From assembly GCA_021776735.1 (NCBI GenBank), contig JAJFFH010000027.1, positions 558,001 to 622,000 on the forward strand: DNA of 64,000 nucleotides, in the 5' to 3' direction. This stretch comes from Planctomycetota bacterium (GTDB lineage: Bacteria; Planctomycetota; PLA2). Numbering within the stretch: position 1 is the first letter of the stretch; every line of letters starts with the position of its first letter. The position numbers and the translations under genes are program-made. The notes under the pieces were generated by a model that was not told the origin of the DNA, made no database searches, and saw only the letters and a list, made by a program, of their open reading frames with translations. Of this stretch, positions 1-64,000 are shown one piece after another.

Positions 1-5
1 AACGG

Positions 6-992
6 TTGCGCGCCGAGTTGTCCGGACGCGAGGCGGAGCTTCCGCTCAAAGGTACGACCCGCGCGATGCAGGAGGTCTTCAAGCGGATCGCGACCGTCGC
101 GATGGCGGACGCTCCCGTGCTGATTCGCGGCGAGTCCGGGACCGGCAAGGAACTCGTGGCGCGCACGATTCACGCCGCGTCGGCGCGCGCGGGCGCCGCG
201 TTCGAGCCGATCGACTGTGGCGCCCTGCCAGATGATCTGCTCGAGAGTGAACTCTACGGCCACGAACGCGGCGCGTTCACCGGAGCGGTCGCGACCAAGC
301 CGGGGCGCATCGAGCGGTCCGACAAGGGCACCCTCTTTCTCGACGAGGTCGGCGAGCTCAGCCCCGGCGCGCAGGCCAAGCTGCTGCGTTTCTTGGCGGA
401 AGGCGAATTCGTGCGCCTGGGCGCGACGAAACGGCGCACGGTCGATGTTCGCCTCATGGCCGCGACGCATCGCGACCTGCGTGCCGCACAGCGCGACGGG
501 ACGTTTCGCGAGGATCTCTTTTACCGGCTGGCCGTCACCGAGATTCGGTTGCCGCCCCTGCGGGAACGCCGGGAAGATATTCCGCTGCTCGTGGCGCACT
601 TCCTCACCGAGTTTTCCTACGCCGGCGAAATGAGCAAAGCGGCCATGGAGCGCTTCACGGACCACGGATGGCCGGGTAACGTCCGCGAACTCCGCAACGC
701 GATCCAGGCTGCCACGGTGATGGCGCGCGGCCGCACGATTCTGCCCGAACACGTGCCGGAGTCGGTCACACGCGCACCCGCGATAGATGGCGACGATCTC
801 GCACGCCTTGTCGCCCGCGTAGCGGATCGTGCGCCGGACGGTACCGCTCACGCGGCAGTCCACGAAGCCTGCGAGCGAGCTGTCGTGGCGCACATCCTGG
901 AACTCAAGGGCCACAACCAGGTCCAGGCCGCCAAACGTTTGGGCATTCACCGGACGACCCTTCGGAAGCTGATCGAGAAATACCAGCTGTAG
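6..992 (+). CDS. Sigma-54-dependent transcriptional activator (AAA+ plus FIS HTH), 5' partial
   Basis: Bacterial enhancer-binding protein that remodels sigma-54 RNA polymerase with ATP. Visible from the first in-frame start: Walker A GESGTGKE at residues 42-49, the sigma-54 contact loop GAFTGA at 89-94, Walker B FLDEVGEL at 111-118, the WPGNVREL signature near 225, and a C-terminal FIS-type helix-turn-helix ending in KLIEKYQL. The frame stays open to the window edge, so an N-terminal sensory or receiver domain probably lies upstream and the true start is unknown. The signal it senses cannot be read from here. A candidate sigma-54 promoter in this window precedes dnaK (45001-45016); any link between the two is inference. 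Confidence 0.93.
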   Translation: MRAELSGREAELPLKGTTRAMQEVFKRIATVAMADAPVLIRGESGTGKELVARTIHAASARAGAAFEPIDCGALPDDLLESELYGHERGAFTGAVATKPGRIERSDKGTLFLDEVGELSPGAQAKLLRFLAEGEFVRLGATKRRTVDVRLMAATHRDLRAAQRDGTFREDLFYRLAVTEIRLPPLRERREDIPLLVAHFLTEFSYAGEMSKAAMERFTDHGWPGNVRELRNAIQAATVMARGRTILPEHVPESVTRAPAIDGDDLARLVARVADRAPDGTAHAAVHEACERAVVAHILELKGHNQVQAAKRLGIHRTTLRKLIEKYQL

Positions 993-1023
993 CGGGTGGG
1001 GGTTGCGCGGGGGATGGCCACTG

Positions 1024-1048
1024 CGAAAACCCGCCGAGCGGGTTTTCG
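1024..1048. repeat. REP-like palindrome, perfect 11-bp stem
   Basis: CGAAAACCCGC, loop CGA, GCGGGTTTTCG. It lies 31 bp after the stop of the sigma-54 activator. It has the same design as the copies at 3499, 13224 and 41468. It could end transcription from the upstream gene, but the T-run lies inside the stem, so a dispersed palindrome family is as likely. Confidence 0.75.
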
Positions 1049-1195
1049 TTGGCGGGGCGGGCGAGCCTCCCGTGATCGCACGATGCGGGCCGTCGCCCCG
1101 GTGGTTGTGCTTGCGGGTGGCTGGTCGCTTCTCGGCTTCTCGGCTTCTCGGGGGTCGGGATCGGGGTGGGGGTCGTCTCCTGGGCTCGCCGAGGC

Positions 1196-1207
1196 ATCGC
1201 CGTCCGT
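1196..1207 (+). repeat. Dispersed 12-bp word ATCGCCGTCCGT, copy 1
   Basis: Exact copy, intergenic, preceded by CCGAGGC exactly as in the copy at 20769. See the finding on this word. Confidence 0.8.
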
Positions 1208-1400
1208 AGGCTGTCGCCGGAATGGAGTGCTCCGTGCTGCAACGCGCACAAGAGCTGCACAGCGGCCAGCCATGCAAGGCAAAATAATCCGTACCACGGC
1301 CCGCATCGTAGGCAGGCACCGGGGTCAACCGCCCCGCTAGCGAAATGCGCCAGAGGCGGTTTTCGAGGGGGTCTCAACGGGTAGGATCCGCGCCAAACCA

Positions 1401-3485
1401 GTGTCGGAACCGCAGCGACTAGAAAAGAAGCTGGGTCTGTTCGGGATCTACGCCATTGCCACCGGTGCCACGCTGAGTGCTGGCTTTTTCCTGCTGCCCG
1501 GTCTCGCCTTTGCCCAAGCCGGGCCCGCGATGGTGCTCTGCTACATGCTGGCCGCGATCCCGCTCGTGCCGGCGATGCTGAGCAAGATCGAGTTGGGTAC
1601 GGCGATGCCGCGTGCCGGCGGCATCTACTACTTCCTCGACCGGGCCATGGGACCGTTGGTCGGGACGATCGGCGGGTTTGGAACCTGGGTCGCGCTCGTG
1701 CTCAAGGTTTCCTTCGCGCTCGTGGGCATGGGCGCCTATCTGGAGATATTTTTTCCGGAGTTGCCCGTCAAGGCCGTGGCCATCGGTCTCGCGCTGGCGC
1801 TTGGGGTGGTCAACCTTCGTGGTGCGGAAAAGAGCACGCGGATCCAGATGGTGCTCGTCGCCGGTCTGCTCGGCATCCTCGGGTTCTTTCTGGCGAGTGA
1901 GATTCCGAGCGTTCGTGCCGAGCGGTTCCACGGGTTTTTCGACTCGGGCTGGGATGCCATCATCGCGACGACCGGGCTCGTCTACATCAGCTACGTCGGC
2001 ATTACGAACGTGATCAGTCTGTCCGAGGAGATCATCAACCCGGACCGCAACCTGCCACGCGGCATCTTCCTGTCGATCGGCACCGCGATCCTCATCTACC
2101 TCGTCGGGACGATTGTGCTCGTGGGTGTGCTTCCGCCGGAGAAGCTCTCGGGCACGCTGACGCCGGTCGCCGCCGCTGCCGCGGAAGTCGGCGGTCGGTC
2201 GCTCCAGATCCTGGTCTCGGTCGCGGCGCTGCTCGCCTTCGTGTCCGTCGCAAACGCCGGGACGATGAGCGCATCACGCTATCCGCTTGCGATGAGCCGG
2301 GACGGACTGTTGCCGCGCCGTTTCCAACGCGTCAACAGCCGTGGCATTCCCGCGACGTCGGTGGTCTACACCGTCGTGTCGATCATCGTCATCCTGCTCG
2401 TGTTCGACGTGCGCAACATCGCCAAGCTCGCGAGCGCCTTTCAGCTCCTCATGTTCGCGATGGTCTGTCTCTCCGCGGTCGTGATGCGCGAGAGCCGCAT
2501 CGAGGCCTACGACCCGAGCTACCGGGCGCCGTGGTACCCGTACCTGCAGATCATCGGGATCGTCGCGCCGATATTTCTGATCGTCGAAATGGGACTCTTG
2601 CCGACCGCATTCAGTGCAGGACTGATCGCGTTCGGAACGATCTGGTACCTCAAGAGGGCCCGGCACCACGTCGATCGAAGCGGCGCGATCTTTCATGTCT
2701 TTGAGCGCCTGGGACAAAACCGCCACGAAGGGATCGACACGGAGCTGCGCACCATTTTGAAGGAAAAGGGCCTGCGCCACGACGACCCGTTCGACGAGGT
2801 CGTGGCACGCAGCTTCGTGTTGGACTTTCACGAACCGACGACGTTCGAGGAGGTTGTCGAGCGATCCATCCCGTGGATCGCAACCCATGTGGAGACAAGC
2901 GCCGACGAGCTCAAGGAGCAGATCCTGGCCGGGGAGCGGCTCGGGGCGACACCGGTCGCGCGCGATGTCGCGTTGCCCCATTTCCGCGACGGTACGATCG
3001 ATCACGCACAACTTGTCCTGGCTCGCGGGCGCCAAGGCATCGTGCTCGCGCATCGGGACGAGGAATCCGGCAAACTGGTATCGACAACGGTCCGGGCGGT
3101 GATTTTGCTCGTGAGCCCGAAGCGTGATCCCGGCCAACACCTCCGGCTGCTCGCCCAGATCGCCGGCCACGTTGAAGACCAGGACTTCAAGAGGGACTGG
3201 GGCCAGGCGATCGATGAACAAGAACTGAAGGAAGTCCTGTTGCGCGAGGAGCGCTGGCTGTCGCTGATCATTCACCACGGAGCAAAAACCGAGGTGATGA
3301 TCGGCGTGGCCGTACAGGATCTGGCGTTGCCCGACGGCAGCCTGGTCGCGATGCTGCGCCGCGGCGAACTCGTGATCGTACCGCGAGGAAACACGGTGCT
3401 CGAAGCCGGAGATCGGCTCACGATCATCGGCGAACCCGAGGTGATCGCCGAGACGCTCGCGCTTTATTTTGGGGAGCCTGCGTGA
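1401..3485 (+). CDS. APC amino-acid permease fused to PTS EIIA-like and TrkA_C domains
   Basis: Predicted inner-membrane transporter of 694 aa, starting at GTG. Residues 1-430 are an APC-superfamily permease with about 12 hydrophobic segments and the helix-1 glycine-rich stretch around IATGATLSAGFF. Residues about 460-610 resemble a PTS EIIA (fructose/nitrogen type) domain, with LPHF placing a candidate phospho-histidine at His527. Residues about 630-692 resemble a TrkA_C/RCK_C ligand-binding domain. The tail domains suggest cytosolic gating by phosphorylation state or a small ligand; this is inference. The substrate cannot be named. There is no clear Shine-Dalgarno; TAGGAT at 1382-1387 is a possible -10. 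Confidence 0.88.
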   Translation: MSEPQRLEKKLGLFGIYAIATGATLSAGFFLLPGLAFAQAGPAMVLCYMLAAIPLVPAMLSKIELGTAMPRAGGIYYFLDRAMGPLVGTIGGFGTWVALVLKVSFALVGMGAYLEIFFPELPVKAVAIGLALALGVVNLRGAEKSTRIQMVLVAGLLGILGFFLASEIPSVRAERFHGFFDSGWDAIIATTGLVYISYVGITNVISLSEEIINPDRNLPRGIFLSIGTAILIYLVGTIVLVGVLPPEKLSGTLTPVAAAAAEVGGRSLQILVSVAALLAFVSVANAGTMSASRYPLAMSRDGLLPRRFQRVNSRGIPATSVVYTVVSIIVILLVFDVRNIAKLASAFQLLMFAMVCLSAVVMRESRIEAYDPSYRAPWYPYLQIIGIVAPIFLIVEMGLLPTAFSAGLIAFGTIWYLKRARHHVDRSGAIFHVFERLGQNRHEGIDTELRTILKEKGLRHDDPFDEVVARSFVLDFHEPTTFEEVVERSIPWIATHVETSADELKEQILAGERLGATPVARDVALPHFRDGTIDHAQLVLARGRQGIVLAHRDEESGKLVSTTVRAVILLVSPKRDPGQHLRLLAQIAGHVEDQDFKRDWGQAIDEQELKEVLLREERWLSLIIHHGAKTEVMIGVAVQDLALPDGSLVAMLRRGELVIVPRGNTVLEAGDRLTIIGEPEVIAETLALYFGEPA

Positions 3486-3498
3486 AGTGTGGCCACTG

Positions 3499-3523
3499 CG
3501 AAAACCCGCATGGCGGGTTTTCG
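3499..3523. repeat. REP-like palindrome, perfect 11-bp stem
   Basis: CGAAAACCCGC, loop ATG, GCGGGTTTTCG, 14 bp after the permease stop. Its left flank TGGCCACTGCG is identical to that of the copy at 1024. Confidence 0.75.
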
Positions 3524-3736
3524 ATAGCTGCGCGGACGGCCCTCCTGCGAACACACGCCGCGGCCGCCGAATACCCGCTTCGCGGATTGTTGCCAGCGGA
3601 GGTGGCGAACCTCCTGGAGCCGTGCGCTGCGGGCCGCCGGACGGTTGTCGTGCGTGCGGACGACTGGCCGCTGCGCAGCTTGTCCACGCGGCCCATCCGG
3701 GCGGCGGGGCCTGGTTCGCGAATCGCGGGGTTGGCT

Positions 3737-3742
3737 TAGGAT
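3737..3742 (+). promoter_or_regulatory. Leaderless-type -10 (TAGGAT) for the esterase gene
   Basis: TAGGAT ends 6 nt before the ATG at 3749, so transcription would begin at the A of ATG. No Shine-Dalgarno is present; the -35 is weak. Confidence 0.5.
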
Positions 3743-3748
3743 TGGGGC

Positions 3749-4975
3749 ATGGCGTGTTCGCTGCTTCTTGTGCTTGCGGTTCTGGCTCCTGATCGGGACA
3801 AGCTCGCGGTCGAGTACTTCAAGGCGAAGCCGGCGCGACGCGTGCAGATTCTCAAGGAGCTTGAGCCGGTCGATGTGCTTCAGCCCAAAGACATCGCGCC
3901 GTGGCGGGAGAAGCTGCTCAAGCTCGCGGCCAAGGCCGGTCCCAAGCTTCGGAAGCGCGGCACGAACTACTTCTACGGCAGACAGGAAAAGCGCGGGAAG
4001 TACATCGTCAAGGGCGGCGACGGCCGCGGTGGGCTCATCATCGGGCTGCACGGAGGCGGCAAGGGCGCGGGCGACGCCGGGCCCGCGTCGGGGACGTTCG
4101 GGGCGATCGCATCGAAGCTCAAGTGCGTGGGTATTTTTCCGGAGGTGCTCGAGAAGACCGAACGTGGCTGGACGACGAGCGGGACCGAGGAGTTCGTGCT
4201 GGAGCTCATCGAGGGCGCGAAGCGCACCTGGAAAAAAATCCCGCACGACCGGATCTACATGGTCGGACACTCCATGGGAGGGTACGGCTCGTGGACCGTC
4301 GGCGCGCGGCACGTTGATTTGTTTGCCGGGCTCGGGCCGTATGCGGGCGCGCCGACGCCGATCACGGAAGACGGCGCGCCGTACGGCAAGGTCGTGGCGC
4401 TCAAGGCCGGGGTCATTCCGAACCTGCGCAACGTCGCGCTGCACATCTACCAGTCCCTCGACGACAAGCAGGTGCCGCCCGCGCCGAACGTCTTCGCGAA
4501 CAAGGAACTGATGGACTGGAAAAAACAGTACGGCGGCTTCAACTACAAGTACGTCGAGGTCAACGGCCGCGGCCATGGCGCCCCGCCGGGCGGCCACGTC
4601 GTCGGCGTGAAATGGCTCTACCAGTTCAAGCGCAACTCACGACCGAAGCACGTCCTCTGGCAGCCGGTCCTGTCGTGGAAGAGGATGTATTACTGGCTCT
4701 ACTGGGCGCGGCCGGAGCCGGAAGTCGTCGTCGAGGTCAAGATCACGAAGCCCAACGAGATCGATGTCGATCTGGGCGGCGCCAGTCGCCAGGGCTTCAA
4801 GCTGTTCTTGGACAACCGGCTCGTTGATCTCAGCAAGGAAGTCATCGTTCGCGAAGGTGGCGACGAGGTCTTTCGCGGCAAAGTCCCGCTGACGCTATCG
4901 ACGATGCTGCTGACCGCCGGCGAAAAATACGACCGTCAGAATGTCTTCCCAGCGCGCATCGACCTCAAGGAATAG
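3749..4975 (+). CDS. Secreted alpha/beta-hydrolase (esterase / PHB-depolymerase-like)
   Basis: A 408-aa protein with a short hydrophobic N-terminus (ACSLLLVLAVLA) that may be a signal peptide. The nucleophile elbow GHSMGG places the catalytic serine at Ser175. The oxyanion region LIIGLHGGGKGAG comes earlier and a late GHGAPPGG may hold the catalytic histidine. The order fits esterase D / feruloyl-esterase / PHB-depolymerase-like hydrolases. The last 100 residues look like a beta-rich extension. The substrate is unknown. The gene stands alone, with a convergent neighbour and a GC palindrome (4975-4986) overlapping its stop. Confidence 0.82.
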   Translation: MACSLLLVLAVLAPDRDKLAVEYFKAKPARRVQILKELEPVDVLQPKDIAPWREKLLKLAAKAGPKLRKRGTNYFYGRQEKRGKYIVKGGDGRGGLIIGLHGGGKGAGDAGPASGTFGAIASKLKCVGIFPEVLEKTERGWTTSGTEEFVLELIEGAKRTWKKIPHDRIYMVGHSMGGYGSWTVGARHVDLFAGLGPYAGAPTPITEDGAPYGKVVALKAGVIPNLRNVALHIYQSLDDKQVPPAPNVFANKELMDWKKQYGGFNYKYVEVNGRGHGAPPGGHVVGVKWLYQFKRNSRPKHVLWQPVLSWKRMYYWLYWARPEPEVVVEVKITKPNEIDVDLGGASRQGFKLFLDNRLVDLSKEVIVREGGDEVFRGKVPLTLSTMLLTAGEKYDRQNVFPARIDLKE

Positions 4976-5047
4976 GCCGCGCGGCCGAGGAAGTCTGTCC
5001 GGGCGATACCTCGGGTTGGGCTCGTGCGCTCTTGCCGGACCAGTTCC

Positions 5048-6379
5048 CTATCGGCCGTGTCTTTGCTGCTTCCAGAAGCGGAGTTGGAAGAGGATGCGCG
5101 AGCACGGCCGGAGCAGGGCGTAGATGTCGTCGTGGTCCTCGATCAACACCGCTTTCTCGTACAGGTCGTAGGCCTTTTGAAAGGGATTGATGACCGCTTC
5201 GATCTCGGCTGTCGAAGCGTTTGCGACCCCCTTCTTGACCAGGTCGCGGTAGAGCTTCAGCGCGCGCTTGCGGTACGGCGCCGCGTCACGGAGTCGGGCC
5301 AGCGCCTTCGGGTGCCTAACCCGATTCTTGTTGCCGCGCCGCTTGCCCTTCCTGGATCCGTCCAGCTTGAGTCGATTCGGGCGGCTCCGCGGCTTCGGGT
5401 CGCCGCGATCTCGCGGAGCCTCGTCGATGGCCTCGCCGTCCGTTCCTGACGTGTCCTCGCTGCCGTTGCGCAGCAGTGCGGCCGGCTCCTGGCGCTCCAG
5501 CTTGGCCAGCTCGCACTGCGCGAAGACGCGATAGAGTTCCTTTTGCGACTCGGCCGGAACGCGGTGGCGCACCGCCGACAAGAAGAACGGTTTCTGCTCG
5601 TCTTTTTGCAGCAGCCGTTCCAAGAGAGTAGCCGCAGCCGCCGGACGGTCCGCGCGACACGCGGCCTCGACGAGCGCGAACAAGCGGGTACCGGTCGTTG
5701 CCTGGTCTTCGCCCTCGAGCCGGATCCGGTCCGCCACCCGCTGCAGCGCAATGTCTCTGGGAATCTCGCGCCGCCCCGTGATGGCGGCGTTCGGATACGT
5801 CTGGGAACGGCCTGTCGCTTCCTCGATCCGCAGCCCGCCGGCGGTCTCTCGCGTGAAGCCTTCGACCTTGTCGCCGCCCCGCGTCGTGACGACGATGTAG
5901 GCGCCCTGCGGCAGGCCCTTGGGGAACGCGCGCAGAAAAGCGCTCCCTAGTCGCGCCCAGCCGCGGCGCACTTCGTCGCGACCGGCGAACAGCTTCGCAG
6001 CCTTCTCGAAGTCGCCCGCCGAAAACGCCTGGTGTGCCAGCGTCAAGGGATCCGGAGGCGGAGCCTTCGGCTGCGGATTGACCTTCGGCTTGTCCTTCGG
6101 GTCGGGTTGTGTATCACGCTTGGGTTTGCCGCTTGAGCCCGCGCCCTTTTCGGGCGTCTCGGGCTTCTTGGGGGCACCCTGGTCGGGAACATCGCCGTCC
6201 GTCTGCTCCTGGTCGTTGGGCTCTCCCTTTCTGGGGGCACCGGACTGCCGCCCCGGCAACGCACTCGCCTGCCGCCGGAACGTGCTCCAAGTCTCGTCCG
6301 GCGTCCGAAAGCCCTGGCCGGCCCAGAACACGCCCACGGGCACGACGACGACAAGGAGCAGGAAGAGAGCAATGCGCAC
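5048..6379 (-). CDS. Membrane-anchored protein of unknown function with disordered linker
   Basis: 443 aa, starting at GTG. An N-terminal hydrophobic segment (ALFLLLVVVVPVGVFWAG) anchors it. Residues about 45-110 are Pro/Lys/Gly-rich and probably disordered, followed by alpha-helical sequence with TPR-like character (LAHQAFSAGDFEKAAKLF). I do not recognise a family. The linker contains an exact copy of the 12-bp word (6191-6202, read as TDGD) and a one-mismatch copy lies at 5432-5443 (TDGE), both in poorly constrained regions. GATAAA at 6386-6391 lies 6 nt before the GTG, which suggests a leaderless transcript. Confidence 0.75.
   Translation of the reverse strand: MRIALFLLLVVVVPVGVFWAGQGFRTPDETWSTFRRQASALPGRQSGAPRKGEPNDQEQTDGDVPDQGAPKKPETPEKGAGSSGKPKRDTQPDPKDKPKVNPQPKAPPPDPLTLAHQAFSAGDFEKAAKLFAGRDEVRRGWARLGSAFLRAFPKGLPQGAYIVVTTRGGDKVEGFTRETAGGLRIEEATGRSQTYPNAAITGRREIPRDIALQRVADRIRLEGEDQATTGTRLFALVEAACRADRPAAAATLLERLLQKDEQKPFFLSAVRHRVPAESQKELYRVFAQCELAKLERQEPAALLRNGSEDTSGTDGEAIDEAPRDRGDPKPRSRPNRLKLDGSRKGKRRGNKNRVRHPKALARLRDAAPYRKRALKLYRDLVKKGVANASTAEIEAVINPFQKAYDLYEKAVLIEDHDDIYALLRPCSRILFQLRFWKQQRHGR
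6191..6202 (+). repeat. Dispersed 12-bp word, copy 2 (inside the CDS linker)
   Basis: Exact copy within the Pro/Lys-rich linker of the minus-strand gene, where almost any residues would be tolerated. Confidence 0.75.
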
Positions 6380-6415
6380 GGGTGGTTTATCGGAGGAACA
6401 GGGGCGGTTGTCCAG

Positions 6416-7513
6416 TCAGACGTTCGGATCGAACGTGCCGGCCAGGATTTGCTCGCGCGCGCGGCGGACCAGGCGAAGCAGGAACCAGGTGTTGTGCAGG
6501 GAGCCGAGGATCGCGCCGAGCATCTCGTCGGACTTGTACAGGTGGCGGAGATAGGCGCGTGAATAGCGGGTGCAGCACGGGCAGTCGCAGGCGGGGTCGA
6601 CCGGGCCCTCGTCGCGCAGGTACTGCCGGTTGCGCAGGTGCATTGTGCCCTGTGACGAGAACAGGGTGGCGTTGCGGCCGTTGCGCGTGGCGATGACGCA
6701 GTCGAACATGTCGACGCCGCGCGCGATCGCGTCCAGGAGATCCTGCGGCTTGCCGAGGCCCATGAAGTAGCGCGGCTTGTCGGTCGGGAGCATCGCGGTC
6801 GAGTGCTCGAGGGTCCGCAGCATCCGATCGCGATCCTCGCCGACGCTGAGTCCGCCGATCGCGTAGCCGGAAAAGTCGAGTTCAAGCAACGGTCGGAGGC
6901 AGCGCTCGCGCTCGGCGAGATCCGTACCACCCTGTCCGATGCCGAACAGGAGCGGATCGTGGTCGTGCGGTCCGGGGCGCGCGTGAGCGTCGCGACTGCG
7001 CCGGGCCCACGCGATGGTCCGGTCCACCGCGGCTGAAACCTGCTCCGGCATCGACGGAAGACGCACGCACTGGTCAAACGCCATGACGATGTCGGCCCCG
7101 AGGTTCTGCTGGATGCGAATCGAATCCTCGGGCTTGAGAAAATGATAGATGCCATCGATGGGCGACCGAAAGCGCACGCCGTCGTCCGTCACCTTGACCA
7201 GGTGGTCGAGCGAAAAGACCTGGTAGCCGCCGGAGTCCGTAAGCCACGGCTTGTCCCACGTCGTGAAGCCGTGCAGTCCGCCGAGATCCCGGATGAGCTC
7301 GTCGCCCGGTCGCAAAAACAGGTGGTACGCATTCGCCAGCAGCACCTGCGCCCCGGCGTCCTCAAGCTGTTCGGGAAGGAGACCGCGCACGGTCGCCCGC
7401 GTCCCGACCGGCATGAAAACGGGCGTCTCGATGACCCCGTGCGAGGTACGCAAGACCCCGGCGCGAGCCTGGCCACAGGTAGCAAGAAGTTCGAAGGGCT
7501 CTTCGGCGGACAC
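6416..7513 (-). CDS. tgt: Queuine tRNA-ribosyltransferase
   Basis: Swaps guanine-34 for a queuosine precursor in tRNAs with GUN anticodons. The 365-aa length is normal. Landmarks: DSGGYQVFSL with the first catalytic aspartate, GIGQGG (usually GIVQGG), DMFDCVIATRNGRN with the nucleophile, and the zinc site CDCPCC with a later histidine in SLHN. The start is GTG. TAGCCT at 7520-7525 sits 6 nt before it, again a leaderless-type arrangement. Confidence 0.96.
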   Translation of the reverse strand: MSAEEPFELLATCGQARAGVLRTSHGVIETPVFMPVGTRATVRGLLPEQLEDAGAQVLLANAYHLFLRPGDELIRDLGGLHGFTTWDKPWLTDSGGYQVFSLDHLVKVTDDGVRFRSPIDGIYHFLKPEDSIRIQQNLGADIVMAFDQCVRLPSMPEQVSAAVDRTIAWARRSRDAHARPGPHDHDPLLFGIGQGGTDLAERERCLRPLLELDFSGYAIGGLSVGEDRDRMLRTLEHSTAMLPTDKPRYFMGLGKPQDLLDAIARGVDMFDCVIATRNGRNATLFSSQGTMHLRNRQYLRDEGPVDPACDCPCCTRYSRAYLRHLYKSDEMLGAILGSLHNTWFLLRLVRRAREQILAGTFDPNV

Positions 7514-7640
7514 GTAGACAGGCTACTCCGAAGGCCGCGGTTTTTTCCTTTTGGGGGGGCGGGGGCTGCCCCCGGACCCCCTGACACTACCGCCGGCGTT
7601 CGCAGCTCAATACGCGCGCCGCCTTCGCTGCGCCAGGCCC
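7514..7640. other. Short intergenic region with G/C hairpin and tandem gene-end duplication
   Basis: Contains a strong G/C hairpin near 7550-7581 without a usable T-tract on the minus strand, then a duplicated copy of the 3' end of the spoIID-like gene (7607-7640). Confidence 0.55.
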
Positions 7641-7671
7641 TCAATACGCGCGCCGCAAGGCTGCGCCAGGA
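7607..7671 (-). repeat. Tandem duplication of the spoIID-like gene end including its stop codon
   Basis: Two copies of about 33-34 bp, starting at 7607 and 7641. Each contains the codons for PGA..RRAY and a TGA stop on the minus strand. The working stop lies in the upper-coordinate copy (7641-7643). They differ by a few bases in the middle and one indel. Confidence 0.75.
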
Positions 7672-8804
7672 TAGTAGTGCGCGACGATCCACCGCTCGTC
7701 CTTGCCCCGGCCCGCGAAACCGATGGCTCCCATCTGGCAAAGACCCACTCCGTGGCCCCAACCGCCGCCGCGTACGACCCAGCCGGACTTCGAGCGTTCG
7801 AGGTCTTCGATCAGGGTCGAACGCAGCCGTGATCCGCCGAGGCGCAAGCGCAACTCGCCGGCGTGAAACGATTTCTTGCCGCTGTCCGCAGCCAACTCGA
7901 GGCGCGCCGCGCGCAACCCGACTCGCTGCTCGATGCGAACCGCGTGCAGCGTGCCCGTGAGCCCGGCCGCGCGCAGCCACGCGTCGTCGGAAATCTCGGT
8001 TTGCCAGCGGTAATACTTGCTCTTGACGCACGCTTCGCAGGGGACGGATTGGAGCGCCGCCGGGCCGCCGCGGTTCAGGCCGGTGCGGACCGCCGCCGTC
8101 GCGCCGCCGCAGGTCGAGTGGTAGTAGGCCTTGAGCGGCTCGCCGTCTTGCGAGAGATACAGCCCGATGGTCTTTTGCACCCCGGCGCGCAGGTGTCCGT
8201 CGTCGGGGGCGAAACGCACGCCGACGTAGCGTTGGAACAGCGTGGTGTCATCGACGTCGTAGTCGTGCTCTGGCTCGTCGCGGCGCTTGAGGAGATAATG
8301 GAGCGTGTAGGAACGGACGGCGATGGCTTGGGCCGCGGCGGCGTCTTCCGGAACATGGGCGAGCGGCAGTTCGCCGCGCAACACGCCGAGCACGTAGTTT
8401 TCGAGCTTCACGCGGTTCACGATCCGTCCGTCGCGGATCTGCAACTCGCCCGAGTAGGTGTGGTCGCCCACAGACAGGATGCCGTCCGGGGCGTGGATGC
8501 GAACGGGGCCGTCGAAGCCCGTGACGCCGAGATACCCGTCGTCCTGTCCGTAGAGCCCGATGGCGTCCGCGTGATGCGTCGCGCCGCCGTGCTCGATCAA
8601 CAGGCCCTGCCGGCCCCGCACGACGAACTTGGACTCCGTTGCCAAGCTCCTGAGCCAGACGCGGACCATCGGCTCGTGGCCGTCGAGCACGCCGTACCGC
8701 GTGACGGCCGGACCGGGATCATGCGCCGGCGCACGGCAGTTTCCTGCGAACAGGAGGGGCAGCGCAATAGCCAAGGGGTAGAGAACGGGGAGAACGGCGC
8801 GCAT
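7641..8804 (-). CDS. SpoIID/LytB-domain protein, exported lipoprotein-like
   Basis: 387 aa with signal sequence LPLLFAGNCRAPA; the Cys could be a lipobox cysteine. The SpoIID domain is clear: ENYVLGVLRGELP, the repeated AVRSYTLHYL element, YYHSTCGGATAAV, and the terminal GGGWGHGVGLCQMGA. In sporulating bacteria SpoIID is a lytic transglycosylase acting on stripped peptidoglycan; homologues in non-sporulators probably also trim cell wall. It starts 8 bp after ruvB stops, so the two are co-transcribed. A frame extending further upstream inside ruvB is not used; the signal peptide fixes this start. Confidence 0.9.
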   Translation of the reverse strand: MRAVLPVLYPLAIALPLLFAGNCRAPAHDPGPAVTRYGVLDGHEPMVRVWLRSLATESKFVVRGRQGLLIEHGGATHHADAIGLYGQDDGYLGVTGFDGPVRIHAPDGILSVGDHTYSGELQIRDGRIVNRVKLENYVLGVLRGELPLAHVPEDAAAAQAIAVRSYTLHYLLKRRDEPEHDYDVDDTTLFQRYVGVRFAPDDGHLRAGVQKTIGLYLSQDGEPLKAYYHSTCGGATAAVRTGLNRGGPAALQSVPCEACVKSKYYRWQTEISDDAWLRAAGLTGTLHAVRIEQRVGLRAARLELAADSGKKSFHAGELRLRLGGSRLRSTLIEDLERSKSGWVVRGGGWGHGVGLCQMGAIGFAGRGKDERWIVAHYYPGAALRRAY

Positions 8805-8812
8805 CGAATCCC

Positions 8813-9832
8813 TCAAAACAGGAGGCCGGGTTCTCTTTGGGGCGGCGGCGCTTCCTGGCCCATGATTTCGTAGGAGCGCGGGCTGGCGCAGCGACCCTGC
8901 GACGTGCGGCGCAAGAGCCCCGTGCGGATCAGGTAGGGCTCGTAGACCTCTTCGATCGTGCGCGCTTCTTCGCCTGCCGCCACGGCGAGCGTCTTGAGGC
9001 CGACCGGGCCGCCTCCGTGCTGCAGAAGCGTCTCGAGAATGCGGCGGTCGAGCGCGCAAAGGCCATGGCAGTCGATCCCCAGACGTCCCAGTCCTTCGGC
9101 CGCCACAGCGCCGTCGATCCGGTTGTCGTAGGCCTCCTGGGCCAGGTCGCGCACGCGTCGGAGAAAACGGTTGGCCACCCGCGGAGTGCCGCGGCTGCGT
9201 TCTGCCAGGAAATGTGCGGCGTCGGACTCCAGCTCGACGTGCAACGCCTTGGCCGAACGCGTCACAACCTCCGCCAGCTCCGGGGGGTCGTAGAGTTCCA
9301 GTTTTTCCTGAAGCCCGAAGCGCGCCCGGAACGGCGCACTCAAGAGACCTTCCCGTGTGGTCGCGCCGACCAGTGTGAACGGCTTCATCGAGAGCCGCAG
9401 CGAACGTGCCGCGGGTCCCTGGTCGAGCACGACATCGACGACGAAGTCCTCCATCGCGGTGTAGAGCATTTCCTCGACCGCGCGCGGCAATCGATGGATC
9501 TCGTCGATGAAGAGAAAGTCCCCCTCCTCGAGGTTCGAGATGATCCCGACCAGATCGCCGGGTCGCGCGAGGGCGGGGCCGCTTGTTTCATGAAGCTGGC
9601 TGCCCATCGCACGCGCCACAATGCCGGCCAGCGTCGTCTTGCCCAGCCCGGGAAGCCCGCTCAGCAGAAGATGATCGAGGCAATCGCCGCGGGCACGCGC
9701 TGCACGCAGCGCCAGTTGCAGGTTGTCGACGACCCGGCGCTGGCCGACGAACCGGTCGAAGTTGCGCGGACGCAGCGTGACCTCGAAGAGATCTTCGCCG
9801 TGCTCCGCGGTCGGCGCGAACGGCTGGCTCAT
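8813..9832 (-). CDS. ruvB: Holliday junction branch-migration ATPase RuvB
   Basis: 339 aa, normal length. Walker A GLPGLGKTT, Walker B FIDEIHRL, sensor GATTREGLLSAPFRARFG and the C-terminal winged helix with YEPYLIRTGL. It drives branch migration as a hexamer with RuvA; neither ruvA nor ruvC is nearby. The start MSQPFAPT is chosen because the longer frame (to 9979) runs through a short direct repeat (CTCTTGACCGATGGG twice, about 9855-9888) and the start of the opposite gene. Confidence 0.96.
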   Translation of the reverse strand: MSQPFAPTAEHGEDLFEVTLRPRNFDRFVGQRRVVDNLQLALRAARARGDCLDHLLLSGLPGLGKTTLAGIVARAMGSQLHETSGPALARPGDLVGIISNLEEGDFLFIDEIHRLPRAVEEMLYTAMEDFVVDVVLDQGPAARSLRLSMKPFTLVGATTREGLLSAPFRARFGLQEKLELYDPPELAEVVTRSAKALHVELESDAAHFLAERSRGTPRVANRFLRRVRDLAQEAYDNRIDGAVAAEGLGRLGIDCHGLCALDRRILETLLQHGGGPVGLKTLAVAAGEEARTIEEVYEPYLIRTGLLRRTSQGRCASPRSYEIMGQEAPPPQREPGLLF

Positions 9833-9854
9833 GCGGGGCTTGCTCCTCTGTCTC

Positions 9855-9888
9855 TCTTGACCGATGGGGCTCTCTTGACCGATGGGCC
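9855..9888. repeat. Short tandem direct repeat upstream of ruvB
   Basis: CTCTTGACCGATGGG occurs twice with a spacer of about 3 nt, upstream of the chosen ruvB start. Role unknown; it may double a regulatory site or be slippage. Confidence 0.5.
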
Positions 9889-10055
9889 TTCTTGTCGAAT
9901 TCTCGAATGGGCTTGCGATGGAATCGCGAGGTGTCCGCCAGCCGGACCAGACCGGCCTTGCAGCGTGATTGTACAGCACCTTGGGGGCAATCCCTGATTC
10001 GGATACTACATGGTGGGGCCGCCTGGGGCTGCTGCGGATCGAACGGTGTGCTTGC

Positions 10056-10061
10056 TACACT
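10056..10061 (+). promoter_or_regulatory. Leaderless-type extended -10 (TGC TACACT) for menG
   Basis: TACACT, preceded by TTGC, ends 6 nt before the GTG at 10068. It is one of the best examples of the leaderless spacing in this window. Confidence 0.5.
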
Positions 10062-10067
10062 CCGCCC

Positions 10068-10820
10068 GTGGCTCAAGAAGCGCAGGAAATACAAGAAACC
10101 CCGGCCCGAAACGACTTGCCTCGCGACGAGTCCGGGGCGCTCGACAAGAAGAGCCGTCGGGTGCAGCAGATGTTTGGGCGGATCGCGCCGCGCTACGACC
10201 TGTTGAACCGGGTGCTCTCGCTCAACACCGACCAGCGCTGGCGTCGCCGCACGGTCCGGATGGCGAAACCTGCGGGCCCGGTCCTCGACGTCTGTACCGG
10301 CACCGGTGATCTGGCCGCGGCCTTCGCGCACGCCACCGGCGACCAGGTGGTCGGGGTTGATTTTTGTGCGCCCATGCTCGTACGCGGCAAGGACAAGAAA
10401 GCGTGCCGCTCCGTACGGTTCGCCCGCGGCGATGCGCTCGCCCTGCCGTTGCCGAGTGATCGCTTCGATGTCGTGGCCGTCGCGTTCGGGATCCGCAACG
10501 TCGCGGATCTCGATCAGGGACTGCGGGAGCTGGTCCGCGTGGCCCGCCCCGGCGGGCGCGTCGCGATCCTCGAGTTCACCATGCCTCGCGGCCGGATTTT
10601 CGGCGCGTTCTACAAACTCTACTTCGGCCGGATCCTGCCCTTCCTGGGCAATCTCGTTTCGCGCAGCCGGGCGTACACATACCTCAACAGCAGCGTGCTC
10701 GAGTGGGCGAGCCGCGAGGAACTGGCGCAACGGCTTCAGGCAGCCGGTTGCGAACGGGTCGAGGTTCACCCGCTCACGTTCGGGATCGCCGCCGTCCATC
10801 TCGGCGTGAAAGCATCTTGA
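10068..10820 (+). CDS. menG: Demethylmenaquinone methyltransferase (MenG/UbiE family)
   Basis: SAM-dependent C-methyltransferase making menaquinone from demethylmenaquinone. 250 aa with the family N-terminus MFGRIAPRYDLLNRVLS, SAM motif VLDVCTGTGDLA, FGIRNV and the C-terminal NSSVLEWASREEL. Because mqnA and UbiA/UbiX-type genes are in the window and no ubiquinone-specific gene is seen, the menaquinone role is preferred. The GTG at 10068 is chosen over an upstream ATG from the -10 spacing. It overlaps the next gene by 4 nt (TTGA). Confidence 0.92.
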   Translation: MAQEAQEIQETPARNDLPRDESGALDKKSRRVQQMFGRIAPRYDLLNRVLSLNTDQRWRRRTVRMAKPAGPVLDVCTGTGDLAAAFAHATGDQVVGVDFCAPMLVRGKDKKACRSVRFARGDALALPLPSDRFDVVAVAFGIRNVADLDQGLRELVRVARPGGRVAILEFTMPRGRIFGAFYKLYFGRILPFLGNLVSRSRAYTYLNSSVLEWASREELAQRLQAAGCERVEVHPLTFGIAAVHLGVKAS

Positions 10821-11575
10821 GTCGCCAAACGGCGAACGACCGCGGAAGCGTGGCGCCGCCGTCTCCGCTCAAGATCTACACGGACACCAGCCGGAGCCTC
10901 AGCGCGAGCCTCTTGTTCATGGTGCCGCTGTTCGCGATCTACCAGATCGGATTGCTACTCGACGACAGCGTGCGCAACGGCACGGACCCCGTCTTCCGCG
11001 AGCTGTTCGACCGCGCCCGCCATATGGGCATGCTGGTCACGAACCTTGTCTTGCTCGGACTGCTGCTCATCGCGGTCGGCAAGACCAAGACAAAGCGCCG
11101 CCACGTACCGGGCTTGTACGGATTCATGCTCCTCGAGTCATGCGTCTGGGCCGCGTTCCTGCTCGTGACCGGCCGTTGGATCTCGCAGACGATCCTCCCG
11201 CACCTGATACCCCAGGAGAAAGTCGCGCTGCTGTTGGCCCTTCAACCCTTCGCGCGCAGCCTGTTTGCGTCCGCTGGTGCCGGCATCTACGAGGAGGTCT
11301 TGTTCCGGCTGCTCTTGATGGGCGGAATGTTGCTCGTGTTGCAACGCGCCCTGCGTGGCCGCGCGATCTGGGTCGTGCCTCTCGCGGCCATGGTTTCCGC
11401 GGTGTTGTTCTCGCTCGCCCACCACGAACTGGGAAACGAGGAGTACTACCGACCGTGGTTTTTTTATCGCGTCGGACTGGGATTCGTGCTCGCCCTGGTC
11501 TATTGGGCGCGCGGTGTCGGCATCGCCGCCTATTCCCACGCCCTCTACAATGTGGCGCTCGTTCTGCAAGGCTAG
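10817..11575 (+). CDS. CPBP (CAAX-type) intramembrane metalloprotease
   Basis: 252 aa with about six membrane segments. The three family motifs are present: YEEVLFRLLLMG (EExxxR), FSLAHH (FxxxH) and the late HALYN. CPBP proteases process prenylated proteins in eukaryotes; bacterial substrates are mostly unknown. The TTG at 10817 overlaps the menG stop; a GTG at 10850 is an alternative. Its place between menG and ubiX suggests co-transcription rather than a known role in quinone synthesis. Confidence 0.85.
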   Translation: MSRQTANDRGSVAPPSPLKIYTDTSRSLSASLLFMVPLFAIYQIGLLLDDSVRNGTDPVFRELFDRARHMGMLVTNLVLLGLLLIAVGKTKTKRRHVPGLYGFMLLESCVWAAFLLVTGRWISQTILPHLIPQEKVALLLALQPFARSLFASAGAGIYEEVLFRLLLMGGMLLVLQRALRGRAIWVVPLAAMVSAVLFSLAHHELGNEEYYRPWFFYRVGLGFVLALVYWARGVGIAAYSHALYNVALVLQG

Positions 11576-11608
11576 GACCACGTCGAAAGGGCGAGAACGC
11601 GAGGGTCC

Positions 11609-12244
11609 ATGTCCCAACCCCATCAGAAACCCGGACCGGCTCATCAGGGATCGGGGCCGGCCGAGTACGCCGTCGCGATTACCGGCGCATCCGGATCCGC
11701 CTACGGCCTCCGCCTGGTGCGCGCGCTCGCCGGTGCCGGACACCGGGTTCACGTGGTTGTGTCCGCCGGCGGCGCCCGCGTGCTACGCCACGAGTGTGGC
11801 CTCTCGATCTCGGCGAACGATCCGGATCCGACCGTCCTCGCGCCCGCGCATCCCGACCGCGTGACAACGCACGCCGAGCCGAACTACGGCGCCTGCATCG
11901 CCTCGGGCTCGTATCCGATCGCGGGCATGGCCGTCTGCCCGGCGTCGATGGGCACGATCGGCCGGATCGCCGCGGGCACGGCGGAAACCCTGGTCACGCG
12001 CGCCGCCGATGTCTGTCTCAAGGAACGCCGCCACCTCGTTCTCGTGCCGCGCGAGACGCCGTTCTCCCTCCTGCATCTGGAAAACCTCACGAAACTCACC
12101 CGCGCCGGCGCCGTCGTCGTTCCGGCCGCGCCGGGCTTTTATCACGACCCGCAGTCGATCGACGATCTCGTCGACTTCGTCGTGGCCCGGGTGCTCGAAC
12201 AACTGGGCGTCCCCCAAACACTCGTGGAACCGTGGCGCGGCTAG
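11609..12244 (+). CDS. ubiX: Flavin prenyltransferase UbiX-type
   Basis: Makes prenylated FMN, the cofactor of UbiD-type decarboxylases. 211 aa, with AVAITGASGSAYGLRL at the N-terminus and CPASMGTIGRIAAG..LVTRAADV..KERRHLVLVPRETP as the family core. Futalosine-pathway organisms use UbiX/UbiD-type enzymes after the naphthoate stage, so this probably serves menaquinone. No ubiD-type partner is in the window. The first 20 residues are low-complexity and the start could be later. Confidence 0.93.
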   Translation: MSQPHQKPGPAHQGSGPAEYAVAITGASGSAYGLRLVRALAGAGHRVHVVVSAGGARVLRHECGLSISANDPDPTVLAPAHPDRVTTHAEPNYGACIASGSYPIAGMAVCPASMGTIGRIAAGTAETLVTRAADVCLKERRHLVLVPRETPFSLLHLENLTKLTRAGAVVVPAAPGFYHDPQSIDDLVDFVVARVLEQLGVPQTLVEPWRG

Positions 12245-12264
12245 CGCGGCACAACGAACTCACG

Positions 12265-13191
12265 GTGGGAACCAGGGTGACACGGCAAACGGACGGCGAT
12301 TCTTGCGCGCAGGACCGGCCCCCCGGGATCGTCGCGCAGGTGCGCGAAACCGCGGCCATGATCAAGGTGGCGCACTCGGTGTTCGCGCTGCCGTTCGCCC
12401 TGGCCGCGGCCGCGCTGGCGCTCCGCGCCGAGGGAGGCTGGTCGTGGGGAGCGGTGTTTTGGATCGTGTGGTGCGCCGTGTTCGCGCGCACCGCGGCGAT
12501 GGCCCAGAACCGTCTTGCCGACGCGAGGCTCGACGCCGCCAATCCACGCACCCAAAACCGCGCGCTCCCGGCGGGCCGCGTGTCACGAAAGTTCGTTCTT
12601 GTTCTCGTCGTCTTGTCGTCGCTCCTGTTTACCGGCGGCGCGTGGATGCTCGATCCGTTGTGCGCCGCCTTGACGCCGGTTGTACTGGTCGTGCTCCTCG
12701 GCTACCCGTACGCCAAGCGGATCACGTTCCTGTGCCACTTCTGGCTGGGCTTCGCGCTCGGACTTGCGCCGATCGGCGCGTGGGTCGCCGTGCACGGCTT
12801 CGCCGGTTTTGCGACGCCGCTCCTCCTGGCCTTCGCGGTCCTGCTGTGGACCGGTGGATTCGACGTGATCTATTCGTGTCAGGACGCGCAACACGACAAG
12901 AACCACGGCCTGCATTCGCTGCCCGCCTACCTGGGGGTCGCGGGCGCCCTCCGCCTCGCCCGCTTGCTGCACGGAACGGCCTGGATTTGCCTGGCCGCAC
13001 TTGTCTGGGTCAACCCATACCTGGGCTGGCTGTACGGAATCGGACTGGTGCTCGCCGCGGCACTCCTCGTGTACGAACACTCCCTCGTCACGCCCGACGA
13101 CCTCTCGCGAGTAAACGTCGCCTTCTTCACCCTGAACGGTCTGGTGTCGGTCGTCCTGGGCGCCCTGACGATCGCCGACGCGTGGCTATAG
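12265..13191 (+). CDS. UbiA-family prenyltransferase (probable MqnP-like, menaquinone)
   Basis: Integral membrane aromatic prenyltransferase. Both Asp-rich motifs are present: NRLADARLDA and DVIYSCQDAQHDK, plus about eight hydrophobic segments. By linkage to menG, ubiX and the distant mqnA it most likely prenylates the futalosine-pathway naphthoate. The start is uncertain: GTG 12265 and GTG 12277 would both place the 12-bp word (12289-12300, TDGD) inside the protein, while ATG 12358 (MIKVAHSVFALPFAL) would leave the word intergenic. The latter fits UbiA families, which begin shortly before the first helix. Confidence 0.88.
   Translation: MGTRVTRQTDGDSCAQDRPPGIVAQVRETAAMIKVAHSVFALPFALAAAALALRAEGGWSWGAVFWIVWCAVFARTAAMAQNRLADARLDAANPRTQNRALPAGRVSRKFVLVLVVLSSLLFTGGAWMLDPLCAALTPVVLVVLLGYPYAKRITFLCHFWLGFALGLAPIGAWVAVHGFAGFATPLLLAFAVLLWTGGFDVIYSCQDAQHDKNHGLHSLPAYLGVAGALRLARLLHGTAWICLAALVWVNPYLGWLYGIGLVLAAALLVYEHSLVTPDDLSRVNVAFFTLNGLVSVVLGALTIADAWL
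12289..12300 (-). repeat. Dispersed 12-bp word, copy 3
   Basis: Exact copy, 44 bp after the ubiX stop and at the uncertain start of the ubiA-type gene. Confidence 0.8.
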
Positions 13192-13223
13192 TCCGTTCAT
13201 GGCTGATGCCTCATGCCTCCTAC

Positions 13224-13253
13224 TAGCGAAAATCCGCTTTGCGATTTTCGCTA
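13224..13253. repeat. REP-like palindrome, 11-bp perfect outer stem
   Basis: TAGCGAAAATC, an 8-nt centre, GATTTTCGCTA. It lies between the ubiA-type gene and a minus-strand microprotein whose stop codon is the last 3 bp of the right arm. Confidence 0.7.
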
Positions 13254-13379
13254 CGGGTTGAAGAAGCGGATCACGGCCTCGCGCAAGCCGTAGAGCGCGA
13301 GCGCGACCACCGCGAACAGGCCCAAGCCGTGCAGGCTTGCCGCCAAGAGGGTGGTCGTCGCCAGATTCATGGTGTTCAT
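13251..13379 (-). CDS. Putative 42-aa membrane microprotein
   Basis: Minus-strand frame reading MNTMNLATTTLLAASLHGLG and on to a single hydrophobic helix (LGLFAVVALALYGL), then charged REAVIRFFNP. The composition is that of a small single-pass membrane protein, with a Met at 13370 as an alternative start. No strong Shine-Dalgarno is seen. The stop codon lies in the palindrome at 13224-13253, which could end its own transcript. No family recognised; a chance frame is possible. Confidence 0.42.
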   Translation of the reverse strand: MNTMNLATTTLLAASLHGLGLFAVVALALYGLREAVIRFFNP

Positions 13380-13478
13380 CGTGGACCCATACCGATCACG
13401 TGATCTACCGCTTTTTGGGGCGATTTATTCGTCTGGCCGCGGTGCAAGAGCTCCCCGTTTCGTGGGCGACCGAGCGGG

Positions 13479-13484
13479 TAGGAT
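13479..13484 (+). promoter_or_regulatory. Leaderless-type -10 (TAGGAT) for holA
   Basis: TAGGAT ends 6 nt before the GTG at 13491, the same hexamer and spacing as at 3737. Confidence 0.5.
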
Positions 13485-13490
13485 GCAGGC

Positions 13491-14456
13491 GTGGGCGTCA
13501 TTCTCATTCTTGGTTCCGAACGCTTCTTGGCGGGTCAGGCGGTGCGGGACGCGACCGCGGCACCGGATCTGGATCTGGCGCGTTTTGACGCGGACGCCAA
13601 GCTGGGCGCGGTGCTCGACGAACTGCGCACGCCGTCGCTGCTCGGCGGTCGGCGCGTTGCCGTGGTCGATCCGGCCGACGCGCTCGTGCAGGGAGACGCC
13701 TTGGCGGTCTTGGCGGACTACGCCGATGCGCCGGTGCCGGATACGCTGCTCATCCTCGTGACCTCGTCGGTGGACGGTCGCACCAAGGTCGGCAAGCGCC
13801 TGAAGAGCGCTTCCTCGGTCATCGACTGCAAGGCGCCTTCGGCCCGGGAGATGCCGCGTTGGATTTCGGACCAGGGACGCGAAGTCCACGGGCTCCAGAT
13901 CGGCGTGGACGCTGCCGGAACGCTGTATCAACGCGTGGGTGACGATCTCGGACTGTTGGACTCGGCCCTGCGACGACTCAAGGAGCAGATCGCGCCGCGG
14001 ACCCGGCTCGAGCCGCGTGACATCGCCTCCTCGACCGCGGCGCATCGGAGCCCGATCCTGTACGAGACGGCGAGCGCGCTTGAGGAGCGCGATCTGTCGC
14101 GGGCGCTGGGCTCTCTTTCCGCCGCGTTCCACGAGGGTGTACGCGTCAACCAGGACGTGGTCGCCGACGCCGCCGGCGTCGCTCCGATCCTGCTGGGCCA
14201 CCTGCACCGGACCTGGGTCAAGCTCCTGCGCTTTCACCTGCTGCGGCGTGAAGAGTCTCCCGAGGACGCGGCGCGCTCCGTGGGGGTCTCGCCGCGCGCG
14301 ACTCGATTTTTTCTAAAAAAAGTTCAACGATGGCCTATGCAGGAGCTGCTGGAGCGGCACAAGTGCTTTTTGGAAGCTGACTTGGAGCTGAAGGGCGGCG
14401 CGCCCGCGGGACCGCAGCCGGTCCTCGAAAAGCTCCTCTTGGGCCTGCTGGCGTGA
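13491..14456 (+). CDS. holA: DNA polymerase III delta subunit
   Basis: Clamp-loader subunit that opens the beta clamp. 321 aa, starting at GTG. The N-terminal fold shows the usual start ILILGSERFLAGQAV, the SLLGGRRVAVVDPAD strand, and the AREMPRWISDQGREVHGLQI helix, followed by the delta-type helical region and the C-terminal collar (AGVAPILLGHLHRTWVKLLRFHL). HolA is poorly conserved, so the call rests on the architecture. It lies upstream of a small gene and mutL. Confidence 0.85.
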   Translation: MGVILILGSERFLAGQAVRDATAAPDLDLARFDADAKLGAVLDELRTPSLLGGRRVAVVDPADALVQGDALAVLADYADAPVPDTLLILVTSSVDGRTKVGKRLKSASSVIDCKAPSAREMPRWISDQGREVHGLQIGVDAAGTLYQRVGDDLGLLDSALRRLKEQIAPRTRLEPRDIASSTAAHRSPILYETASALEERDLSRALGSLSAAFHEGVRVNQDVVADAAGVAPILLGHLHRTWVKLLRFHLLRREESPEDAARSVGVSPRATRFFLKKVQRWPMQELLERHKCFLEADLELKGGAPAGPQPVLEKLLLGLLA

Positions 14457-14472
14457 CCCGTTTTCCGTCTAT

Positions 14473-14496
14473 GGGGATGGAGAGTCTCCATGCCCC
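14473..14496 (+). promoter_or_regulatory. Hairpin burying the start codon of the 135-aa gene
   Basis: GGGGATGGAGA pairs with TCTCCATGCCCC around a single G, with one bulged C. The right arm contains the ATG at 14490-14492 and the left arm contains the purine-rich GGAGAG that would serve as ribosome binding site. As RNA it would hide both. Confidence 0.5.
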
Positions 14497-14897
14497 GACA
14501 AACACGCCCCGAACTGCTGCTTGAACTCGACCGCCTCGGCGTGGTCGATCCGTTTTCCCTGCGCGTCGAACCGTCTCCGGACGGCCCGCTCGTTTTCGAT
14601 CCCGGTCGCGGTCGCCGCGTCGCGCTTGAAGCCGCGGGCCTGCACCTGGCCGGAGCGAGCCAGGCCCTGCTCGCCCTGTCGATGCGCTGGATGGCCGAAG
14701 CGGGCGGTGAAATCGACCCCGAGCCCGAGCCGGCATTCGGGGAGGCCCGGCTGATCCTGAGGCGGCGGGAGGCGCGCCTGTTGAATGCGCTCTTGAAGAG
14801 ACACCTCGGCCGACTTCCCCAGCCGCCATCGTGGATGCCGGAGCTCCAAAAGGGGCTGCAGCAGGTCGACGAATTCTTGCGCTGGGAGGCGGAATGA
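14490..14897 (+). CDS. Conserved-looking 135-aa protein of unknown function
   Basis: Soluble, Leu/Arg/Glu-rich, no membrane segment or signal. The middle (VALEAAGLHLAGASQALLAL) and end (LQKGLQQVDEFLRWEAE) look helical. I do not recognise a family. It starts 34 bp after holA and its stop lies about 90 bp before mutL, so it is probably expressed with them. Its start codon is inside a strong hairpin, a sign of translational control. Confidence 0.65.
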   Translation: MPRQTRPELLLELDRLGVVDPFSLRVEPSPDGPLVFDPGRGRRVALEAAGLHLAGASQALLALSMRWMAEAGGEIDPEPEPAFGEARLILRRREARLLNALLKRHLGRLPQPPSWMPELQKGLQQVDEFLRWEAE

Positions 14898-14983
14898 GTG
14901 CCCCCGGGCCCCTGTTTCTGCATTCGTGTTGCCCCCGCCCGTGCAGAGCGATCCGGGCGGGGTCTGTCGGTCCCCGGCGGATA

Positions 14984-16852
14984 ATGGAGGGCCCCGTGAT
15001 TGAGAAGAACCGCCTGAAAGACCCCCTTGCATCGGGCGCACGCATTCGCGTACTCGACCCGCACGTCGCCAACAAGATCGCGGCCGGCGAGGTCGTCGAG
15101 AGGCCAGCGTCCGTCGTCAAGGAGTTGGTCGAGAACGCCCTCGATGCCCACGCGCAACACGTCGAGGTGTATCTCGAGGAAGGCGGACGCCGCTTGATCC
15201 GCGTGGTCGATGACGGGTGGGGCATGGGCGCGCAGGATCTGGAACGCACCTTTCTCGCGCACGCGACGAGCAAGCTGGCCGACGTCGAGGATCTCGAGTC
15301 GATCGCCACACTGGGGTTTCGGGGCGAGGCGCTGGCGTCGATCGGATCGATTGCGCAGGCGCGCATCGTGTCGCGCGAGGCGGACTCGGACAGCGGGCAC
15401 GTGGTCGAGAACCGCGGCGGGAAACTCTTGCCCGTCCGGTCGGCGGGCGCCGCGCCCGGAACCGACGTCAGCGTTCGCAACCTGTTTTTCAATACTCCGG
15501 CGCGCCAGAAGTTCCTGCGCACCGTGCGGACGGAATTCGGCCACGTCGAGGATCTGCTGCGACGCTTCGCGCTCGCGTTTCCCGAGGTCGGGTTTCGCCT
15601 GACGCACAACGGGACCGAGACCCTGCACGCGCCGCCTGCATCGGATCGCCGAGAGCGGCTCGGGGCGCTCTTCGGCAAGGCACTGGGCGACGCGGTGCTG
15701 CGCGTCGATCTCGAAACAGGCGAGGGCAAGGTGGAGGCGTATCTGGCGCCGCCGTCGATCACGCGGCCGAACGCCCGCGACTTGCGCTTTTTTGTCAACG
15801 GCCGGTTCGTGCGCGACAAGATCCTGCATCGCCTCGTGCGGGACGTGTACCGCGACACGCTGCATGGCGGCCGCTACCCCGTGGTCTTTTTGTTCTTCGA
15901 TCTCGATCCGACCCGGATCGACGTAAACGTCCATCCGCAAAAGACCGAGATCCGCTGGCGCGACGCACGTTTTCTTCACGCCGCCGTCGGCCCTGCGCTG
16001 CGCCGCGCCCTGCGCAACGCGGACCTCGCGACGCGTTCGGCGCACGAGTTGGACGGAGCCGGTCCGGGTGCAACGCCGCACACCGAGGGCATCCGCTCGG
16101 CCATGGCTGATTTCTTTCACCGCGCGGCACAGGGTGACGACCGTCTGGGCGAGCCGGGCGCGAGCCGTTTCGGGGGCCCCTCCGGTTCGGGATCCGGGTC
16201 CGGTTCCGGCGCGGATCGTGGTGCCTCGGACGCGGAGACTGGGGCCTTTGACCAGAATCCGTCCGACGGCCTGCGGCCGTTGCGGATCGCGCAGTTTCAC
16301 AACTCGTGGTTGGTCGTGGAGACCGAAAGCGGCCTCGCGATCGTCGATCAGCACGCCCTGCACGAGCGGATGAACTACGACCGAATCCTGAAGCGCCTGA
16401 CCGAGGGCGGCGTGGACAGCCAGCGGCTCCTCGTGCCCGAAGAGGTGGAGCTGTCGGCGCAGGACCAGGCCCTTCTTGTCGATCACCAGGATCTGTTGCG
16501 GCGCTGCGGCATCGAATGGAGCCCGTTCGGGCCCGGATCGATCGCGGTCGAGGCGCTGCCGGCGGTCCTCCCGCGTGCCAAGGCCGCCGAGTTGGTGCAC
16601 GACATCGCGGGCCTGCTGCGCGCGCGCGGCGGGGACGCCGACATCGATCCGCGCGTCCTCTTTCACGACGTGGCGGACACGATGGCCTGCAAGGCGTCGG
16701 TCCGCTTTGGCGACCGCCTGAACGACGCCGAGGCGCGCGCCCTGCTGGAAGAGAGCGGCGCGCTCGACGCGTCGTTCGTCTGCCCGCACGGCCGACCGAC
16801 CGTGTGGAGAATCGCCGGAACGGAATTGGAGAAACGCTTCGGGAGACGGTAG
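14984..16852 (+). CDS. mutL: DNA mismatch repair protein MutL (endonuclease type)
   Basis: GHKL ATPase, 622 aa. N-terminus: IRVLDPHVANKIAAGEVVER, ELVENALDA, ATSKL, GFRGEAL. The C-terminal domain carries endonuclease-type motifs: DQHALHERMNYD (matching DQHAx2Ex4E with a final Asp), ACKAS, CPHGRP and a terminal FGRR. This suggests a nicking MutL and MutH-independent repair. A Gly/Ser-rich linker (GSGSGSGSGADRG) joins the halves. Start options are ATG 14984 and GTG 14996; GATAAT at 14980-14985 overlaps the first, which makes the GTG plausible. Confidence 0.95.
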   Translation: MEGPVIEKNRLKDPLASGARIRVLDPHVANKIAAGEVVERPASVVKELVENALDAHAQHVEVYLEEGGRRLIRVVDDGWGMGAQDLERTFLAHATSKLADVEDLESIATLGFRGEALASIGSIAQARIVSREADSDSGHVVENRGGKLLPVRSAGAAPGTDVSVRNLFFNTPARQKFLRTVRTEFGHVEDLLRRFALAFPEVGFRLTHNGTETLHAPPASDRRERLGALFGKALGDAVLRVDLETGEGKVEAYLAPPSITRPNARDLRFFVNGRFVRDKILHRLVRDVYRDTLHGGRYPVVFLFFDLDPTRIDVNVHPQKTEIRWRDARFLHAAVGPALRRALRNADLATRSAHELDGAGPGATPHTEGIRSAMADFFHRAAQGDDRLGEPGASRFGGPSGSGSGSGSGADRGASDAETGAFDQNPSDGLRPLRIAQFHNSWLVVETESGLAIVDQHALHERMNYDRILKRLTEGGVDSQRLLVPEEVELSAQDQALLVDHQDLLRRCGIEWSPFGPGSIAVEALPAVLPRAKAAELVHDIAGLLRARGGDADIDPRVLFHDVADTMACKASVRFGDRLNDAEARALLEESGALDASFVCPHGRPTVWRIAGTELEKRFGRR

Positions 16853-16932
16853 GCCAAGAGCGAACACATCTTGAGCACATCCTGATCGCCTGATCGGATG
16901 CTGCGACATGCGCGGGACCCGAGTCGGCCTGC

Positions 16933-16944
16933 ATCGCCGTCCGT
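16933..16944 (+). repeat. Dispersed 12-bp word, copy 4
   Basis: Exact copy, beginning 3 bp beyond the stop codon of the minus-strand gene that ends at 16948, preceded by GC as in most copies. Confidence 0.8.
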
Positions 16945-16947
16945 TCG

Positions 16948-17916
16948 CTACCGCTCTTTGTGTTTTTCGGCGCCGGGTTTCGTATCCGTGTTGGGCGGAC
17001 GCAGGGCCTTGTCCGGAAGGGCCTCGTTCAGAAACAACGTTACGCGACCGTAGACCATGCCGGTCTTGTTGCGCGACTTCTTGTCCGTCGGGACGGCATT
17101 GTGGACCGAGAAGATTCGCGGCAGGACGAGGCCTGAGCGCTTGTCTTTCTTGTACGCACCGAAGTAGTAGACGAACTCGATTCGCTTCGGGGCATCGCGC
17201 CTGTACTGGACCGCCTTCTTGATCCGATTCGTTTTCGTATCGACGAACAGCACGAAGCGCGGCTCGCCTTGCGGGTGGACCTCCAGGGCGTGGTAGGTCT
17301 GCTTGCGGTCCGGAAAGATCCACTTCAACTCGAACGGTGTGTCTCTTTCGATGCGGACCGGCGCGGGGGCGGCGAACTTCACGGCCGTGCTCTCGGCGTC
17401 GAGACGGCTCGGGAGCATGAGCCGGAGCATACGTTCGAAATCCTTCCGCTCCTTGCGGATGGTTCGAACCGAGCCCCGATCTTCGCGGTTGCGGACGCGC
17501 AACCGACGGATCCCGTTCTTGCCGCGCTCCCAGTAGTGCCGTCCGATCACGCCGCGCTCCGAGCCCGAGCCGTCCGCACCGGCCGTGGTCTGCACGCGGA
17601 AGGCGTGATCCTGGCGCCACCAGTAGGTTCGCGCGACCACATGAGTGCCCTGATCGGGCGTGCTGGCCTGACCGCGAAAAGTCAACCGCACGTCGGTGAC
17701 TTCTTGGGCCGGCAGCGCACCCTGGCTCCGGATCGCGTTGTGTAGCAGCTTGCGCGCCTCGTTGGCCCGGCCCTTCGCCGGTTGCGTCGGCTCCGGCTCC
17801 GGTTCGGCGCGGGCGGCCACGGTGAACAGGGCGAGCGCGACCATGGCCCGTTGGAGCGGGACGCGCAGAATCCGGAGAGCGGAGAGCGTCGGGGGGGGCC
17901 GGTGGCGCGGCTTCAT
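16948..17916 (-). CDS. Exported protein of unknown function (LolA-like fold possible)
   Basis: 322 aa. A positively charged start (MKPRHRPPPT) and hydrophobic helix ending ALFTVAARAE suggest a Sec signal peptide. The mature part has a run of beta-strand-like stretches (VTDVRLTFRGQAST, RFVLFVDTKTNRIKKAVQY, RIEFVYYFGAYKKD) that recalls LolA/LolB-type or outer-membrane lipoprotein sorting folds, without a defining motif. TACAAT at 17924-17929 ends 7 nt before the ATG at 17916, which supports this start over an in-frame ATG at 17925. Confidence 0.72.
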   Translation of the reverse strand: MKPRHRPPPTLSALRILRVPLQRAMVALALFTVAARAEPEPEPTQPAKGRANEARKLLHNAIRSQGALPAQEVTDVRLTFRGQASTPDQGTHVVARTYWWRQDHAFRVQTTAGADGSGSERGVIGRHYWERGKNGIRRLRVRNREDRGSVRTIRKERKDFERMLRLMLPSRLDAESTAVKFAAPAPVRIERDTPFELKWIFPDRKQTYHALEVHPQGEPRFVLFVDTKTNRIKKAVQYRRDAPKRIEFVYYFGAYKKDKRSGLVLPRIFSVHNAVPTDKKSRNKTGMVYGRVTLFLNEALPDKALRPPNTDTKPGAEKHKER

Positions 17917-17923
17917 CGTCTCC

Positions 17924-17929
17924 ATTGTA
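17924..17929 (-). promoter_or_regulatory. Leaderless-type -10 (TACAAT)
   Basis: On the minus strand TACAAT is followed by 7 nt and the ATG at 17916. It faces the divergent M16 promoter 50 bp away. Confidence 0.5.
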
Positions 17930-17972
17930 GCGCGCCCCGTTGCCCGGAGTTTGGAGCGCGGCCGGCCCCTGT

Positions 17973-17978
17973 CATAAT
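17973..17978 (+). promoter_or_regulatory. Leaderless-type -10 (CATAAT) for the M16 gene
   Basis: CATAAT ends 7 nt before a TTG at 17986; TTGGAG at 17951-17956 lies 16 bp upstream as a possible -35. Confidence 0.5.
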
Positions 17979-17985
17979 CGGCGGC

Positions 17986-19335
17986 TTGCCGGACAGCGAT
18001 CCGCTCTTCACCTGCGAGGAACTCGAGGGTGGGCTGCGTCTGCACGTCCACCGCACCCGGGCGTTCAAGACCGTCACGGCGCAGATCGCACTGCACGCGC
18101 CGTTGGACGAGGGTACCGCGGCGCGCGCGGTCGTGCCCCGTGTTCTGGCGCGCGGGACGCGCACCCTCCCCGATCTGCGCTCGGTTCAGGTCGAGTTGGA
18201 CCGGCTCTTCGGAGCGGCGCTATCCGGCGATGCCCGCAAGTTCGGGGAACGGCACGTGCTCCATTTTCGGGCGAGCTGGGTTACGGATCGACTTGCGGGC
18301 ATGCCGCTCCTCGACCGCATGGCGGACTTTGTCGGCGAGTACCTGTTTGAGCCGGCCGTGGACGACGACGGGACGCCGCTGAGGACGCGCGACATCGAGC
18401 AGGAGCGAAAGATGCTCGCGGACGAGGCGGCCGCCATCATCGACGACAAGGGTCGGTACGCGCGCTTCCGGCTCATCGAGACCATGTGCTCCTCGGAAGC
18501 CTATGCACGGCCGGCGATCGGCCGACGGGCGGAAATCGAGGCGCTCACGGTCGGCGACGTGCGTGACGCCTGGCAAGAGCTCGTCGAGCAAGCGCCGATG
18601 GATCTGTTCTTGGTGGGCGACGTGGAGATGGCCAGCGCGCGGAGATTCGCCCAGCGTTTCTGGCGTGCCGGAAACCGTCGTCCCGCCGATCCCGGTCCGA
18701 CGTTCGCGGGAGCGGTTCCGGGAGACGGCGCCCGAACGGTACGCGAACACGCCCGCGTCGGCCAGGCCAAGCTCGACATGGGCTTTCGAACGTCGATCCG
18801 GCTCGGGGATCCCCGCGCGCCGGCGCTTGCCGTCTTCAATGCGCTGTTCGGCGGCACCCCCGTTGGCAAACTTTTTAAGATCGTGCGCGAACGCGAATCG
18901 CTCTGCTATTCCATCTCGAGCGTGGTCGAACGAACCAAGGGTCTCGTGTTTGTGCACGCCGGAATCGATGAGACTGACTTTACCCGCGCCCATACGCTGA
19001 TCCTGGAGCAACTCGACGCGCTGCGCGCCGGCGAAGTCGCCGAGACCGAAATGGAACTCGCGCGAGAGATGATCCTGACCGGTCTGCGCACCGCGCGCGA
19101 CGCGCCGGGACTGCTGATCGGCTTCGCTCTCGAACGGACGCTGAACGGGGTAGCCCCCGATCTCGAGCGCCTCGCGACCGCGATTGCCGCCGTCACTATC
19201 GACGACGTTGCGGAGGCGGCGCGCACGGTGCAACTCGACACGGTCTTTCTTCTGGCCGAGGAGGAAGCCCCGACCGCGAGCTCCGCCGGAAACGACACTT
19301 CCAACGAGGCCTCTGACGCGAAGGGCCGCGCGTGA
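17986..19335 (+). CDS. M16 peptidase-like protein, non-catalytic partner (YmfF-like)
   Basis: 449 aa, M16 fold, but the zinc motif HxxEH is absent: the region that should hold it reads LARGTRTLPDLRSVQ. Such a protein paired with an active partner resembles the YmfF/YmfH pair of Bacillus. C-terminal features include GGTPVGKLFKIVRERESLCYSISS, the R/Y substrate-binding element of the second M16 half. A TTG start is inferred from the -10 spacing and the lack of other starts. It overlaps the next gene by 4 nt (GTGA), so the two are co-translated. Confidence 0.85.
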   Translation: MPDSDPLFTCEELEGGLRLHVHRTRAFKTVTAQIALHAPLDEGTAARAVVPRVLARGTRTLPDLRSVQVELDRLFGAALSGDARKFGERHVLHFRASWVTDRLAGMPLLDRMADFVGEYLFEPAVDDDGTPLRTRDIEQERKMLADEAAAIIDDKGRYARFRLIETMCSSEAYARPAIGRRAEIEALTVGDVRDAWQELVEQAPMDLFLVGDVEMASARRFAQRFWRAGNRRPADPGPTFAGAVPGDGARTVREHARVGQAKLDMGFRTSIRLGDPRAPALAVFNALFGGTPVGKLFKIVRERESLCYSISSVVERTKGLVFVHAGIDETDFTRAHTLILEQLDALRAGEVAETEMELAREMILTGLRTARDAPGLLIGFALERTLNGVAPDLERLATAIAAVTIDDVAEAARTVQLDTVFLLAEEEAPTASSAGNDTSNEASDAKGRA

Positions 19336-20630
19336 ACCGCAGCGTCCTGCTCGACCCGGCGCTGGACGAGGAGATCCACCGGTGCGAGTTCGCATCGGGA
19401 CTGACCGCGTACGTCGTGCGCAAGCCCGGGTTTACGAAGTCCTACGCCGCGCTCGCCGCACCGTACGGCTCCATCGACACGACGCTGCGCCGGGGCGGAG
19501 AGACAGCGACGCTCCTCCCCGACGGCGTGGCCCATTTTCTTGAGCACAAGGTCTTCGAAACCAAGGACGGCGATGCCTTCGATCTCTTCGCCGCGCGCGG
19601 CGCATCCGCCAACGCGTACACGTCGTTTTCGTCTACGCGCTACCTCTTCGGATCGAGCCGCGACTACGCCGGCAACCTGCGTCTTCTGCTCGACACGGTG
19701 TTCGACCTCTTCGTGACCGACGAGAACGTCGAGAAGGAAAAGGGCATCATCGGCCAGGAAATCGCGATGTACGACGACGACCCGGACTGGCGGCTCTACT
19801 TCGGCGGGCTGACGGCGCTGTACGCGCACCATCCGGTTCGGATCGACATCGCCGGCACGGCCGCAACGATCGCCGGCATCGGGCCCGATCTCCTGCGCTC
19901 GATTCACGCCGCGTATTACCATCCGCGCCGGATGGTCCTTGCCGCGGTCTCGCCCGACCCGGTCGAGGCGACGTTCGACACCATTGAACAGAGCCTTGGC
20001 GGGCGCTCATTCGGAGAACCGGCCGAACGCGAGATCGACGTGGACGAACCCCGCGCCGCCGCGCAGGCCGAGGCGCGGATGGAGCTTCCCGTGGCGCGCC
20101 CGCGACTCCTGCTCGGGTTCAAGGACGTGCCGCCCAAGGCCGGTGGACGTGTTCAGCTGCGCCAGGAGCTGGCGACCGCGGTGGCACTCGACTGCCTCTT
20201 CGGCAACTCCGGATCGATTTTTCTGCCGCTGTACGAAGAGGGCCTCGTGGACGAACACTTTTCATGCAGTTACGAGGCGGATCGGACCTACGCGTTCGGC
20301 ATGATCGGCGGCGAAACCGACGACCCCGACCGGCTCCGCGGGCGCCTGGAAGGAGATCTCGACTGCGCCGCGCGAGACGGCATTTCCGCGGACGACGTCG
20401 AGCGGGTGCGCAACAAGGAAGTGGGGGTGTACGCGCGGGCGTTCAACGCGCCCGAGGCGATCGCGAACCTGCTCGTCCAGCACCACCTGCGCGGTACAAC
20501 CGTGATCGACTATCGCGAAGAACTCTTCGCCCTCGAGGCCGAGGCGGTGAATGCGCGCTTGCGCGAGCTTCTGCAGCCCGCGAGCCGAGCCTGCGTGATC
20601 GCCACACCGCGCTCCGGCGCGGCCTCCTGA
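19332..20630 (+). CDS. M16 zinc metallopeptidase, catalytic partner (YmfH-like)
   Basis: 432 aa, starting at GTG. The inverted zinc motif HFLEH is intact and EKGIIGQEIAMYDD gives the downstream glutamate. KDGDAFDLFAARGASANAYTS is the conserved substrate-channel region. With the preceding non-catalytic gene it likely forms a heterodimeric peptide-degrading enzyme. The substrate is unknown. Confidence 0.9.
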   Translation: MNRSVLLDPALDEEIHRCEFASGLTAYVVRKPGFTKSYAALAAPYGSIDTTLRRGGETATLLPDGVAHFLEHKVFETKDGDAFDLFAARGASANAYTSFSSTRYLFGSSRDYAGNLRLLLDTVFDLFVTDENVEKEKGIIGQEIAMYDDDPDWRLYFGGLTALYAHHPVRIDIAGTAATIAGIGPDLLRSIHAAYYHPRRMVLAAVSPDPVEATFDTIEQSLGGRSFGEPAEREIDVDEPRAAAQAEARMELPVARPRLLLGFKDVPPKAGGRVQLRQELATAVALDCLFGNSGSIFLPLYEEGLVDEHFSCSYEADRTYAFGMIGGETDDPDRLRGRLEGDLDCAARDGISADDVERVRNKEVGVYARAFNAPEAIANLLVQHHLRGTTVIDYREELFALEAEAVNARLRELLQPASRACVIATPRSGAAS

Positions 20631-20714
20631 GCCGAGCGACGCAGGGCACCTACCGGGCGTCGGACGCGCCAACTCGTGCGATCCGCAACTGGAATCGAAT
20701 TCGGGCGGAGGATC

Positions 20715-21611
20715 CTACGGATCGTCGGAGGCGAGCGCGGCCCGAAAGATGGCGAGGATTTCCGAGGCATCGCCGTCCGTGTGCTGTAGTTCGAATCGCT
20801 TTAGCCATGTGCGTTGCCGCCGCGACAACCGCACGGTGTTGCTGATGATTCGGCGCCGCGCTTCCGTCATGTCGTAGCGCCCCTCGAGGCACCCGAGGAT
20901 CTCCTTGTAGCCGACCGCCTGGGAGGCCGTGCGGCCCAGGGTCAGTCCACGCACCTCGTCGACGAGTCCGCGCGCAAACATGTCGTCCACGCGCTTCTCG
21001 ATGCGGGCTCGCAGCTCCTCTCGCGGACGGTCGATCGCCACGATGACGGCGCGGTACCGGTCCTTGCCGCCGAACTGTTGTTGCTGCTCCGAGAGCGGGC
21101 GGCCCGTCGTCGCGTAGACCTCCAGCGCCCGCACGATGCGTCTCCGGTCGTTGGGATGCACGCGTGCCGCCGACGCGGGATCGATGGCATCGAGGCGAGC
21201 GAACAGCTTGTCGAGCGGCTCGTTCTCCAGCCGGGCGCGCAACTCGGGGTCGCGCGGCGCGCCTTCAAACACCCCCTTGAGCAGGCCCATCAGGTAGAGC
21301 CCGGTGCCACCGACGACGAGCGGAACGCGGGCGCGGGAGCGGATGGCCCTGATCGCCGCGTCGGCCCGGTCGAGGTACTGGCGCAGGTCGAAGTCCTCGT
21401 CGGGATCGAGCAGGTCGATGAGGTGGTGGGGGATGCCGCGCGTGTCTTTCGGCTTGTCCGTTCCGATGTCCATGCCGCGGTACAAGAGCATCGAATCGAG
21501 CGAGATGATCTCCGCGTGCAGGACGGGTGCGATCTCCAGCGCCACGCTCGACTTGCCGCTGGCCGTTGTCCCGAGCAGCACGAGCAGGGGCGGCGCGGCC
21601 ACGGAAGACAT
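20715..21611 (-). CDS. miaA: tRNA dimethylallyltransferase
   Basis: Prenylates A37 of tRNAs reading UNN codons. 298 aa. P-loop GTTASGKSS, DSMLLYRGMDIGTDKP, the HHLIDLLDP element, GGTGLY, DRRRIVRALEVY and a C-terminal RRQRTWLKRFE. The last 20 residues contain the 12-bp word read as HTDGDA. It is divergent from nadD with only 25 bp between start codons. Confidence 0.96.
   Translation of the reverse strand: MSSVAAPPLLVLLGTTASGKSSVALEIAPVLHAEIISLDSMLLYRGMDIGTDKPKDTRGIPHHLIDLLDPDEDFDLRQYLDRADAAIRAIRSRARVPLVVGGTGLYLMGLLKGVFEGAPRDPELRARLENEPLDKLFARLDAIDPASAARVHPNDRRRIVRALEVYATTGRPLSEQQQQFGGKDRYRAVIVAIDRPREELRARIEKRVDDMFARGLVDEVRGLTLGRTASQAVGYKEILGCLEGRYDMTEARRRIISNTVRLSRRQRTWLKRFELQHTDGDASEILAIFRAALASDDP
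20769..20780 (+). repeat. Dispersed 12-bp word, copy 5 (in the miaA C-terminal tail)
   Basis: Exact copy preceded by CCGAGGC as in copy 1. It encodes residues after the conserved MiaA core. Confidence 0.75.
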
Positions 21612-21636
21612 GGGAGGCCACGGTACCGTACCGTCG
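21612..21636. promoter_or_regulatory. 25-bp divergent promoter region miaA/nadD
   Basis: On the plus strand TACCGT (21624-21629) ends 7 nt before the nadD ATG. On the minus strand a TACCGT ends 8 nt before the miaA ATG. The two overlap in the symmetrical GGTACCGTACC, so only one polymerase could bind at a time. Confidence 0.45.
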
Positions 21637-22233
21637 ATGCGTTACGGCCTGTACGGAGGGTCTTTCGACCCCATCCACAACGGTCACGTCGCGGCGGCCC
21701 GGGCCGTGCGGAACGCCCGCGGCCTTGAGCGGGTGTTCTTGGTGCCGGCTGCGGCGCCTCCTCACAAGGACGGGGGCTGTATCGCGCCGTTCTCGGCCCG
21801 CGTCTCCATGGCCAGACTCGCCGTCGCGCCGCACCGCGGTCTTGATGTCCTCGATCTGGAGGGCCGGATGCCGGGGCCGTCCTACACCCTGCGTACCGTC
21901 CAGCGCATGCGCCTCGCCCTGCCCGGCGATCGACCGGATCTGCTCGTTGGGGCCGACATGCTGGCGGATCTGCCGAATTGGTACCGGGCCCACGAACTGG
22001 TCGATCTCGTCACGATTGTCGCCTTTTCCCGTCCCGGCGTGGACCCTGGGCCAGCCCAAGCCGCGTTCGAGCGGTGTTTCGGCTCCGGCCGCTTTTCCTG
22101 GGTCGAGATCCCCGCCGTGGAGGCCTCGTCAAGCGGGATCCGGCGGCGGCTCGCGGGTGACGAGCCGGTGACGGAACTCCTTTCTGGGCAAGTTTTTACA
22201 TTCATCCGAAGGAATCGGCTCTATCGGGGTTGA
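21637..22233 (+). CDS. nadD: Nicotinate-nucleotide adenylyltransferase
   Basis: Joins NaMN and ATP to NaAD in NAD synthesis. 198 aa. Family start YGGSFDPIHNGH (HxGH nucleotide site), PPHKDGG, GADMLADLPNWYR, and the terminal signature SSSGIRRRLA. The frame could extend into miaA, but the motif-bearing start at 21637 has a -10 at leaderless spacing. Confidence 0.95.
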   Translation: MRYGLYGGSFDPIHNGHVAAARAVRNARGLERVFLVPAAAPPHKDGGCIAPFSARVSMARLAVAPHRGLDVLDLEGRMPGPSYTLRTVQRMRLALPGDRPDLLVGADMLADLPNWYRAHELVDLVTIVAFSRPGVDPGPAQAAFERCFGSGRFSWVEIPAVEASSSGIRRRLAGDEPVTELLSGQVFTFIRRNRLYRG

Positions 22234-22259
22234 CCCGCGCCCCGAAAACCGGGTACAAC
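22230..22259 (+). promoter_or_regulatory. Sigma-70-type promoter for the small lipoprotein gene
   Basis: TTGACC (22230-22235), 18 bp, TACAAC (22254-22259). The -35 overlaps the nadD stop codon. The transcript would have a leader of about 50 nt with GGAGGG before the ATG. Confidence 0.6.
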
Positions 22260-22315
22260 TTCGCCCTCGTGGGCAGTGTGTCCGCGGGCAAAAAGATCCT
22301 GGAGGGCATCCTTCG

Positions 22316-22588
22316 ATGCGCAAGTACATCGTGATTTCGGCACTGACGCTTCTCTTCTGCGTCGGCGGCTGTCGCAGCGTCAACAACGCCGCTTGGAAAG
22401 TGCCGAAGTGGGTGGACGGCAAGGTGCTGAACACCTACACGGGCAACGGCCATTACGACGGCAAGAAGCGCTGGGATAACTTCACGCGCAACTACCAGAA
22501 GATCTGGAACTTCGTCGACATCTACTTCTTCAACTACGACATCCGCGATCCGTACCTCGGCACGCCGTTCTTCGGCGACCCGAACTAG
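22316..22588 (+). CDS. Small lipoprotein of unknown function
   Basis: 90 aa. Signal peptide MRKYIVISALTLLFCVGGC with the lipobox VGGC; mature part SVNNAAWKVPKWVDGKV and aromatic-rich sequence (WNFVDIYFFNYDIRDPYLG). Codons are less GC-rich than in neighbours and a good Shine-Dalgarno is present, which suggests high expression. It has its own promoter and a strong terminator. I do not recognise the family. Confidence 0.8.
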   Translation: MRKYIVISALTLLFCVGGCRSVNNAAWKVPKWVDGKVLNTYTGNGHYDGKKRWDNFTRNYQKIWNFVDIYFFNYDIRDPYLGTPFFGDPN

Positions 22589-22684
22589 TCACGGAACCGG
22601 CCGTCTAAGCACCAGCCGCCAGCCGGGCTGGCCGTCGGTCGCGCCGGCGATTCGTTAACGTCGGCTGATGAACGAAGAACAACT

Positions 22685-22719
22685 CGGGAGGCTTCGGAAC
22701 CCGGAGCCTCCCGTATTTT
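22685..22719 (+). terminator. Intrinsic terminator
   Basis: CGGGAGGCT pairs perfectly with AGCCTCCCG across an 11-nt loop, followed by TATTTT. It lies about 100 bp after the lipoprotein stop and before mqnA. Confidence 0.7.
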
Positions 22720-22762
22720 CGTCGATGCTTCGGGCGAGGCATTCTCACCCGCCCCCCCTTCC

Positions 22763-23470
22763 GTGCTCACCTACGGAGCGGTCTCGTACCTCAACGCGCG
22801 CCCCTTGGTCGAGGGGCTTGCACCCTTGGTACTCGATACCCCCGCGCGCCTCGTCGAGGCGTACGCGGACGGCGGGATTGATGTCGCCCTCCTTCCGGTT
22901 GCGGCCGCGCAGGCCGCTGGACTAGCGCGCGTCGGATCGCTCGGTGTCGCGGCGGACGGGGCGGTCGATAGCGTGCTGCTGTTCTTGCGCTGTACCGCCC
23001 GAGAGGTCAAGACGCTGGCACTCGATCCCGCCTCGCGCACATCGCGCCTGCTCGCCCAGATCGTCCTTCGCGAGGTCTACGGTCGCGAGTTGCGCGTGCT
23101 CGATCCGTCTGATGCGGCCGCCGAAACCCGCTCGGCTGACGCCGAACTCGTGATCGGTGACGCCGCGCTTGTCCGGCGGGCGACCGGAGAGGCGCACCTC
23201 GATCTCGCCGAGGAGTGGACCCGTTTCACGGGGCTGCCGTTCGTTTTCGCGGCGTGGTATGGCGAGTCGCGTGCGGAGCCGCAACTCGAAGAGGCGTACG
23301 CACGGGGACGAAAACGGTTCTCCGACTATGCCCGCAACGCCGGTCTCGGACTTGCGCCAGACGAGCTTGAGCGCTACCTGCGCGAGCGGATCCGCTTCCG
23401 CATCGGGCCGCGCGAGGAGGAGGGTTTGGCCCGGTTTCATGCGTCCTGCCGGTCCTTGGGGCTCCTGTAG
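22763..23470 (+). CDS. mqnA: Chorismate dehydratase MqnA (futalosine pathway)
   Basis: First enzyme of the futalosine route to menaquinone, converting chorismate to 3-enolpyruvylbenzoate. 235 aa, starting at GTG. Family start YGAVSYLNARPL, then GGIDVALLPVAAA and the periplasmic-binding-protein-like fold with a late GLPFVFAAWYG. MqnB, C and D genes are not in the window. Its stop codon TAG is the first half of the serS -10. Confidence 0.93.
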   Translation: MLTYGAVSYLNARPLVEGLAPLVLDTPARLVEAYADGGIDVALLPVAAAQAAGLARVGSLGVAADGAVDSVLLFLRCTAREVKTLALDPASRTSRLLAQIVLREVYGRELRVLDPSDAAAETRSADAELVIGDAALVRRATGEAHLDLAEEWTRFTGLPFVFAAWYGESRAEPQLEEAYARGRKRFSDYARNAGLGLAPDELERYLRERIRFRIGPREEEGLARFHASCRSLGLL

Positions 23471-23473
23471 AAT
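23468..23473 (+). promoter_or_regulatory. Leaderless-type -10 (TAGAAT) for serS
   Basis: TAGAAT ends 6 nt before the ATG at 23480 and contains the mqnA stop codon. Closest match to the consensus among the leaderless candidates. Confidence 0.55.
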
Positions 23474-23479
23474 CCGCCC

Positions 23480-24754
23480 ATGCTGGAGCCCCGCTTTGTG
23501 CGCGAGAACCCCGATGCCGTTCGCGCGATGCTTTCACGGCGCGGCACCAAGGTCGATCTCGACCGTTTTCTCGCCCTGGACACCGAGTTGCGCGAGATCC
23601 AGCGTCGCCGCGACGACACCCGCGCCGAGCAAAAGCAGCTCGCCAAGCAGGTGCCCTCGCTGGAAGGCGACGAGAGATCCGCCGCGATGGCCAAGAGCAA
23701 GGAGCTGGGCCAGTCGATCAAGCCCATGGGCAAGCGGATCCAGGAGTTGGAAGCCGAATTCAAGACGCTCCACTTGGCCATTCCGAACATGCTCGACGAC
23801 GAGGTGCCGCCGGGCCTCGCCGAGAGCGACAACGTCGAGTTGCGGACCTGGGGCGACAAGCCGTCGTTTGATTTCGACATCCGCGATCACCTCGATCTTT
23901 GCGAGGGTCTCGACCTGCTCGACATGAAGCGCGCCGCCCGGGTTGCAGGCAGCCGCACGTACTTTCTGCGTGGCGACCTCGTCCTGCTGGAACTCGCCGT
24001 CCTGCGCTACGCGCTCGACCTCATCGCGTCGCGCGGCTACCTCCCGCTCGCCCCGCCGTTCATCGTCAATCGCTCCGCGATGGAGGGTACCGGCTACCTG
24101 CCCTTCGGCGCGGATCAGGCCTACGAGTGCGCGCGCGACGACGGGTTCCTGATCGGCACGTCCGAGGTTCCGATCACGAGCCTGCACGGCGGCGAGCTCT
24201 TGTCGGAAGACGACCTGCCGCGGCGCTACGCCGGCTACTCCGCCTGTTTTCGGCGCGAAGCCGGCGCCGCCGGCAAAGACACCCGCGGTTTGTACCGGGT
24301 GCACCAGTTCATGAAGGTCGAGCAGGTCGTGTTTTGCCACAACGACGAGCGCGAGAGCCGCCAACTGCACGAGGAGATCCTCGCGAACGCCGAGGACGTC
24401 TTGCAGGGACTGCGCCTGCCGTACCGCGTCATCGCGCTGTGCGGCGGCGACATCGGTCGCTCTTCCGCGTTCACCTACGACATCGAAACGTGGATGCCCG
24501 GCCGCGACAACTACGGCGAGACCCACTCCGCGAGCCGCTACTACGAATACCAGGCACGGCGGCTCGGCATCCGCTATCGACCCAAGGGCGGCGGCAAGCC
24601 GCTCATCTGCCACACGCTGAACAACACCGTCGTCGCCTCGCCGCGCATCCTCGTCGCGATCCTGGAGAACAACCAGCGCGCGGACGGGTCGGTGCAGGTC
24701 CCGGAGGTTCTCGTGCCGTTCATGGGCAAGGAAGTTCTTGCCCGCGCCAAATAG
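23480..24754 (+). CDS. serS: Seryl-tRNA synthetase
   Basis: 424 aa, class II synthetase. N-terminal coiled-coil arm (residues about 25-100, Lys/Glu-rich) that grips the long variable arm of tRNA-Ser. Motif 2: FRREAGAAGKDTRGLYRVHQF. Motif 3: NTVVASPRILVAILENNQ. The gene follows mqnA with 9 bp between. Confidence 0.97.
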   Translation: MLEPRFVRENPDAVRAMLSRRGTKVDLDRFLALDTELREIQRRRDDTRAEQKQLAKQVPSLEGDERSAAMAKSKELGQSIKPMGKRIQELEAEFKTLHLAIPNMLDDEVPPGLAESDNVELRTWGDKPSFDFDIRDHLDLCEGLDLLDMKRAARVAGSRTYFLRGDLVLLELAVLRYALDLIASRGYLPLAPPFIVNRSAMEGTGYLPFGADQAYECARDDGFLIGTSEVPITSLHGGELLSEDDLPRRYAGYSACFRREAGAAGKDTRGLYRVHQFMKVEQVVFCHNDERESRQLHEEILANAEDVLQGLRLPYRVIALCGGDIGRSSAFTYDIETWMPGRDNYGETHSASRYYEYQARRLGIRYRPKGGGKPLICHTLNNTVVASPRILVAILENNQRADGSVQVPEVLVPFMGKEVLARAK

Positions 24755-24784
24755 CAACGGGCGTCAGGAACGGACGGATGTCCT

Positions 24785-24826
24785 CGGCTACGTGCCGGTC
24801 AGCCGCGGCTACGTTCCGGTCAGGCG
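24785..24826 (-). repeat. Tandem duplication of the FemAB-like gene end including its stop codon
   Basis: Two 21-bp units (24785-24805 and 24806-24826), 19 of 21 bases identical. Each contains the minus-strand codons LTGT and a TAG stop; the working stop is in the second (24809-24811). Each unit has CGGCT and AGCCG at its ends and could fold. Confidence 0.75.
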
Positions 24827-25882
24827 GTGGACGGGGAGCAGGAGCTTTCGCACGAGGCCGGATCGGGCCTTCCTATAACGCGGTAGGTGCCAGATGAACG
24901 TGCCGCGATACGAGGCCTTGTAGCGCCACACGCCGTAGTTGGGATGGCCCTCGCGCGGGGCAGGCCCCGGCGAACCGCCCAGGTCGTAGTACGCGTGGCC
25001 CTCGTCTCGCAACCTGCCCATGATCCGATAGTGGAGCGCGCGCGCCGCGGGCGGGTGTGCGCCGTCCAGATTCGTGAGCGCCCGCACCGCCAGCATGTAG
25101 GTCGGTACGCCCAAGACATCGGTCACCGTCATGTCGGCCACGACGTCGCCGTAGCGCGCCACGTAGAGTCGCGCGTGGCCTGCCTCCAGGAGGGGCCGCA
25201 GACCGTCCACGATGTGCCCGCGGGGAAGCGAGTCCAACTCCTTGCGTGCCGTCATCGCTTCATAGGCCGCAAAAAACTCATCGAGGCGGGCCGGCGTGGA
25301 GTCCTCTTCGACAACGACGTCCGCCCGCAGCGCACGGCGGATCTGTGTACGGTTGTTTTTATTGAACGAGGCGAGCAGCTCTTCGTCCGAACGTTGGATG
25401 TCGATCAGGAAAGTTCCGTCTTCGCCCGGGAGCGCCTGATAGCCCGCCGCCGCAATCGCGGCCTCGACGGCGTGGCCCGCCGCGAATGCCGCGGCGGGAC
25501 CGTCCGCGGGCAGGTGGAGGCGAAAGTCGATCTCCAACACGCCCAGGTCCTGACAGAACCGGTCGAGCCCCGCCAGCAGGGCGCCCGTGTGCTTCCGCGC
25601 GCGCGCCGGATCCAGCATGAGGCACGGGATCCTCGCGAACGACCACGGTGTAGCAGGAATCCGACGCACGTTCACGACGAGACCGGCTACGAGTTGGTCG
25701 TTTTCGTACAGGCCAAGCCGGTGCATGCGCCAACCGGCGGCCTCCTCCCACATCGCGTGCACGCATTCCGCCGTGAGCGAATTCGCCAACAGGCCCTTCC
25801 AAGCCGCGCTTTTCCCCGACGGCACCTCGCGGACGACAGGGTCCGATTGGATCGCCGGGGCCTGAACAGAACTGGTCCGCAT
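24809..25882 (-). CDS. FemAB/GNAT-fold acyltransferase-like protein
   Basis: 357 aa. Two tandem GNAT-like halves are suggested: the first around YENDQLVAGLVVNVRRIP, the second around RLYVARYGDVVADMTVTD, with FNKNNRTQIRRALRADVVVEE and the late GGSPGPAPREGHPNYGVWRYKASY typical of FemAB/BioF2-like peptidyl or aminoacyl transferases. These add amino acids to peptidoglycan precursors or modify other polymers; the substrate is unknown. The start at 25882 is preferred because TACACA ends 7 nt before it; an in-frame ATG at 25936 is the alternative. Confidence 0.8.
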   Translation of the reverse strand: MRTSSVQAPAIQSDPVVREVPSGKSAAWKGLLANSLTAECVHAMWEEAAGWRMHRLGLYENDQLVAGLVVNVRRIPATPWSFARIPCLMLDPARARKHTGALLAGLDRFCQDLGVLEIDFRLHLPADGPAAAFAAGHAVEAAIAAAGYQALPGEDGTFLIDIQRSDEELLASFNKNNRTQIRRALRADVVVEEDSTPARLDEFFAAYEAMTARKELDSLPRGHIVDGLRPLLEAGHARLYVARYGDVVADMTVTDVLGVPTYMLAVRALTNLDGAHPPAARALHYRIMGRLRDEGHAYYDLGGSPGPAPREGHPNYGVWRYKASYRGTFIWHLPRYRKARSGLVRKLLLPVHRLTGT

Positions 25883-25977
25883 GCCCGGCTGTGTACAAAG
25901 CTCGTGCCGTGCCGTTTCGTTTGAAAGTCTGGACATCCACGGCGGCGGGCGGCCCGTGGCGGACTCGCTAACCCGGG

Positions 25978-26835
25978 CTAACCACCGGTGCCCGGGCCGG
26001 GAGCCGGCGTGTCGCCGCTCTCTTCGGGCCGATCGACATCTTGGGCTTGCGGAAGCGGGATCACCCGAACAAACGTCCGCTGCGGGCGCGCGTCGTCGAT
26101 TCCCGAACTCTTGCCGACGAAGTTGAGTTCGGGCGGTTCGATCGTCAAGGTCACGATGACCGCCGTCGGATATCCGCGCCGCTGCTCGGAGTCCCAGCTC
26201 TCGAACTTTTCGAGCTGGTTGTCCGTGTCGACATCGGCGCGGGCGTCTTCTTCGACACGGTAGCCGACATACGTGACGTCGAACGCGACAACCCGGTCGT
26301 AGATCTCGAAGTACTCGCCGCCCTTGGTGGGCAGGCTGTCCGGGTAGTAGCTCTCGCGCCGGTACAGCTTGCGCACGTTGCGTCCCGCCAGCGAGCTGCG
26401 AGTCAAGCGGTAGCCGACCTCGCAGATGGGACTGCGGACCCACGTGTTGTCGCCGTAGACCTGCTCTTGATGGACGGAGCGCCGTCGCGCGACGAAGTCG
26501 AGGCTGTCCGCCGGCTGGCCTCCGAGCGAGTCGTCGTTGCCGCGAAACGGAAACGCGTCGGCGGCATTGGGGTCGCGGTGCAGGCTCACGAGGTCGTCCT
26601 CGATCAGATCGAGAATCGCCGGCCCGACACTCGCAAACGAGCGCTGGTTGCGCGCGTACTCCTCCAGTTCGAGCACGCCCGTGAACACCTGGTAGTACGA
26701 AGACATGAGCAACGCGAAGAGGACCGTGGCCAAAATGACCTCGACCAGCGTAAAGCCACGCCGGGCTCGCGGCACCGGCGAGGCGCGAAGCCTCGACCGG
26801 CCGGCATCAGGGCCGACGTCTTCGCGTTCGCTCAT
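25978..26835 (-). CDS. gspJ: Type II secretion minor pseudopilin GspJ
   Basis: 285 aa. Long basic leader, then the prepilin site RRGFTLVEVILATVLFALL. GspJ is a minor pseudopilin of the pilus tip, a partner of GspI and GspK. The Pro/Gly-rich C-terminus (DTPAPGPGTGG) is unusual. It overlaps gspI by 4 nt (ATGA). A gspK gene does not follow. Confidence 0.88.
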   Translation of the reverse strand: MSEREDVGPDAGRSRLRASPVPRARRGFTLVEVILATVLFALLMSSYYQVFTGVLELEEYARNQRSFASVGPAILDLIEDDLVSLHRDPNAADAFPFRGNDDSLGGQPADSLDFVARRRSVHQEQVYGDNTWVRSPICEVGYRLTRSSLAGRNVRKLYRRESYYPDSLPTKGGEYFEIYDRVVAFDVTYVGYRVEEDARADVDTDNQLEKFESWDSEQRRGYPTAVIVTLTIEPPELNFVGKSSGIDDARPQRTFVRVIPLPQAQDVDRPEESGDTPAPGPGTGG

Positions 26836-27476
26836 CGGATGCCGCTCTCCTCATCCTCCTCGGGCGGAAGAAGAACGGCCGTCCAGGCCGAGAGCGGACG
26901 GGCGCCGCGCCGTTGTTCGTCGTCGGCGGCCGGGCGCTCGTCCCAGCCCGGCGGATACACGGTGACGCGAATAAACAACATCCGGTCGACCTCGTCGGGC
27001 TGCACCTCGTCGCCCGCCTCGTCCTCGCTCTCAGCCTCTGTGCCGCCGCCCTCCTGGGGAAACAGGGGGCTGAAACCCTCCCCGTCCATCTCGACGCGGC
27101 CCTGTGCTCCCGCCGCGACGACCTCCTGGAAATCGACTTCCCAGCGGTAGCCAGCGTAACGATCGCCGAGCACTTTGCGTTCGTCGAGCAGTCGCGTCGA
27201 GACATCTGCCGGAAACTCCCCGTCGGTTGAGCTGCGATACTCCTCGTGCTCAAGCGCAAGAAGTTCGAGCCGCAGCCGGATCAGCTCTGCCATGTCCCGC
27301 TCGATCTCCGCCCGCAAAATGGAGTCCGAAGCGTGCGCGTGGCCCGAAAGCAGAAACATCGACATCAGGGCGAACAGCATCAGCGCGATCACGACCTCGA
27401 GCAACGTCATGCCGCGCTTGCGGCAGGGCCCGCGCGAGCACCCGCGGCGGTCGAAACATCGCCGTCCGTTCGTCAT
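26832..27476 (-). CDS. gspI: Type II secretion minor pseudopilin GspI
   Basis: 214 aa. Prepilin site KRGMTLLEVVIALMLFALM, typical of GspI. An acidic insert (TEAESEDEAGDEVQPDEVD) precedes the last strand. The leader is long (22 residues) and partly encoded by a copy of the 12-bp word, a segment removed by the prepilin peptidase. It overlaps gspH and gspJ by 4 nt each. Assignment among I, J and H rests on order and motif. Confidence 0.85.
   Translation of the reverse strand: MTNGRRCFDRRGCSRGPCRKRGMTLLEVVIALMLFALMSMFLLSGHAHASDSILRAEIERDMAELIRLRLELLALEHEEYRSSTDGEFPADVSTRLLDERKVLGDRYAGYRWEVDFQEVVAAGAQGRVEMDGEGFSPLFPQEGGGTEAESEDEAGDEVQPDEVDRMLFIRVTVYPPGWDERPAADDEQRRGARPLSAWTAVLLPPEEDEESGIR
27458..27469 (+). 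repeat. Dispersed 12-bp word, copy 6 (in the gspI leader)
   Basis: Exact copy at the 5' end of gspI, in the part of the prepilin that is cleaved off. Confidence 0.75.
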
Positions 27477-28060
27477 CGCCCGATCTCAGACTCGGTCTTC
27501 TTGAAGTCCTCGATCACGCGGCCGGGCGAGTACGAGACGAAGCCCGGGAAGTTCACCTTGATCGTTCGAATGCGTTCGTCCTCGTTGAGCGACTTGATGT
27601 TGTCGGACTCGAGCACGAGCGAGTGCGGCGGTACGGTGCCGCCGGGGTCGTACTTGATCCGGTAGCGGCCCTTGTCGATCCGACGCCGCCCTTCGTAGAG
27701 TTCGATCGAGATGCCCTCGGGAAGGCGGTGCCAGTTCAGATCCTCGGGGGCGATGTCGGGCTCGAGCACGAAGTACCGGATCGGATCGGCGTCCTCTTCC
27801 GCGGGCTGCTCTTCGACCTCGACGGGAATCTGAACCGCCCAGCGGTTCCCATCGGTGTCGATGTGCATCGCGTAGGACGCCTGGTCGATGACCGCCTGGA
27901 CCTTGAGCAGCTCGATGGTGGTGCCGATGCGCGACACCTCCGACTCGAGCTCCTTTTCCGCGACAAGGTAGTCGAGCGCAAGCGGGGAAAAGGCCAGCAG
28001 CAGGCCGATGATGACGAGGACCGCGACGAGTTCGAGGAGGGTAAAGGCGCGCCGATACAT
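27473..28060 (-). CDS. gspH: Type II secretion pseudopilin GspH
   Basis: 195 aa. Short leader MYRRAFTLLELVAVLVIIGLL; the cleavage position is Ala rather than Gly. The protein then has a beta-rich domain with an acidic stretch (VEEQPAEEDADP). It is translated with gspI (ATGA overlap) and starts 15 bp after gspG. Confidence 0.85.
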   Translation of the reverse strand: MYRRAFTLLELVAVLVIIGLLLAFSPLALDYLVAEKELESEVSRIGTTIELLKVQAVIDQASYAMHIDTDGNRWAVQIPVEVEEQPAEEDADPIRYFVLEPDIAPEDLNWHRLPEGISIELYEGRRRIDKGRYRIKYDPGGTVPPHSLVLESDNIKSLNEDERIRTIKVNFPGFVSYSPGRVIEDFKKTESEIGR

Positions 28061-28075
28061 GCCCGTTGGACGCGG

Positions 28076-28474
28076 CTATCCGTCGTCTTCCTTCGGGTAC
28101 ATGATGTCGTCCGACGTTCCGTCCTGGCCGTCCTCGCCCCACGAGACGACGCGCACGTCCTTGCCGTCCGGCTCGAGGATGTAGTCGTTGCCCCAAGGAT
28201 CCTGCTGGATGCGGATGAAGGGCGAGTCGTCCTTGTCCGGCTCGATCGGCGTCTCCATCTCCTCGAGCGACGCGGGGAACTTCTTCTTGCGCAGCTTCCA
28301 GTAGTGCGCCTTGTCGTAGTAGTCCTTGCACTGCGTCTGCGCCACGCCCTCCTGGCCGAAGCCGAGCATCTTCCAGACCTCGGGACCAACGAGCGCGGCC
28401 AAAAGGCCGACGATGACGACGACAACCATGATTTCAATGAGGGTGAACCCCCGGTGGTTGTTCTTTTTAGGCAT
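28076..28474 (-). CDS. gspG: Type II secretion major pseudopilin GspG
   Basis: 132 aa. Prepilin site NHRGFTLIEIMVVVVIVGLLAALV, and the GspG signature PWGNDYILEPDGKDVRVVSWG followed by the calcium-binding GEDGQDGTSDDI. It polymerises into the pseudopilus. Confidence 0.96.
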   Translation of the reverse strand: MPKKNNHRGFTLIEIMVVVVIVGLLAALVGPEVWKMLGFGQEGVAQTQCKDYYDKAHYWKLRKKKFPASLEEMETPIEPDKDDSPFIRIQQDPWGNDYILEPDGKDVRVVSWGEDGQDGTSDDIMYPKEDDG

Positions 28475-28528
28475 GTCGATTCAACCCTGTGTTCGGGACC
28501 ATTTGTCCATTTGTCCAGTTCTCGGTTT

Positions 28529-29785
28529 CTACTTCCGGATACTCGTGGACGTTTGAAGGATCGGCAGCATCACGGCGATGACGATGAAGCCGACGACGAA
28601 GGCCAGGATGACGATCATGGCAGGCTCGATCACGGCCAGCGCACGTGTCGTGGATGCCTCGATTTCGTCCTCATACGCCTCCGCGACGCGCTCGAGCATC
28701 TCTTCAAGCTGGCCGGTCTGCTCGCCGACCGCGACCATGTAGCCGACCACCGGCGGAAACACGCCCGATTTCTTGAGCGGCGTCGCGATGTCGGCGCCCT
28801 CGAGAATGCGCGTGCGCACTTCTTCGAGAACGTTTTCCATGAGCTTGTTGTCGAGCACCGTCCTCACGATGGCAAGCGAGTCGAGCACGGTTACGCCCGA
28901 CCGCAGCAGCGTGGCCATCGTGACGGCGAACCGGCTCACGATCACCTTCTTGAACAGGCTGCCCAGGACGGGAAGGCGCAGTTTTGTCGAGTCCCACCAC
29001 AGGCGTACCGGCGGTCGGACGAGGATGACGTAGCGCCAGATGATCCAGCCGAAGAACCCCGTCAAGAGAAGCCAGACCAGGTTGTGCTGCAAGAACACCG
29101 ACGCGTTGTCGAGCAGGCGCGTCATCCACGGAAGCGACTGGCCGCGCGACTTCGCGATCGTCACCAGCTTGGGCACGACGACGTTCACCAGAAAGATCAC
29201 GACTCCCGCGCCGACGGTGAGCATGATCATCGGATAGATCAGCGCCGTCTTGACGCGCGACGCGATGCGCTGCTGCTTGACGCGGAACTCCGCGAGCCGC
29301 ACGAGGACGTCGTCCAGGTTTCCCGACGCCTCGCCGGCGCGGACCATGTTGACGTAGAGGTCGTCGAAGAGCTTGGGGTGCATCGCGAGAGCGTCCGCCA
29401 GGCTCTTGCCCCGCGTGATCTGTTCGCGCAGGTCGCGAAAAATCACCTCCACGTCCTTGTGCTCGACCTGCTCGATCAGCGCGGTCAGGGACTGGGCCAG
29501 GGGAATGCCCGAGCGAACCAGCGTGGCGAGCTGCCGCGTGTAGATCGGCAGCGTTTGCGCGCCGCGGACCCGGCGATCGACCTTGAAAATCCGGCCGAAG
29601 GACGAGCGCTTCGGCCCCTTCGCGTCCTCTTGGCCTTCCGCCGAGACACCCGAGACAACGAGATCCGTGACCATGACGCCCTGCCCGCGCAACTTGGCGC
29701 GCGCCTCGCGCGCCGTGTCGGCGTCGACGATCCCAGTCCGGTTTCCGCCGGTCGGATCAAATCCCTTGTACTCGTAGATCGCCAT
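28529..29785 (-). CDS. gspF: Type II secretion inner-membrane protein GspF
   Basis: 418 aa. Two T2SSF domains, each with four-helix elements (LYTRQ-like LPIYTRQLATLVRSGIPL and RFAVTMATLLRSGV), and three membrane segments. It forms the platform that GspE drives. The gene begins 24 bp after gspE ends. Confidence 0.96.
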   Translation of the reverse strand: MAIYEYKGFDPTGGNRTGIVDADTAREARAKLRGQGVMVTDLVVSGVSAEGQEDAKGPKRSSFGRIFKVDRRVRGAQTLPIYTRQLATLVRSGIPLAQSLTALIEQVEHKDVEVIFRDLREQITRGKSLADALAMHPKLFDDLYVNMVRAGEASGNLDDVLVRLAEFRVKQQRIASRVKTALIYPMIMLTVGAGVVIFLVNVVVPKLVTIAKSRGQSLPWMTRLLDNASVFLQHNLVWLLLTGFFGWIIWRYVILVRPPVRLWWDSTKLRLPVLGSLFKKVIVSRFAVTMATLLRSGVTVLDSLAIVRTVLDNKLMENVLEEVRTRILEGADIATPLKKSGVFPPVVGYMVAVGEQTGQLEEMLERVAEAYEDEIEASTTRALAVIEPAMIVILAFVVGFIVIAVMLPILQTSTSIRK

Positions 29786-29809
29786 CGTCGTCGTTCTCGA
29801 TCAAGCCTG

Positions 29810-31519
29810 CTAGAACGCGTCCAGTTGCGTGACGCGCAGTACTTCCGCGGCCGTCGTAACCCCACTCAAGACCTTTTCCGCGCCGTCCATGCGCAGGGTC
29901 CGGCAGCCGCGCCTCAACGAGTCCTTCTTGATGCGGTTGGAGGACCAGCCCTCCATGATCTGTTCCTTGATCTCCTCGTCGATCGGAAGCACCTCGTAGA
30001 TGCCGGTCCGATCGACATAGCCGGTGTTGAAGCAATTCGGACAGCCTTCACCCATCCAGATTTTTTCTTCGGGGAACTGATCCAGCGTCAGGCCGATCGA
30101 CTTCAGGCCGAACAGTTCCTCCTCGTCCGGCGGTCGGTTCCGCAGGCAGTCCGGACAGATGCGGCGGACCAGGCGCTGCGCCACGACACACACGATGGAC
30201 GAAGCGACGAGGTACGGTTCCACGCCGATATCAACCAGCCGTGTGACGGTGCTGGAGGCGTCGTTCGTGTGCAGCGTCGAGTAGACCAGGTGGCCGGTCA
30301 GCGCGGCCTGGATCGCGATGCGCGCCGTCTCCACGTCGCGAATCTCCCCGACCATCATGATGTCGGGGTCTTGACGCAGCAGGTGGCGCAGACCGAGCGC
30401 GAAGCTCAGGCCCTTTTTCTCGTTGATCTGGATCTGCGAGATGCCGTCAAGCTGGTACTCGATCGGATCTTCGAGCGTAATGACGTTGAGCGAGGTCGAG
30501 TTGACCTTTTGCAGCGCGGCGTACAGGGTCGTCGACTTGCCTGAGCCGGTGGGGCCGGTCACGAGAACGATGCCGTGGTTGTACGCGATGTACTTCGAGA
30601 TCGAGGTCAGGTTGTCCTTTTCCAAGCCGATCTCTTCCAGGCTGTACAGCCGCGCGCTCTTGTCCAGCAGGCGCAAGACGATGCGCTCGCCGTGGCTCGT
30701 CGGTACCGACGAGATGCGGATGTCCACGTCGGAGTCGCCGATCTTCACGCTCGCGCGGCCATCCTGCGGCATGCGGCGTTCGGCGATGTCCATCTCGCCC
30801 ATGACCTTGATCCGGGAGAGGATCGCGTCCTGCACCTTCTTCGGCGGCGCTTCCATGTCGTACAGAACGCCGTCAATCCGGTAACGCACCTGCATGCGAT
30901 CAACAAACGGCTGAAAGTGGATGTCGGACGCGCGCATCTTGAGCGCGTTGAACATGATCATGTTGACGAGCCGGATGACCGGCGCCTTGTTCGCCGTCGC
31001 GAGCAGGTCCTCGGACGCGTCGATGGCCTCGGCCTCCTTGAGGATGTCGTCCTCGCGCAGGCCGTCCATCGTCTCGTCCACGATGCCCGACTTGGACTTG
31101 TAGCCCCGGTTGATCAGGCCCGTGATCTCGGTGCGCGGGGACAGGACGGGCTCGACCTCCGTCTGCAGCATCGTGGCCAGGTCATCCATCGGGTTCGTAT
31201 CGAGCGGAAACGCGGTGGCGATACTGACGCTGCCGTTTCGGCGGCCGATCCCGACGAGGGCGTAGTTGCGCGCAAACCCGACCGGAACGTTGTTCAAAAA
31301 ATCGTCGGGCACGATCTTTTCCGCCAGCGAAGGCACGAACTCCAACTCGAGCGCGTGCGCCAGGGCTCTCAGGATGTCGCTCTCCGACATGTAGCCCTTG
31401 TGCAGGATGATCTTGTCGAAGCCCTGACCGGTCTCGTCCTCAAGACGAAAGACCTCCTGCAGACGGTCCTCGTCGAGCAGCTTTTGGTCTCGAATGTAGT
31501 CGGCGACGAGTTCTCTCAT
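29810..31519 (-). CDS. gspE: Type II secretion ATPase GspE
   Basis: 569 aa. N1/N2 domain with LVADYIRDQKLLDEDRLQ, Walker A GPTGSGKST, Asp box and Walker B around DPDIMMVGEIRD, and the four-cysteine zinc motif CPDC...CPNC. It powers pseudopilus assembly. The start MRELVADY is chosen because the upstream frame (to 31624) crosses the terminator-like hairpin and the 12-bp word. Confidence 0.96.
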   Translation of the reverse strand: MRELVADYIRDQKLLDEDRLQEVFRLEDETGQGFDKIILHKGYMSESDILRALAHALELEFVPSLAEKIVPDDFLNNVPVGFARNYALVGIGRRNGSVSIATAFPLDTNPMDDLATMLQTEVEPVLSPRTEITGLINRGYKSKSGIVDETMDGLREDDILKEAEAIDASEDLLATANKAPVIRLVNMIMFNALKMRASDIHFQPFVDRMQVRYRIDGVLYDMEAPPKKVQDAILSRIKVMGEMDIAERRMPQDGRASVKIGDSDVDIRISSVPTSHGERIVLRLLDKSARLYSLEEIGLEKDNLTSISKYIAYNHGIVLVTGPTGSGKSTTLYAALQKVNSTSLNVITLEDPIEYQLDGISQIQINEKKGLSFALGLRHLLRQDPDIMMVGEIRDVETARIAIQAALTGHLVYSTLHTNDASSTVTRLVDIGVEPYLVASSIVCVVAQRLVRRICPDCLRNRPPDEEELFGLKSIGLTLDQFPEEKIWMGEGCPNCFNTGYVDRTGIYEVLPIDEEIKEQIMEGWSSNRIKKDSLRRGCRTLRMDGAEKVLSGVTTAAEVLRVTQLDAF

Positions 31520-31545
31520 GGCGGTTCCGGATCTGTTGGACGCGT

Positions 31546-31557
31546 ACGGACGGCGAT
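31546..31557 (-). repeat. Dispersed 12-bp word, copy 7
   Basis: Exact copy in the 5' region of gspE, preceded by GC on its own strand. Confidence 0.8.
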
Positions 31558-31606
31558 GCTTTCGCGGCGAGCCGTCGATACCTCGGCCCAGTGTCCAAAT
31601 ATAACA

Positions 31607-31634
31607 CGGGCCCGCCGTAAGCACGGCAGGCCCG
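31607..31634 (-). terminator. Terminator-like hairpin after gspD
   Basis: A 12-bp stem with one mismatch (arms 31607-31618 and 31623-31634, 4-nt loop), followed on the minus strand by TGTTATATTT. It may end or attenuate gspD transcripts before gspE. Confidence 0.55.
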
Positions 31635-31650
31635 CAATTGCGTAAGTCCT

Positions 31651-31764
31651 TGCCCGCGCCTCACTTGGACGCGCGGCGGCGAGGTTACTGCCCGCGCCTC
31701 ACTTGGAGGCGCGGCGGCGAGGTTACTGTCCGCGCCCTACTTGGAAGCACGGCGGCGAAGTTCC
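31651..31764 (-). repeat. Three 38-bp tandem repeats spanning the gspD stop codon
   Basis: Units at 31651-31688, 31689-31726 and 31727-31764. The first two differ at one base; the third, holding the gspD stop (31737-31739) and codons RRRASK, is more diverged. In the outer units AAGTAG becomes AAGTGA. In the middle copy CGCGCCTC and GAGGCGCG can form an 8-bp hairpin; the outer copies pair less well. Confidence 0.85.
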
Positions 31765-33926
31765 TGGATCTCCAGGATCGCCTTTTCCGCCGGAATCTCC
31801 TGGAACCGACCCGCATCCACGAAAGCGCTGACATCCAGGCTCGCAATGCCCACATCGTCCGGATCCTTGAACCGCGGATCGTTGCGGAACACGGCGTTGT
31901 GGATCTCGATGGCGGAGATGAGTTCGTCCGCCTTCATTTTCGCGATCCAGCTCTGACGATGCAGGTCGTCAAAGGACACGCCCCGTTGCCGCAGGATGTG
32001 CGGGGTGACGAAGATGAACAGGTTGCGCTTGATCTTGCGACGCGACTTGTTCTTGAACAGGAAGCCGATGCCGGGGATGTCGCCCAAGAGCGGAATCTTG
32101 GCCTCGGAAACCGTGTCCTCCTCGCTGATCAGTCCGCCCATCACGACCGTGTGTTCGTTCGGCAGGGCGACGACCGTGTTGAGGCGGTTCGTCGTGCGCG
32201 GCGGCGGGAAACCGGCGCCCGTCGGGTCGCCGGTGAACGAGGACACCTCAAGCTCAAGTTCGAGCCGCAGGTAGTTGTCCTCGCTGATGTGCGGGGACAC
32301 CGTAAGCGTCACGCCGGCCTCGACGAACTCCTCGAAACCATCGGTTACCGAACCCGACGAGTTTTCCCGCGAGGAGCCGGTAGGCTGCTCGTTCAGGGCC
32401 TGAATCGTCGCCGAGTTGTTGTCGTACGTCACGATCGAGGGCATCGAGACGATCGTGGCGTTATTGAGCTGCTGGATGGCTTGGAGGATGACGGGAATAC
32501 CGCCGTTCCGGAAAATGCCGGCCACGAGTCCGCCACCGGTCTGGGTCAAGCTCGTCGGGACGTTGATATCCGGGATGCCGTCATTGTCGGTGTCCTCGAA
32601 CGTCGAGAGTCCGAAGTTCGTGACCCCGAAGCCGGAGGTCCCGCTCCCGTTCAGGCCGCCCTCGTCGATACCGATGAGTTCGATGCCGAGTTGGAAGTCG
32701 TCCGTGCGGGTCAACGAAATCAGCGTCGCCTCCACAAGCACCTGGTCCTTGGGCAGGTCGAGCTGCGAGATAATGTCCTCAAGGGCCGAGATCGTCTTGC
32801 GGTCGGCCGCGAGGATGAGCGAGTTCGTCGCCGGATCGGGGACGACCTGCGGTTCGACATCGTCCTGGCGCCCGCCGGTGCGATTGATGTTGGGGTTCCG
32901 CGGACGGTTTCCCCCCGGGCGTGTGCCGGGTCCGGTCGCTCCGGGCAATGACCCGCCGAGGCCCTCAAGGACCTGTGACAAGGTGTCGGCCAGGTCTTCG
33001 GCCTCGACGTGATTGAGGCGCACGACCTTGACCATGGCGCCCTGGTTTCCTTCGGTATCGAATTTCTCGATGAGCCCCAGGATCAGCCTGTAGTCCTCCC
33101 GCGTCGCGGCGATAACCAGCGCGTTCTTCGGCTCGTAGGCCAAAATGCGCGGCTCGGGATCCTGGTTCTGGACGGACGTGCGGCCCCGGCGGTTCGTGTT
33201 GACGGCCTGGCGCTGCGCGGCGACCAATTCGGAGATAATGTCCGCCACGTCATCCGCGAAAGCGAATTTGAGGGTGACGAACTCCATCACGAGTTCCTTG
33301 TCCGGCGGCTTGATGTCCATCTGCGTGATGAGCCGGGCGATGGCGGCGACGGTCGGAGCGAAGTCCATGATGATGATGGACTGTGACCCGGGCACCTCGT
33401 GCACGCGGCCGATTCCCGCCGGGCTCACCATCGTCGAGAGCGCCGTCCGGAGCGTGGTCAGGTTGCTGATGTTTTTGATCGGGATGGCGCAGGAGATATA
33501 GAGGCCGTCCTGATCCGCGTACTTGGGGAGCTGGTCGAAATCGACGTAGCGGGCCTTGTTCTTGATGAAGTTGTTCGTCGAGCGGCTGTCGATCACGAGA
33601 TAAATCTCGTACCCCTTCGGCCCGATGGGCACGAGGGTCAGCTCGTAGAACGCCAGGATCGCGCGAAAGGTGTCGAACGCCCGGTCCTTCGGGATCGCGT
33701 GCGAAAACCCGGCACCCAGTTTCTGGCCCCGGATCCGCTGGCCGTTGGGGTCGTACAGCAGCGGTTTTGCGGTGACCTTGGAGATGATCTGGAGGAACTC
33801 CTGGATCTCCATTGTCTCGTCCAGCTTGATCGAGATCAGTTCGGGATCCTGTGCTTGCGCCGGCAGGGTCGCCCAGAGGACGAAAGAGACGGCAAGAAGC
33901 CCGATCGATCGGTGCATCGCGGCCAT
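31737..33926 (-). CDS. gspD: Type II secretion outer-membrane secretin GspD
   Basis: 729 aa with signal peptide (SIGLLAVSFVLWATLPAQAQ). N0-N3 ring domains carry repeated elements (VRLNHVEAEDLADTLSQVL; a Gly/Asn-rich linker in N3), followed by the secretin core ending VPLLGDIPGIGFLFKNKS-like (IPLLGDIPGIGFLF). An unusual DTDNDGIPDIN loop, a thrombospondin-3/dockerin-like calcium motif, sits inside the secretin domain. AGGAGG lies 12 nt before the chosen ATG. It is the first gene of D-E-F-G-H-I-J. Confidence 0.95.
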   Translation of the reverse strand: MAAMHRSIGLLAVSFVLWATLPAQAQDPELISIKLDETMEIQEFLQIISKVTAKPLLYDPNGQRIRGQKLGAGFSHAIPKDRAFDTFRAILAFYELTLVPIGPKGYEIYLVIDSRSTNNFIKNKARYVDFDQLPKYADQDGLYISCAIPIKNISNLTTLRTALSTMVSPAGIGRVHEVPGSQSIIIMDFAPTVAAIARLITQMDIKPPDKELVMEFVTLKFAFADDVADIISELVAAQRQAVNTNRRGRTSVQNQDPEPRILAYEPKNALVIAATREDYRLILGLIEKFDTEGNQGAMVKVVRLNHVEAEDLADTLSQVLEGLGGSLPGATGPGTRPGGNRPRNPNINRTGGRQDDVEPQVVPDPATNSLILAADRKTISALEDIISQLDLPKDQVLVEATLISLTRTDDFQLGIELIGIDEGGLNGSGTSGFGVTNFGLSTFEDTDNDGIPDINVPTSLTQTGGGLVAGIFRNGGIPVILQAIQQLNNATIVSMPSIVTYDNNSATIQALNEQPTGSSRENSSGSVTDGFEEFVEAGVTLTVSPHISEDNYLRLELELEVSSFTGDPTGAGFPPPRTTNRLNTVVALPNEHTVVMGGLISEEDTVSEAKIPLLGDIPGIGFLFKNKSRRKIKRNLFIFVTPHILRQRGVSFDDLHRQSWIAKMKADELISAIEIHNAVFRNDPRFKDPDDVGIASLDVSAFVDAGRFQEIPAEKAILEIQELRRRASK

Positions 33927-34156
33927 AAGGGACAAACCTCCTAGAGTTATCCGCCAAGGGTAAGCGCGGGTTGCGACACTCGCAACGAAAGTGGGCGAAA
34001 TCACATAGGGAAGACGCCGCACGGTACGAACCCCTTCCGTGAATCCCGGCTCGTTCAGCCGATTTCGGGCGTCGCTGCGCGATCGCACTCCCGTCTGCAC
34101 GGCCCCCGGTCCCCCTGGACCTTAATTCCGGACCTCCGGAAGCCGAAAGACGAGAC
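33927..34156. other. Divergent intergenic region gspD / zinc-ribbon gene
   Basis: No gene. GTTGCGA and TCGCAAC (33970-33986) form a 7-bp hairpin in the gspD leader. I could not pick a convincing promoter for either side. Confidence 0.5.
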
Positions 34157-34444
34157 GTGAGAGCTCAGACCCGGACCGTCGCCCTCGACAAGCCCTGCAG
34201 CCTGTGCGGCCAGCCCGTGCACCACACCTATCAGGGACCGATCGAGGGAATCTGCGGCCGCTGTGGGGACAAGGTCACCAAGAAGCGCCGAACCGGGGGC
34301 AAGGGAGCCTGCACCGTCGTCCGCCGCGTGGGCGGAGGCGGCAGCCGGATCCTGTGGTTCGCGCTCGGTCTTTGCGGCGGCATGACGGCGATGTACTTCT
34401 TGCATCCGTTGGTTCGCACGTTCATCGACGGTCTCAGAGGTTGA
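34157..34444 (+). CDS. Zinc-ribbon protein with C-terminal membrane helix
   Basis: 95 aa, starting at GTG. Two CxxC knuckles (CSLCGQ and CGRCGD) likely bind one zinc, followed by a basic stretch (TKKRRTGGKG) and one hydrophobic helix (ILWFALGLCGGMTAMYFL). Family and role unknown. Confidence 0.7.
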   Translation: MRAQTRTVALDKPCSLCGQPVHHTYQGPIEGICGRCGDKVTKKRRTGGKGACTVVRRVGGGGSRILWFALGLCGGMTAMYFLHPLVRTFIDGLRG

Positions 34445-34468
34445 CCGGCCCGCTCGCGCCGATACGAT
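34441..34468 (+). promoter_or_regulatory. Sigma-70-type promoter for rpsU
   Basis: TTGACC (34441-34446), 16 bp, TACGAT (34463-34468). The -35 overlaps the stop codon of the upstream gene, the same layout as at 22230. Confidence 0.6.
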
Positions 34469-34497
34469 GCGGGTTTCCCCCCGAACGAGGAGTCCGA

Positions 34498-34686
34498 ATG
34501 GTCAAGGTCCAGGTGAAGCCGAGCGAGCCGCTTGAGAAGGCTCTGCGTCGTCTCCGCAAGATCTGTAACAACGAAGGCATGACGCGCGAAATGAAGCGTG
34601 CGGCCTTTTACGAAAAGCCCAGCGAGCGTCGACGCCGCAAGCGTCGCGAACGCCTCAAGGCCATCCGCCTCGGCCGACGCCGTTAG
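34498..34686 (+). CDS. rpsU: 30S ribosomal protein bS21
   Basis: 62 aa. VKPSEPLEKALRRLRKICN and the very basic tail PSERRRRKRRERLKAIR are typical. It helps start-site recognition on the 30S subunit. GAGGAG lies 6 nt before the ATG, a normal leader. Confidence 0.95.
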   Translation: MVKVQVKPSEPLEKALRRLRKICNNEGMTREMKRAAFYEKPSERRRRKRRERLKAIRLGRRR

Positions 34687-34782
34687 CCCGGGCTGCCTAG
34701 GCCTCGTACCTCGTTGATCGAGGCGGGGCCGTAAGTTTCGCCCCCGTCGGCGTCGTCTCCACCTGAGAGAATCGAGCCGCCG

Positions 34783-37700
34783 ATGAAACTTGCCTATCCG
34801 TTCGGGTCGCGGCTCCTGCTGCCGGCCGCGTTTCTCTCCGGGGCTACGGCCCTCGTCTACGAAATCGTCTGGGCCCGGCACCTGTCGCTCGTGCTCGGAT
34901 CGACCACGTCCGCAGCGGCGGCGGTCCTGAGTTCGTTCATGCTCGGGCTCGCGCTCGGCGCGCTCTTCGTGGGGTCGCGGGCCGACCGTTCACGCCGACC
35001 GTTGCGCTGGTACGGAGTGCTTGAAGTCGGCATCGGACTGTACGCGCTCGCTCTGCCGTCCCTGCTCGACCTTGCCGGCGATGTCTTGACCGGTTCGCCG
35101 TGGCTTTCCGCTTTCCTGCTGCTGCTCATCCCCTCGGCGCTCATGGGCGGGACGCTGCCTCTGCTGGCACGTTGCGGCGCCGATGGACGCGAACGGGGCG
35201 CGCGCGTATTCGGCAACCTGTACGGGGTCAACACGATCGGCGCCGTCGCCGGGGCGATTCTCGGTCCACTCGTGCTCATGCAGGCATTCGGACTTTCGGG
35301 GGCGACATGGTGGGCCGCTTCCGTCAACATCGGACTCGGAATCCTCTTTTGGGTGCTCGGGGTCCGCAGTTCCAAGCGCGAGACTTTCGAGGAACACGCC
35401 ACGGAATCGGGTCGCTATTGGACCGGCGACGCGGAGCCGTTGATCCTGATCGCGTTCTTGGCCGCGGGCTTCGCTGGCCTCGCCCTCGAGATGGCCTGGT
35501 TTCGGCTGCTCGTCTACTACCTCGAGGGCTTCACGATCGCGTTCGGCCTCATGCTGGCGGCGTATCTATTGGGGCTCGGTGCGGGCGCCCTCGCCGGGAC
35601 CGGAGCGGCCGCTCTCAGCCAGAATCCACGCCGGCTGCTGGCCCGCGTGCTTCTCGCCCAGGGGCTGCTCGCGCTCCTGACATTCCTGTTCGTCGCTCCG
35701 ATCGGGGACCAGTTGGAATCGATGCGCGCCGGCTACGTCGAAGCGGCCGGTGTCGGCGGGTCCTACAACATGGCCCTGTTCCTCGCATCGATCGCCGTGA
35801 TTTTTCCGGCGACGTTTTGCGCCGGCATGCTGACACCGGTCGTTGGACGAATCGCGCTGAGTGATCGGGAGGCGATCGGACGTCACTGCGGGGCGATCTA
35901 CGCCGCGACGACCATCGGCGCCGTGCTCGCGCCGCCCGTGGCCGGTTTTTGGATCATTCCCGCGATCGGGGTTCCGGCGACGATCGCCGTCATGGCCGGA
36001 CTTGTCCTACTCGCGGGCACGCTCGTCGCGTTGCCGCGCGGCCTGCGGGACTGGGTCATCGCGGGGGGCTGCGCGGCAGCGTTCGTCATGATCTGCCTCG
36101 CCGCGGATCTCACGACGCCGCTGGTCAAGCGTTCGCATGTGTTCCGTGCCAGCCGGACACCGCGGCGCCTGGTTGCGTTCGAGGAAGGACGACTCGGCGG
36201 CGTCTCGGTTGTCGAGGAGCTTACGAACGGAGCCCGACGGCTGTACATCGATGGTTTCTCCGCGGCGGAAACGGGACGGCACTACGGATACATGCGCATG
36301 CTCGGCCACCTGCCGGTGCTCCTGTGCGATAGCCCCAAGAACGCCTGCGTCGTCGCCTTCGGCACGGGCACCACGGCCGGAGCGGTGGCTGCACACAAGA
36401 GCGTGGAGCGGCTCGTGTGCGTTGAAATCGAGCCCGCTGTGTTCTCCATGGCGCCGCACTTCGCCGCAGAGAATCGGTCGGTCCTGACGAAGAAAAAGAC
36501 GCAGCAGGTCGTGGCCGATGGCCGGGAATACCTGCGCCGCGGGGAGAATTCGTTCGATGTAATCACGCTCGAACCGCTGATGCCGTACACGCCGGCCGCC
36601 GTGTACCTGTACACCAAGGAGTTCTATCTCGATGCCCGGCAGAGCCTCACCAAGGGCGGCGTCTTGTGTCAGTGGATTCCGCCGCACGGCGTGTCCAACG
36701 ACGACATGAAGCGGCTGATCGCGTCGGTCGCGGCTGCGTTTCGCCATACTTCGGTGTGGTACTTCCACCACGCCGTCGCCGTGATAGGGACGGACGTCGC
36801 GCCGCAACTCGACCCGGCAAAGCTCGTCGAGCGCACATCGAGCCTGGAGATCATCTCGGATCTTCGCCGCGCACTTGTCGGAAACGCGGCACACCTCCTG
36901 GGCGCGCACGTGTGTTCCGCCGACGCGCTCAAGCGCGCACTGGACGGTGCCCGACCCTTCACCGACGACCACACCGAACTGGAATACCGGCCGCTGCCGC
37001 GCGGCCTGGGGCGCCAGTCCGCGATTTATTCCGCAGACAACATGGCGTGGCTTGCGGCGAGCCACGAAGCGCAGCCCGAGTGGATCCTGCGCGGCCTCTC
37101 CGCCGACGACCGCCGCGTGATCAACAGCGGCCGTGCCGCGCTTGAAGCGATCGCGGCGGATTGGAAACGGCGGGTCGCGGGCAAGCGTCCGCTCCCTGCC
37201 GATCGTCTCGTTGCGGTCGTGCGCAAGGACCCTATGGCCATGCTCGCGCGGTTTGCCCTGCAGCGGCGGCAGTACACGCGGTTGCTGGGCCAAGGCCAGT
37301 TCGAGGCGGCGGCACAGCTCGACCTCGTGCCCGATCGCAGCCATGCGTACCTGGGCCTCGCGCGGCGCGCCGCCGATACCGGAGAGCCGGGTGAGCGCCA
37401 CTACTACCTGACGTTGGCGCTGCGCCAGAACGCGCTGCTCAATCCGCGCGCTGCGGACGAGTCGGCCCGGATGCTGCAGGAGCTGGCCCGCGGGCTCAAA
37501 GGTCCGCAGCTCCGCTTCGTCCTGAACCGCGCCGCGGCGCTGGAAGGCAAGGAGTTCTCCGCGGGCGAAGAGGAAAGGCCGAACGTCGAGATACCGGATG
37601 TCGCCGCCGAGCTTGAGCGCGGCGATGTGACCGCGGCCCGTCTGGCACTCCAGCGCGCTCGCGATGCCGGCTTGAACCAGCAGGTCACGCGGCAGTTGGC

Positions 37701-38115
37701 CAAGTGGTTCAAGAAAAGCGCCGACCAGCGCCAGGCCCTCGCGCAACTCGAGTCGATCGGCTCCACCTACACGCTCCGCGCCGCGCTGAAGCTGGCGGCG
37801 AAGGGCCTCCCGGAGAACCTGGTCGCGGTCGCACCGATTTTCGCGCGCAACGTTGCGATCGCGCGTTGGCAGCGGCTCTGCGAGCACGCCGCTTCAAAAG
37901 TAAGGGAAGCCGCAGCCGATGCGGCCAAGGGCACGCGGAATCGACGATTCCTGCCCGCTCTCGCCGAACTGTGCAACGACCCGGACCGGGGTGTGCGCCT
38001 TAGCGCGTTCATTTCGTTTTGCGACATCGAACCGGCCGGCAAGGCCACGCAGTACGACTACAACGCCCCCCAAAAACCAGCCCTGGACCGCCTACGCAAG
38101 CTCGCGGAGAATTAG
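34783..38115 (+). CDS. Giant spermidine-synthase-like membrane protein with C-terminal repeats
   Basis: 1110 aa. Residues about 1-450 carry many membrane helices of the MFS/SpeE-fused type (SGATALVYEIVWARHLSLVLGST, LMGGTLPLLAR). Residues about 465-730 resemble a spermidine-synthase domain, with FGTGTTAGAVA as nucleotide site, EIEPAVFSMAPHF, DGREYLRR and DVITLEPLMPY. The last 300 residues are helical, TPR-like then HEAT-like (LAELCNDPDRGVRLSAFISF). Such fusions are widespread but their substrate is not established; the acidic residues that bind putrescine cannot be confirmed by eye. Confidence 0.82.
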   Translation: MKLAYPFGSRLLLPAAFLSGATALVYEIVWARHLSLVLGSTTSAAAAVLSSFMLGLALGALFVGSRADRSRRPLRWYGVLEVGIGLYALALPSLLDLAGDVLTGSPWLSAFLLLLIPSALMGGTLPLLARCGADGRERGARVFGNLYGVNTIGAVAGAILGPLVLMQAFGLSGATWWAASVNIGLGILFWVLGVRSSKRETFEEHATESGRYWTGDAEPLILIAFLAAGFAGLALEMAWFRLLVYYLEGFTIAFGLMLAAYLLGLGAGALAGTGAAALSQNPRRLLARVLLAQGLLALLTFLFVAPIGDQLESMRAGYVEAAGVGGSYNMALFLASIAVIFPATFCAGMLTPVVGRIALSDREAIGRHCGAIYAATTIGAVLAPPVAGFWIIPAIGVPATIAVMAGLVLLAGTLVALPRGLRDWVIAGGCAAAFVMICLAADLTTPLVKRSHVFRASRTPRRLVAFEEGRLGGVSVVEELTNGARRLYIDGFSAAETGRHYGYMRMLGHLPVLLCDSPKNACVVAFGTGTTAGAVAAHKSVERLVCVEIEPAVFSMAPHFAAENRSVLTKKKTQQVVADGREYLRRGENSFDVITLEPLMPYTPAAVYLYTKEFYLDARQSLTKGGVLCQWIPPHGVSNDDMKRLIASVAAAFRHTSVWYFHHAVAVIGTDVAPQLDPAKLVERTSSLEIISDLRRALVGNAAHLLGAHVCSADALKRALDGARPFTDDHTELEYRPLPRGLGRQSAIYSADNMAWLAASHEAQPEWILRGLSADDRRVINSGRAALEAIAADWKRRVAGKRPLPADRLVAVVRKDPMAMLARFALQRRQYTRLLGQGQFEAAAQLDLVPDRSHAYLGLARRAADTGEPGERHYYLTLALRQNALLNPRAADESARMLQELARGLKGPQLRFVLNRAAALEGKEFSAGEEERPNVEIPDVAAELERGDVTAARLALQRARDAGLNQQVTRQLAKWFKKSADQRQALAQLESIGSTYTLRAALKLAAKGLPENLVAVAPIFARNVAIARWQRLCEHAASKVREAAADAAKGTRNRRFLPALAELCNDPDRGVRLSAFISFCDIEPAGKATQYDYNAPQKPALDRLRKLAEN

Positions 38116-38255
38116 CAAGGAGCTGCGGAACGTCCTCCGAAGGAAGAAGTGCGTTTTTTTGAGGAGCGGCGCAGCCGGCTTCCCGGCCCGCGCTAGCAAA
38201 AAGCGGCGAAGCCGGTTTTTGACGTGGCATTCGCCACCCCTCTACGTTGTAAGCC
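38116..38255. other. Intergenic region with degenerate palindromes
   Basis: No gene. Holds the palindrome at 38197-38221, a second GC-rich inverted repeat around 38165-38191, and TACGTT (38243-38248) 7 nt before the next start. Confidence 0.5.
38197..38221. repeat. REP-like palindrome, one mismatch
   Basis: CAAAAAGCGGC, loop GAA, GCCGGTTTTTG. Similar layout to the other palindromes but a different core. Confidence 0.5.
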
Positions 38256-39536
38256 TTGGTGCTGTCCCTGCTTGTCGCCGCTCTCGTCGCCGGTCCGGTC
38301 CTTCGTGCACCGGTCGGTCGCGGCCCGGTCGGTTCCAGAACGGTGCCGGCCGATCCGGTTCGCCATCGCGTCGCCGGTCTGTTGGCTGGGCCTCCCGTCC
38401 TGCACCGCTCCGTAGCCGTCGTGCCGCTGTACGCTTCGCTGCCTTCGCTTGCCGGACACGGCAAGGGCTCGAGCGTGACGTGGCTCGATCGTGGTTTGCA
38501 GGCGCGTCCGCTGTTTGAAGGCAACCAGTCCTATCTCCGGGTCGCAAACCCCACTCCGCATCCGGTGCTTGTTCCCGCTGGGACCCTGTTTCAGTATGGC
38601 AAGTCCGAGGCATTCACGGGACGCGGCGTGGTGGTGCCGGCGAATTTCGCCGCCCTGTTACCCGCGGTCCTGAGACATCCGCGCGCCAATGAAGAACATG
38701 CGCCGGCCGGACGCGTCACACCGGTCGCGACCGGAGCGGCAATGCATCCGGAGATCAACGGCGACACCGTCGCTTCAGGCTGGCACGTATTCGGTATCAC
38801 GCGCCTGGTCGCGATCCAGCGATTGGGCGAAATCGACCGACCGACAAAGACGCTGGTCAAGCACAGCCAACAGGCGCTGAACGATTTCGGACGGACGGCC
38901 GTCGGTGCCGTTTTTCTCGTCGGCAATCGACCGATCTCCGCCCACGTGTTTGGACGGCACGACCTCTTTCGGACTGCGTTCGCCGATCTCGCACGGGCCG
39001 CGGTGATTCAGGCTCGCCAGGTCGAACGCGCCGGAAACACCGCTGAGATCCGCCGCGCGGCTCGCACGGGGTCGCCCGTGCCGTCCGCTCTCGCATTCTT
39101 GCGCGCGCTGCAGCGATACGACGGAGTCACAACCGAGTCGTACGCAGAGGGTTTTGAGGTCGCGATCCGTGCGCCGCTTGAGCGCGTGGTCGGCCAAGCT
39201 CTGCTTGATCGCGATCGGTCCCTGCTTCACCTCGCCTACTACGCCGTCGGCGGCTATTGGCCGGCCACTTCGCTGGACGCGCGGAACGAAGGCGGGCGCG
39301 CGGGAGGCGTTCCGGGGGGCGGGCCGGCGCCGAAGGGCCCTCCGACGAACCCCAACCCCGAAGGGAGTCCCGGCGTCACCGACCGGAGGCCGCGACCGAC
39401 GATCGCCGCCGAACGCCAGCGAGCGCGCCGTCCCGATCCCCCGAACCCCGGCGGCGGCAACCGCGGCGGCGGCAACGCCGGCAACCGCGGAGGCGGCGGG
39501 GGTGGCGGTGGCGGAGCTCGCGGCCGCGACGGCTGA
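38256..39536 (+). CDS. Exported ARPP-1-like protein with Gly-rich tail
   Basis: 426 aa with an N-terminal hydrophobic stretch (LSLLVAALVAGPV). The middle resembles the ARPP-1 domain: SYLRVANPTPHPVLVPAGTLF and GAVFLVGNRPISAHVFGRHDLFRTAFADL. Function of that family is unknown. The last 100 residues are a Pro/Gly-rich tail ending in GGGNRGGGNAGNRGGGGGG, probably disordered. The TTG start is 7 nt after TACGTT; GTG at 38259 is equally possible. Confidence 0.6.
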   Translation: MVLSLLVAALVAGPVLRAPVGRGPVGSRTVPADPVRHRVAGLLAGPPVLHRSVAVVPLYASLPSLAGHGKGSSVTWLDRGLQARPLFEGNQSYLRVANPTPHPVLVPAGTLFQYGKSEAFTGRGVVVPANFAALLPAVLRHPRANEEHAPAGRVTPVATGAAMHPEINGDTVASGWHVFGITRLVAIQRLGEIDRPTKTLVKHSQQALNDFGRTAVGAVFLVGNRPISAHVFGRHDLFRTAFADLARAAVIQARQVERAGNTAEIRRAARTGSPVPSALAFLRALQRYDGVTTESYAEGFEVAIRAPLERVVGQALLDRDRSLLHLAYYAVGGYWPATSLDARNEGGRAGGVPGGGPAPKGPPTNPNPEGSPGVTDRRPRPTIAAERQRARRPDPPNPGGGNRGGGNAGNRGGGGGGGGGARGRDG

Positions 39537-39690
39537 TCAGCCCCTACGCGACCGACTCATCAGCTTCCCGGATGCGGTGCCGCGCACGAATGATCGCAGC
39601 CGTTGCCATTCCATCGGACGACGCCAGCGACCCGTCGCTGCGCCGGTGCCCGCCAGGTCGGTGCGCTCTTCGCGATGCGCGTGCAGCCCC
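39537..39690. other. Short intergenic region
   Basis: Nothing recognisable apart from the folB promoter at its end. Confidence 0.5.
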
Positions 39691-39719
39691 TTGACACCCG
39701 CGGGATCTGGGCCAAGCTT
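39691..39719 (+). promoter_or_regulatory. Sigma-70-type promoter for folB
   Basis: Perfect -35 TTGACA (39691-39696), 17 bp, weak -10 AAGCTT (39714-39719). It would start transcription about at the GTG at 39725. Confidence 0.5.
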
Positions 39720-39724
39720 TGATC

Positions 39725-40075
39725 GTGGATCGCATCGCCATCGAAGACCTCGTTGTCCGGACCGTCGTTGGGGTCCACGACTGGGAGCGCGACGGGCCGC
39801 GCGAAGTTCATCTCGACCTCGTGCTTGAGACCGACCTCGGCGTGGCGGCCGCATCGGACTCGCTTGCTGACACGGTGGACTACGGCACCGTCGCTCGTTG
39901 CGTGATCGCGCATGCGGAAGTCTCGCGCTTCCAGCTCCTCGAATCGCTTGCGGGCTCGATTGCCGATCTGGTTCTCGCGGAGTTCCCGGCGGTGCGCGCC
40001 ACAACCGTCCGCGTGAAAAAGCCACGCGCACTACCGTCGGGTTTGGTTTTCGTAGAGCTCCGCCGCACCCGATAG
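39725..40075 (+). CDS. folB: Dihydroneopterin aldolase
   Basis: Folate synthesis: 7,8-dihydroneopterin to 6-hydroxymethyl-dihydropterin. 116 aa with the family start DRIAIEDLVVRTVVGVHDWER, and VDYGTVARCVI, RFQLLESLAGSIADLVL. The GTG at 39725 gives MDRIAIEDL, typical of FolB; a TTG six bases earlier is possible. Confidence 0.92.
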   Translation: MDRIAIEDLVVRTVVGVHDWERDGPREVHLDLVLETDLGVAAASDSLADTVDYGTVARCVIAHAEVSRFQLLESLAGSIADLVLAEFPAVRATTVRVKKPRALPSGLVFVELRRTR

Positions 40076-40091
40076 CGCCCCGGCGCGAAAC

Positions 40092-40949
40092 TCAACGCCG
40101 TCGGCGCCGACGGCGGCCACGCTGGAGCGGCCGGGTCAGCAGCGGGTCGTTTTGCCAGGCTTCCAGCAGGGCGATGGCTGCGGCCGGATCGACGCGGCGT
40201 TGGGGATCGTGGCACATCAGGCGCGCCACCACGTCGTAGGCTCGATCGCGCAGGAAGGGACGGCGCGTCTTGAGCGGGATGATCTCGTTGTTGGCGTGGG
40301 CCGTCCGCGCATCGCCGAGGCTGTCCGCCGGGGGAACACCCGCGAGCATGCGATACAGCAAGCCACCGAGAGCGTAGACATTTGCCTTGATCGTGATCGG
40401 GCCCAGGTCGTTACGCGCCAACTCGGGCGCGCCGTAGGCGCCGGCCTGAACGTTCGCGCCGCGAAACGATTCTGCCTCCGCCGCGCGACGCACGTAGCGA
40501 AACGTCAGCAACTTGGGCGACGCCGGCCTGGGAAGCAGCAGGTTCTTGGGCCGCACGTTCTTGTAGATCAACTGCCCCTTTTCCAGGTAGTACAGCGCGC
40601 GGGCGACTCCCAGCGCGATCGCGACGGCGCGGATTTCGGGCAGCGCTCCGGCCGCCTCGCACAATGCCGTGCCCAGATGCGCCTCGCGCGTCCACTCCGT
40701 AACAAGGTAGGGCTGTCCCTCGATGTCGCCCGTGTCGAGCGTCAGCAGGAGTTGCGGATGTTCGAGCCGGCGCACAAGATCGCGCTCCGCCAGAAAGAGC
40801 GCCCGCGCGCGCGCATTCCCGACGTATTCGTCGCGGAGCGCCTTGATCGTGACAACGCGGTTCAGCTTGAGCTGGACCGCGCGGTAATAGGTCCCGGTGG
40901 TGTCTTGCGCGTAGGCCGCGCCCAGTCGATAGCCATCCGGCGCCTTCAC
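40092..40949 (-). CDS. Pseudokinase of the Ser/Thr kinase fold, coupled to rpiB
   Basis: 285 aa. A Hanks-kinase fold is recognisable: VVTIKAL with the ATP lysine Lys36, LFLAERDLVRRLEHPQLL for the C-helix, and YGAPELA for the APE motif. The catalytic residues are lost: HRDxKPxN reads YKNVRPKN (Asp to Asn131) and DFG reads TFR (149-151). The glycine loop is also missing. It is probably a pseudokinase binding a partner rather than phosphorylating. It overlaps rpiB by 4 nt (GTGA). A basic tail ends in a run of seven arginines. Confidence 0.8.
   Translation of the reverse strand: MKAPDGYRLGAAYAQDTTGTYYRAVQLKLNRVVTIKALRDEYVGNARARALFLAERDLVRRLEHPQLLLTLDTGDIEGQPYLVTEWTREAHLGTALCEAAGALPEIRAVAIALGVARALYYLEKGQLIYKNVRPKNLLLPRPASPKLLTFRYVRRAAEAESFRGANVQAGAYGAPELARNDLGPITIKANVYALGGLLYRMLAGVPPADSLGDARTAHANNEIIPLKTRRPFLRDRAYDVVARLMCHDPQRRVDPAAAIALLEAWQNDPLLTRPLQRGRRRRRRR
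40097..40116. terminator. 20-bp perfect palindrome between convergent folB and pseudokinase genes
   Basis: CGCCGTCGGCGCCGACGGCG is its own reverse complement. It lies inside the Arg-rich C-terminal codons of the pseudokinase. It may act as a two-way stop, but no T-tract follows. Confidence 0.35.
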
Positions 40950-41422
40950 GGAACTTCGCCCGGCTGATCGGGCTGCGAATCGGGCTGCACGTCCAACTGG
41001 TTGATCTTGTTCACGCGCCTGCCGTGACGACCGCCTTCGAATTCCGCCGCGAGCCAGTGCTCGGTGATCTCGACCGCGTGCGCCGGATCCAGCACGCGCG
41101 CACCAAGGCACAGCACGTTCGCGTCGTTGTGTTCGCGCGACATCGCCGCGGTAAACCGGTCGTGCACGGTTGCCGCACGGATCCCGAGAATCTTGTTGGC
41201 CGCCATTCCGATTCCGATGCCCGTGCCGCACACGAGGATACCGCGCGTGCACGCACCGCCCGCGACCGCGCGGCCGACCGCCGCGCCGTAGTCCGGGTAG
41301 TCCACGGACTCGGGGCCGGAGCAGCCAAGATCATCGATCTCGTGGCCGAGCTCCTTGAGCCTCCCGGCAATACGATTCTTCAACTCAAAACCGGCGTGGT
41401 CGGAGGCCACCGCTATGCGCAT
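40946..41422 (-). CDS. rpiB: Ribose-5-phosphate isomerase B
   Basis: 158 aa, pentose phosphate pathway. MRIAVASDHAGFELK, YPDYGAAVG, CGTGIGIGMAANKI with the active-site Cys, and HDRFTAAMSREHNDANVL. TAGGCT at 41429-41434 ends 6 nt before the ATG. The last 20 residues (NQLDVQPDSQPDQPGEVP) are a tail beyond the core. Confidence 0.95.
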   Translation of the reverse strand: MRIAVASDHAGFELKNRIAGRLKELGHEIDDLGCSGPESVDYPDYGAAVGRAVAGGACTRGILVCGTGIGIGMAANKILGIRAATVHDRFTAAMSREHNDANVLCLGARVLDPAHAVEITEHWLAAEFEGGRHGRRVNKINQLDVQPDSQPDQPGEVP

Positions 41423-41467
41423 GGTTCCAGCCTATCTCAACGTACCTACCGAGAAGCACGGGCGTGG

Positions 41468-41492
41468 CGAAAATCCGCATGGCGGATTTTCG
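41468..41492. repeat. REP-like palindrome, perfect 11-bp stem
   Basis: CGAAAATCCGC, loop ATG, GCGGATTTTCG. Same loop as the copy at 3499. Confidence 0.75.
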
Positions 41493-41542
41493 TCAGGGCG
41501 GGCCGGGTGGGACGGCTTCGCCGCCGACCGGCCGACAACAGG

Positions 41543-41588
41543 AACGGACGGCGATGCTTTTGGGGCTGCCCGAGTATCGCCGTTCGTT
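41543..41588 (-). terminator. Hairpin formed by an inverted pair of the 12-bp word
   Basis: AACGGACGGCGAT (41543-41555) and ATCGCCGTTCGTT (41576-41588) pair over 13 bp with one mismatch across a 20-nt loop. It lies just after the stop of the minus-strand fusion gene, as a terminator would. 41544-41555 is exact copy 8 of the word. Confidence 0.5.
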
Positions 41589-41616
41589 TGCTTCCCTTCT
41601 CCTTGAGCGACGACCC

Positions 41617-42702
41617 TCAGCCCTCCGCAGGGTCCGTTTCGCCGTTCACGATTTCTACGACTCGGGCTTCGATGGCTTTCTGGATGCGGTCGGCGGCGCG
41701 GCGGTAGACCTTGAGGGAGCGGCCGTACGGGTCGCGGATCTCTTTGCCGTCGGGATCGAGGAGTTGGACCAGATCGGGGTTCTCGAAGTAGGGCTGCAGG
41801 AATTCGCGGTGGCCGTGCGACATGACGTACACCCGGTCGGCCTGATTGAGGAGACCGATCGAGAAGGGCCGGCTGCGGTGCGCGCGCAGGTCGAGTCCGT
41901 GCTCCGCCGCGGTCGAGATCGAGTGTTCGCTCGCGGGGTGACCGGCCATCGCCATCGTTCCGAACGAGCCGATCCGGTACCCGTAGCGGACGAGGTCGTC
42001 TGTTTCGCAGCCGAGGCGCGCGGCGAGCTCGGTGCGCAAGGCGACTTCGGCGACCGGGGAGCGGCAGAGGTTGCCGGTGCACGCGACGAGGATGAGCTCG
42101 GTCGCGGCGCGGATGATGTCGGCGGCGGGGATCGCGCCGCGGCGGGTGATCGCGAAGCGCTGGTCCGCGCAGCGCACCACGGTCGAACTGCGGCCGCCGC
42201 GCGTGCGCCCGGCGTCGAGCAACAGGTCGATCTCCTCGCCCATGGCCTTGGCCACCCCGGCGCCGTTGAGCGCCGCCGGCTCGCCGCTGCGATTCGCACT
42301 GGTCTGCAGCAGCGGTCGCGCCGCCGCCCGTGCCAAAGCGACGGCAACCGGCTGGTCCGGGCTCCGCAGCCCGACCATGCGGCCCCTACGCCCCGGAACG
42401 AGGAGCGTAATCGGACCGGGCCACAGCCGCCGGGCCAGCCGCTCCGCGATCGTTGGCAACCGTCCACCTACGAGCTTGCGTGCCGTCTCCACGTCCGGCA
42501 CGAGGTACGCACACGCCTTGCGCGCGTCCCGCCCCTTGGCCTGAAACAATCGGTGGACTGCGTCCGGGTTGCGTGCATCCACCCCGATGCCGTAGACGGT
42601 CTCGGTGGGAAACGCCACGATGCCGCCCTGGTCGAGTACTTCGAGTGCCGCGGTGACCGCCGCTTCCAAGGGGCCGTCCGGCCGCACGCTGTGGGTTTCC
42701 AC
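41617..42702 (-). CDS. Fusion of TsaC/Sua5 (YrdC) with low-molecular-weight protein tyrosine phosphatase
   Basis: 361 aa, starting at GTG. Residues 1-205 are a YrdC/Sua5 domain that makes threonylcarbamoyl-AMP for t6A in tRNA (GGIVAFPTETVYGIG, KGRDARK, LWPGPITLLV, SANRSGEPA). Residues 206-361 are an LMW-PTP: CTGNLCRS with Cys208 and Arg214, and the general-acid DP at Asp324 in RDPYGRS. Both sites look intact. Fusions of this type are known in some bacteria; why the two are joined is not clear. An 11/12 match to the dispersed word lies upstream (42750-42761). Confidence 0.92.
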   Translation of the reverse strand: METHSVRPDGPLEAAVTAALEVLDQGGIVAFPTETVYGIGVDARNPDAVHRLFQAKGRDARKACAYLVPDVETARKLVGGRLPTIAERLARRLWPGPITLLVPGRRGRMVGLRSPDQPVAVALARAAARPLLQTSANRSGEPAALNGAGVAKAMGEEIDLLLDAGRTRGGRSSTVVRCADQRFAITRRGAIPAADIIRAATELILVACTGNLCRSPVAEVALRTELAARLGCETDDLVRYGYRIGSFGTMAMAGHPASEHSISTAAEHGLDLRAHRSRPFSIGLLNQADRVYVMSHGHREFLQPYFENPDLVQLLDPDGKEIRDPYGRSLKVYRRAADRIQKAIEARVVEIVNGETDPAEG

Positions 42703-42778
42703 CGTTGACGGGTTATAGCAGCCGTGTCGGGCCGATGAAGGGATAGCCGAAGGACGGCGATTTCTCCCCGGGCACTGG

Positions 42779-42784
42779 TACGGT
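42779..42784 (+). promoter_or_regulatory. Leaderless-type -10 (TACGGT) for the ccsA-like gene
   Basis: TACGGT ends 7 nt before a GTG at 42792, which would make that GTG the start rather than the one at 42783. Confidence 0.4.
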
Positions 42785-42791
42785 GAAAAAC

Positions 42792-43616
42792 GTGCTTGCG
42801 GCGATGCCCCTGACCTCGGTCGAGGCGGGTCTTCTGTACTCCGCTCTCGGTGCCTTCCTGGGCGCCGCGTTCGTCGGCGTACAGGTAGCCCGCGGACGTC
42901 GGCGCGGGCGTGGGCTGCGGCCCATGCTCGGCGTCGGAACCGTGCTGCTCGGCGTCTTCCTCACCGCCACACTCCTGCGCGCGGGTCCGGCAGCACTCGG
43001 CCAGCGCTACGAGTTCGTCGCGCTCATCGCCCTCGTCGTCGCGTCCGGCGCGTTCTTCGCCCACCGCGGTCGGGAAGGTCCGGCGCTACCAGCCGTCGCG
43101 GCACCGACGGTGGCGCTCCTGCTCGTCTTCGTTGTCGTGCTCGCACCGCGCAGCGACGGCTCGGCTCCCGATCTCCGGTTCGGCCGCGCGGTTCACATCG
43201 TGTTTGCCATCCTCGGGTTTGCCGGGTTCACGGTCGCAGCCGCGGTGGGGGTCTTGTACCTGTGGACCATCCGCGTGCTGAAGCGGGACCCGGCGGCGGC
43301 AGTCGCCCGCCCCCTACCGGCCCTGGAGCGACTCGACATCCTGAACTTCCGCGCGGTCGCGATCGGTCTCCCGTTTCTGGCGCTGAGCATCCTCTCGGGC
43401 TGGCTGTTCGTGGACACGACGTTGAGCTGGTGGATCGATCCGACGGTGCTGACCGCGCTCGGCGGCCTGCTCGTTTACTCGCTCCTGCTCCTTGCACGGG
43501 CCGCGCTGGGTTGGTACGGACGACGCATCGCGCTCTTGTCGGTGATCGGTTTCGTCTTCGCGTTCGTGGGCTATGTCGTCGCGAGTTTTTGCACGAGCAC
43601 GGGAACCCTGCACTAG
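42792..43616 (+). CDS. CcsA/HemX-like cytochrome c assembly membrane protein
   Basis: About 274 aa, eight hydrophobic segments. The HIVFAILGFAGF segment gives one of the heme-handling histidines; a second, WWIDP, is reminiscent of the WWD-like region of CcsA. Adjacent to hemA, as hemX is in other bacteria. Either cytochrome c assembly or a HemX-type role is possible. GTG at 42783 adds three residues. Confidence 0.8.
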   Translation: MLAAMPLTSVEAGLLYSALGAFLGAAFVGVQVARGRRRGRGLRPMLGVGTVLLGVFLTATLLRAGPAALGQRYEFVALIALVVASGAFFAHRGREGPALPAVAAPTVALLLVFVVVLAPRSDGSAPDLRFGRAVHIVFAILGFAGFTVAAAVGVLYLWTIRVLKRDPAAAVARPLPALERLDILNFRAVAIGLPFLALSILSGWLFVDTTLSWWIDPTVLTALGGLLVYSLLLLARAALGWYGRRIALLSVIGFVFAFVGYVVASFCTSTGTLH

Positions 43617-43652
43617 GAACAGGAACCGGGCGTCTAGGGAAACATCGGAAAC

Positions 43653-44888
43653 GTGAGCGGACTTTTGGTCGTCGGCCTCAGCCACAAGAGCGCGCCTGTG
43701 GAGCTGCGCGAGCGGTATGCCGCGCAGGACGCCGAGGCTGCACTGGAGGGGTTGCGCGACTTGACCGGCGAGGCGGCGGTTCTCGCCACCTGCAACCGGT
43801 TCGAACTCTATGCCGCCGGCGCCGAACCGGACGTGCTGCTGGACTGGCTGGCCCGACAGGGCGGCATGACCGGGACGGAACTCTCCGCGCACGCGTACGT
43901 TCGGGCGGGTCGCAACGCCTACAAGCATCTTTTCTTCGTCGCGACGTCGCTCGATAGCCTCGTCGTCGGCGAGACGCAGATTCGAAACCAGGTCAAGGGG
44001 GCCTACCGTCGCGCGACCGAGGCGGACCTGGCCGGACCGTGCTTGCACGCCGCATTTCAGGAAGCCCTGCGGGTCAGCAAGGAGATCGCGGACCGGACCG
44101 GAGTGGGGCGCGGCACCGTCTCCGTTGCCGGCGCCGCCGCCGATCTGGCCGAGCGCGTGTTCGGCGAGTTGTCCGAAGCGCGCGTGCTCGTGGCCGGGGC
44201 GGGGGAGACGGCCGAACTGGTCATGCAGCACCTGGCGTCGCGCGGAGTGACCTCGTTTCACGTTGTCAATCGGACGGTCGCCCACGCCCAGGAGTTGGCG
44301 GACCGCTTTGCCGGCCGGGCGGACGGCCTCGACCAGCTCGCCCAAAACCTTGTACACACGGATGTGCTCATCGCGGCGGCAGGTGGCGACCGCGTTCTCG
44401 TTACGGCACGCGACCTGAGGGCCGCCCTCAAACAGCGGCGAGGACGACCCATCGTCGCCATCGACATCGCGATGCCGCGGGCCATCGATCCCGACTCCGG
44501 CGTCCTGGACAACATCTACCGCTACGACATGGAGGCCCTGGCGGCCGTCACTCGGGACGGGTTGCGTCACCGGCGCAAGGACTTCCTCCAGTGCTGCACG
44601 ATGATCGATGCGGCCACGTTGCGGCTCATGGCGGGGCAGCGGGCGCAGGCGGCCGGCGATGCGATCCGCGAACTGGAGGATTCCTACCGCCAGATTGCGA
44701 GCGACGAGTTGGAGGCGCTGGAGCGCCGCGTCGAACTCGAAACGGGCCAGCGCGAGGAGGTCCGGCGGGCCGTGCGCCGCATCCTGCGCAAGCTCCTCAG
44801 TCCGCCTGTACGGCGGCTTCGCGAGGCGGATCCGGAGGAGAGCGAGGTCCTTCGCCGGGCTCTGCCCCGCCGCCGACCCGAGGCGTGA
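43653..44888 (+). CDS. hemA: Glutamyl-tRNA reductase
   Basis: First step of C5 tetrapyrrole synthesis. 411 aa, GTG start. VVGLSHKSAPVELRE, LATCNRFELY with catalytic Cys, DSLVVGETQI, and the NADPH-binding VLVAGAGETAELV. It follows the ccsA-like gene by 36 bp. HemC, D and B genes are not nearby. Confidence 0.96.
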   Translation: MSGLLVVGLSHKSAPVELRERYAAQDAEAALEGLRDLTGEAAVLATCNRFELYAAGAEPDVLLDWLARQGGMTGTELSAHAYVRAGRNAYKHLFFVATSLDSLVVGETQIRNQVKGAYRRATEADLAGPCLHAAFQEALRVSKEIADRTGVGRGTVSVAGAAADLAERVFGELSEARVLVAGAGETAELVMQHLASRGVTSFHVVNRTVAHAQELADRFAGRADGLDQLAQNLVHTDVLIAAAGGDRVLVTARDLRAALKQRRGRPIVAIDIAMPRAIDPDSGVLDNIYRYDMEALAAVTRDGLRHRRKDFLQCCTMIDAATLRLMAGQRAQAAGDAIRELEDSYRQIASDELEALERRVELETGQREEVRRAVRRILRKLLSPPVRRLREADPEESEVLRRALPRRRPEA

Positions 44889-45000
44889 TTGCCGGATCAG
44901 GACGCGGGGCGTGCCAATGCGGCAGACCCAAGAGGAGGCGCCACGCCGGGCTGGCGTTGTAAACCGCGCCTGTGCAACGGCTTACGGGGAAAAACAGGTG

Positions 45001-45016
45001 TGGCACCCCTTGTGCT
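45001..45016 (+). promoter_or_regulatory. Candidate sigma-54 (-24/-12) promoter of dnaK
   Basis: TGGCACCCCTTGTGCT: GG of -24 at 45002-45003 and GC of -12 at 45014-45015, the correct 10-bp gap. Compared with TGGCACG-N4-TTGCW two bases differ. The transcript would start about 2 nt before the ATG. Confidence 0.45.
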
Positions 45017-45028
45017 AAACGGCTTGTC

Positions 45029-46978
45029 ATGGCCAAGACCTCGGACAAAGTCATCGGAATCGATCTCGGCACCACAAACTCGGTGGTGGCTGTTTTTGAA
45101 GGCGGCAACCCCGTTGTCATTACCAACCCCGACGGCGGCCGGACGACACCGTCCGTTGTCGCGTTCACCGAGGGAGGCGAGCGTCTCGTCGGTCAGGCCG
45201 CCAAGCGCCAGGCCATCGTCAACCCGCGCTGCACGATCAGTTCGATCAAGCGGTTCATGGGGCGCCGGCACGAAGAGGTCGCTTCCGAGGAGAAGCAGGT
45301 TCCCTATGAACTCGTGGGCGGTCCCACGGAGCCGGTCAAGGTCAAGATCAACGACAAGAAGCACACGCCGCCGGAAATCTCGGCGATGGTGCTGCAGTAT
45401 CTCAAGTCGGCGGCGGAGGACTATCTCGGCGCGGACGTGACGAAGGCCGTCATTACCGTCCCGGCCTACTTCAACGACGCTCAGCGGCAGGCCACAAAGG
45501 ACGCGGGCACGATCGCCGGCCTCACGGTTCTGCGCATCATCAACGAGCCGACCGCCTCGTCGCTCGCCTACGGCCTCGACAAAAAGACCGGCGGCAAGAT
45601 CGCCGTCTACGACTTCGGCGGCGGCACGTTCGACATCTCGATCCTCGAAATCTCCGACGGCGTCTTCGAGGTTCGCTCCACGAACGGCGACACGCACCTG
45701 GGTGGGGACGACATCGACAAGGTGCTCATCGACTACGTTGCGGACGAGTTCAAGCGGGAACACGCGATCGACCTGCGCAACGACCAGATGGCGCTCCAGC
45801 GTCTCAAGGACGCGTGCGAGAAGGCGAAGTGCGAGCTGTCGTCGTCGCTGGCGACCGAGATCAACCTGCCGTTCATCACGATGGACCAGGCGGGCCCGAA
45901 ACACCTGCAGATCAACCTGACCAGAGCGAAGTTCGAGCAGATCATCGAACCCGTGATCGAGCGAACGCGGCGACCCTGCGTCAAGGCGCTCGAGGATGCG
46001 GGCCTCCGGCCGGGCGAGATCGACGATGTCATCCTTGTTGGTGGCTCCACTCGGATTCCGCTCGTGCAGGCGCTTGTGAAGGAGACGTTTGGCCGCGAGC
46101 CGGGGAAGAGCGTCAACCCCGACGAGGCCGTCGCCCTCGGCGCTGCGATCCAGGGAGCCGTGCTCTCGGGTGATGAGAACGTTAAGGACATCCTGCTGCT
46201 GGACGTGTCGCCGCTCACCCTGGGCATCGAGACGGAGGGCGGCGTCATGACATCGCTGATCCAACGCAACACGACGATCCCGACCAAGAAGACCCAGGTC
46301 TTTTCCACTGCGTCCGACAACCAGCCGCAGGTCGAGATCCACGTCCTTCAGGGCGAGCGGCCCATGTCGATCGACAACCGTACGCTCGGGAAGTTCGTGC
46401 TCGACGGCATCCCGGCGGCGCCGCGCGGCATGCCGCAGATCGAAGTCACCTTCGACATCGATGCGAACGGCATCCTCAACGTGGTCGCCAAGGATCTCGG
46501 CACGCAAAAAGAGCAGAAAGTCACGATCCAGGCATCGTCGGGGCTCAGCGACGGGCAGATCGAGAAGATGCGCGCGGAAGCCGAGGAGCACGCCACGGAA
46601 GACGAGCAGAAAAAAGAGCTCGCGGAGGCGCGCAACAAGGCTGAGCAGATGATCTACACCGTCAACAAGACCCTCGCGGAGCACGGCGACAAGGCCTCCG
46701 ACGATGAGCGCAAGGACATCGAGGAAAAGGTCAAGGTGCTCGAAGAGGCGGCGAAGGGCGACGACAACGCCGCAATCAAGAGCGCGATGGAAGAGCTCAC
46801 CCGCGCCAGCCACAAACTCGCGGAGCAGGTCTACAAGACCCAGGCCGAAGATGGCGCCGCGCAAGGTGAACCGGGCGAAGAGCCGGCCGAAGAGCCGACC
46901 GGTGCCACAGCAGGCGCCGGCGCGAAGACGAAGAGCGACGAAAACATCATCGACGCCGACTTCGAGGTCAAGGACTGA
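45029..46978 (+). CDS. dnaK: Chaperone DnaK (Hsp70)
   Basis: 649 aa. ATPase start [32 protein letters not shown]; substrate-binding domain with [11 protein letters not shown] and the terminal acidic helix region ending [10 protein letters not shown]. The C-terminal part has a Pro/Ala/Glu-rich linker ([19 protein letters not shown]). grpE and dnaJ are not adjacent. No CIRCE element is present; a sigma-54-like site lies directly upstream. Confidence 0.98.
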
Positions 46979-46988
46979 GTTTATGGCC

Positions 46989-47008
46989 CAACATCTGACG
47001 ATGTTGGC
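46989..47008 (+). terminator. Hairpin after dnaK
   Basis: CCAACATC pairs with GATGTTGG around TGAC, 10 bp after the dnaK stop. A T-tract is lacking. Confidence 0.45.
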
Positions 47009-47019
47009 GCATCGGGTCT

Positions 47020-47071
47020 CGGGCACGTCGGGCTTTCGGGTGCGTCGGGTTTCGGGTGCGTCGGGCCTTGG
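47020..47071. repeat. Short degenerate tandem repeats after dnaK
   Basis: Three units of 16-18 bp (TCGGGTGCGTCGGG with varying ends). Not coding; possibly slippage. Confidence 0.5.
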
Positions 47072-47219
47072 CTAGCTGGTTCGGACCGCCCGCAGCCGAG
47101 CCGCCGCGACGGCGTCAGCCGGCGCGGCCAAAAGACACTTGCCCATTCCGCCATGCTCACCGGTAGCGTTCCGCATTTTTCTTGAGACGCGGCTCTCGCG
47201 GCCGGCAAGAGCGTATCGG

Positions 47220-48209
47220 ATGGCAGTGAATGGCTCCGAACGTACCCTCCGTGCTGTGCTGCTGGATCGTGTCTGGTTGGCTCGGCTGGTCGCGCAGGCC
47301 GGCGAGGACGAGGTCCAAGAGGCTGCCGTCGTGGCGCTGGGCCGCGAAGACGAGCCTCGCGGTTGTCCGCAAGCCTGGCTCGCGGCCGTGGCGCGCAATC
47401 TCGGTCGCATGGCCCGCCGCGGCGCTGGACGCCGTTTTCGCAGGGAAGAGGCCGTGGCGCGCCGCAGGGGTCCCGACCGATCCGCCGAGGGCGTGCAAGA
47501 GCCTCTGGAGGAGGCCGCGCGGCAGGAGTTGCGCGAGCGCGTCGCAAACGCAGTCGATGCGCTGCCCGACGTCTACCGGCGCACGATCCGTGCCGTGTAC
47601 CTCGACGGGCGCTCTCGCGAGGACGTGGCGCGCGCGGAAGACGTTGCCGCATCGACGGTGCGCAACCGACTGGCACGCGGGCTCGCGCTGTTGCGACAGC
47701 GTCTCGCCGCCGATGATCCGCGCGCCTGTGCGCTCTTGTGGATCGTGGCGGGACCGCCGTCACAGGGTGCGGCGCCGACCGACGACGCCCCCGCCCCCCT
47801 AAACGACTCCCGCACGACGGCCTCCCCGCACCGGCAACCCGCAATGCGTTTTTCGGCCTGGCGACTGGCCGCTATGTTGTTGGTCGTGGCATTGGCGGCA
47901 TGGGCCGCCCCCGCGCTAGTCGTCGCGCACGACGATGTCGATCTCGTAATACCGGACGGCCGAGGCGTTGAGCGTGATCGCGTGCAGGGTCCCGCGGATC
48001 TCCCCCTCTTTTTCGATGTAGACGAGATCCCCGTCGACATGCTTGACCGGCCCCTGGATGTATCCGCGGTCGCCGCCCCCGACGTAGAACCGCACCTTTT
48101 TGCCGGCGAGACCGCCGATCGCCTCCGTGTACTTGCTCATTGGGTGATTACCTTTCCATCGACAAGCGCGAGCTGGCCCGCCCCGTACAGGCGCACCGCC
48201 TCCGGGTAG
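47220..48209 (+). CDS. ECF-like sigma factor with membrane tail; ORF overruns antisense genes
   Basis: The first 180 residues look like a short ECF sigma factor: the region-2-like helix QAWLAAVARNLGRMARR and a clear region 4 (LPDVYRRTIRAVYLDGRSREDVAR then STVRNRLARGLALLR). A linker and one hydrophobic helix (LAAMLLVVALAAWAAPALVV) follow near residues 215-235. The frame then runs for about 290 bp into the antisense of two minus-strand genes, which is hard to justify. A shift by one base at the CCCCC run near 47909 would give a stop right after the helix. So the true end may be about 47918. A GTG at 47226 is an alternative start. Confidence 0.65.
   Translation: MAVNGSERTLRAVLLDRVWLARLVAQAGEDEVQEAAVVALGREDEPRGCPQAWLAAVARNLGRMARRGAGRRFRREEAVARRRGPDRSAEGVQEPLEEAARQELRERVANAVDALPDVYRRTIRAVYLDGRSREDVARAEDVAASTVRNRLARGLALLRQRLAADDPRACALLWIVAGPPSQGAAPTDDAPAPLNDSRTTASPHRQPAMRFSAWRLAAMLLVVALAAWAAPALVVAHDDVDLVIPDGRGVERDRVQGPADLPLFFDVDEIPVDMLDRPLDVSAVAAPDVEPHLFAGETADRLRVLAHWVITFPSTSASWPAPYRRTASG
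47916..48140 (-). CDS. 74-aa protein of unknown function, coupled to purN
   Basis: MSKYTEAIGGLAGKKVRFYV then GGGDRGYIQGPVKHVDGDLVYIEKEGE: short strands that look like a small beta-barrel, possibly Sm-like, but no family is recognised. Its ATG overlaps the purN stop (ATGA). It shares its stop region with the end of the sigma-factor frame on the other strand. Confidence 0.75.
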   Translation of the reverse strand: MSKYTEAIGGLAGKKVRFYVGGGDRGYIQGPVKHVDGDLVYIEKEGEIRGTLHAITLNASAVRYYEIDIVVRDD

Positions 48210-48749
48210 GCCTCGCGCTCCTGCTCGAACACGCGATCCGCCAGGGCCTCCGGGGTATCGCCCGGATGCACGGCCACGCGTCGCTGCAGGATGATCGGGC
48301 CCGCGTCGTATTCGTTCGTGGTGAAGTGTACGGTGCAGCCGGACTCGGACTCGTGTGCCGCGAGCACGGCGCGATGCACGTGCAGACCGTACATGCCCTT
48401 GCCGCCGAACTTCGGCAGCAGGGCGGGGTGAATGTTCATGACGCGCCCCAGCCATGCCGGGGGCACGGCCAGCAGGCGCAGGAAACCGCAGTTCAGGACG
48501 AGGTCCGCTCCGGCGGCCTCGATCTTCGGCCAGGCCTCGGCAGCCCAGTCTTCCGGGGTGGTGTCTTTCTTCCAGGGAAGCTGCACGACGGCGATGTTTT
48601 TCGCCGCGAGGCGTTCGATACCCGCGCAGTCCCGATTCGTCATCGCCAGCGCGATCTCGGCGTCGAGAGTCCCTTCCTCGATGCGATCGAGCAGGTTCAG
48701 GATCGTCCGGGCGCCGCCCGAAAAGAGCGCGACGAGTTTCACGCGCGGG

Positions 48750-48757
<8 letters not shown>
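48137..48757 (-). CDS. purN: Phosphoribosylglycinamide formyltransferase
   Basis: Third step of purine synthesis, formyl-THF dependent. 206 aa. FSGGARTILNLL in place of the usual SGxGSN, LNCGFLRLLAVP, NIHPALLPKFGGKGMYG and the catalytic DAGPIILQRRV with its Asp. It overlaps the PNP stop and the next ATG. Confidence 0.95.
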
Positions 48758-49568
<811 letters not shown>

Positions 49569-49586
49569 CCCGCGCAGCTTAACCAA

Positions 49587-49652
49587 GCAGCCTGTGGGAG
49601 GCGAGTCCCCGCGCGCCGAGATCCCGGGGGGCGTCGGGCGCCAACAGGCTGC
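49587..49652 (-). ncRNA. Possible structured leader upstream of PNP
   Basis: GCAGCCTGT (49587-49595) and ACAGGCTGC (49644-49652) are perfect complements enclosing a GC-rich 48-nt interior with further inverted repeats. It would lie in the PNP leader. I cannot match it to a known riboswitch. Confidence 0.3.
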
Positions 49653-49683
49653 CGAGCATGACTTTGAAAAGCTGCTCCGCCGG

Positions 49684-50037
49684 CTATTCGGACGCCGGCG
49701 CCAGTTCTGCGGTGATGGCCTGGCGGAGGTCTTCGGCGGGCCAACCTGCGAAGACGACCGTTTTGTCGCGCGAGGCTTGACCGAAGCGGACCTCGACATC
49801 TCCGCGGCGAGCACCGAAGGCCCGTGCCAGGACGCGCACCAGTTCCTTGTTGGCGCGTCCCTTCTCCGGCGGCGCGCGAACGGCCACCTTGAGCGCATCG
49901 CCGAACACGCCGACGATCTTGCTGCGGCTCGCCCCCGGCGCGACGCGCACGTTCAAGAACGCGCCTTCGGTTGTGCCGATGATCGAGGGCAATCTATCCT
50001 GCCCTCGCACCCCCCTGTCGCCTTTGCCCGTCGCCAC
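49684..50037 (-). CDS. yggU: YggU/DUF167 family protein
   Basis: 117 aa. The DUF167 core is clear: LNVRVAPGASRSKIVG, ALKVAVRAPPEKGRANKEL and FGQASRDKTVVFAG. Function unknown. The N-terminus (MATGKGDRGVRGQD) is longer than usual and the start may be later. It lies between the FHA kinase and PNP. Confidence 0.9.
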   Translation of the reverse strand: MATGKGDRGVRGQDRLPSIIGTTEGAFLNVRVAPGASRSKIVGVFGDALKVAVRAPPEKGRANKELVRVLARAFGARRGDVEVRFGQASRDKTVVFAGWPAEDLRQAITAELAPASE

Positions 50038-50062
50038 GATAAACCGGGCTCAGCGTCGTGCG

Positions 50063-53000
50063 CTAGCCGTCCGGAGCGTCGGGCAATGCGGGTGCCTTCG
50101 CTTCGTCGTAGAAGTCCTCGAGCATCGGCCACGACTTCGACTTGACCTCGATGTAGAAGATCGTGCGGGCGTGCTTCGTGCGAAACGCCATCACGCGTGC
50201 CGCGATCGCCTTGACGGCGGCGAGGTCCTTGGGATTGAGCGAGTCCCGGCAGATTTCCATCCAGTCGGCTTGGGCCTGCGCCTCGTGGGTGGCCCGCTGC
50301 ATGAGGATGCTCGCGGCGGGACCGTGGCGCTTGTTGTTGAGCGCGACGACCTTGCCGAATTCCTCGCGCGCCGCGTCGTACTGCATCGTCTCGAAGCAGA
50401 ACGCGCCAAGGGCAAAGCGGATCAGCGCCTCCTCGTCCTTGCTCTTGAACTTCCAGCGCAGGACGGGGCCCTCGTAAAAGACCCCGTGGTAGATCCAGTT
50501 CATCGGGAAGGACGAAAACGCGTGGTCGCGCTTGCTGAGTCCACGCACCTTCGCCCGGGTCGTGAATTGGTAGATGGCCTGGGGATTCGACTTGTGCTTC
50601 GCCAGCGCGGTCTTGAAGACCTTTTGGCCTGCGATCGGAACGGAGATCTTGAGTGAAGCGAAGGGGCGGGCGCCCTTGGGGCCGCCGAAGCTCGCGTTCA
50701 GGTCGGTGTTGAACCGCTTGAACGCATACTCGTACCATGACAACAGCTCGATGCGTTCTTGGGCAAAGGCCTTGTAGCGCGGCGTCTGGAGTCCCTGCAA
50801 GGTCTTGGTCCACTGCAGGATGGCGTCCTTCGGCCGGCAAAACATCACGTTGTTCGGGTTGATGTCCGGATCGAGGCTCGACTGCGTGCGGAGCGTGCGC
50901 GCGATCAGGGCCAAGTCCTTCGCGAGGCGTCCTTTCTTGAAGTTTTCGAGGTCGCGCTTCCACTTGCCGACGAGTTTTTTCGCCTCGCGCTGCGCCTTGC
51001 GGACGTTGTCTTTCGGACGCGCCTTGGGGTCGATGTAGGTCTCGACGACGGCCTCGAGATCTTCGATCGCCTTTTGGATGTCGGCTTCCGCGGCGGTGTC
51101 GGGGAGCTTCTCGGCCTGTTCGCGGACCCTTTCCCAGTCGTTGCGGAACGCCAGGACGATTCGGTCGTACTCCTTGGCGAAGTCCCGGCGCGCCGGCTTG
51201 ACGATCTTCATGATCGAGGGCAGGTCGGCGACCTTGTCGCGCTCGTCGCCGTAGGTGATCTCGGAATCCAGAAGCGGCCGAAACGGGTCGTCCTTCGGGT
51301 AGCGATCCGTCGAGGCGGCTTCCGCGAGGTTGAGGGCGTTCTCGAAGCGCTTCTCCGCGCGCAGCTTCACCAGTTTCTCGTTCACCGTCTTGACGATCCC
51401 GTTGGCTTCCCCTTTCTTGAGCGCGATCTTTTGCCGCTTCACCTCGGCCGAGGCTTGACCCTTGCGGAGCTTGACCTCGATGTCCTTGGCCTGGGCCTTC
51501 GCCCACGTGACCAGACCGAGTTCCTCTTCGAATTCGCCAAACAGATCGCCCTGTTCGGCCTCCTCGAACTCGAGCTTGAGATCGAGCCAGTCCTGGGTGT
51601 TCGCTTCCGCGGTCGCCTTGTCGTCGAACACGCTCTTGATCGGGTTGCGGGCCTGGAGCGTCGCTTTCACCGCCCTCAGGTTCGCTCTTTCGCCCTTCGC
51701 CTGGGCGCGCAGTTGGCCGCGCTTGGCTTCGCGCGCCGCTCGTTCGGCCTTCTGCTGTTTTCTCTCGGCCTCTTCCCGTAGACGAATGGCCTCGGGATTG
51801 TCACGGGTCGGGCCCTCCTTGGTCGCGAGCTTGAAGATCACTACGCCACCGACCAAAAGCAACAAGACCAACGGGATCAAGACGCGCTTGCCCACGCCCT
51901 TCTTGATGATCGCGCCCTTGATACCGTGGTTCGCACAGACCTCTTCGAGTGCGCCAATCAGCTCGCCCGAATCGGAATAGCGATCCTCGGGGTCCTTCGC
52001 CAACATCTTGGCGAGGACGAGATCGAGATCACCGGGCACGTCGCTCTCGGCGCTCGACGCGGCCGGGGGCGGCTCATTGACATGCTTGAGGACGATTTCC
52101 TTGGCCGTCCTGCCGGTGAATACGGTCTTGCCCGTGATCATCCGGAAAAACGTGGCGCCGAGGCTGTACTGGTCGGCTCGGCCATCGACGTTCGTGCCCA
52201 AGGCCTGCTCGGGAGGAATAAAGTGGGGCGTGCCGATGACGCCCGTGTCATCGGATCCCGCACCGCGCTTGGCCAGACCCAGGTCCGCGATCTTGATGCG
52301 GCCCTCGTCGTCGAGCATGAGGTTGTCGGGCTTGATATCCCGGTGGACGATGCCCTTGGCTTCCGCGAACTGGAGTCCGTGCGCGGCTTCCAGAATCATC
52401 AGGATGGCGTCCGGCCACGGAATCTGCTTATCGCGACCGAGAAGCTCCTCGACCGAGCCCTGGCCGATGAACTCCATCGAGAAGTACGAGACGTCACCTT
52501 CGGTGCCGGCGTCGTAGACCTGGACGACGTTGGGATGGACCAACTGCGCGGCGGCTTGTGCCTCGTTGATGAACAGGCTTCGAAATCCGGGATCCTTGGC
52601 CAGGTCGCGGGACAGGATCTTGAGTGCCACATCGCGCTGGAGCGAGAGTTGGGTCGCGCGATAGACCGTGCCCATGCCGCCGCGACCGACGACCTCGTTG
52701 AGCTTGTAGCCGCCCACGATCTTGCCGGTCAGGTCGCGCGCTTGCGGACGCAGCTTCGCCTTTGCGGCTGCCGCCGCCTGCTGCTCGGTCCGCTCCGGAG
52801 CCTGTCTGGTGGCGGGGCGATCCTCGGGGCGACCCTCAGGGCGACGCTCAGGGCGACCCTGTTGCAGCGTGAGCACGGTGTCACCCAACCGGATCGGGGC
52901 GTTACCCTTGATGCGGGCCTGACTGATCTTTTTTCCGCCGACGAACGTTCCCGCACTGGCGGTGTGGTTGCGCACGATCACGGAATCGTCGGCGATCTCA

Positions 53001-53167
53001 AGCGAGCAGTGGCCCTTCAGGACCATCGGATCGGTGAGGACGATATCCGCCTCGGCGTTGCAGCCGACCGAATAGGTGCGCCCCGGCTCAAGCTTGAAGC
53101 GTTGGCCTTCGTCGGGCCCTTTCAGGACGGTCAGAACGAACAAATCGACAGGCTCCTTCCCGAACAC
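50063..53167 (-). CDS. FHA-domain Ser/Thr protein kinase, membrane-anchored
   Basis: 1034 aa, GTG start. Residues about 1-100 are an FHA domain (GRTYSVGCNAEADIVLTDP), then a Pro/Arg linker coded by a 12-bp tandem repeat. Residues about 150-410 are a Hanks kinase with intact GRGGMGTVYRA, VALKIL, VHRDIKPDNLML and DLG. One membrane helix follows (VLIPLVLLLLVGGVVIFKL, about 430), then about 570 residues of charged helical, partly coiled-coil sequence that would lie outside the cytoplasm. Substrate unknown. It begins 12 bp after yggS stops. Confidence 0.95.
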   Translation of the reverse strand: MFGKEPVDLFVLTVLKGPDEGQRFKLEPGRTYSVGCNAEADIVLTDPMVLKGHCSLEIADDSVIVRNHTASAGTFVGGKKISQARIKGNAPIRLGDTVLTLQQGRPERRPEGRPEDRPATRQAPERTEQQAAAAAKAKLRPQARDLTGKIVGGYKLNEVVGRGGMGTVYRATQLSLQRDVALKILSRDLAKDPGFRSLFINEAQAAAQLVHPNVVQVYDAGTEGDVSYFSMEFIGQGSVEELLGRDKQIPWPDAILMILEAAHGLQFAEAKGIVHRDIKPDNLMLDDEGRIKIADLGLAKRGAGSDDTGVIGTPHFIPPEQALGTNVDGRADQYSLGATFFRMITGKTVFTGRTAKEIVLKHVNEPPPAASSAESDVPGDLDLVLAKMLAKDPEDRYSDSGELIGALEEVCANHGIKGAIIKKGVGKRVLIPLVLLLLVGGVVIFKLATKEGPTRDNPEAIRLREEAERKQQKAERAAREAKRGQLRAQAKGERANLRAVKATLQARNPIKSVFDDKATAEANTQDWLDLKLEFEEAEQGDLFGEFEEELGLVTWAKAQAKDIEVKLRKGQASAEVKRQKIALKKGEANGIVKTVNEKLVKLRAEKRFENALNLAEAASTDRYPKDDPFRPLLDSEITYGDERDKVADLPSIMKIVKPARRDFAKEYDRIVLAFRNDWERVREQAEKLPDTAAEADIQKAIEDLEAVVETYIDPKARPKDNVRKAQREAKKLVGKWKRDLENFKKGRLAKDLALIARTLRTQSSLDPDINPNNVMFCRPKDAILQWTKTLQGLQTPRYKAFAQERIELLSWYEYAFKRFNTDLNASFGGPKGARPFASLKISVPIAGQKVFKTALAKHKSNPQAIYQFTTRAKVRGLSKRDHAFSSFPMNWIYHGVFYEGPVLRWKFKSKDEEALIRFALGAFCFETMQYDAAREEFGKVVALNNKRHGPAASILMQRATHEAQAQADWMEICRDSLNPKDLAAVKAIAARVMAFRTKHARTIFYIEVKSKSWPMLEDFYDEAKAPALPDAPDG
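52816..52861 (-). repeat. 12-bp tandem repeat in the kinase linker
   Basis: Nearly four copies of a GGCGACCCTCAG-like unit encoding a four-residue Gly/Arg/Pro/Glu repeat. In-frame slippage in a disordered linker. Confidence 0.8.
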
Positions 53168-53179
53168 AGAGTCTAACGG

Positions 53180-53902
53180 CTAAGTCCTATCCTCGGGAGT
53201 GCCAGTTTTACGTAATCCGAGCAGGGCCGTCCCGATTCGGACATGGGTCGCCCCCTCTTCGACCGCGATTTCGAAGTCTCCGCTCATGCCCATCGACAGA
53301 CCCGCCAGCGGCGGCCCGTCACCCGCGGCATTGAGATCAGCGCGCAACTGCCTCAGGGCCCGAAAGTGAGGCCGAGCCGCCTCCGGATCCGCGCGATACG
53401 GCGCCATGGTCATCAGGCCCACGCAATGCAGCGTCTCCGACGCCAGCACGCGCCGCAGCAACGCCCGCGCATCTCGGGGGGCAACCCCGTACTTTTGGGC
53501 TTCGCCCGCGATATTGACCTGCAGGAAAACATCCACCGGGCGATTCAGCGCGGCAAGCGCATCCACAAGCCGCAGGGAATCGACCGAGTGGATGACCGAG
53601 AACAGCTCCAGCGCGCGGCGCGCCTTGTTGCGCTGGAGGTGGCCGATCAGATGCCAGCGGGGCTGCGACCGCACGCACGGGATCTTTTCGGACGCCTCCT
53701 GGACCCGATTCTCCCCGACGTCGGTCAGACCGGCCGCCACAGCGGCATCGACGCTCGCTGCGCCGAACTTCTTCGTGACCGCAACGATCACGACCTCGTC
53801 GTCGTCGCTCCCGCGCCCACCACGCTCCAAGGCGCCATCAATGCGGCGCCTTACATCAGAAAGTCTGGTCGAGATCTTGTCGATGAGCCTAACCCGTTCC
53901 AT
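53180..53902 (-). CDS. yggS: YggS-type PLP-binding protein (PLPBP)
   Basis: 240 aa. EVVIVAVTKKFGA with the PLP lysine, DVGENRVQEASEK, WHLIGHLQRNKAR, HSVDS, and LSMGMSGDFEIAVEEGATHVRIGTALLG. It controls pyridoxal phosphate homeostasis. First gene of a six-gene minus-strand operon. A longer frame upstream is not used. Confidence 0.95.
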   Translation of the reverse strand: MERVRLIDKISTRLSDVRRRIDGALERGGRGSDDDEVVIVAVTKKFGAASVDAAVAAGLTDVGENRVQEASEKIPCVRSQPRWHLIGHLQRNKARRALELFSVIHSVDSLRLVDALAALNRPVDVFLQVNIAGEAQKYGVAPRDARALLRRVLASETLHCVGLMTMAPYRADPEAARPHFRALRQLRADLNAAGDGPPLAGLSMGMSGDFEIAVEEGATHVRIGTALLGLRKTGTPEDRT

Positions 53903-53940
53903 GGCAAAAGGTTGTGAACGTCGCCCGCCTTTAAACGCTC

Positions 53941-53969
53941 TTGACACCCCTTGGCGGCGTCTGTATCGT
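53941..53969 (+). promoter_or_regulatory. Sigma-70 promoter of the beta-propeller lipoprotein gene
   Basis: TTGACA (53941-53946), 17 bp, TATCGT (53964-53969). The best canonical promoter in the window. The leader of about 97 nt contains a hairpin (53991-54001 with 54008-54016). Confidence 0.7.
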
Positions 53970-54072
53970 ACCGGCCTTCCGTACGCAGGGACCGTGTGGC
54001 TATGGGCAGCCACGGTACCTCGACTTTCGTGCGGGGTGACTTTGTACGCCGGCAATCCCGGAGGTTTTCGAG

Positions 54073-55524
54073 ATGGGCAAGCGCCTGCTTCTGGTCGCAA
54101 TTCTACTGACACCGTTCGCGTGTAAGGCAACCGACAAGGGTACCTCGTCGCGCGTGAACGGAACCTCGACCGCCGAGGCCGGGACCGTATCGACGGATCC
54201 GGTCGAAGAGGCGCTTGGTCGACTCGGCATCGACGGTGGCATCCGCCGCTTCGGGCTCAACTCGCCCCGGATCGCCCGCACCCATCTGCTCAAGGATGCG
54301 TTGCTGCTCGAAACGGTGGGCGACAAACCCTTGCTGATGGCCTTGGAGCGGGGCAGCCTCAACGCAGCCTGGTCGACGAAGCTGGCCGAACCGACGAAGT
54401 TCGCCGCCGCGGAGAACGGCAACCTGATCGTCTTGGTCTCGGACCACTACGCTCATGTGCTCGAGCAGAGCACGGGGCAACCGGCGCCGCGATTCATGCG
54501 GGGGCCGCTGTCCGGGCTACGCCATCCCTTCCTGCGTCTTCCGTTTACGCCGACAGCGGGCGCGGCGGTCGGCATCGACACTTTCTACGTTCCGTCGCTG
54601 GGCAACCCGCACAGCAACAAGAACTTCGAGTCGTTCAGCGCGATCACCGGCCAACTCGGCTGGGGCTATCGGACGAGCGGCCACATACTGACCAGTCCCA
54701 AGGTCGCGGGCGGCCGGGCCGACCCCAAGCTCTACTTCGTGACCTCGAGCGGCCTCGTGACGTGCCTGGACGCGACCAACTACGGTCGCGCGCCGCGCGG
54801 AACACGCTGGCAGGAGCTGGCGGAGACCGGCGTCAGCCAGCCCTTGGCCGTTACCGAAGACACCAAGGCCAGCGCGGGCGCCGTCTACGTCATCGACAAG
54901 GAAGGAATTGTCTACAGCTTCAACCGGATCACGGGCGAACGCAACTGGATCGACGCCACCGGCGGCCGCGCCAAGGGCGGCCCCGAGGTCTTCGGTCCCA
55001 TCCTGGTGGTTCCGTTGAAGTCCGGTCTGCTCGGGTATGACGCACGCAACGTCGTCTACGAAGTCCACGTCCTCGATGGACCCGCAGCAGGTAACGTCGA
55101 GTGGATCCGCGGCTACAAGTCCAAGAGCGTCGGCGGCCTGTCCTGGCAGATCCGGGACGAAAGCCTGGTCGCCTCTGCCGCCGAAGGCGAAACGTTCACG
55201 ATGAACGGCGCCAAGGGCCATAACAGCACACCGGTTCTCAGCGGCTCGGTCATCGAGGCCAACGGCGTGCGCTACCGGATCAAGGACCGTGGCACAGCCC
55301 CCTTGTGGAAGAACAGCGATGTCGATCGGGTCGTCGCGCGGGTTGGAGACAAGCTCGTGGCCGCCAAGGGGACCGCGCTCGTGGTTCTTAACGCGTGGAC
55401 CGGCGAGGCGATGGGCGAGCCCGTCGAGATTCCCGGCGCGCGCCTCGTGCCGACCAACCACTCGACCGCCAACCTGTATGTAATCGCCGGCGACGCCACG
55501 CTTTACGCACTCCTGCCGCGCTAG
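54073..55524 (+). CDS. Beta-propeller (PQQ-like) lipoprotein
   Basis: 483 aa. Signal LLLVAILLTPFAC with a probable lipobox Cys. Then repeated blade-like sequence (LLMALERGSLNAAWSTKLAE, AVYVIDKEGIVYSFNRITGERNW, LVVLNAWTGEAMG) of PQQ-repeat type. Such proteins can be scaffold subunits (BamB-like) or enzymes; no assignment is possible here. GGAGG lies 8 nt before the ATG. Confidence 0.8.
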   Translation: MGKRLLLVAILLTPFACKATDKGTSSRVNGTSTAEAGTVSTDPVEEALGRLGIDGGIRRFGLNSPRIARTHLLKDALLLETVGDKPLLMALERGSLNAAWSTKLAEPTKFAAAENGNLIVLVSDHYAHVLEQSTGQPAPRFMRGPLSGLRHPFLRLPFTPTAGAAVGIDTFYVPSLGNPHSNKNFESFSAITGQLGWGYRTSGHILTSPKVAGGRADPKLYFVTSSGLVTCLDATNYGRAPRGTRWQELAETGVSQPLAVTEDTKASAGAVYVIDKEGIVYSFNRITGERNWIDATGGRAKGGPEVFGPILVVPLKSGLLGYDARNVVYEVHVLDGPAAGNVEWIRGYKSKSVGGLSWQIRDESLVASAAEGETFTMNGAKGHNSTPVLSGSVIEANGVRYRIKDRGTAPLWKNSDVDRVVARVGDKLVAAKGTALVVLNAWTGEAMGEPVEIPGARLVPTNHSTANLYVIAGDATLYALLPR

Positions 55525-55581
55525 GGACGAGAAACCGAAACCCGATCGGTACGATCCGGGTTAGACTCAATCGGTCGATCC

Positions 55582-55829
55582 ATGATTGCCTTCGGACAAA
55601 TAGGCTTCTGGCAGCTCCTCATCGTGCTGGCGGTCCTGCTGCTGCTGTTTGGCAGCAGCAGGCTGCCGAAGATGGCGCGCAGTCTGGGGCAGTCGCTGAC
55701 CGAGTTCAAGCGCGGCCTCAAGGAAACGCCGCCGAGCGACGAGCCGCCCAAGAACGTCGAGGATACGTCCACGACCGCGGACGGCGACGCGGCGAGCGCG
55801 AAGACCAAGTCAGACGCTACGTCTGATTC

Positions 55830-55833
<4 letters not shown>
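55582..55833 (+). CDS. tatA: Twin-arginine translocase subunit TatA
   Basis: 83 aa. One helix (FGQIGFWQLLIVLAVLLLLFG), the SSRLPKMARSLGQSLTEFKRGL amphipathic helix, and an acidic/Thr tail. tatC is not nearby. Its TAG stop shares the four bases CTAG with the stop of convergent tilS. Confidence 0.93.
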
Positions 55834-57791
<1,958 letters not shown>

Positions 57792-57792
<1 letters not shown>

Positions 57793-59024
57793 TGTCCTTC
57801 AATAGGCGCAGGTCGCCCGACGATTCCATGGGACTTGAGGGGCTCGTGACGCTCGACCGGCTCGATGTCGCGGGCAAGCGCGTGTTCGTGCGCGTCGACT
57901 TCAACGTTCCGCGTGAGGACGGCGAGATCACGGACGACGCCCGGATTCAGGCCGCGCTACCGACGATCGAGCTTCTCAAGCAGCGCGGCGCGCAGGTCAT
58001 TCTGGCCAGCCATCTCGGGCGTCCGAAGGGGCTGCGTCGTGCGGAATTCTCCCTCAAGCCGGTTGCGCAGCGGCTGCGCGAGCTCTTGCAGGCTCCGGTC
58101 ATCCTCGCGCCTGGCGCGATCGGGCCGGAAGCCGAGTACGCCGTTGCCCAGCAAAAGCCAGGCGATGTGATCCTGCTCGAGAACTTGCGCTTTTATCCGG
58201 GCGAAACCGCGAACGATCCGGAGTTCGTCGCCGAGCTCAAGAAACTCTGCGATCTCTACGTGAACGACGCGTTCGGAACGTGCCACCGGGCACACGCCTC
58301 GACCGCCGGGCTTCCGCGTGCGCTGGGCGGCGGCAGCCCGGGTCTCCTGGTACAGGCCGAAATCGAGGCGTTTCAACGGATCGTTCACGATCCCGAGCGA
58401 CCGTTCGTCGCCGTCCTCGGCGGTGCCAAGGTGGCGGACAAGATCCCGGTGCTCTCGAACCTGATCGAGAACGTGAACGCGGTCGTGATCGGCGGCGGAA
58501 TGGCCTACACCTTTCTCAAGGCGCGCGAGATTCCGATCGGAACGTCGCGGGTCGAGGAAGACCTGATCGCGACGGCACGCGACATTCTCAACCGCGCGAG
58601 ACAGGGCGGCGTCGAGATCCTGCTGCCGTCCGACCACGTCGCCGCGGACCGATTCGACCAAAAGGCCGAGGCGTATGCCGTGACAACTCCCGACATCCCC
58701 ACGGGGCTGATGGGACTCGACATCGGCACCGAGACGCGGCGGCGCTACGCGGCGCGGATCGAGACGGCGGGCACCGTCGTCTGGAACGGGCCGATGGGGG
58801 TGTTCGAGTGGGAGGCGTTTTCCGCCGGCACCAGGGCTGTCGCCGAGGCCATGGCCCGTTGCGCCGGCACGACGGTTGTCGGGGGCGGTGACAGCGCCGC
58901 CGCGGTGAAGCAATTCGGGTTGCGCGATAAGATGACCCATGTCAGTACCGGCGGAGGAGCGTCGCTGGAACTTCTCGAAGGAAAGACGCTCCCCGGGCTT
59001 GCTGCCCTGGAGGCTTCGTCGTGA
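57792..59024 (+). CDS. pgk: Phosphoglycerate kinase
   Basis: 410 aa. RVFVRVDFNVPREDGEITDDARI, ILASHLGRPKG, VLLENLRFYPGE (here VILLENLRFYPGE), LGGAKVADKIPVL, and GGGDSAAAV. The first 15 residues are not typical; a later start is possible, but the overlap with gap supports 57792. Confidence 0.97.
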
Positions 59025-59503
59025 GTTATGGCGCACAACTGCTGATCGCTGGATCGGGTCCGACGGGATACTTCGTCCTCAAGTGGATCCATGTGCTCGG
59101 CATAGTCATCTACGCGGGCGGCTTTCTGGCTCTTACCCGTCTCATGGGCCACGCCGTCCGCTTCGAGAGCGAGGAATCCCGCCGCGACGCCTTCCGCATT
59201 TTCAAGCGGATGCACAAGTTCGTGGACTGGGGCGGCCTGTTTCTGACCGTCGGCGCTGGCCTGTGGTTGCTCGTCTGGAATCCGCTATCCAAGAGTTACA
59301 TGGGACACGAGAGCGGCTACTTCCACATGAAGTTGACCTTCGTGCTGATCCTGATCGTCACGGACGTGATCTTCAGCCGCCGGTTGTTCGCCCTGACCGC
59401 CGAAGGCGAACAGCCCAAGGCCGCGTTTTTTCGCATCATCCACGGCGTATCCGCGCTGATGGTGCTCCTGACGCTGCTCGCGGTCTTCGTCGTGCGCGGG
59501 TAA
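59021..59503 (+). CDS. HemJ-like membrane protein (possible protoporphyrinogen oxidase)
   Basis: 160 aa, four hydrophobic segments. LKWIHVLGIVIYAGGFLALTRLMGHA, FKRMHKFVDWGGLFLTVGAGLWLL and FHMKLTFVLILIVTDVIFSRR follow the HemJ pattern, with His in the first helix and Lys in the third. HemJ oxidises protoporphyrinogen IX in many bacteria lacking HemG/HemY. The similarity is moderate. It overlaps pgk by 4 nt (GTGA), so it is in the glycolytic operon. Confidence 0.6.
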   Translation: MSYGAQLLIAGSGPTGYFVLKWIHVLGIVIYAGGFLALTRLMGHAVRFESEESRRDAFRIFKRMHKFVDWGGLFLTVGAGLWLLVWNPLSKSYMGHESGYFHMKLTFVLILIVTDVIFSRRLFALTAEGEQPKAAFFRIIHGVSALMVLLTLLAVFVVRG

Positions 59504-59510
59504 TCAACGG

Positions 59511-59990
59511 CTAGTTGCGCTTGTCGGCGAGCCGCGGCGTGCCCGCCACGCCGAACCACGCCGTCAGTCGGGCGAGAGTCCCGCGCGGCGCATACCACAC
59601 CTGCATGCGACCGTGCAGCGTGGGCGGGTCCGTCGGTATGGCGACGATGATGCCGCCCGCGTCGAGAAAGCCGGTGGTCGGGGGACGCCGGCCACCCTCC
59701 GGCAGCAGCACAATCTCCCAGCCCCGGGTTTCAAGGGTCTTGAAATCGCGGAGCAGCGCGTGGTACTCGCCTTCAAGCCGTTTGCGTTCCGCGCCCTCGA
59801 CGACCCCGATTCGGCGCCGCAGGATCGCGTCCTTGACCCGGCGCTCCTGCTGGAACCGGGCGCATTCCTGCTCCAGGACGTACGTGGACGGTGCCCGACC
59901 AAAAAACCACAGGACCGCCACCAGGATTGCCAGGCCCGCAAGGCCCAGGGCAACCCGCCGGAGTCGACGTTGGCTGGCGGAGACTTTCAC
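59511..59990 (-). CDS. Small membrane-anchored protein of unknown function
   Basis: 159 aa. N-terminal helix (ALGLAGLAILVAVLWFFGR), then a coiled-coil-like segment (ECARFQQERRVKDAILRRRI to LLRDFKTLETRG) and a short beta-rich end. GTG at 59990 is chosen from the TAGAGT -10 at leaderless spacing; a longer frame runs into rpe. Divergent from rpe. Confidence 0.7.
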   Translation of the reverse strand: MKVSASQRRLRRVALGLAGLAILVAVLWFFGRAPSTYVLEQECARFQQERRVKDAILRRRIGVVEGAERKRLEGEYHALLRDFKTLETRGWEIVLLPEGGRRPPTTGFLDAGGIIVAIPTDPPTLHGRMQVWYAPRGTLARLTAWFGVAGTPRLADKRN

Positions 59991-59997
59991 GCTCGGT

Positions 59998-60007
59998 ACT
60001 CTACAAT
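59998..60007. promoter_or_regulatory. Overlapping divergent -10 boxes (rpe and minus-strand gene)
   Basis: Minus strand TAGAGT (59998-60003), 7 nt from the GTG at 59990. Plus strand TACAAT (60002-60007), 8 nt from the GTG at 60016. They share two bases, so the promoters exclude each other. The start codons are only 25 bp apart. Confidence 0.55.
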
Positions 60008-60015
60008 CGAGCACC

Positions 60016-60654
60016 GTGGATGTTCTGATTGCTCCGTCGGTCCTGAGCGCCGATTTCGCCTGTCTTACCGATGAGCTGGCTGATGCGGCCGAGGGCGGCG
60101 CCGACTGGTTCCACCTCGACGTGATGGACGGGCATTTCGTGCCCAACATCACGTTCGGCCCGTTCGTCGTCAAGGCGATCCGCGCCGCCACCGAGCTGTT
60201 CCTCGATTGCCATCTGATGATTCAGGATCCGCTCACCTACGCACCGCAGTTCGCGAAAGCCGGAGCGGACCTGGTCACGTTTCACGCGGAAGTCGATCAG
60301 GATCCGGAGCAGATCATCGACGCGATCGAGGCCCAGGGAAAAAAAGCTGGCATGGTCGTCAACCCCGGTACGGACGCGCAGGTGCTGCAACACTGGTTGC
60401 CGCGCTTGTCGCTGGTCGTCGTGATGTCGGTCAAGCCCGGGTTCGCCGGCCAGTCGTTCATGCCCGACGTGCTCGAGAAAATCGCCGTCCTGCGCTCGTT
60501 GGGCTACGAGGGCAACATCGAGATGGACGGCGGCGTGTCGCCGGACACGGCGCGCGCGTGCAAGGACGCGGGTGCGACGGTGCTGGTCGCGGGCAGCGCG
60601 GTGTTCGGCGAGGCGGACCGCGCCGCGGCAATCCGCGCGATCCGGGAGGCGTAG
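60016..60654 (+). CDS. rpe: Ribulose-phosphate 3-epimerase
   Basis: 212 aa, pentose phosphate pathway. IAPSVLSADFACL, HLDVMDGHFVPNITFGP, VNPGT, VMSVKPGFAGQSFM and EMDGGVSPDTA. GTG start. Followed after 2 bp by accD. Confidence 0.97.
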   Translation: MDVLIAPSVLSADFACLTDELADAAEGGADWFHLDVMDGHFVPNITFGPFVVKAIRAATELFLDCHLMIQDPLTYAPQFAKAGADLVTFHAEVDQDPEQIIDAIEAQGKKAGMVVNPGTDAQVLQHWLPRLSLVVVMSVKPGFAGQSFMPDVLEKIAVLRSLGYEGNIEMDGGVSPDTARACKDAGATVLVAGSAVFGEADRAAAIRAIREA

Positions 60655-60656
60655 GC

Positions 60657-61484
60657 ATGGGCTGGGCATTTCGGCGAAAAAAAAACATCCCCGGCGGCCT
60701 TTGGGACAAGTGCCCGAAGTGCGCCGCGATGCTTCAAAAACGCCAGCTCGAGGAAAGTGGTGGCGTCTGCCCGCAGTGCGGACACCACGGGCGCATCGGC
60801 GCCGCGCGACGGATCGGCGTCATGCTCGACGCCGGTAGCTTCGTCGAGATCGCGACCGACCTGAAGACCAGCGACCCGCTCGAGTTCGCCGGGTACAGCG
60901 GCACGATCGAGCGCTCCAAGAAACGCTCCAACGTCGATGAGGCCGCGATCGTCGGCCACGGCAGGATCGAGGAGATGCCGGTCGCGTTCGGCACCCTGGA
61001 CTTCCACTTCGTCGGCGGTTCCATGGGCATCGTCGTAGGCGATCGCATCCGCGCCGCCGCCGAACACGCGTTCGAGAACGAAACCCCCCTGGTGCTGGTC
61101 TCGACGTCGGGCGGCGCCCGCATGCACGAGGGCGCCTTGTCCCTGATGCAGATGGCCAAGACCAGCGCCGCCATCGCACGCCTCGGCGAAACCGGGCTGC
61201 CCTACATCTCGATCCTCGCGGACCCGTGCACCGGCGGCGTCATCGCCTCGTTCGCCGCCCTGGGAGACGTGATCCTCGCCGAGCCGGGCGCCCTGATCGG
61301 CTTCGCCGGCCCCCGTGTCATCCGCACCACGATCGGCACCCAACTGCCCGAGGGATTCCAGACGTCGGAGTTCCTGCTGGAGCACGGCTTCATCGACCGC
61401 ATCGTGCCGCGCCCAACACTGAAAGCCGAAGTCGCCGCCATCCTGCGCAACCTGATGGCCGGTCGCGAAAGAGCAGCAGGGTAG
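60657..61484 (+). CDS. accD: Acetyl-CoA carboxylase carboxyltransferase subunit beta
   Basis: 275 aa. Zinc ribbon CPKC..CPQC, then the carboxyltransferase core STSGGARMHEGALSLMQMAK, ADPCTGGVIASFA and GFAGPRVIRTTIG. AccA is not nearby. The upstream frame inside rpe is not used. Confidence 0.97.
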   Translation: MGWAFRRKKNIPGGLWDKCPKCAAMLQKRQLEESGGVCPQCGHHGRIGAARRIGVMLDAGSFVEIATDLKTSDPLEFAGYSGTIERSKKRSNVDEAAIVGHGRIEEMPVAFGTLDFHFVGGSMGIVVGDRIRAAAEHAFENETPLVLVSTSGGARMHEGALSLMQMAKTSAAIARLGETGLPYISILADPCTGGVIASFAALGDVILAEPGALIGFAGPRVIRTTIGTQLPEGFQTSEFLLEHGFIDRIVPRPTLKAEVAAILRNLMAGRERAAG

Positions 61485-61521
61485 CGACCGCGAGTCAAAC
61501 CAGGGGGCCCGGGGGCAAGGA

Positions 61522-61533
61522 ATCGCCGTCCGT
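61522..61533 (+). repeat. Dispersed 12-bp word, copy 9
   Basis: Exact copy, 37 bp after the accD stop and 17 bp before a palindrome. Confidence 0.8.
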
Positions 61534-61550
61534 ACGCTGCTTCCTTCTAA

Positions 61551-61573
61551 CAAAATCCGCGCAACGGGTTTTG
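61551..61573. repeat. REP-like palindrome, degenerate
   Basis: CAAAATCCG, 5-nt loop, CGGGTTTTG; one G-T pair. Weaker relative of the perfect copies. Confidence 0.5.
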
Positions 61574-61617
61574 CCACCACCCGACGCATCGAGCACGCCC
61601 CGGATCAAGTCCGGACC

Positions 61618-61645
61618 TTGTCTTGCCGACAGTCTGTCGTATAAC
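61618..61645 (+). promoter_or_regulatory. Promoter of tRNA-Asn
   Basis: TTGTCT (61618-61623), 16 bp, TATAAC (61640-61645), about 32 nt before the tRNA. Confidence 0.5.
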
Positions 61646-61677
61646 GGCGAACGGGCGCGCCTGTCGTGCCACAAGAT

Positions 61678-61753
61678 TCCTCGGTAGCTCAATTGGTAGA
61701 GCGTCCGGCTGTTAACCGGCAGGTTGTTGGTTCAAGTCCAACCCGAGGAGCCA
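61678..61753 (+). tRNA. tRNA-Asn (anticodon GUU)
   Basis: Cloverleaf: acceptor TCCTCGG with CCGAGGA, D-arm GCTC..GAGC, anticodon stem CCGG(C) with loop CTGTTAA, T-arm GTTGG..CCAAC with TTCAAGT. The CCA end is encoded. Confidence 0.97.
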
Positions 61754-61873
61754 CCCCTTTTGGCATCCGGTCGAACGCGTAACTACGCGTTCCCTTCCCG
61801 TGACCTCCTCTGACGCGGCCATCGGGATTGCTTGGCGGCACAGCATTCGCGATCTGCGCGCCGGAGGTCCGCG

Positions 61874-62848
61874 ATGAAGATTCCGTTTGGACTCTGCTTG
61901 TTGTTCGCGTGCGCTCTGGGCTCTGAAGCGTCGGCCCATGGAGGCGGCTCTTGGGAAGGGCGGCGGGGGCGTAACCCCGGGATTCCTATTTCACCGGGCA
62001 TCGAATGCGACTGCGCGCGCACCGATTGTGCGTTTTGCTCGGACGGCCGGCTCGTGGGCGTCAAGCGACTCGTGTGCAGCGAGGTCGCACAGCGGGCTAC
62101 CCGGCGCTGGAACGACTTCGCGGCGTTGCGCGTGACGGCGACGTTTCGCGCGCACACGCAGTGGCTCCGCGAAGCCCACATCCGGGTGGCGCCCTCGGCC
62201 CTGTTCGCCGTAACCGGGGGCTCGATCCGCCATGGAAACTCGTTTCTCAAGGCGTCCCTGCGGGCTTCGCAGGACGCGCGTCGACGCTATCTGTGGTCGC
62301 GGCACTGGTCACGACGACGAGGCTTGGATCCCCTTCTCGTGACCTGGCGCGCTCCGGGTCGCTGTCATCTGCGCGCGTACCCCGTTCGCGCGAAGCCGGA
62401 CACGGTCGTCACAATCGAGGGCTTCGGCCTCGCGGCGCCGAAAAAACGCGGGGCGCCGCGCCTGTATCGAACCGGCGATCGCGTGCTTATTGTCCGTGAT
62501 GCGCAGGCGCTCGCGGCGCCCCTCAAGACGGGCGAGTGGGCGGACACCGCGGGCCAACGCGTGCTCTCATTCCACGATGTAGCGACCGCCCGGCAACGCG
62601 TCGGCGATCGGGTGGACCGAGCGATCAAGGTCCCGTTCGTAAACGCCATCGAGACCGCCCTGACGGGCCACGGCACGGACGCCGTCGAGAACGAAACGGC
62701 CCTCGTGGCGCTGGAACCGGGCGCGAAGCTGCCCCCCCGCGTGGGGCCACCGCCGCCGGAGCCTGCGCATATCGGTAACACGAAGTTGGAGCCACCGCCC
62801 CCGCCGGTTGTCGTTCGCGCGGGACCGTCTGCGGCCCGGAATGGGTAG
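61874..62848 (+). CDS. Exported protein of unknown function
   Basis: 324 aa. Signal peptide (FGLCLLFACALGSEASA), a cysteine cluster (CDCARTDCAFC), a middle with beta-like sequence, and a proline-rich end. No family recognised. GGAGG lies a few bases before the ATG at 61874; an ATG 42 bases upstream is the alternative. Confidence 0.75.
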   Translation: MKIPFGLCLLFACALGSEASAHGGGSWEGRRGRNPGIPISPGIECDCARTDCAFCSDGRLVGVKRLVCSEVAQRATRRWNDFAALRVTATFRAHTQWLREAHIRVAPSALFAVTGGSIRHGNSFLKASLRASQDARRRYLWSRHWSRRRGLDPLLVTWRAPGRCHLRAYPVRAKPDTVVTIEGFGLAAPKKRGAPRLYRTGDRVLIVRDAQALAAPLKTGEWADTAGQRVLSFHDVATARQRVGDRVDRAIKVPFVNAIETALTGHGTDAVENETALVALEPGAKLPPRVGPPPPEPAHIGNTKLEPPPPPVVVRAGPSAARNG

Positions 62849-62860
62849 CGGCGGCGTCCG

Positions 62861-64000
62861 CTAGCCGCCGTCGTCAAACGCAAGCCGCGTCGTGCCACCT
62901 TCAGCTACGTTGCACGTACGCTCGATCGGTTTGCCCTTCTCACGCAGCAACTGCACCGTGTAGGAGCCGACCGGGAGCTTGACCGCGCCAACCTTCGTTG
63001 CCGTCCAGATCACGCGTTCGGACGCGTCGAGGTAGCGGATCTCGTGGGCACCGGGCGCGAGAGTCACCGCGAGCCAACCGCCCTTGGCCACACGAAAGTC
63101 GAACTTCACTTCGCGCGCACCCGGCCGGACGTCAACCACGGCGTCGGTCGCCGCGGCGAGCCCGATCGGGCTCAGGACCCGCGGCCGGTAGCGTCCCGGC
63201 GGCACGGCGTCGATCTTGTAGCGTCCGTGCGTGGGCAACTGCTGGTACCCCATCTGGAACCCGTCGGCTCGGACGAGCATGAAAGCGACGCCCGTGACGT
63301 CGATTCCGTCCGGCGCGGTCAGCTTGCCGCGAATCCGTATGCCTTCGCGCAGCCGCACTTCCAACGCCTCGACGCGCGTGCCTTCGCGAACCTCGATTCC
63401 GCCGCGGGAGTGTGTCGTGTAGCCGGCGGCCATCACGGTCAGCCGCCAGTGGCCGGGGGAGACACCGCGTACCCGGAATCGACCGCCCGGCAGGCGTTCG
63501 ACTGTGAGACCGCGCTTTTTGTTACCAAGGTACGCGGTGAACATGACCACGGGCTCGTTCGTACGCTGATCAAGGACACGGCCCTCCAGAATGAGGGTGC
63601 CCGGCGCGGGAAACGGCGGCAGCTTCAGGACGACTTCGCGGCTCCCGGTCCGGATGTCGTTTGCGGAGTTGGTCGCGTGCTGGCCGGCGAGATCCCAATG
63701 GCTTGCCGAGATCCGATAGCTGCCGGCAACAAGGCGGCGCAGCTCGAACGCGCCGGTGCGATCCGCCGTCGCAATCGAACCGCCGGACTGTCCGACGGCA
63801 TCGACGCGGGCTCCCGCGGCCGGCGAACCGTCGGCCGAAAGAACGTGCCCGTGGATCGTCTTGGTCGCGTCCAGCTTGATGCGCACCAAGACGTCCTTGG
63901 TGCCGGGCACGAACGGCTCGCTCTGGCGTTCGCCGGAATCGAACGACGAAGCGACGGCGCGCACCTCGCCGCCATCCTTGCAAAACACCCGGACCCGTCC
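62861..64000 (-). CDS. Carboxypeptidase-regulatory-like domain protein, 5' partial
   Basis: The frame continues past the window edge, so the N-terminus is missing. Repeated beta-sandwich units of the CarboxypepD_reg type: GHVLSADGSPAAGARVDAVG, GAFELRRLVAGSYRISAS, GRFRVRGVSPGHWRLTVMAAG and KIDAVPPGRYRPRVLSP. These are common in secreted and surface proteins. Function unknown. Confidence 0.85.
   Translation of the reverse strand, partial: GRVRVFCKDGGEVRAVASSFDSGERQSEPFVPGTKDVLVRIKLDATKTIHGHVLSADGSPAAGARVDAVGQSGGSIATADRTGAFELRRLVAGSYRISASHWDLAGQHATNSANDIRTGSREVVLKLPPFPAPGTLILEGRVLDQRTNEPVVMFTAYLGNKKRGLTVERLPGGRFRVRGVSPGHWRLTVMAAGYTTHSRGGIEVREGTRVEALEVRLREGIRIRGKLTAPDGIDVTGVAFMLVRADGFQMGYQQLPTHGRYKIDAVPPGRYRPRVLSPIGLAAATDAVVDVRPGAREVKFDFRVAKGGWLAVTLAPGAHEIRYLDASERVIWTATKVGAVKLPVGSYTVQLLREKGKPIERTCNVAEGGTTRLAFDDGG

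Follow-up and report, generated by a model that had tools for sequence, protein, structure and literature searches.

A strict, dispersed 12-bp word in an uncultured planctomycete as the probable core of an independently evolved DNA uptake signal

The window analysed here, a stretch of 64,000 nucleotides from an uncultured planctomycete that is known only from its genome assembly (66% GC), carries ten exact copies of the 12-bp word ATCGCCGTCCGT. Copies at 1196..1207 on the plus strand and at 31546..31557 and 41544..41555 on the minus strand are intergenic; that at 12289..12300 (-) lies 39 bp ahead of the called start of a UbiA gene, that at 16933..16944 (+) has convergent genes on both sides, that at 27458..27469 (+) has a pilin-like gsp gene on either side, and that at 61522..61533 (+) follows a gene end by 37 bp. 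The copies at 6191..6202 (+), within the gene at 5048-6379(-), and at 20769..20780 (+), in the part of miaA (IPP transferase) that encodes the C-terminal tail, are in antisense frame 0 and correspond to the peptide TDGD, and the copy at 8313..8324 (-) is in sense frame 0 (IAVR) of a SpoIID-domain gene. The last of these was missed by a first-pass annotation of this DNA, whose nine other copies were listed with all coordinates and strands right; its count of four copies between genes becomes seven of the ten, with three in genes, when a simple gene caller is applied.

Sites with a single mismatch accompany the exact copies. ATCGCCGTTCGT at 41576..41587 (+) is the inverted partner of the exact copy at 41544, and the two arms could form a stem-loop. 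The variant ATCGCCGTCCTT, a recurrent sub-form with 201 copies genome-wide, occurs at 19563..19574 (-), antisense within a peptidase M16 gene, and in intergenic DNA at 42750..42761 (-); CTCGCCGTCCGT, followed by TTCCTG, lies at 5432..5443 (+) in antisense frame 0 of the gene at 5048-6379(-). Among the near-matches proposed earlier, those at 5432, 41576, 42750 and 56077 are indeed single-mismatch sites, whereas that at 24770 is not within one mismatch, and sites at 18507(-) and 19563(-) are to be added. The window thus holds 16 sites with at most one mismatch against 1.16 in dinucleotide shuffles, a count reached by none of 100 shuffles.

The excess of the word in the genome is confirmed, and it is larger than the first-pass annotation saw. 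Exact copies number 1,520 genome-wide (758 on the plus and 762 on the minus strand), whereas a reversed-pattern control yields 1 in the same genome. Gene-based statistics refer to 857 kb (contigs C20 and C3) and motif statistics to 1.24 Mb. The comparison with a Markov model that had been suggested gives a count far above expectation, i.e. 203 copies in the 857 kb against about 0.7 (0.56-0.72 for orders 1-3, and 2.0 for order 5). The density is one exact copy per 3.9 kb. The form of the word is strict: in 1.24 Mb there are 312 exact copies against 107 for all 36 single-mismatch words together. Copies are present throughout all sampled parts of the genome; on the main contig, C20, they are spaced more regularly than random (CV 0.81 vs 0.99, p 0.0025), and on C3 no regularity is seen (CV 1.19). 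The word has no replication polarity, with 74 copies in one orientation and 77 in the other on C20, which is mostly of one GC-skew sign; the strand-bias check proposed earlier thus reveals no preferred orientation there or genome-wide.

The copies share more than the 12 letters. Positions from roughly -7 through +21 are conserved, with faint further conservation around +31/32, and the extended motif reads cgaRAC-ATCGCCGTCC-(G)T-n-Y-GCT-nY. The preceding C noticed in the window belongs to this longer motif, being found at -1 in 77% of the 203 copies, and 92% of them have a purine (A or G) at -2. The GCT/CCT element downstream of the ATCGCCGTCC core varies in spacing by one base. The core is strand-specific, with no palindromic symmetry. 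Beyond about -7 to +21 the flanks are unrelated among copies; therefore each copy stands in its own context.

Placement relative to genes is strongly biased. The intergenic preference that had been put forward for checking is borne out, since 94 of the 203 copies (46%) are intergenic, compared with 10% of the DNA in the 857 kb, a 4.6-fold enrichment. Convergent gaps are richest (1.83 per kb), followed by tandem gaps (1.16 per kb), and divergent gaps are poorest (0.42 per kb); within tandem gaps 43 of 55 copies are closer to the 3' end of the upstream gene. All 11 close pairs (<75 bp) are inverted, and their number is near the 9.0 (sd 2.8) to be expected given the intergenic preference. Inside genes 68 copies are antisense and 38 sense, 59 of 106 coding copies being in antisense frame 0 and encoding TDGD, and no gene-end bias is found among copies inside genes; an orientation preference inside genes has been reported for known uptake sequences too (van Passel 2008, PMC2346458). 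When coding words were aligned with relatives, 32 of 38 were gap-free and no gap was 4 residues long. The earlier description of the occupied segments as expendable agrees with an identity to relatives of 34% at the word versus 52% in random windows of the same alignments. Copies inside genes thus arose mainly by substitution at poorly conserved residues; origin by substitution was likewise found for the USS (Redfield 2006, PMC1626085).

The word is confined to the host lineage. No other genome among 391 of the phylum, including 16 others of the host's order, has more than 11 copies, which answers the earlier proposal to look in related genomes. ComEC is present in 23 of 25 related genomes, and therefore possession of the machinery is not enough to predict the word. 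Dialects in relatives were considered and rejected after the relatives' own enriched words were screened in samples of G001, G002, G006 and G007 and in ~0.42 Mb of G003; the top words of the last, ACATCTGACGAT and AATGCGGGACC, form mainly local clusters and tandem arrays, not dispersed single copies. An enriched word of G001, GAGTCCCGTCAC, resembles tRNA T-arms. Viral contigs scanned for the extended motif gave one hit on one contig, judged to be at chance level.

In Neisseria and Haemophilus such words act as self-recognition tags that guide which free DNA the cells import. According to a 2025 paper, Neisseriaceae and Pasteurellaceae are the sole families known with sequence-specific uptake. 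The Haemophilus/Pasteurellaceae USS (AAGTGCGGT) shares with ATCGCCGTCCGT a strict short core with conserved downstream segments, occurrence on both strands, an excess of exact over single-mismatch copies, substitution origin, coding as well as intergenic placement, and inverted pairs from which hairpins are possible (PMC1626085, PMC1852404). ATCGCCGTCCGT differs from the USS in its unrelated sequence, in its GC-rich host of a different phylum, in having conserved segments on both sides and a downstream GCT at variable spacing, and in its lower density and lack of gene-end bias inside genes. Such a bias is a feature of Pasteurellaceae uptake words, and those of Haemophilus and Neisseria occur at roughly one per kb. 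The word is not a pasteurellacean USS as defined by a AAGTGCGGT or ACAAGCGGT core with AT-rich segments. The Neisseriaceae DUS (GCCGTCTGAA; the 12-mer has AT in front) resembles it in length (12 letters), copy number (about 1,500-2,000), strong intergenic preference and inverted pairs at 3' ends (PMC2397512). Both words contain the hexamer GCCGTC, which is treated as a coincidence, the chance of any shared hexamer being estimated at 2-3%. ATCGCCGTCCGT has conserved flanks that the Neisseria DUS lacks (PMC1626085), and it differs further in having no TGAA part, in its sparser copies and in its phylum; with ATCGCCGTCC(G)T as its core it is neither GCCGTCTGAA nor a listed dialect. The DUS has ComP, of which no homologue was identified in the host genome. 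Cyanobacterial HIP1 (GCGATCGC) is likewise a short word in great genome-wide excess; however, it is a palindrome linked to methyltransferases (PMC4390886), unlike the strand-specific ATCGCCGTCCGT.

Several other explanations for such a word have to be weighed. That an abundant DNA-binding protein recognises the word across the chromosome (as a nucleoid organiser, a marker of chromosome domains or a global regulator) is unlikely, although the word's even dispersion, its strict core, an extended motif of footprint size and its presence in every sampled part of the genome are all compatible with a binding site. The poverty of divergent, i.e. upstream, gaps and the richness of gene 3' ends speak against such a site, as does restriction of the word to one lineage within a family, and selection for binding alone accounts poorly for a ~3:1 ratio of exact to single-mismatch copies at ~1,500 sites. 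The global regulator suggested by the first-pass annotation fits worse because upstream preference would be expected.

Multiplication as a mobile short repeat of REP or MITE type by a RAYT/Y1 transposase is very unlikely. The genome does contain seven Y1_Tnp matches and REP-like palindromes with GGTTCCTCCGC, and REP/RAYT repeats share with the word many dispersed intergenic copies. However, such an element requires a palindromic unit spread by insertion, and it is rejected for ATCGCCGTCCGT, which has a non-palindromic core, solitary copies without unit flanks, and an origin by substitution; the gap-free alignments, devoid of any word-sized gap, and the strong frame bias of the coding copies argue in the same direction, and just 17 of 203 copies lie 120 bp or less from REP-like motifs. 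A recombination or segregation signal (Chi-like or KOPS-like), also raised earlier, is highly improbable: the abundance is within the range of such signals, but polarity would be expected of them and the copies are unpolarised, so these options fit worse; moreover the 12-bp core with its flanks exceeds the length of Chi or KOPS, and copies prefer intergenic DNA. Little credence attaches to a family of transcription terminators or RNA stem-loops, for which the preference for gene 3' ends and the inversion of close pairs might be cited, since copies are mostly single, half lie inside genes, and the 12-mer alone makes no hairpin. Termination is better seen as a secondary use of the word, such as the uptake words of Neisseria and Pasteurellaceae have (PMC1852404, PMC13020248). 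Codon or peptide bias toward TDGD or IAVR, to which the many antisense TDGD copies might point, is refuted by the 46% of copies that are intergenic and by the conservation of non-coding flanks.

In their statistics the copies resemble DNA uptake sequences, and the uptake reading first suggested from the window is supported by the excess, the absence of polarity, the placement, the substitution origin and unrelated flanks of the copies, and the presence of competence and pilus genes. As to the genes that had been proposed as a check, the genome encodes ComEC (798 aa), DprA, a ComEA-like HHH_3 protein, a PilD/PilT/PilB/PilC/pilin cluster, PilM and 18 N_methyl pilins. As candidate receptors there are two minor pilins of basic pI (10.4 and 11.4); single-sequence structure models of two basic minor pilins are poor (pLDDT 42 and 49), and a search of solved structures with the pilins gave no significant match. 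The minor pilins to consider first are those at C53:23327-24019(-) and C67:115789-116361(+).

ATCGCCGTCCGT is thus probably the strict core of an independently evolved, genus-restricted uptake signal that was spread by biased uptake and recombination. Preferential uptake, a receptor and drive are what we infer from the genome. The extended motif would be bound by a surface receptor, for which a basic minor pilin sited at the type IV pilus tip is the likeliest choice, and pilus retraction would pull in the DNA that bears the motif; this DNA would then pass through ComEA and ComEC and be handed over by DprA to recombination. Since uptake and recombination would favour fragments that carry the tag, words born by point mutation would spread and be kept, and would in time fill gene ends and permissive protein segments.

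It appears likely that sequence-specific self-DNA uptake has evolved once more, in one genus-level lineage of Planctomycetota, with a new bipartite signal (the ATCGCCGTCC core plus GCT/CCT) that would be the first known outside Neisseriaceae and Pasteurellaceae. If true, this is a third independent origin, in a phylum remote from those of the two families; it would mean that the trait can evolve repeatedly where competence pili exist, and the question of why uptake words spread, whether through the cost of foreign DNA or through passive drive by a biased receptor, would become testable by comparison. The word can serve as a probe for relatives of the host and in the search for the receptor, and natural transformation would be implied in an uncultured planctomycete.

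The window holds ten exact copies of the 12-bp word ATCGCCGTCCGT: all nine listed in the first-pass annotation are present, and that list was short by one, at 8313-8324 (-). Sites with at most one mismatch number 16, against 1.16 in shuffled sequence. The complete host genome (5.97 Mb, 71 contigs) contains 1,520 exact copies, 758 on the plus and 762 on the minus strand, and the reversed control, the word's letters read backwards, occurs once. Comparison with a Markov model, as the first-pass annotation had proposed, gave 203 copies against 0.56-0.72 expected (orders 1-3) in the 857 kb of host contigs C20, which carries the window at 558001-622000, and C3. Word density in a further 386 kb (ten stretches picked for pilin or competence genes and ten from C31, C34 and C36) is 0.28 per kb, near the value elsewhere in the genome. 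C/G-tract 12-mers also stand well above expectation because of G-rich tracts, G4+CG4+ and often GGGGGGGGCGGGGGC, of which C20 and C3 have 82. A second repeat family, palindromic, REP-like and with GGTTCCTCCGC central, numbers about 18 in 857 kb (e.g. C20: 52172, 52253, 60968, 194249; C3: 166594-166759); beside it the genome has seven Y1_Tnp matches.

Conservation among the 203 aligned copies spans about -7 to +21, position 0 being the word's first base, and the sequence contexts beyond are unrelated. Purines and A occupy -6 to -2, C stands at -1 in 77%, and downstream (T/A/C)(C/T)GCT at +12 to +16 is followed by a pyrimidine at +18, with weaker preferences at +20/+21 and +31/+32. The strictest segment, ATCGCCGTCC, has 416 copies in 1.24 Mb, with GT next in 312. 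The downstream forms CCGTNNGCT (203 in 1.24 Mb), CCGTTCCT (41) and CCTTNGCT (22) share one upstream flank; the spacing of the GCT/CCT element can thus vary by a single base. In the same 1.24 Mb, exact copies number 312 as against 107 summed over all 36 single-mismatch words, 45 of the latter being the G11T form, which has 201 copies genome-wide.

Using gene calls from a home-made codon-usage caller, 94 of the 203 copies are intergenic while intergenic sequence makes up 10% of the 857 kb; in the window seven are intergenic and three coding. A type II secretion cluster at window 26832-29785 has a GspF-like gene alongside three that are pilin-like (gsp G/H/I/J type), two of which flank the word at 27458. 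Copies per kb are 1.83 in convergent, 1.16 in tandem and 0.42 in divergent gaps, and 43 of 55 copies in tandem gaps lie closer to the upstream gene's end. All 11 pairs less than 75 bp apart are inverted, their number being about that from intergenic preference alone (9.0, sd 2.8). Strands are balanced on C20 (74 + and 77 -), which has mostly one GC skew sign; copies there are spaced more evenly than by chance (CV 0.81 versus 0.99, p 0.0025), counts per 20 kb have a variance/mean of 0.92, and C3 copies show no regular spacing (CV 1.19).

These features probably mark the word as a DNA uptake sequence: a putative pilus receptor would prefer the motif, and biased uptake together with recombination would build it up in the genome. 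The main rival, that it is the site of a chromosomal binding protein, is unlikely, and leaves unexplained both why upstream regions are poor in copies and why exact copies outnumber near ones. Known uptake words fall into two classes, DUS in Neisseriaceae and USS in Pasteurellaceae; the word described here matches neither in sequence, and no planctomycete example turned up in searches of the open-access literature.

Coding copies are antisense in 68 cases and sense in 38, and are usually read as TDGD (59) or IAVR (25). Proteins of word-bearing genes were aligned with relatives, chiefly ~1.18 Mb of G003, a genome of the same family (three word copies of its own). The relative is ungapped at the word in 32 of the 38 coding words having one aligned; the other six have gaps that all differ from the four residues expected of an inserted word, and identity at the word is 34%, where windows drawn at random from those alignments give 52%. 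Most copies thus originated through substitution in permissive stretches, the outcome that the same test gave for the Haemophilus USS (PMC1626085). G003 itself carries tandem arrays of a ~29 bp unit containing AACATCTGACGAT, and clusters of AATGCGGGACC that adjoin the DnaA-box-like AGGTTCCGGTGGATAAC (array and cluster loci L184:2891-3314; L187:17327-17523; L180:2724-2793 and 16926-17020; L060:12279-12336).

Competence genes, which the first-pass annotation had suggested seeking, are encoded: ComEC (798 aa; C20:335848-338244, -), with a Competence and a Lactamase_B domain and a DUF4131 match under its cut-off, DprA (C62:35004-36116, -), a ComEA-type HHH_3 domain protein (C48:93952-94410, +; 152 aa, hydrophobic N-terminus) and pilins, with 18 pilin-like N-methylation matches in the genome. 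At the end of contig C42, genes for proteins resembling PilT, PilB and PilC are clustered with those for a pilin and for a protein of the prepilin-peptidase type; PilM is encoded on C20. Two basic minor pilins, on C53 (pI 10.4) and C67 (pI 11.4), each adjoin another pilin gene, share 31% identity over 95 residues and are receptor candidates by charge only. They belong to parallel clusters (C53:23327-27314, -; C67:113688-116361, +), in each of which the basic pilin is accompanied by an acidic one and by a larger protein.

A search with seryl-tRNA synthetase assigns the host to the Planctomycetota, its best-matching named relatives being uncultured members of that phylum with 62-70% identity. 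The word is not above background in any of the 391 other Planctomycetota genomes searched (0-11 copies each), among them the 16 others of the host's order (0-6 each). ComEC was found in 23 of 25 related genomes; the machinery is thus general and the word special, a trait confined, as far as can be seen from a comparison set lying outside the genus, to the host's genus or species.
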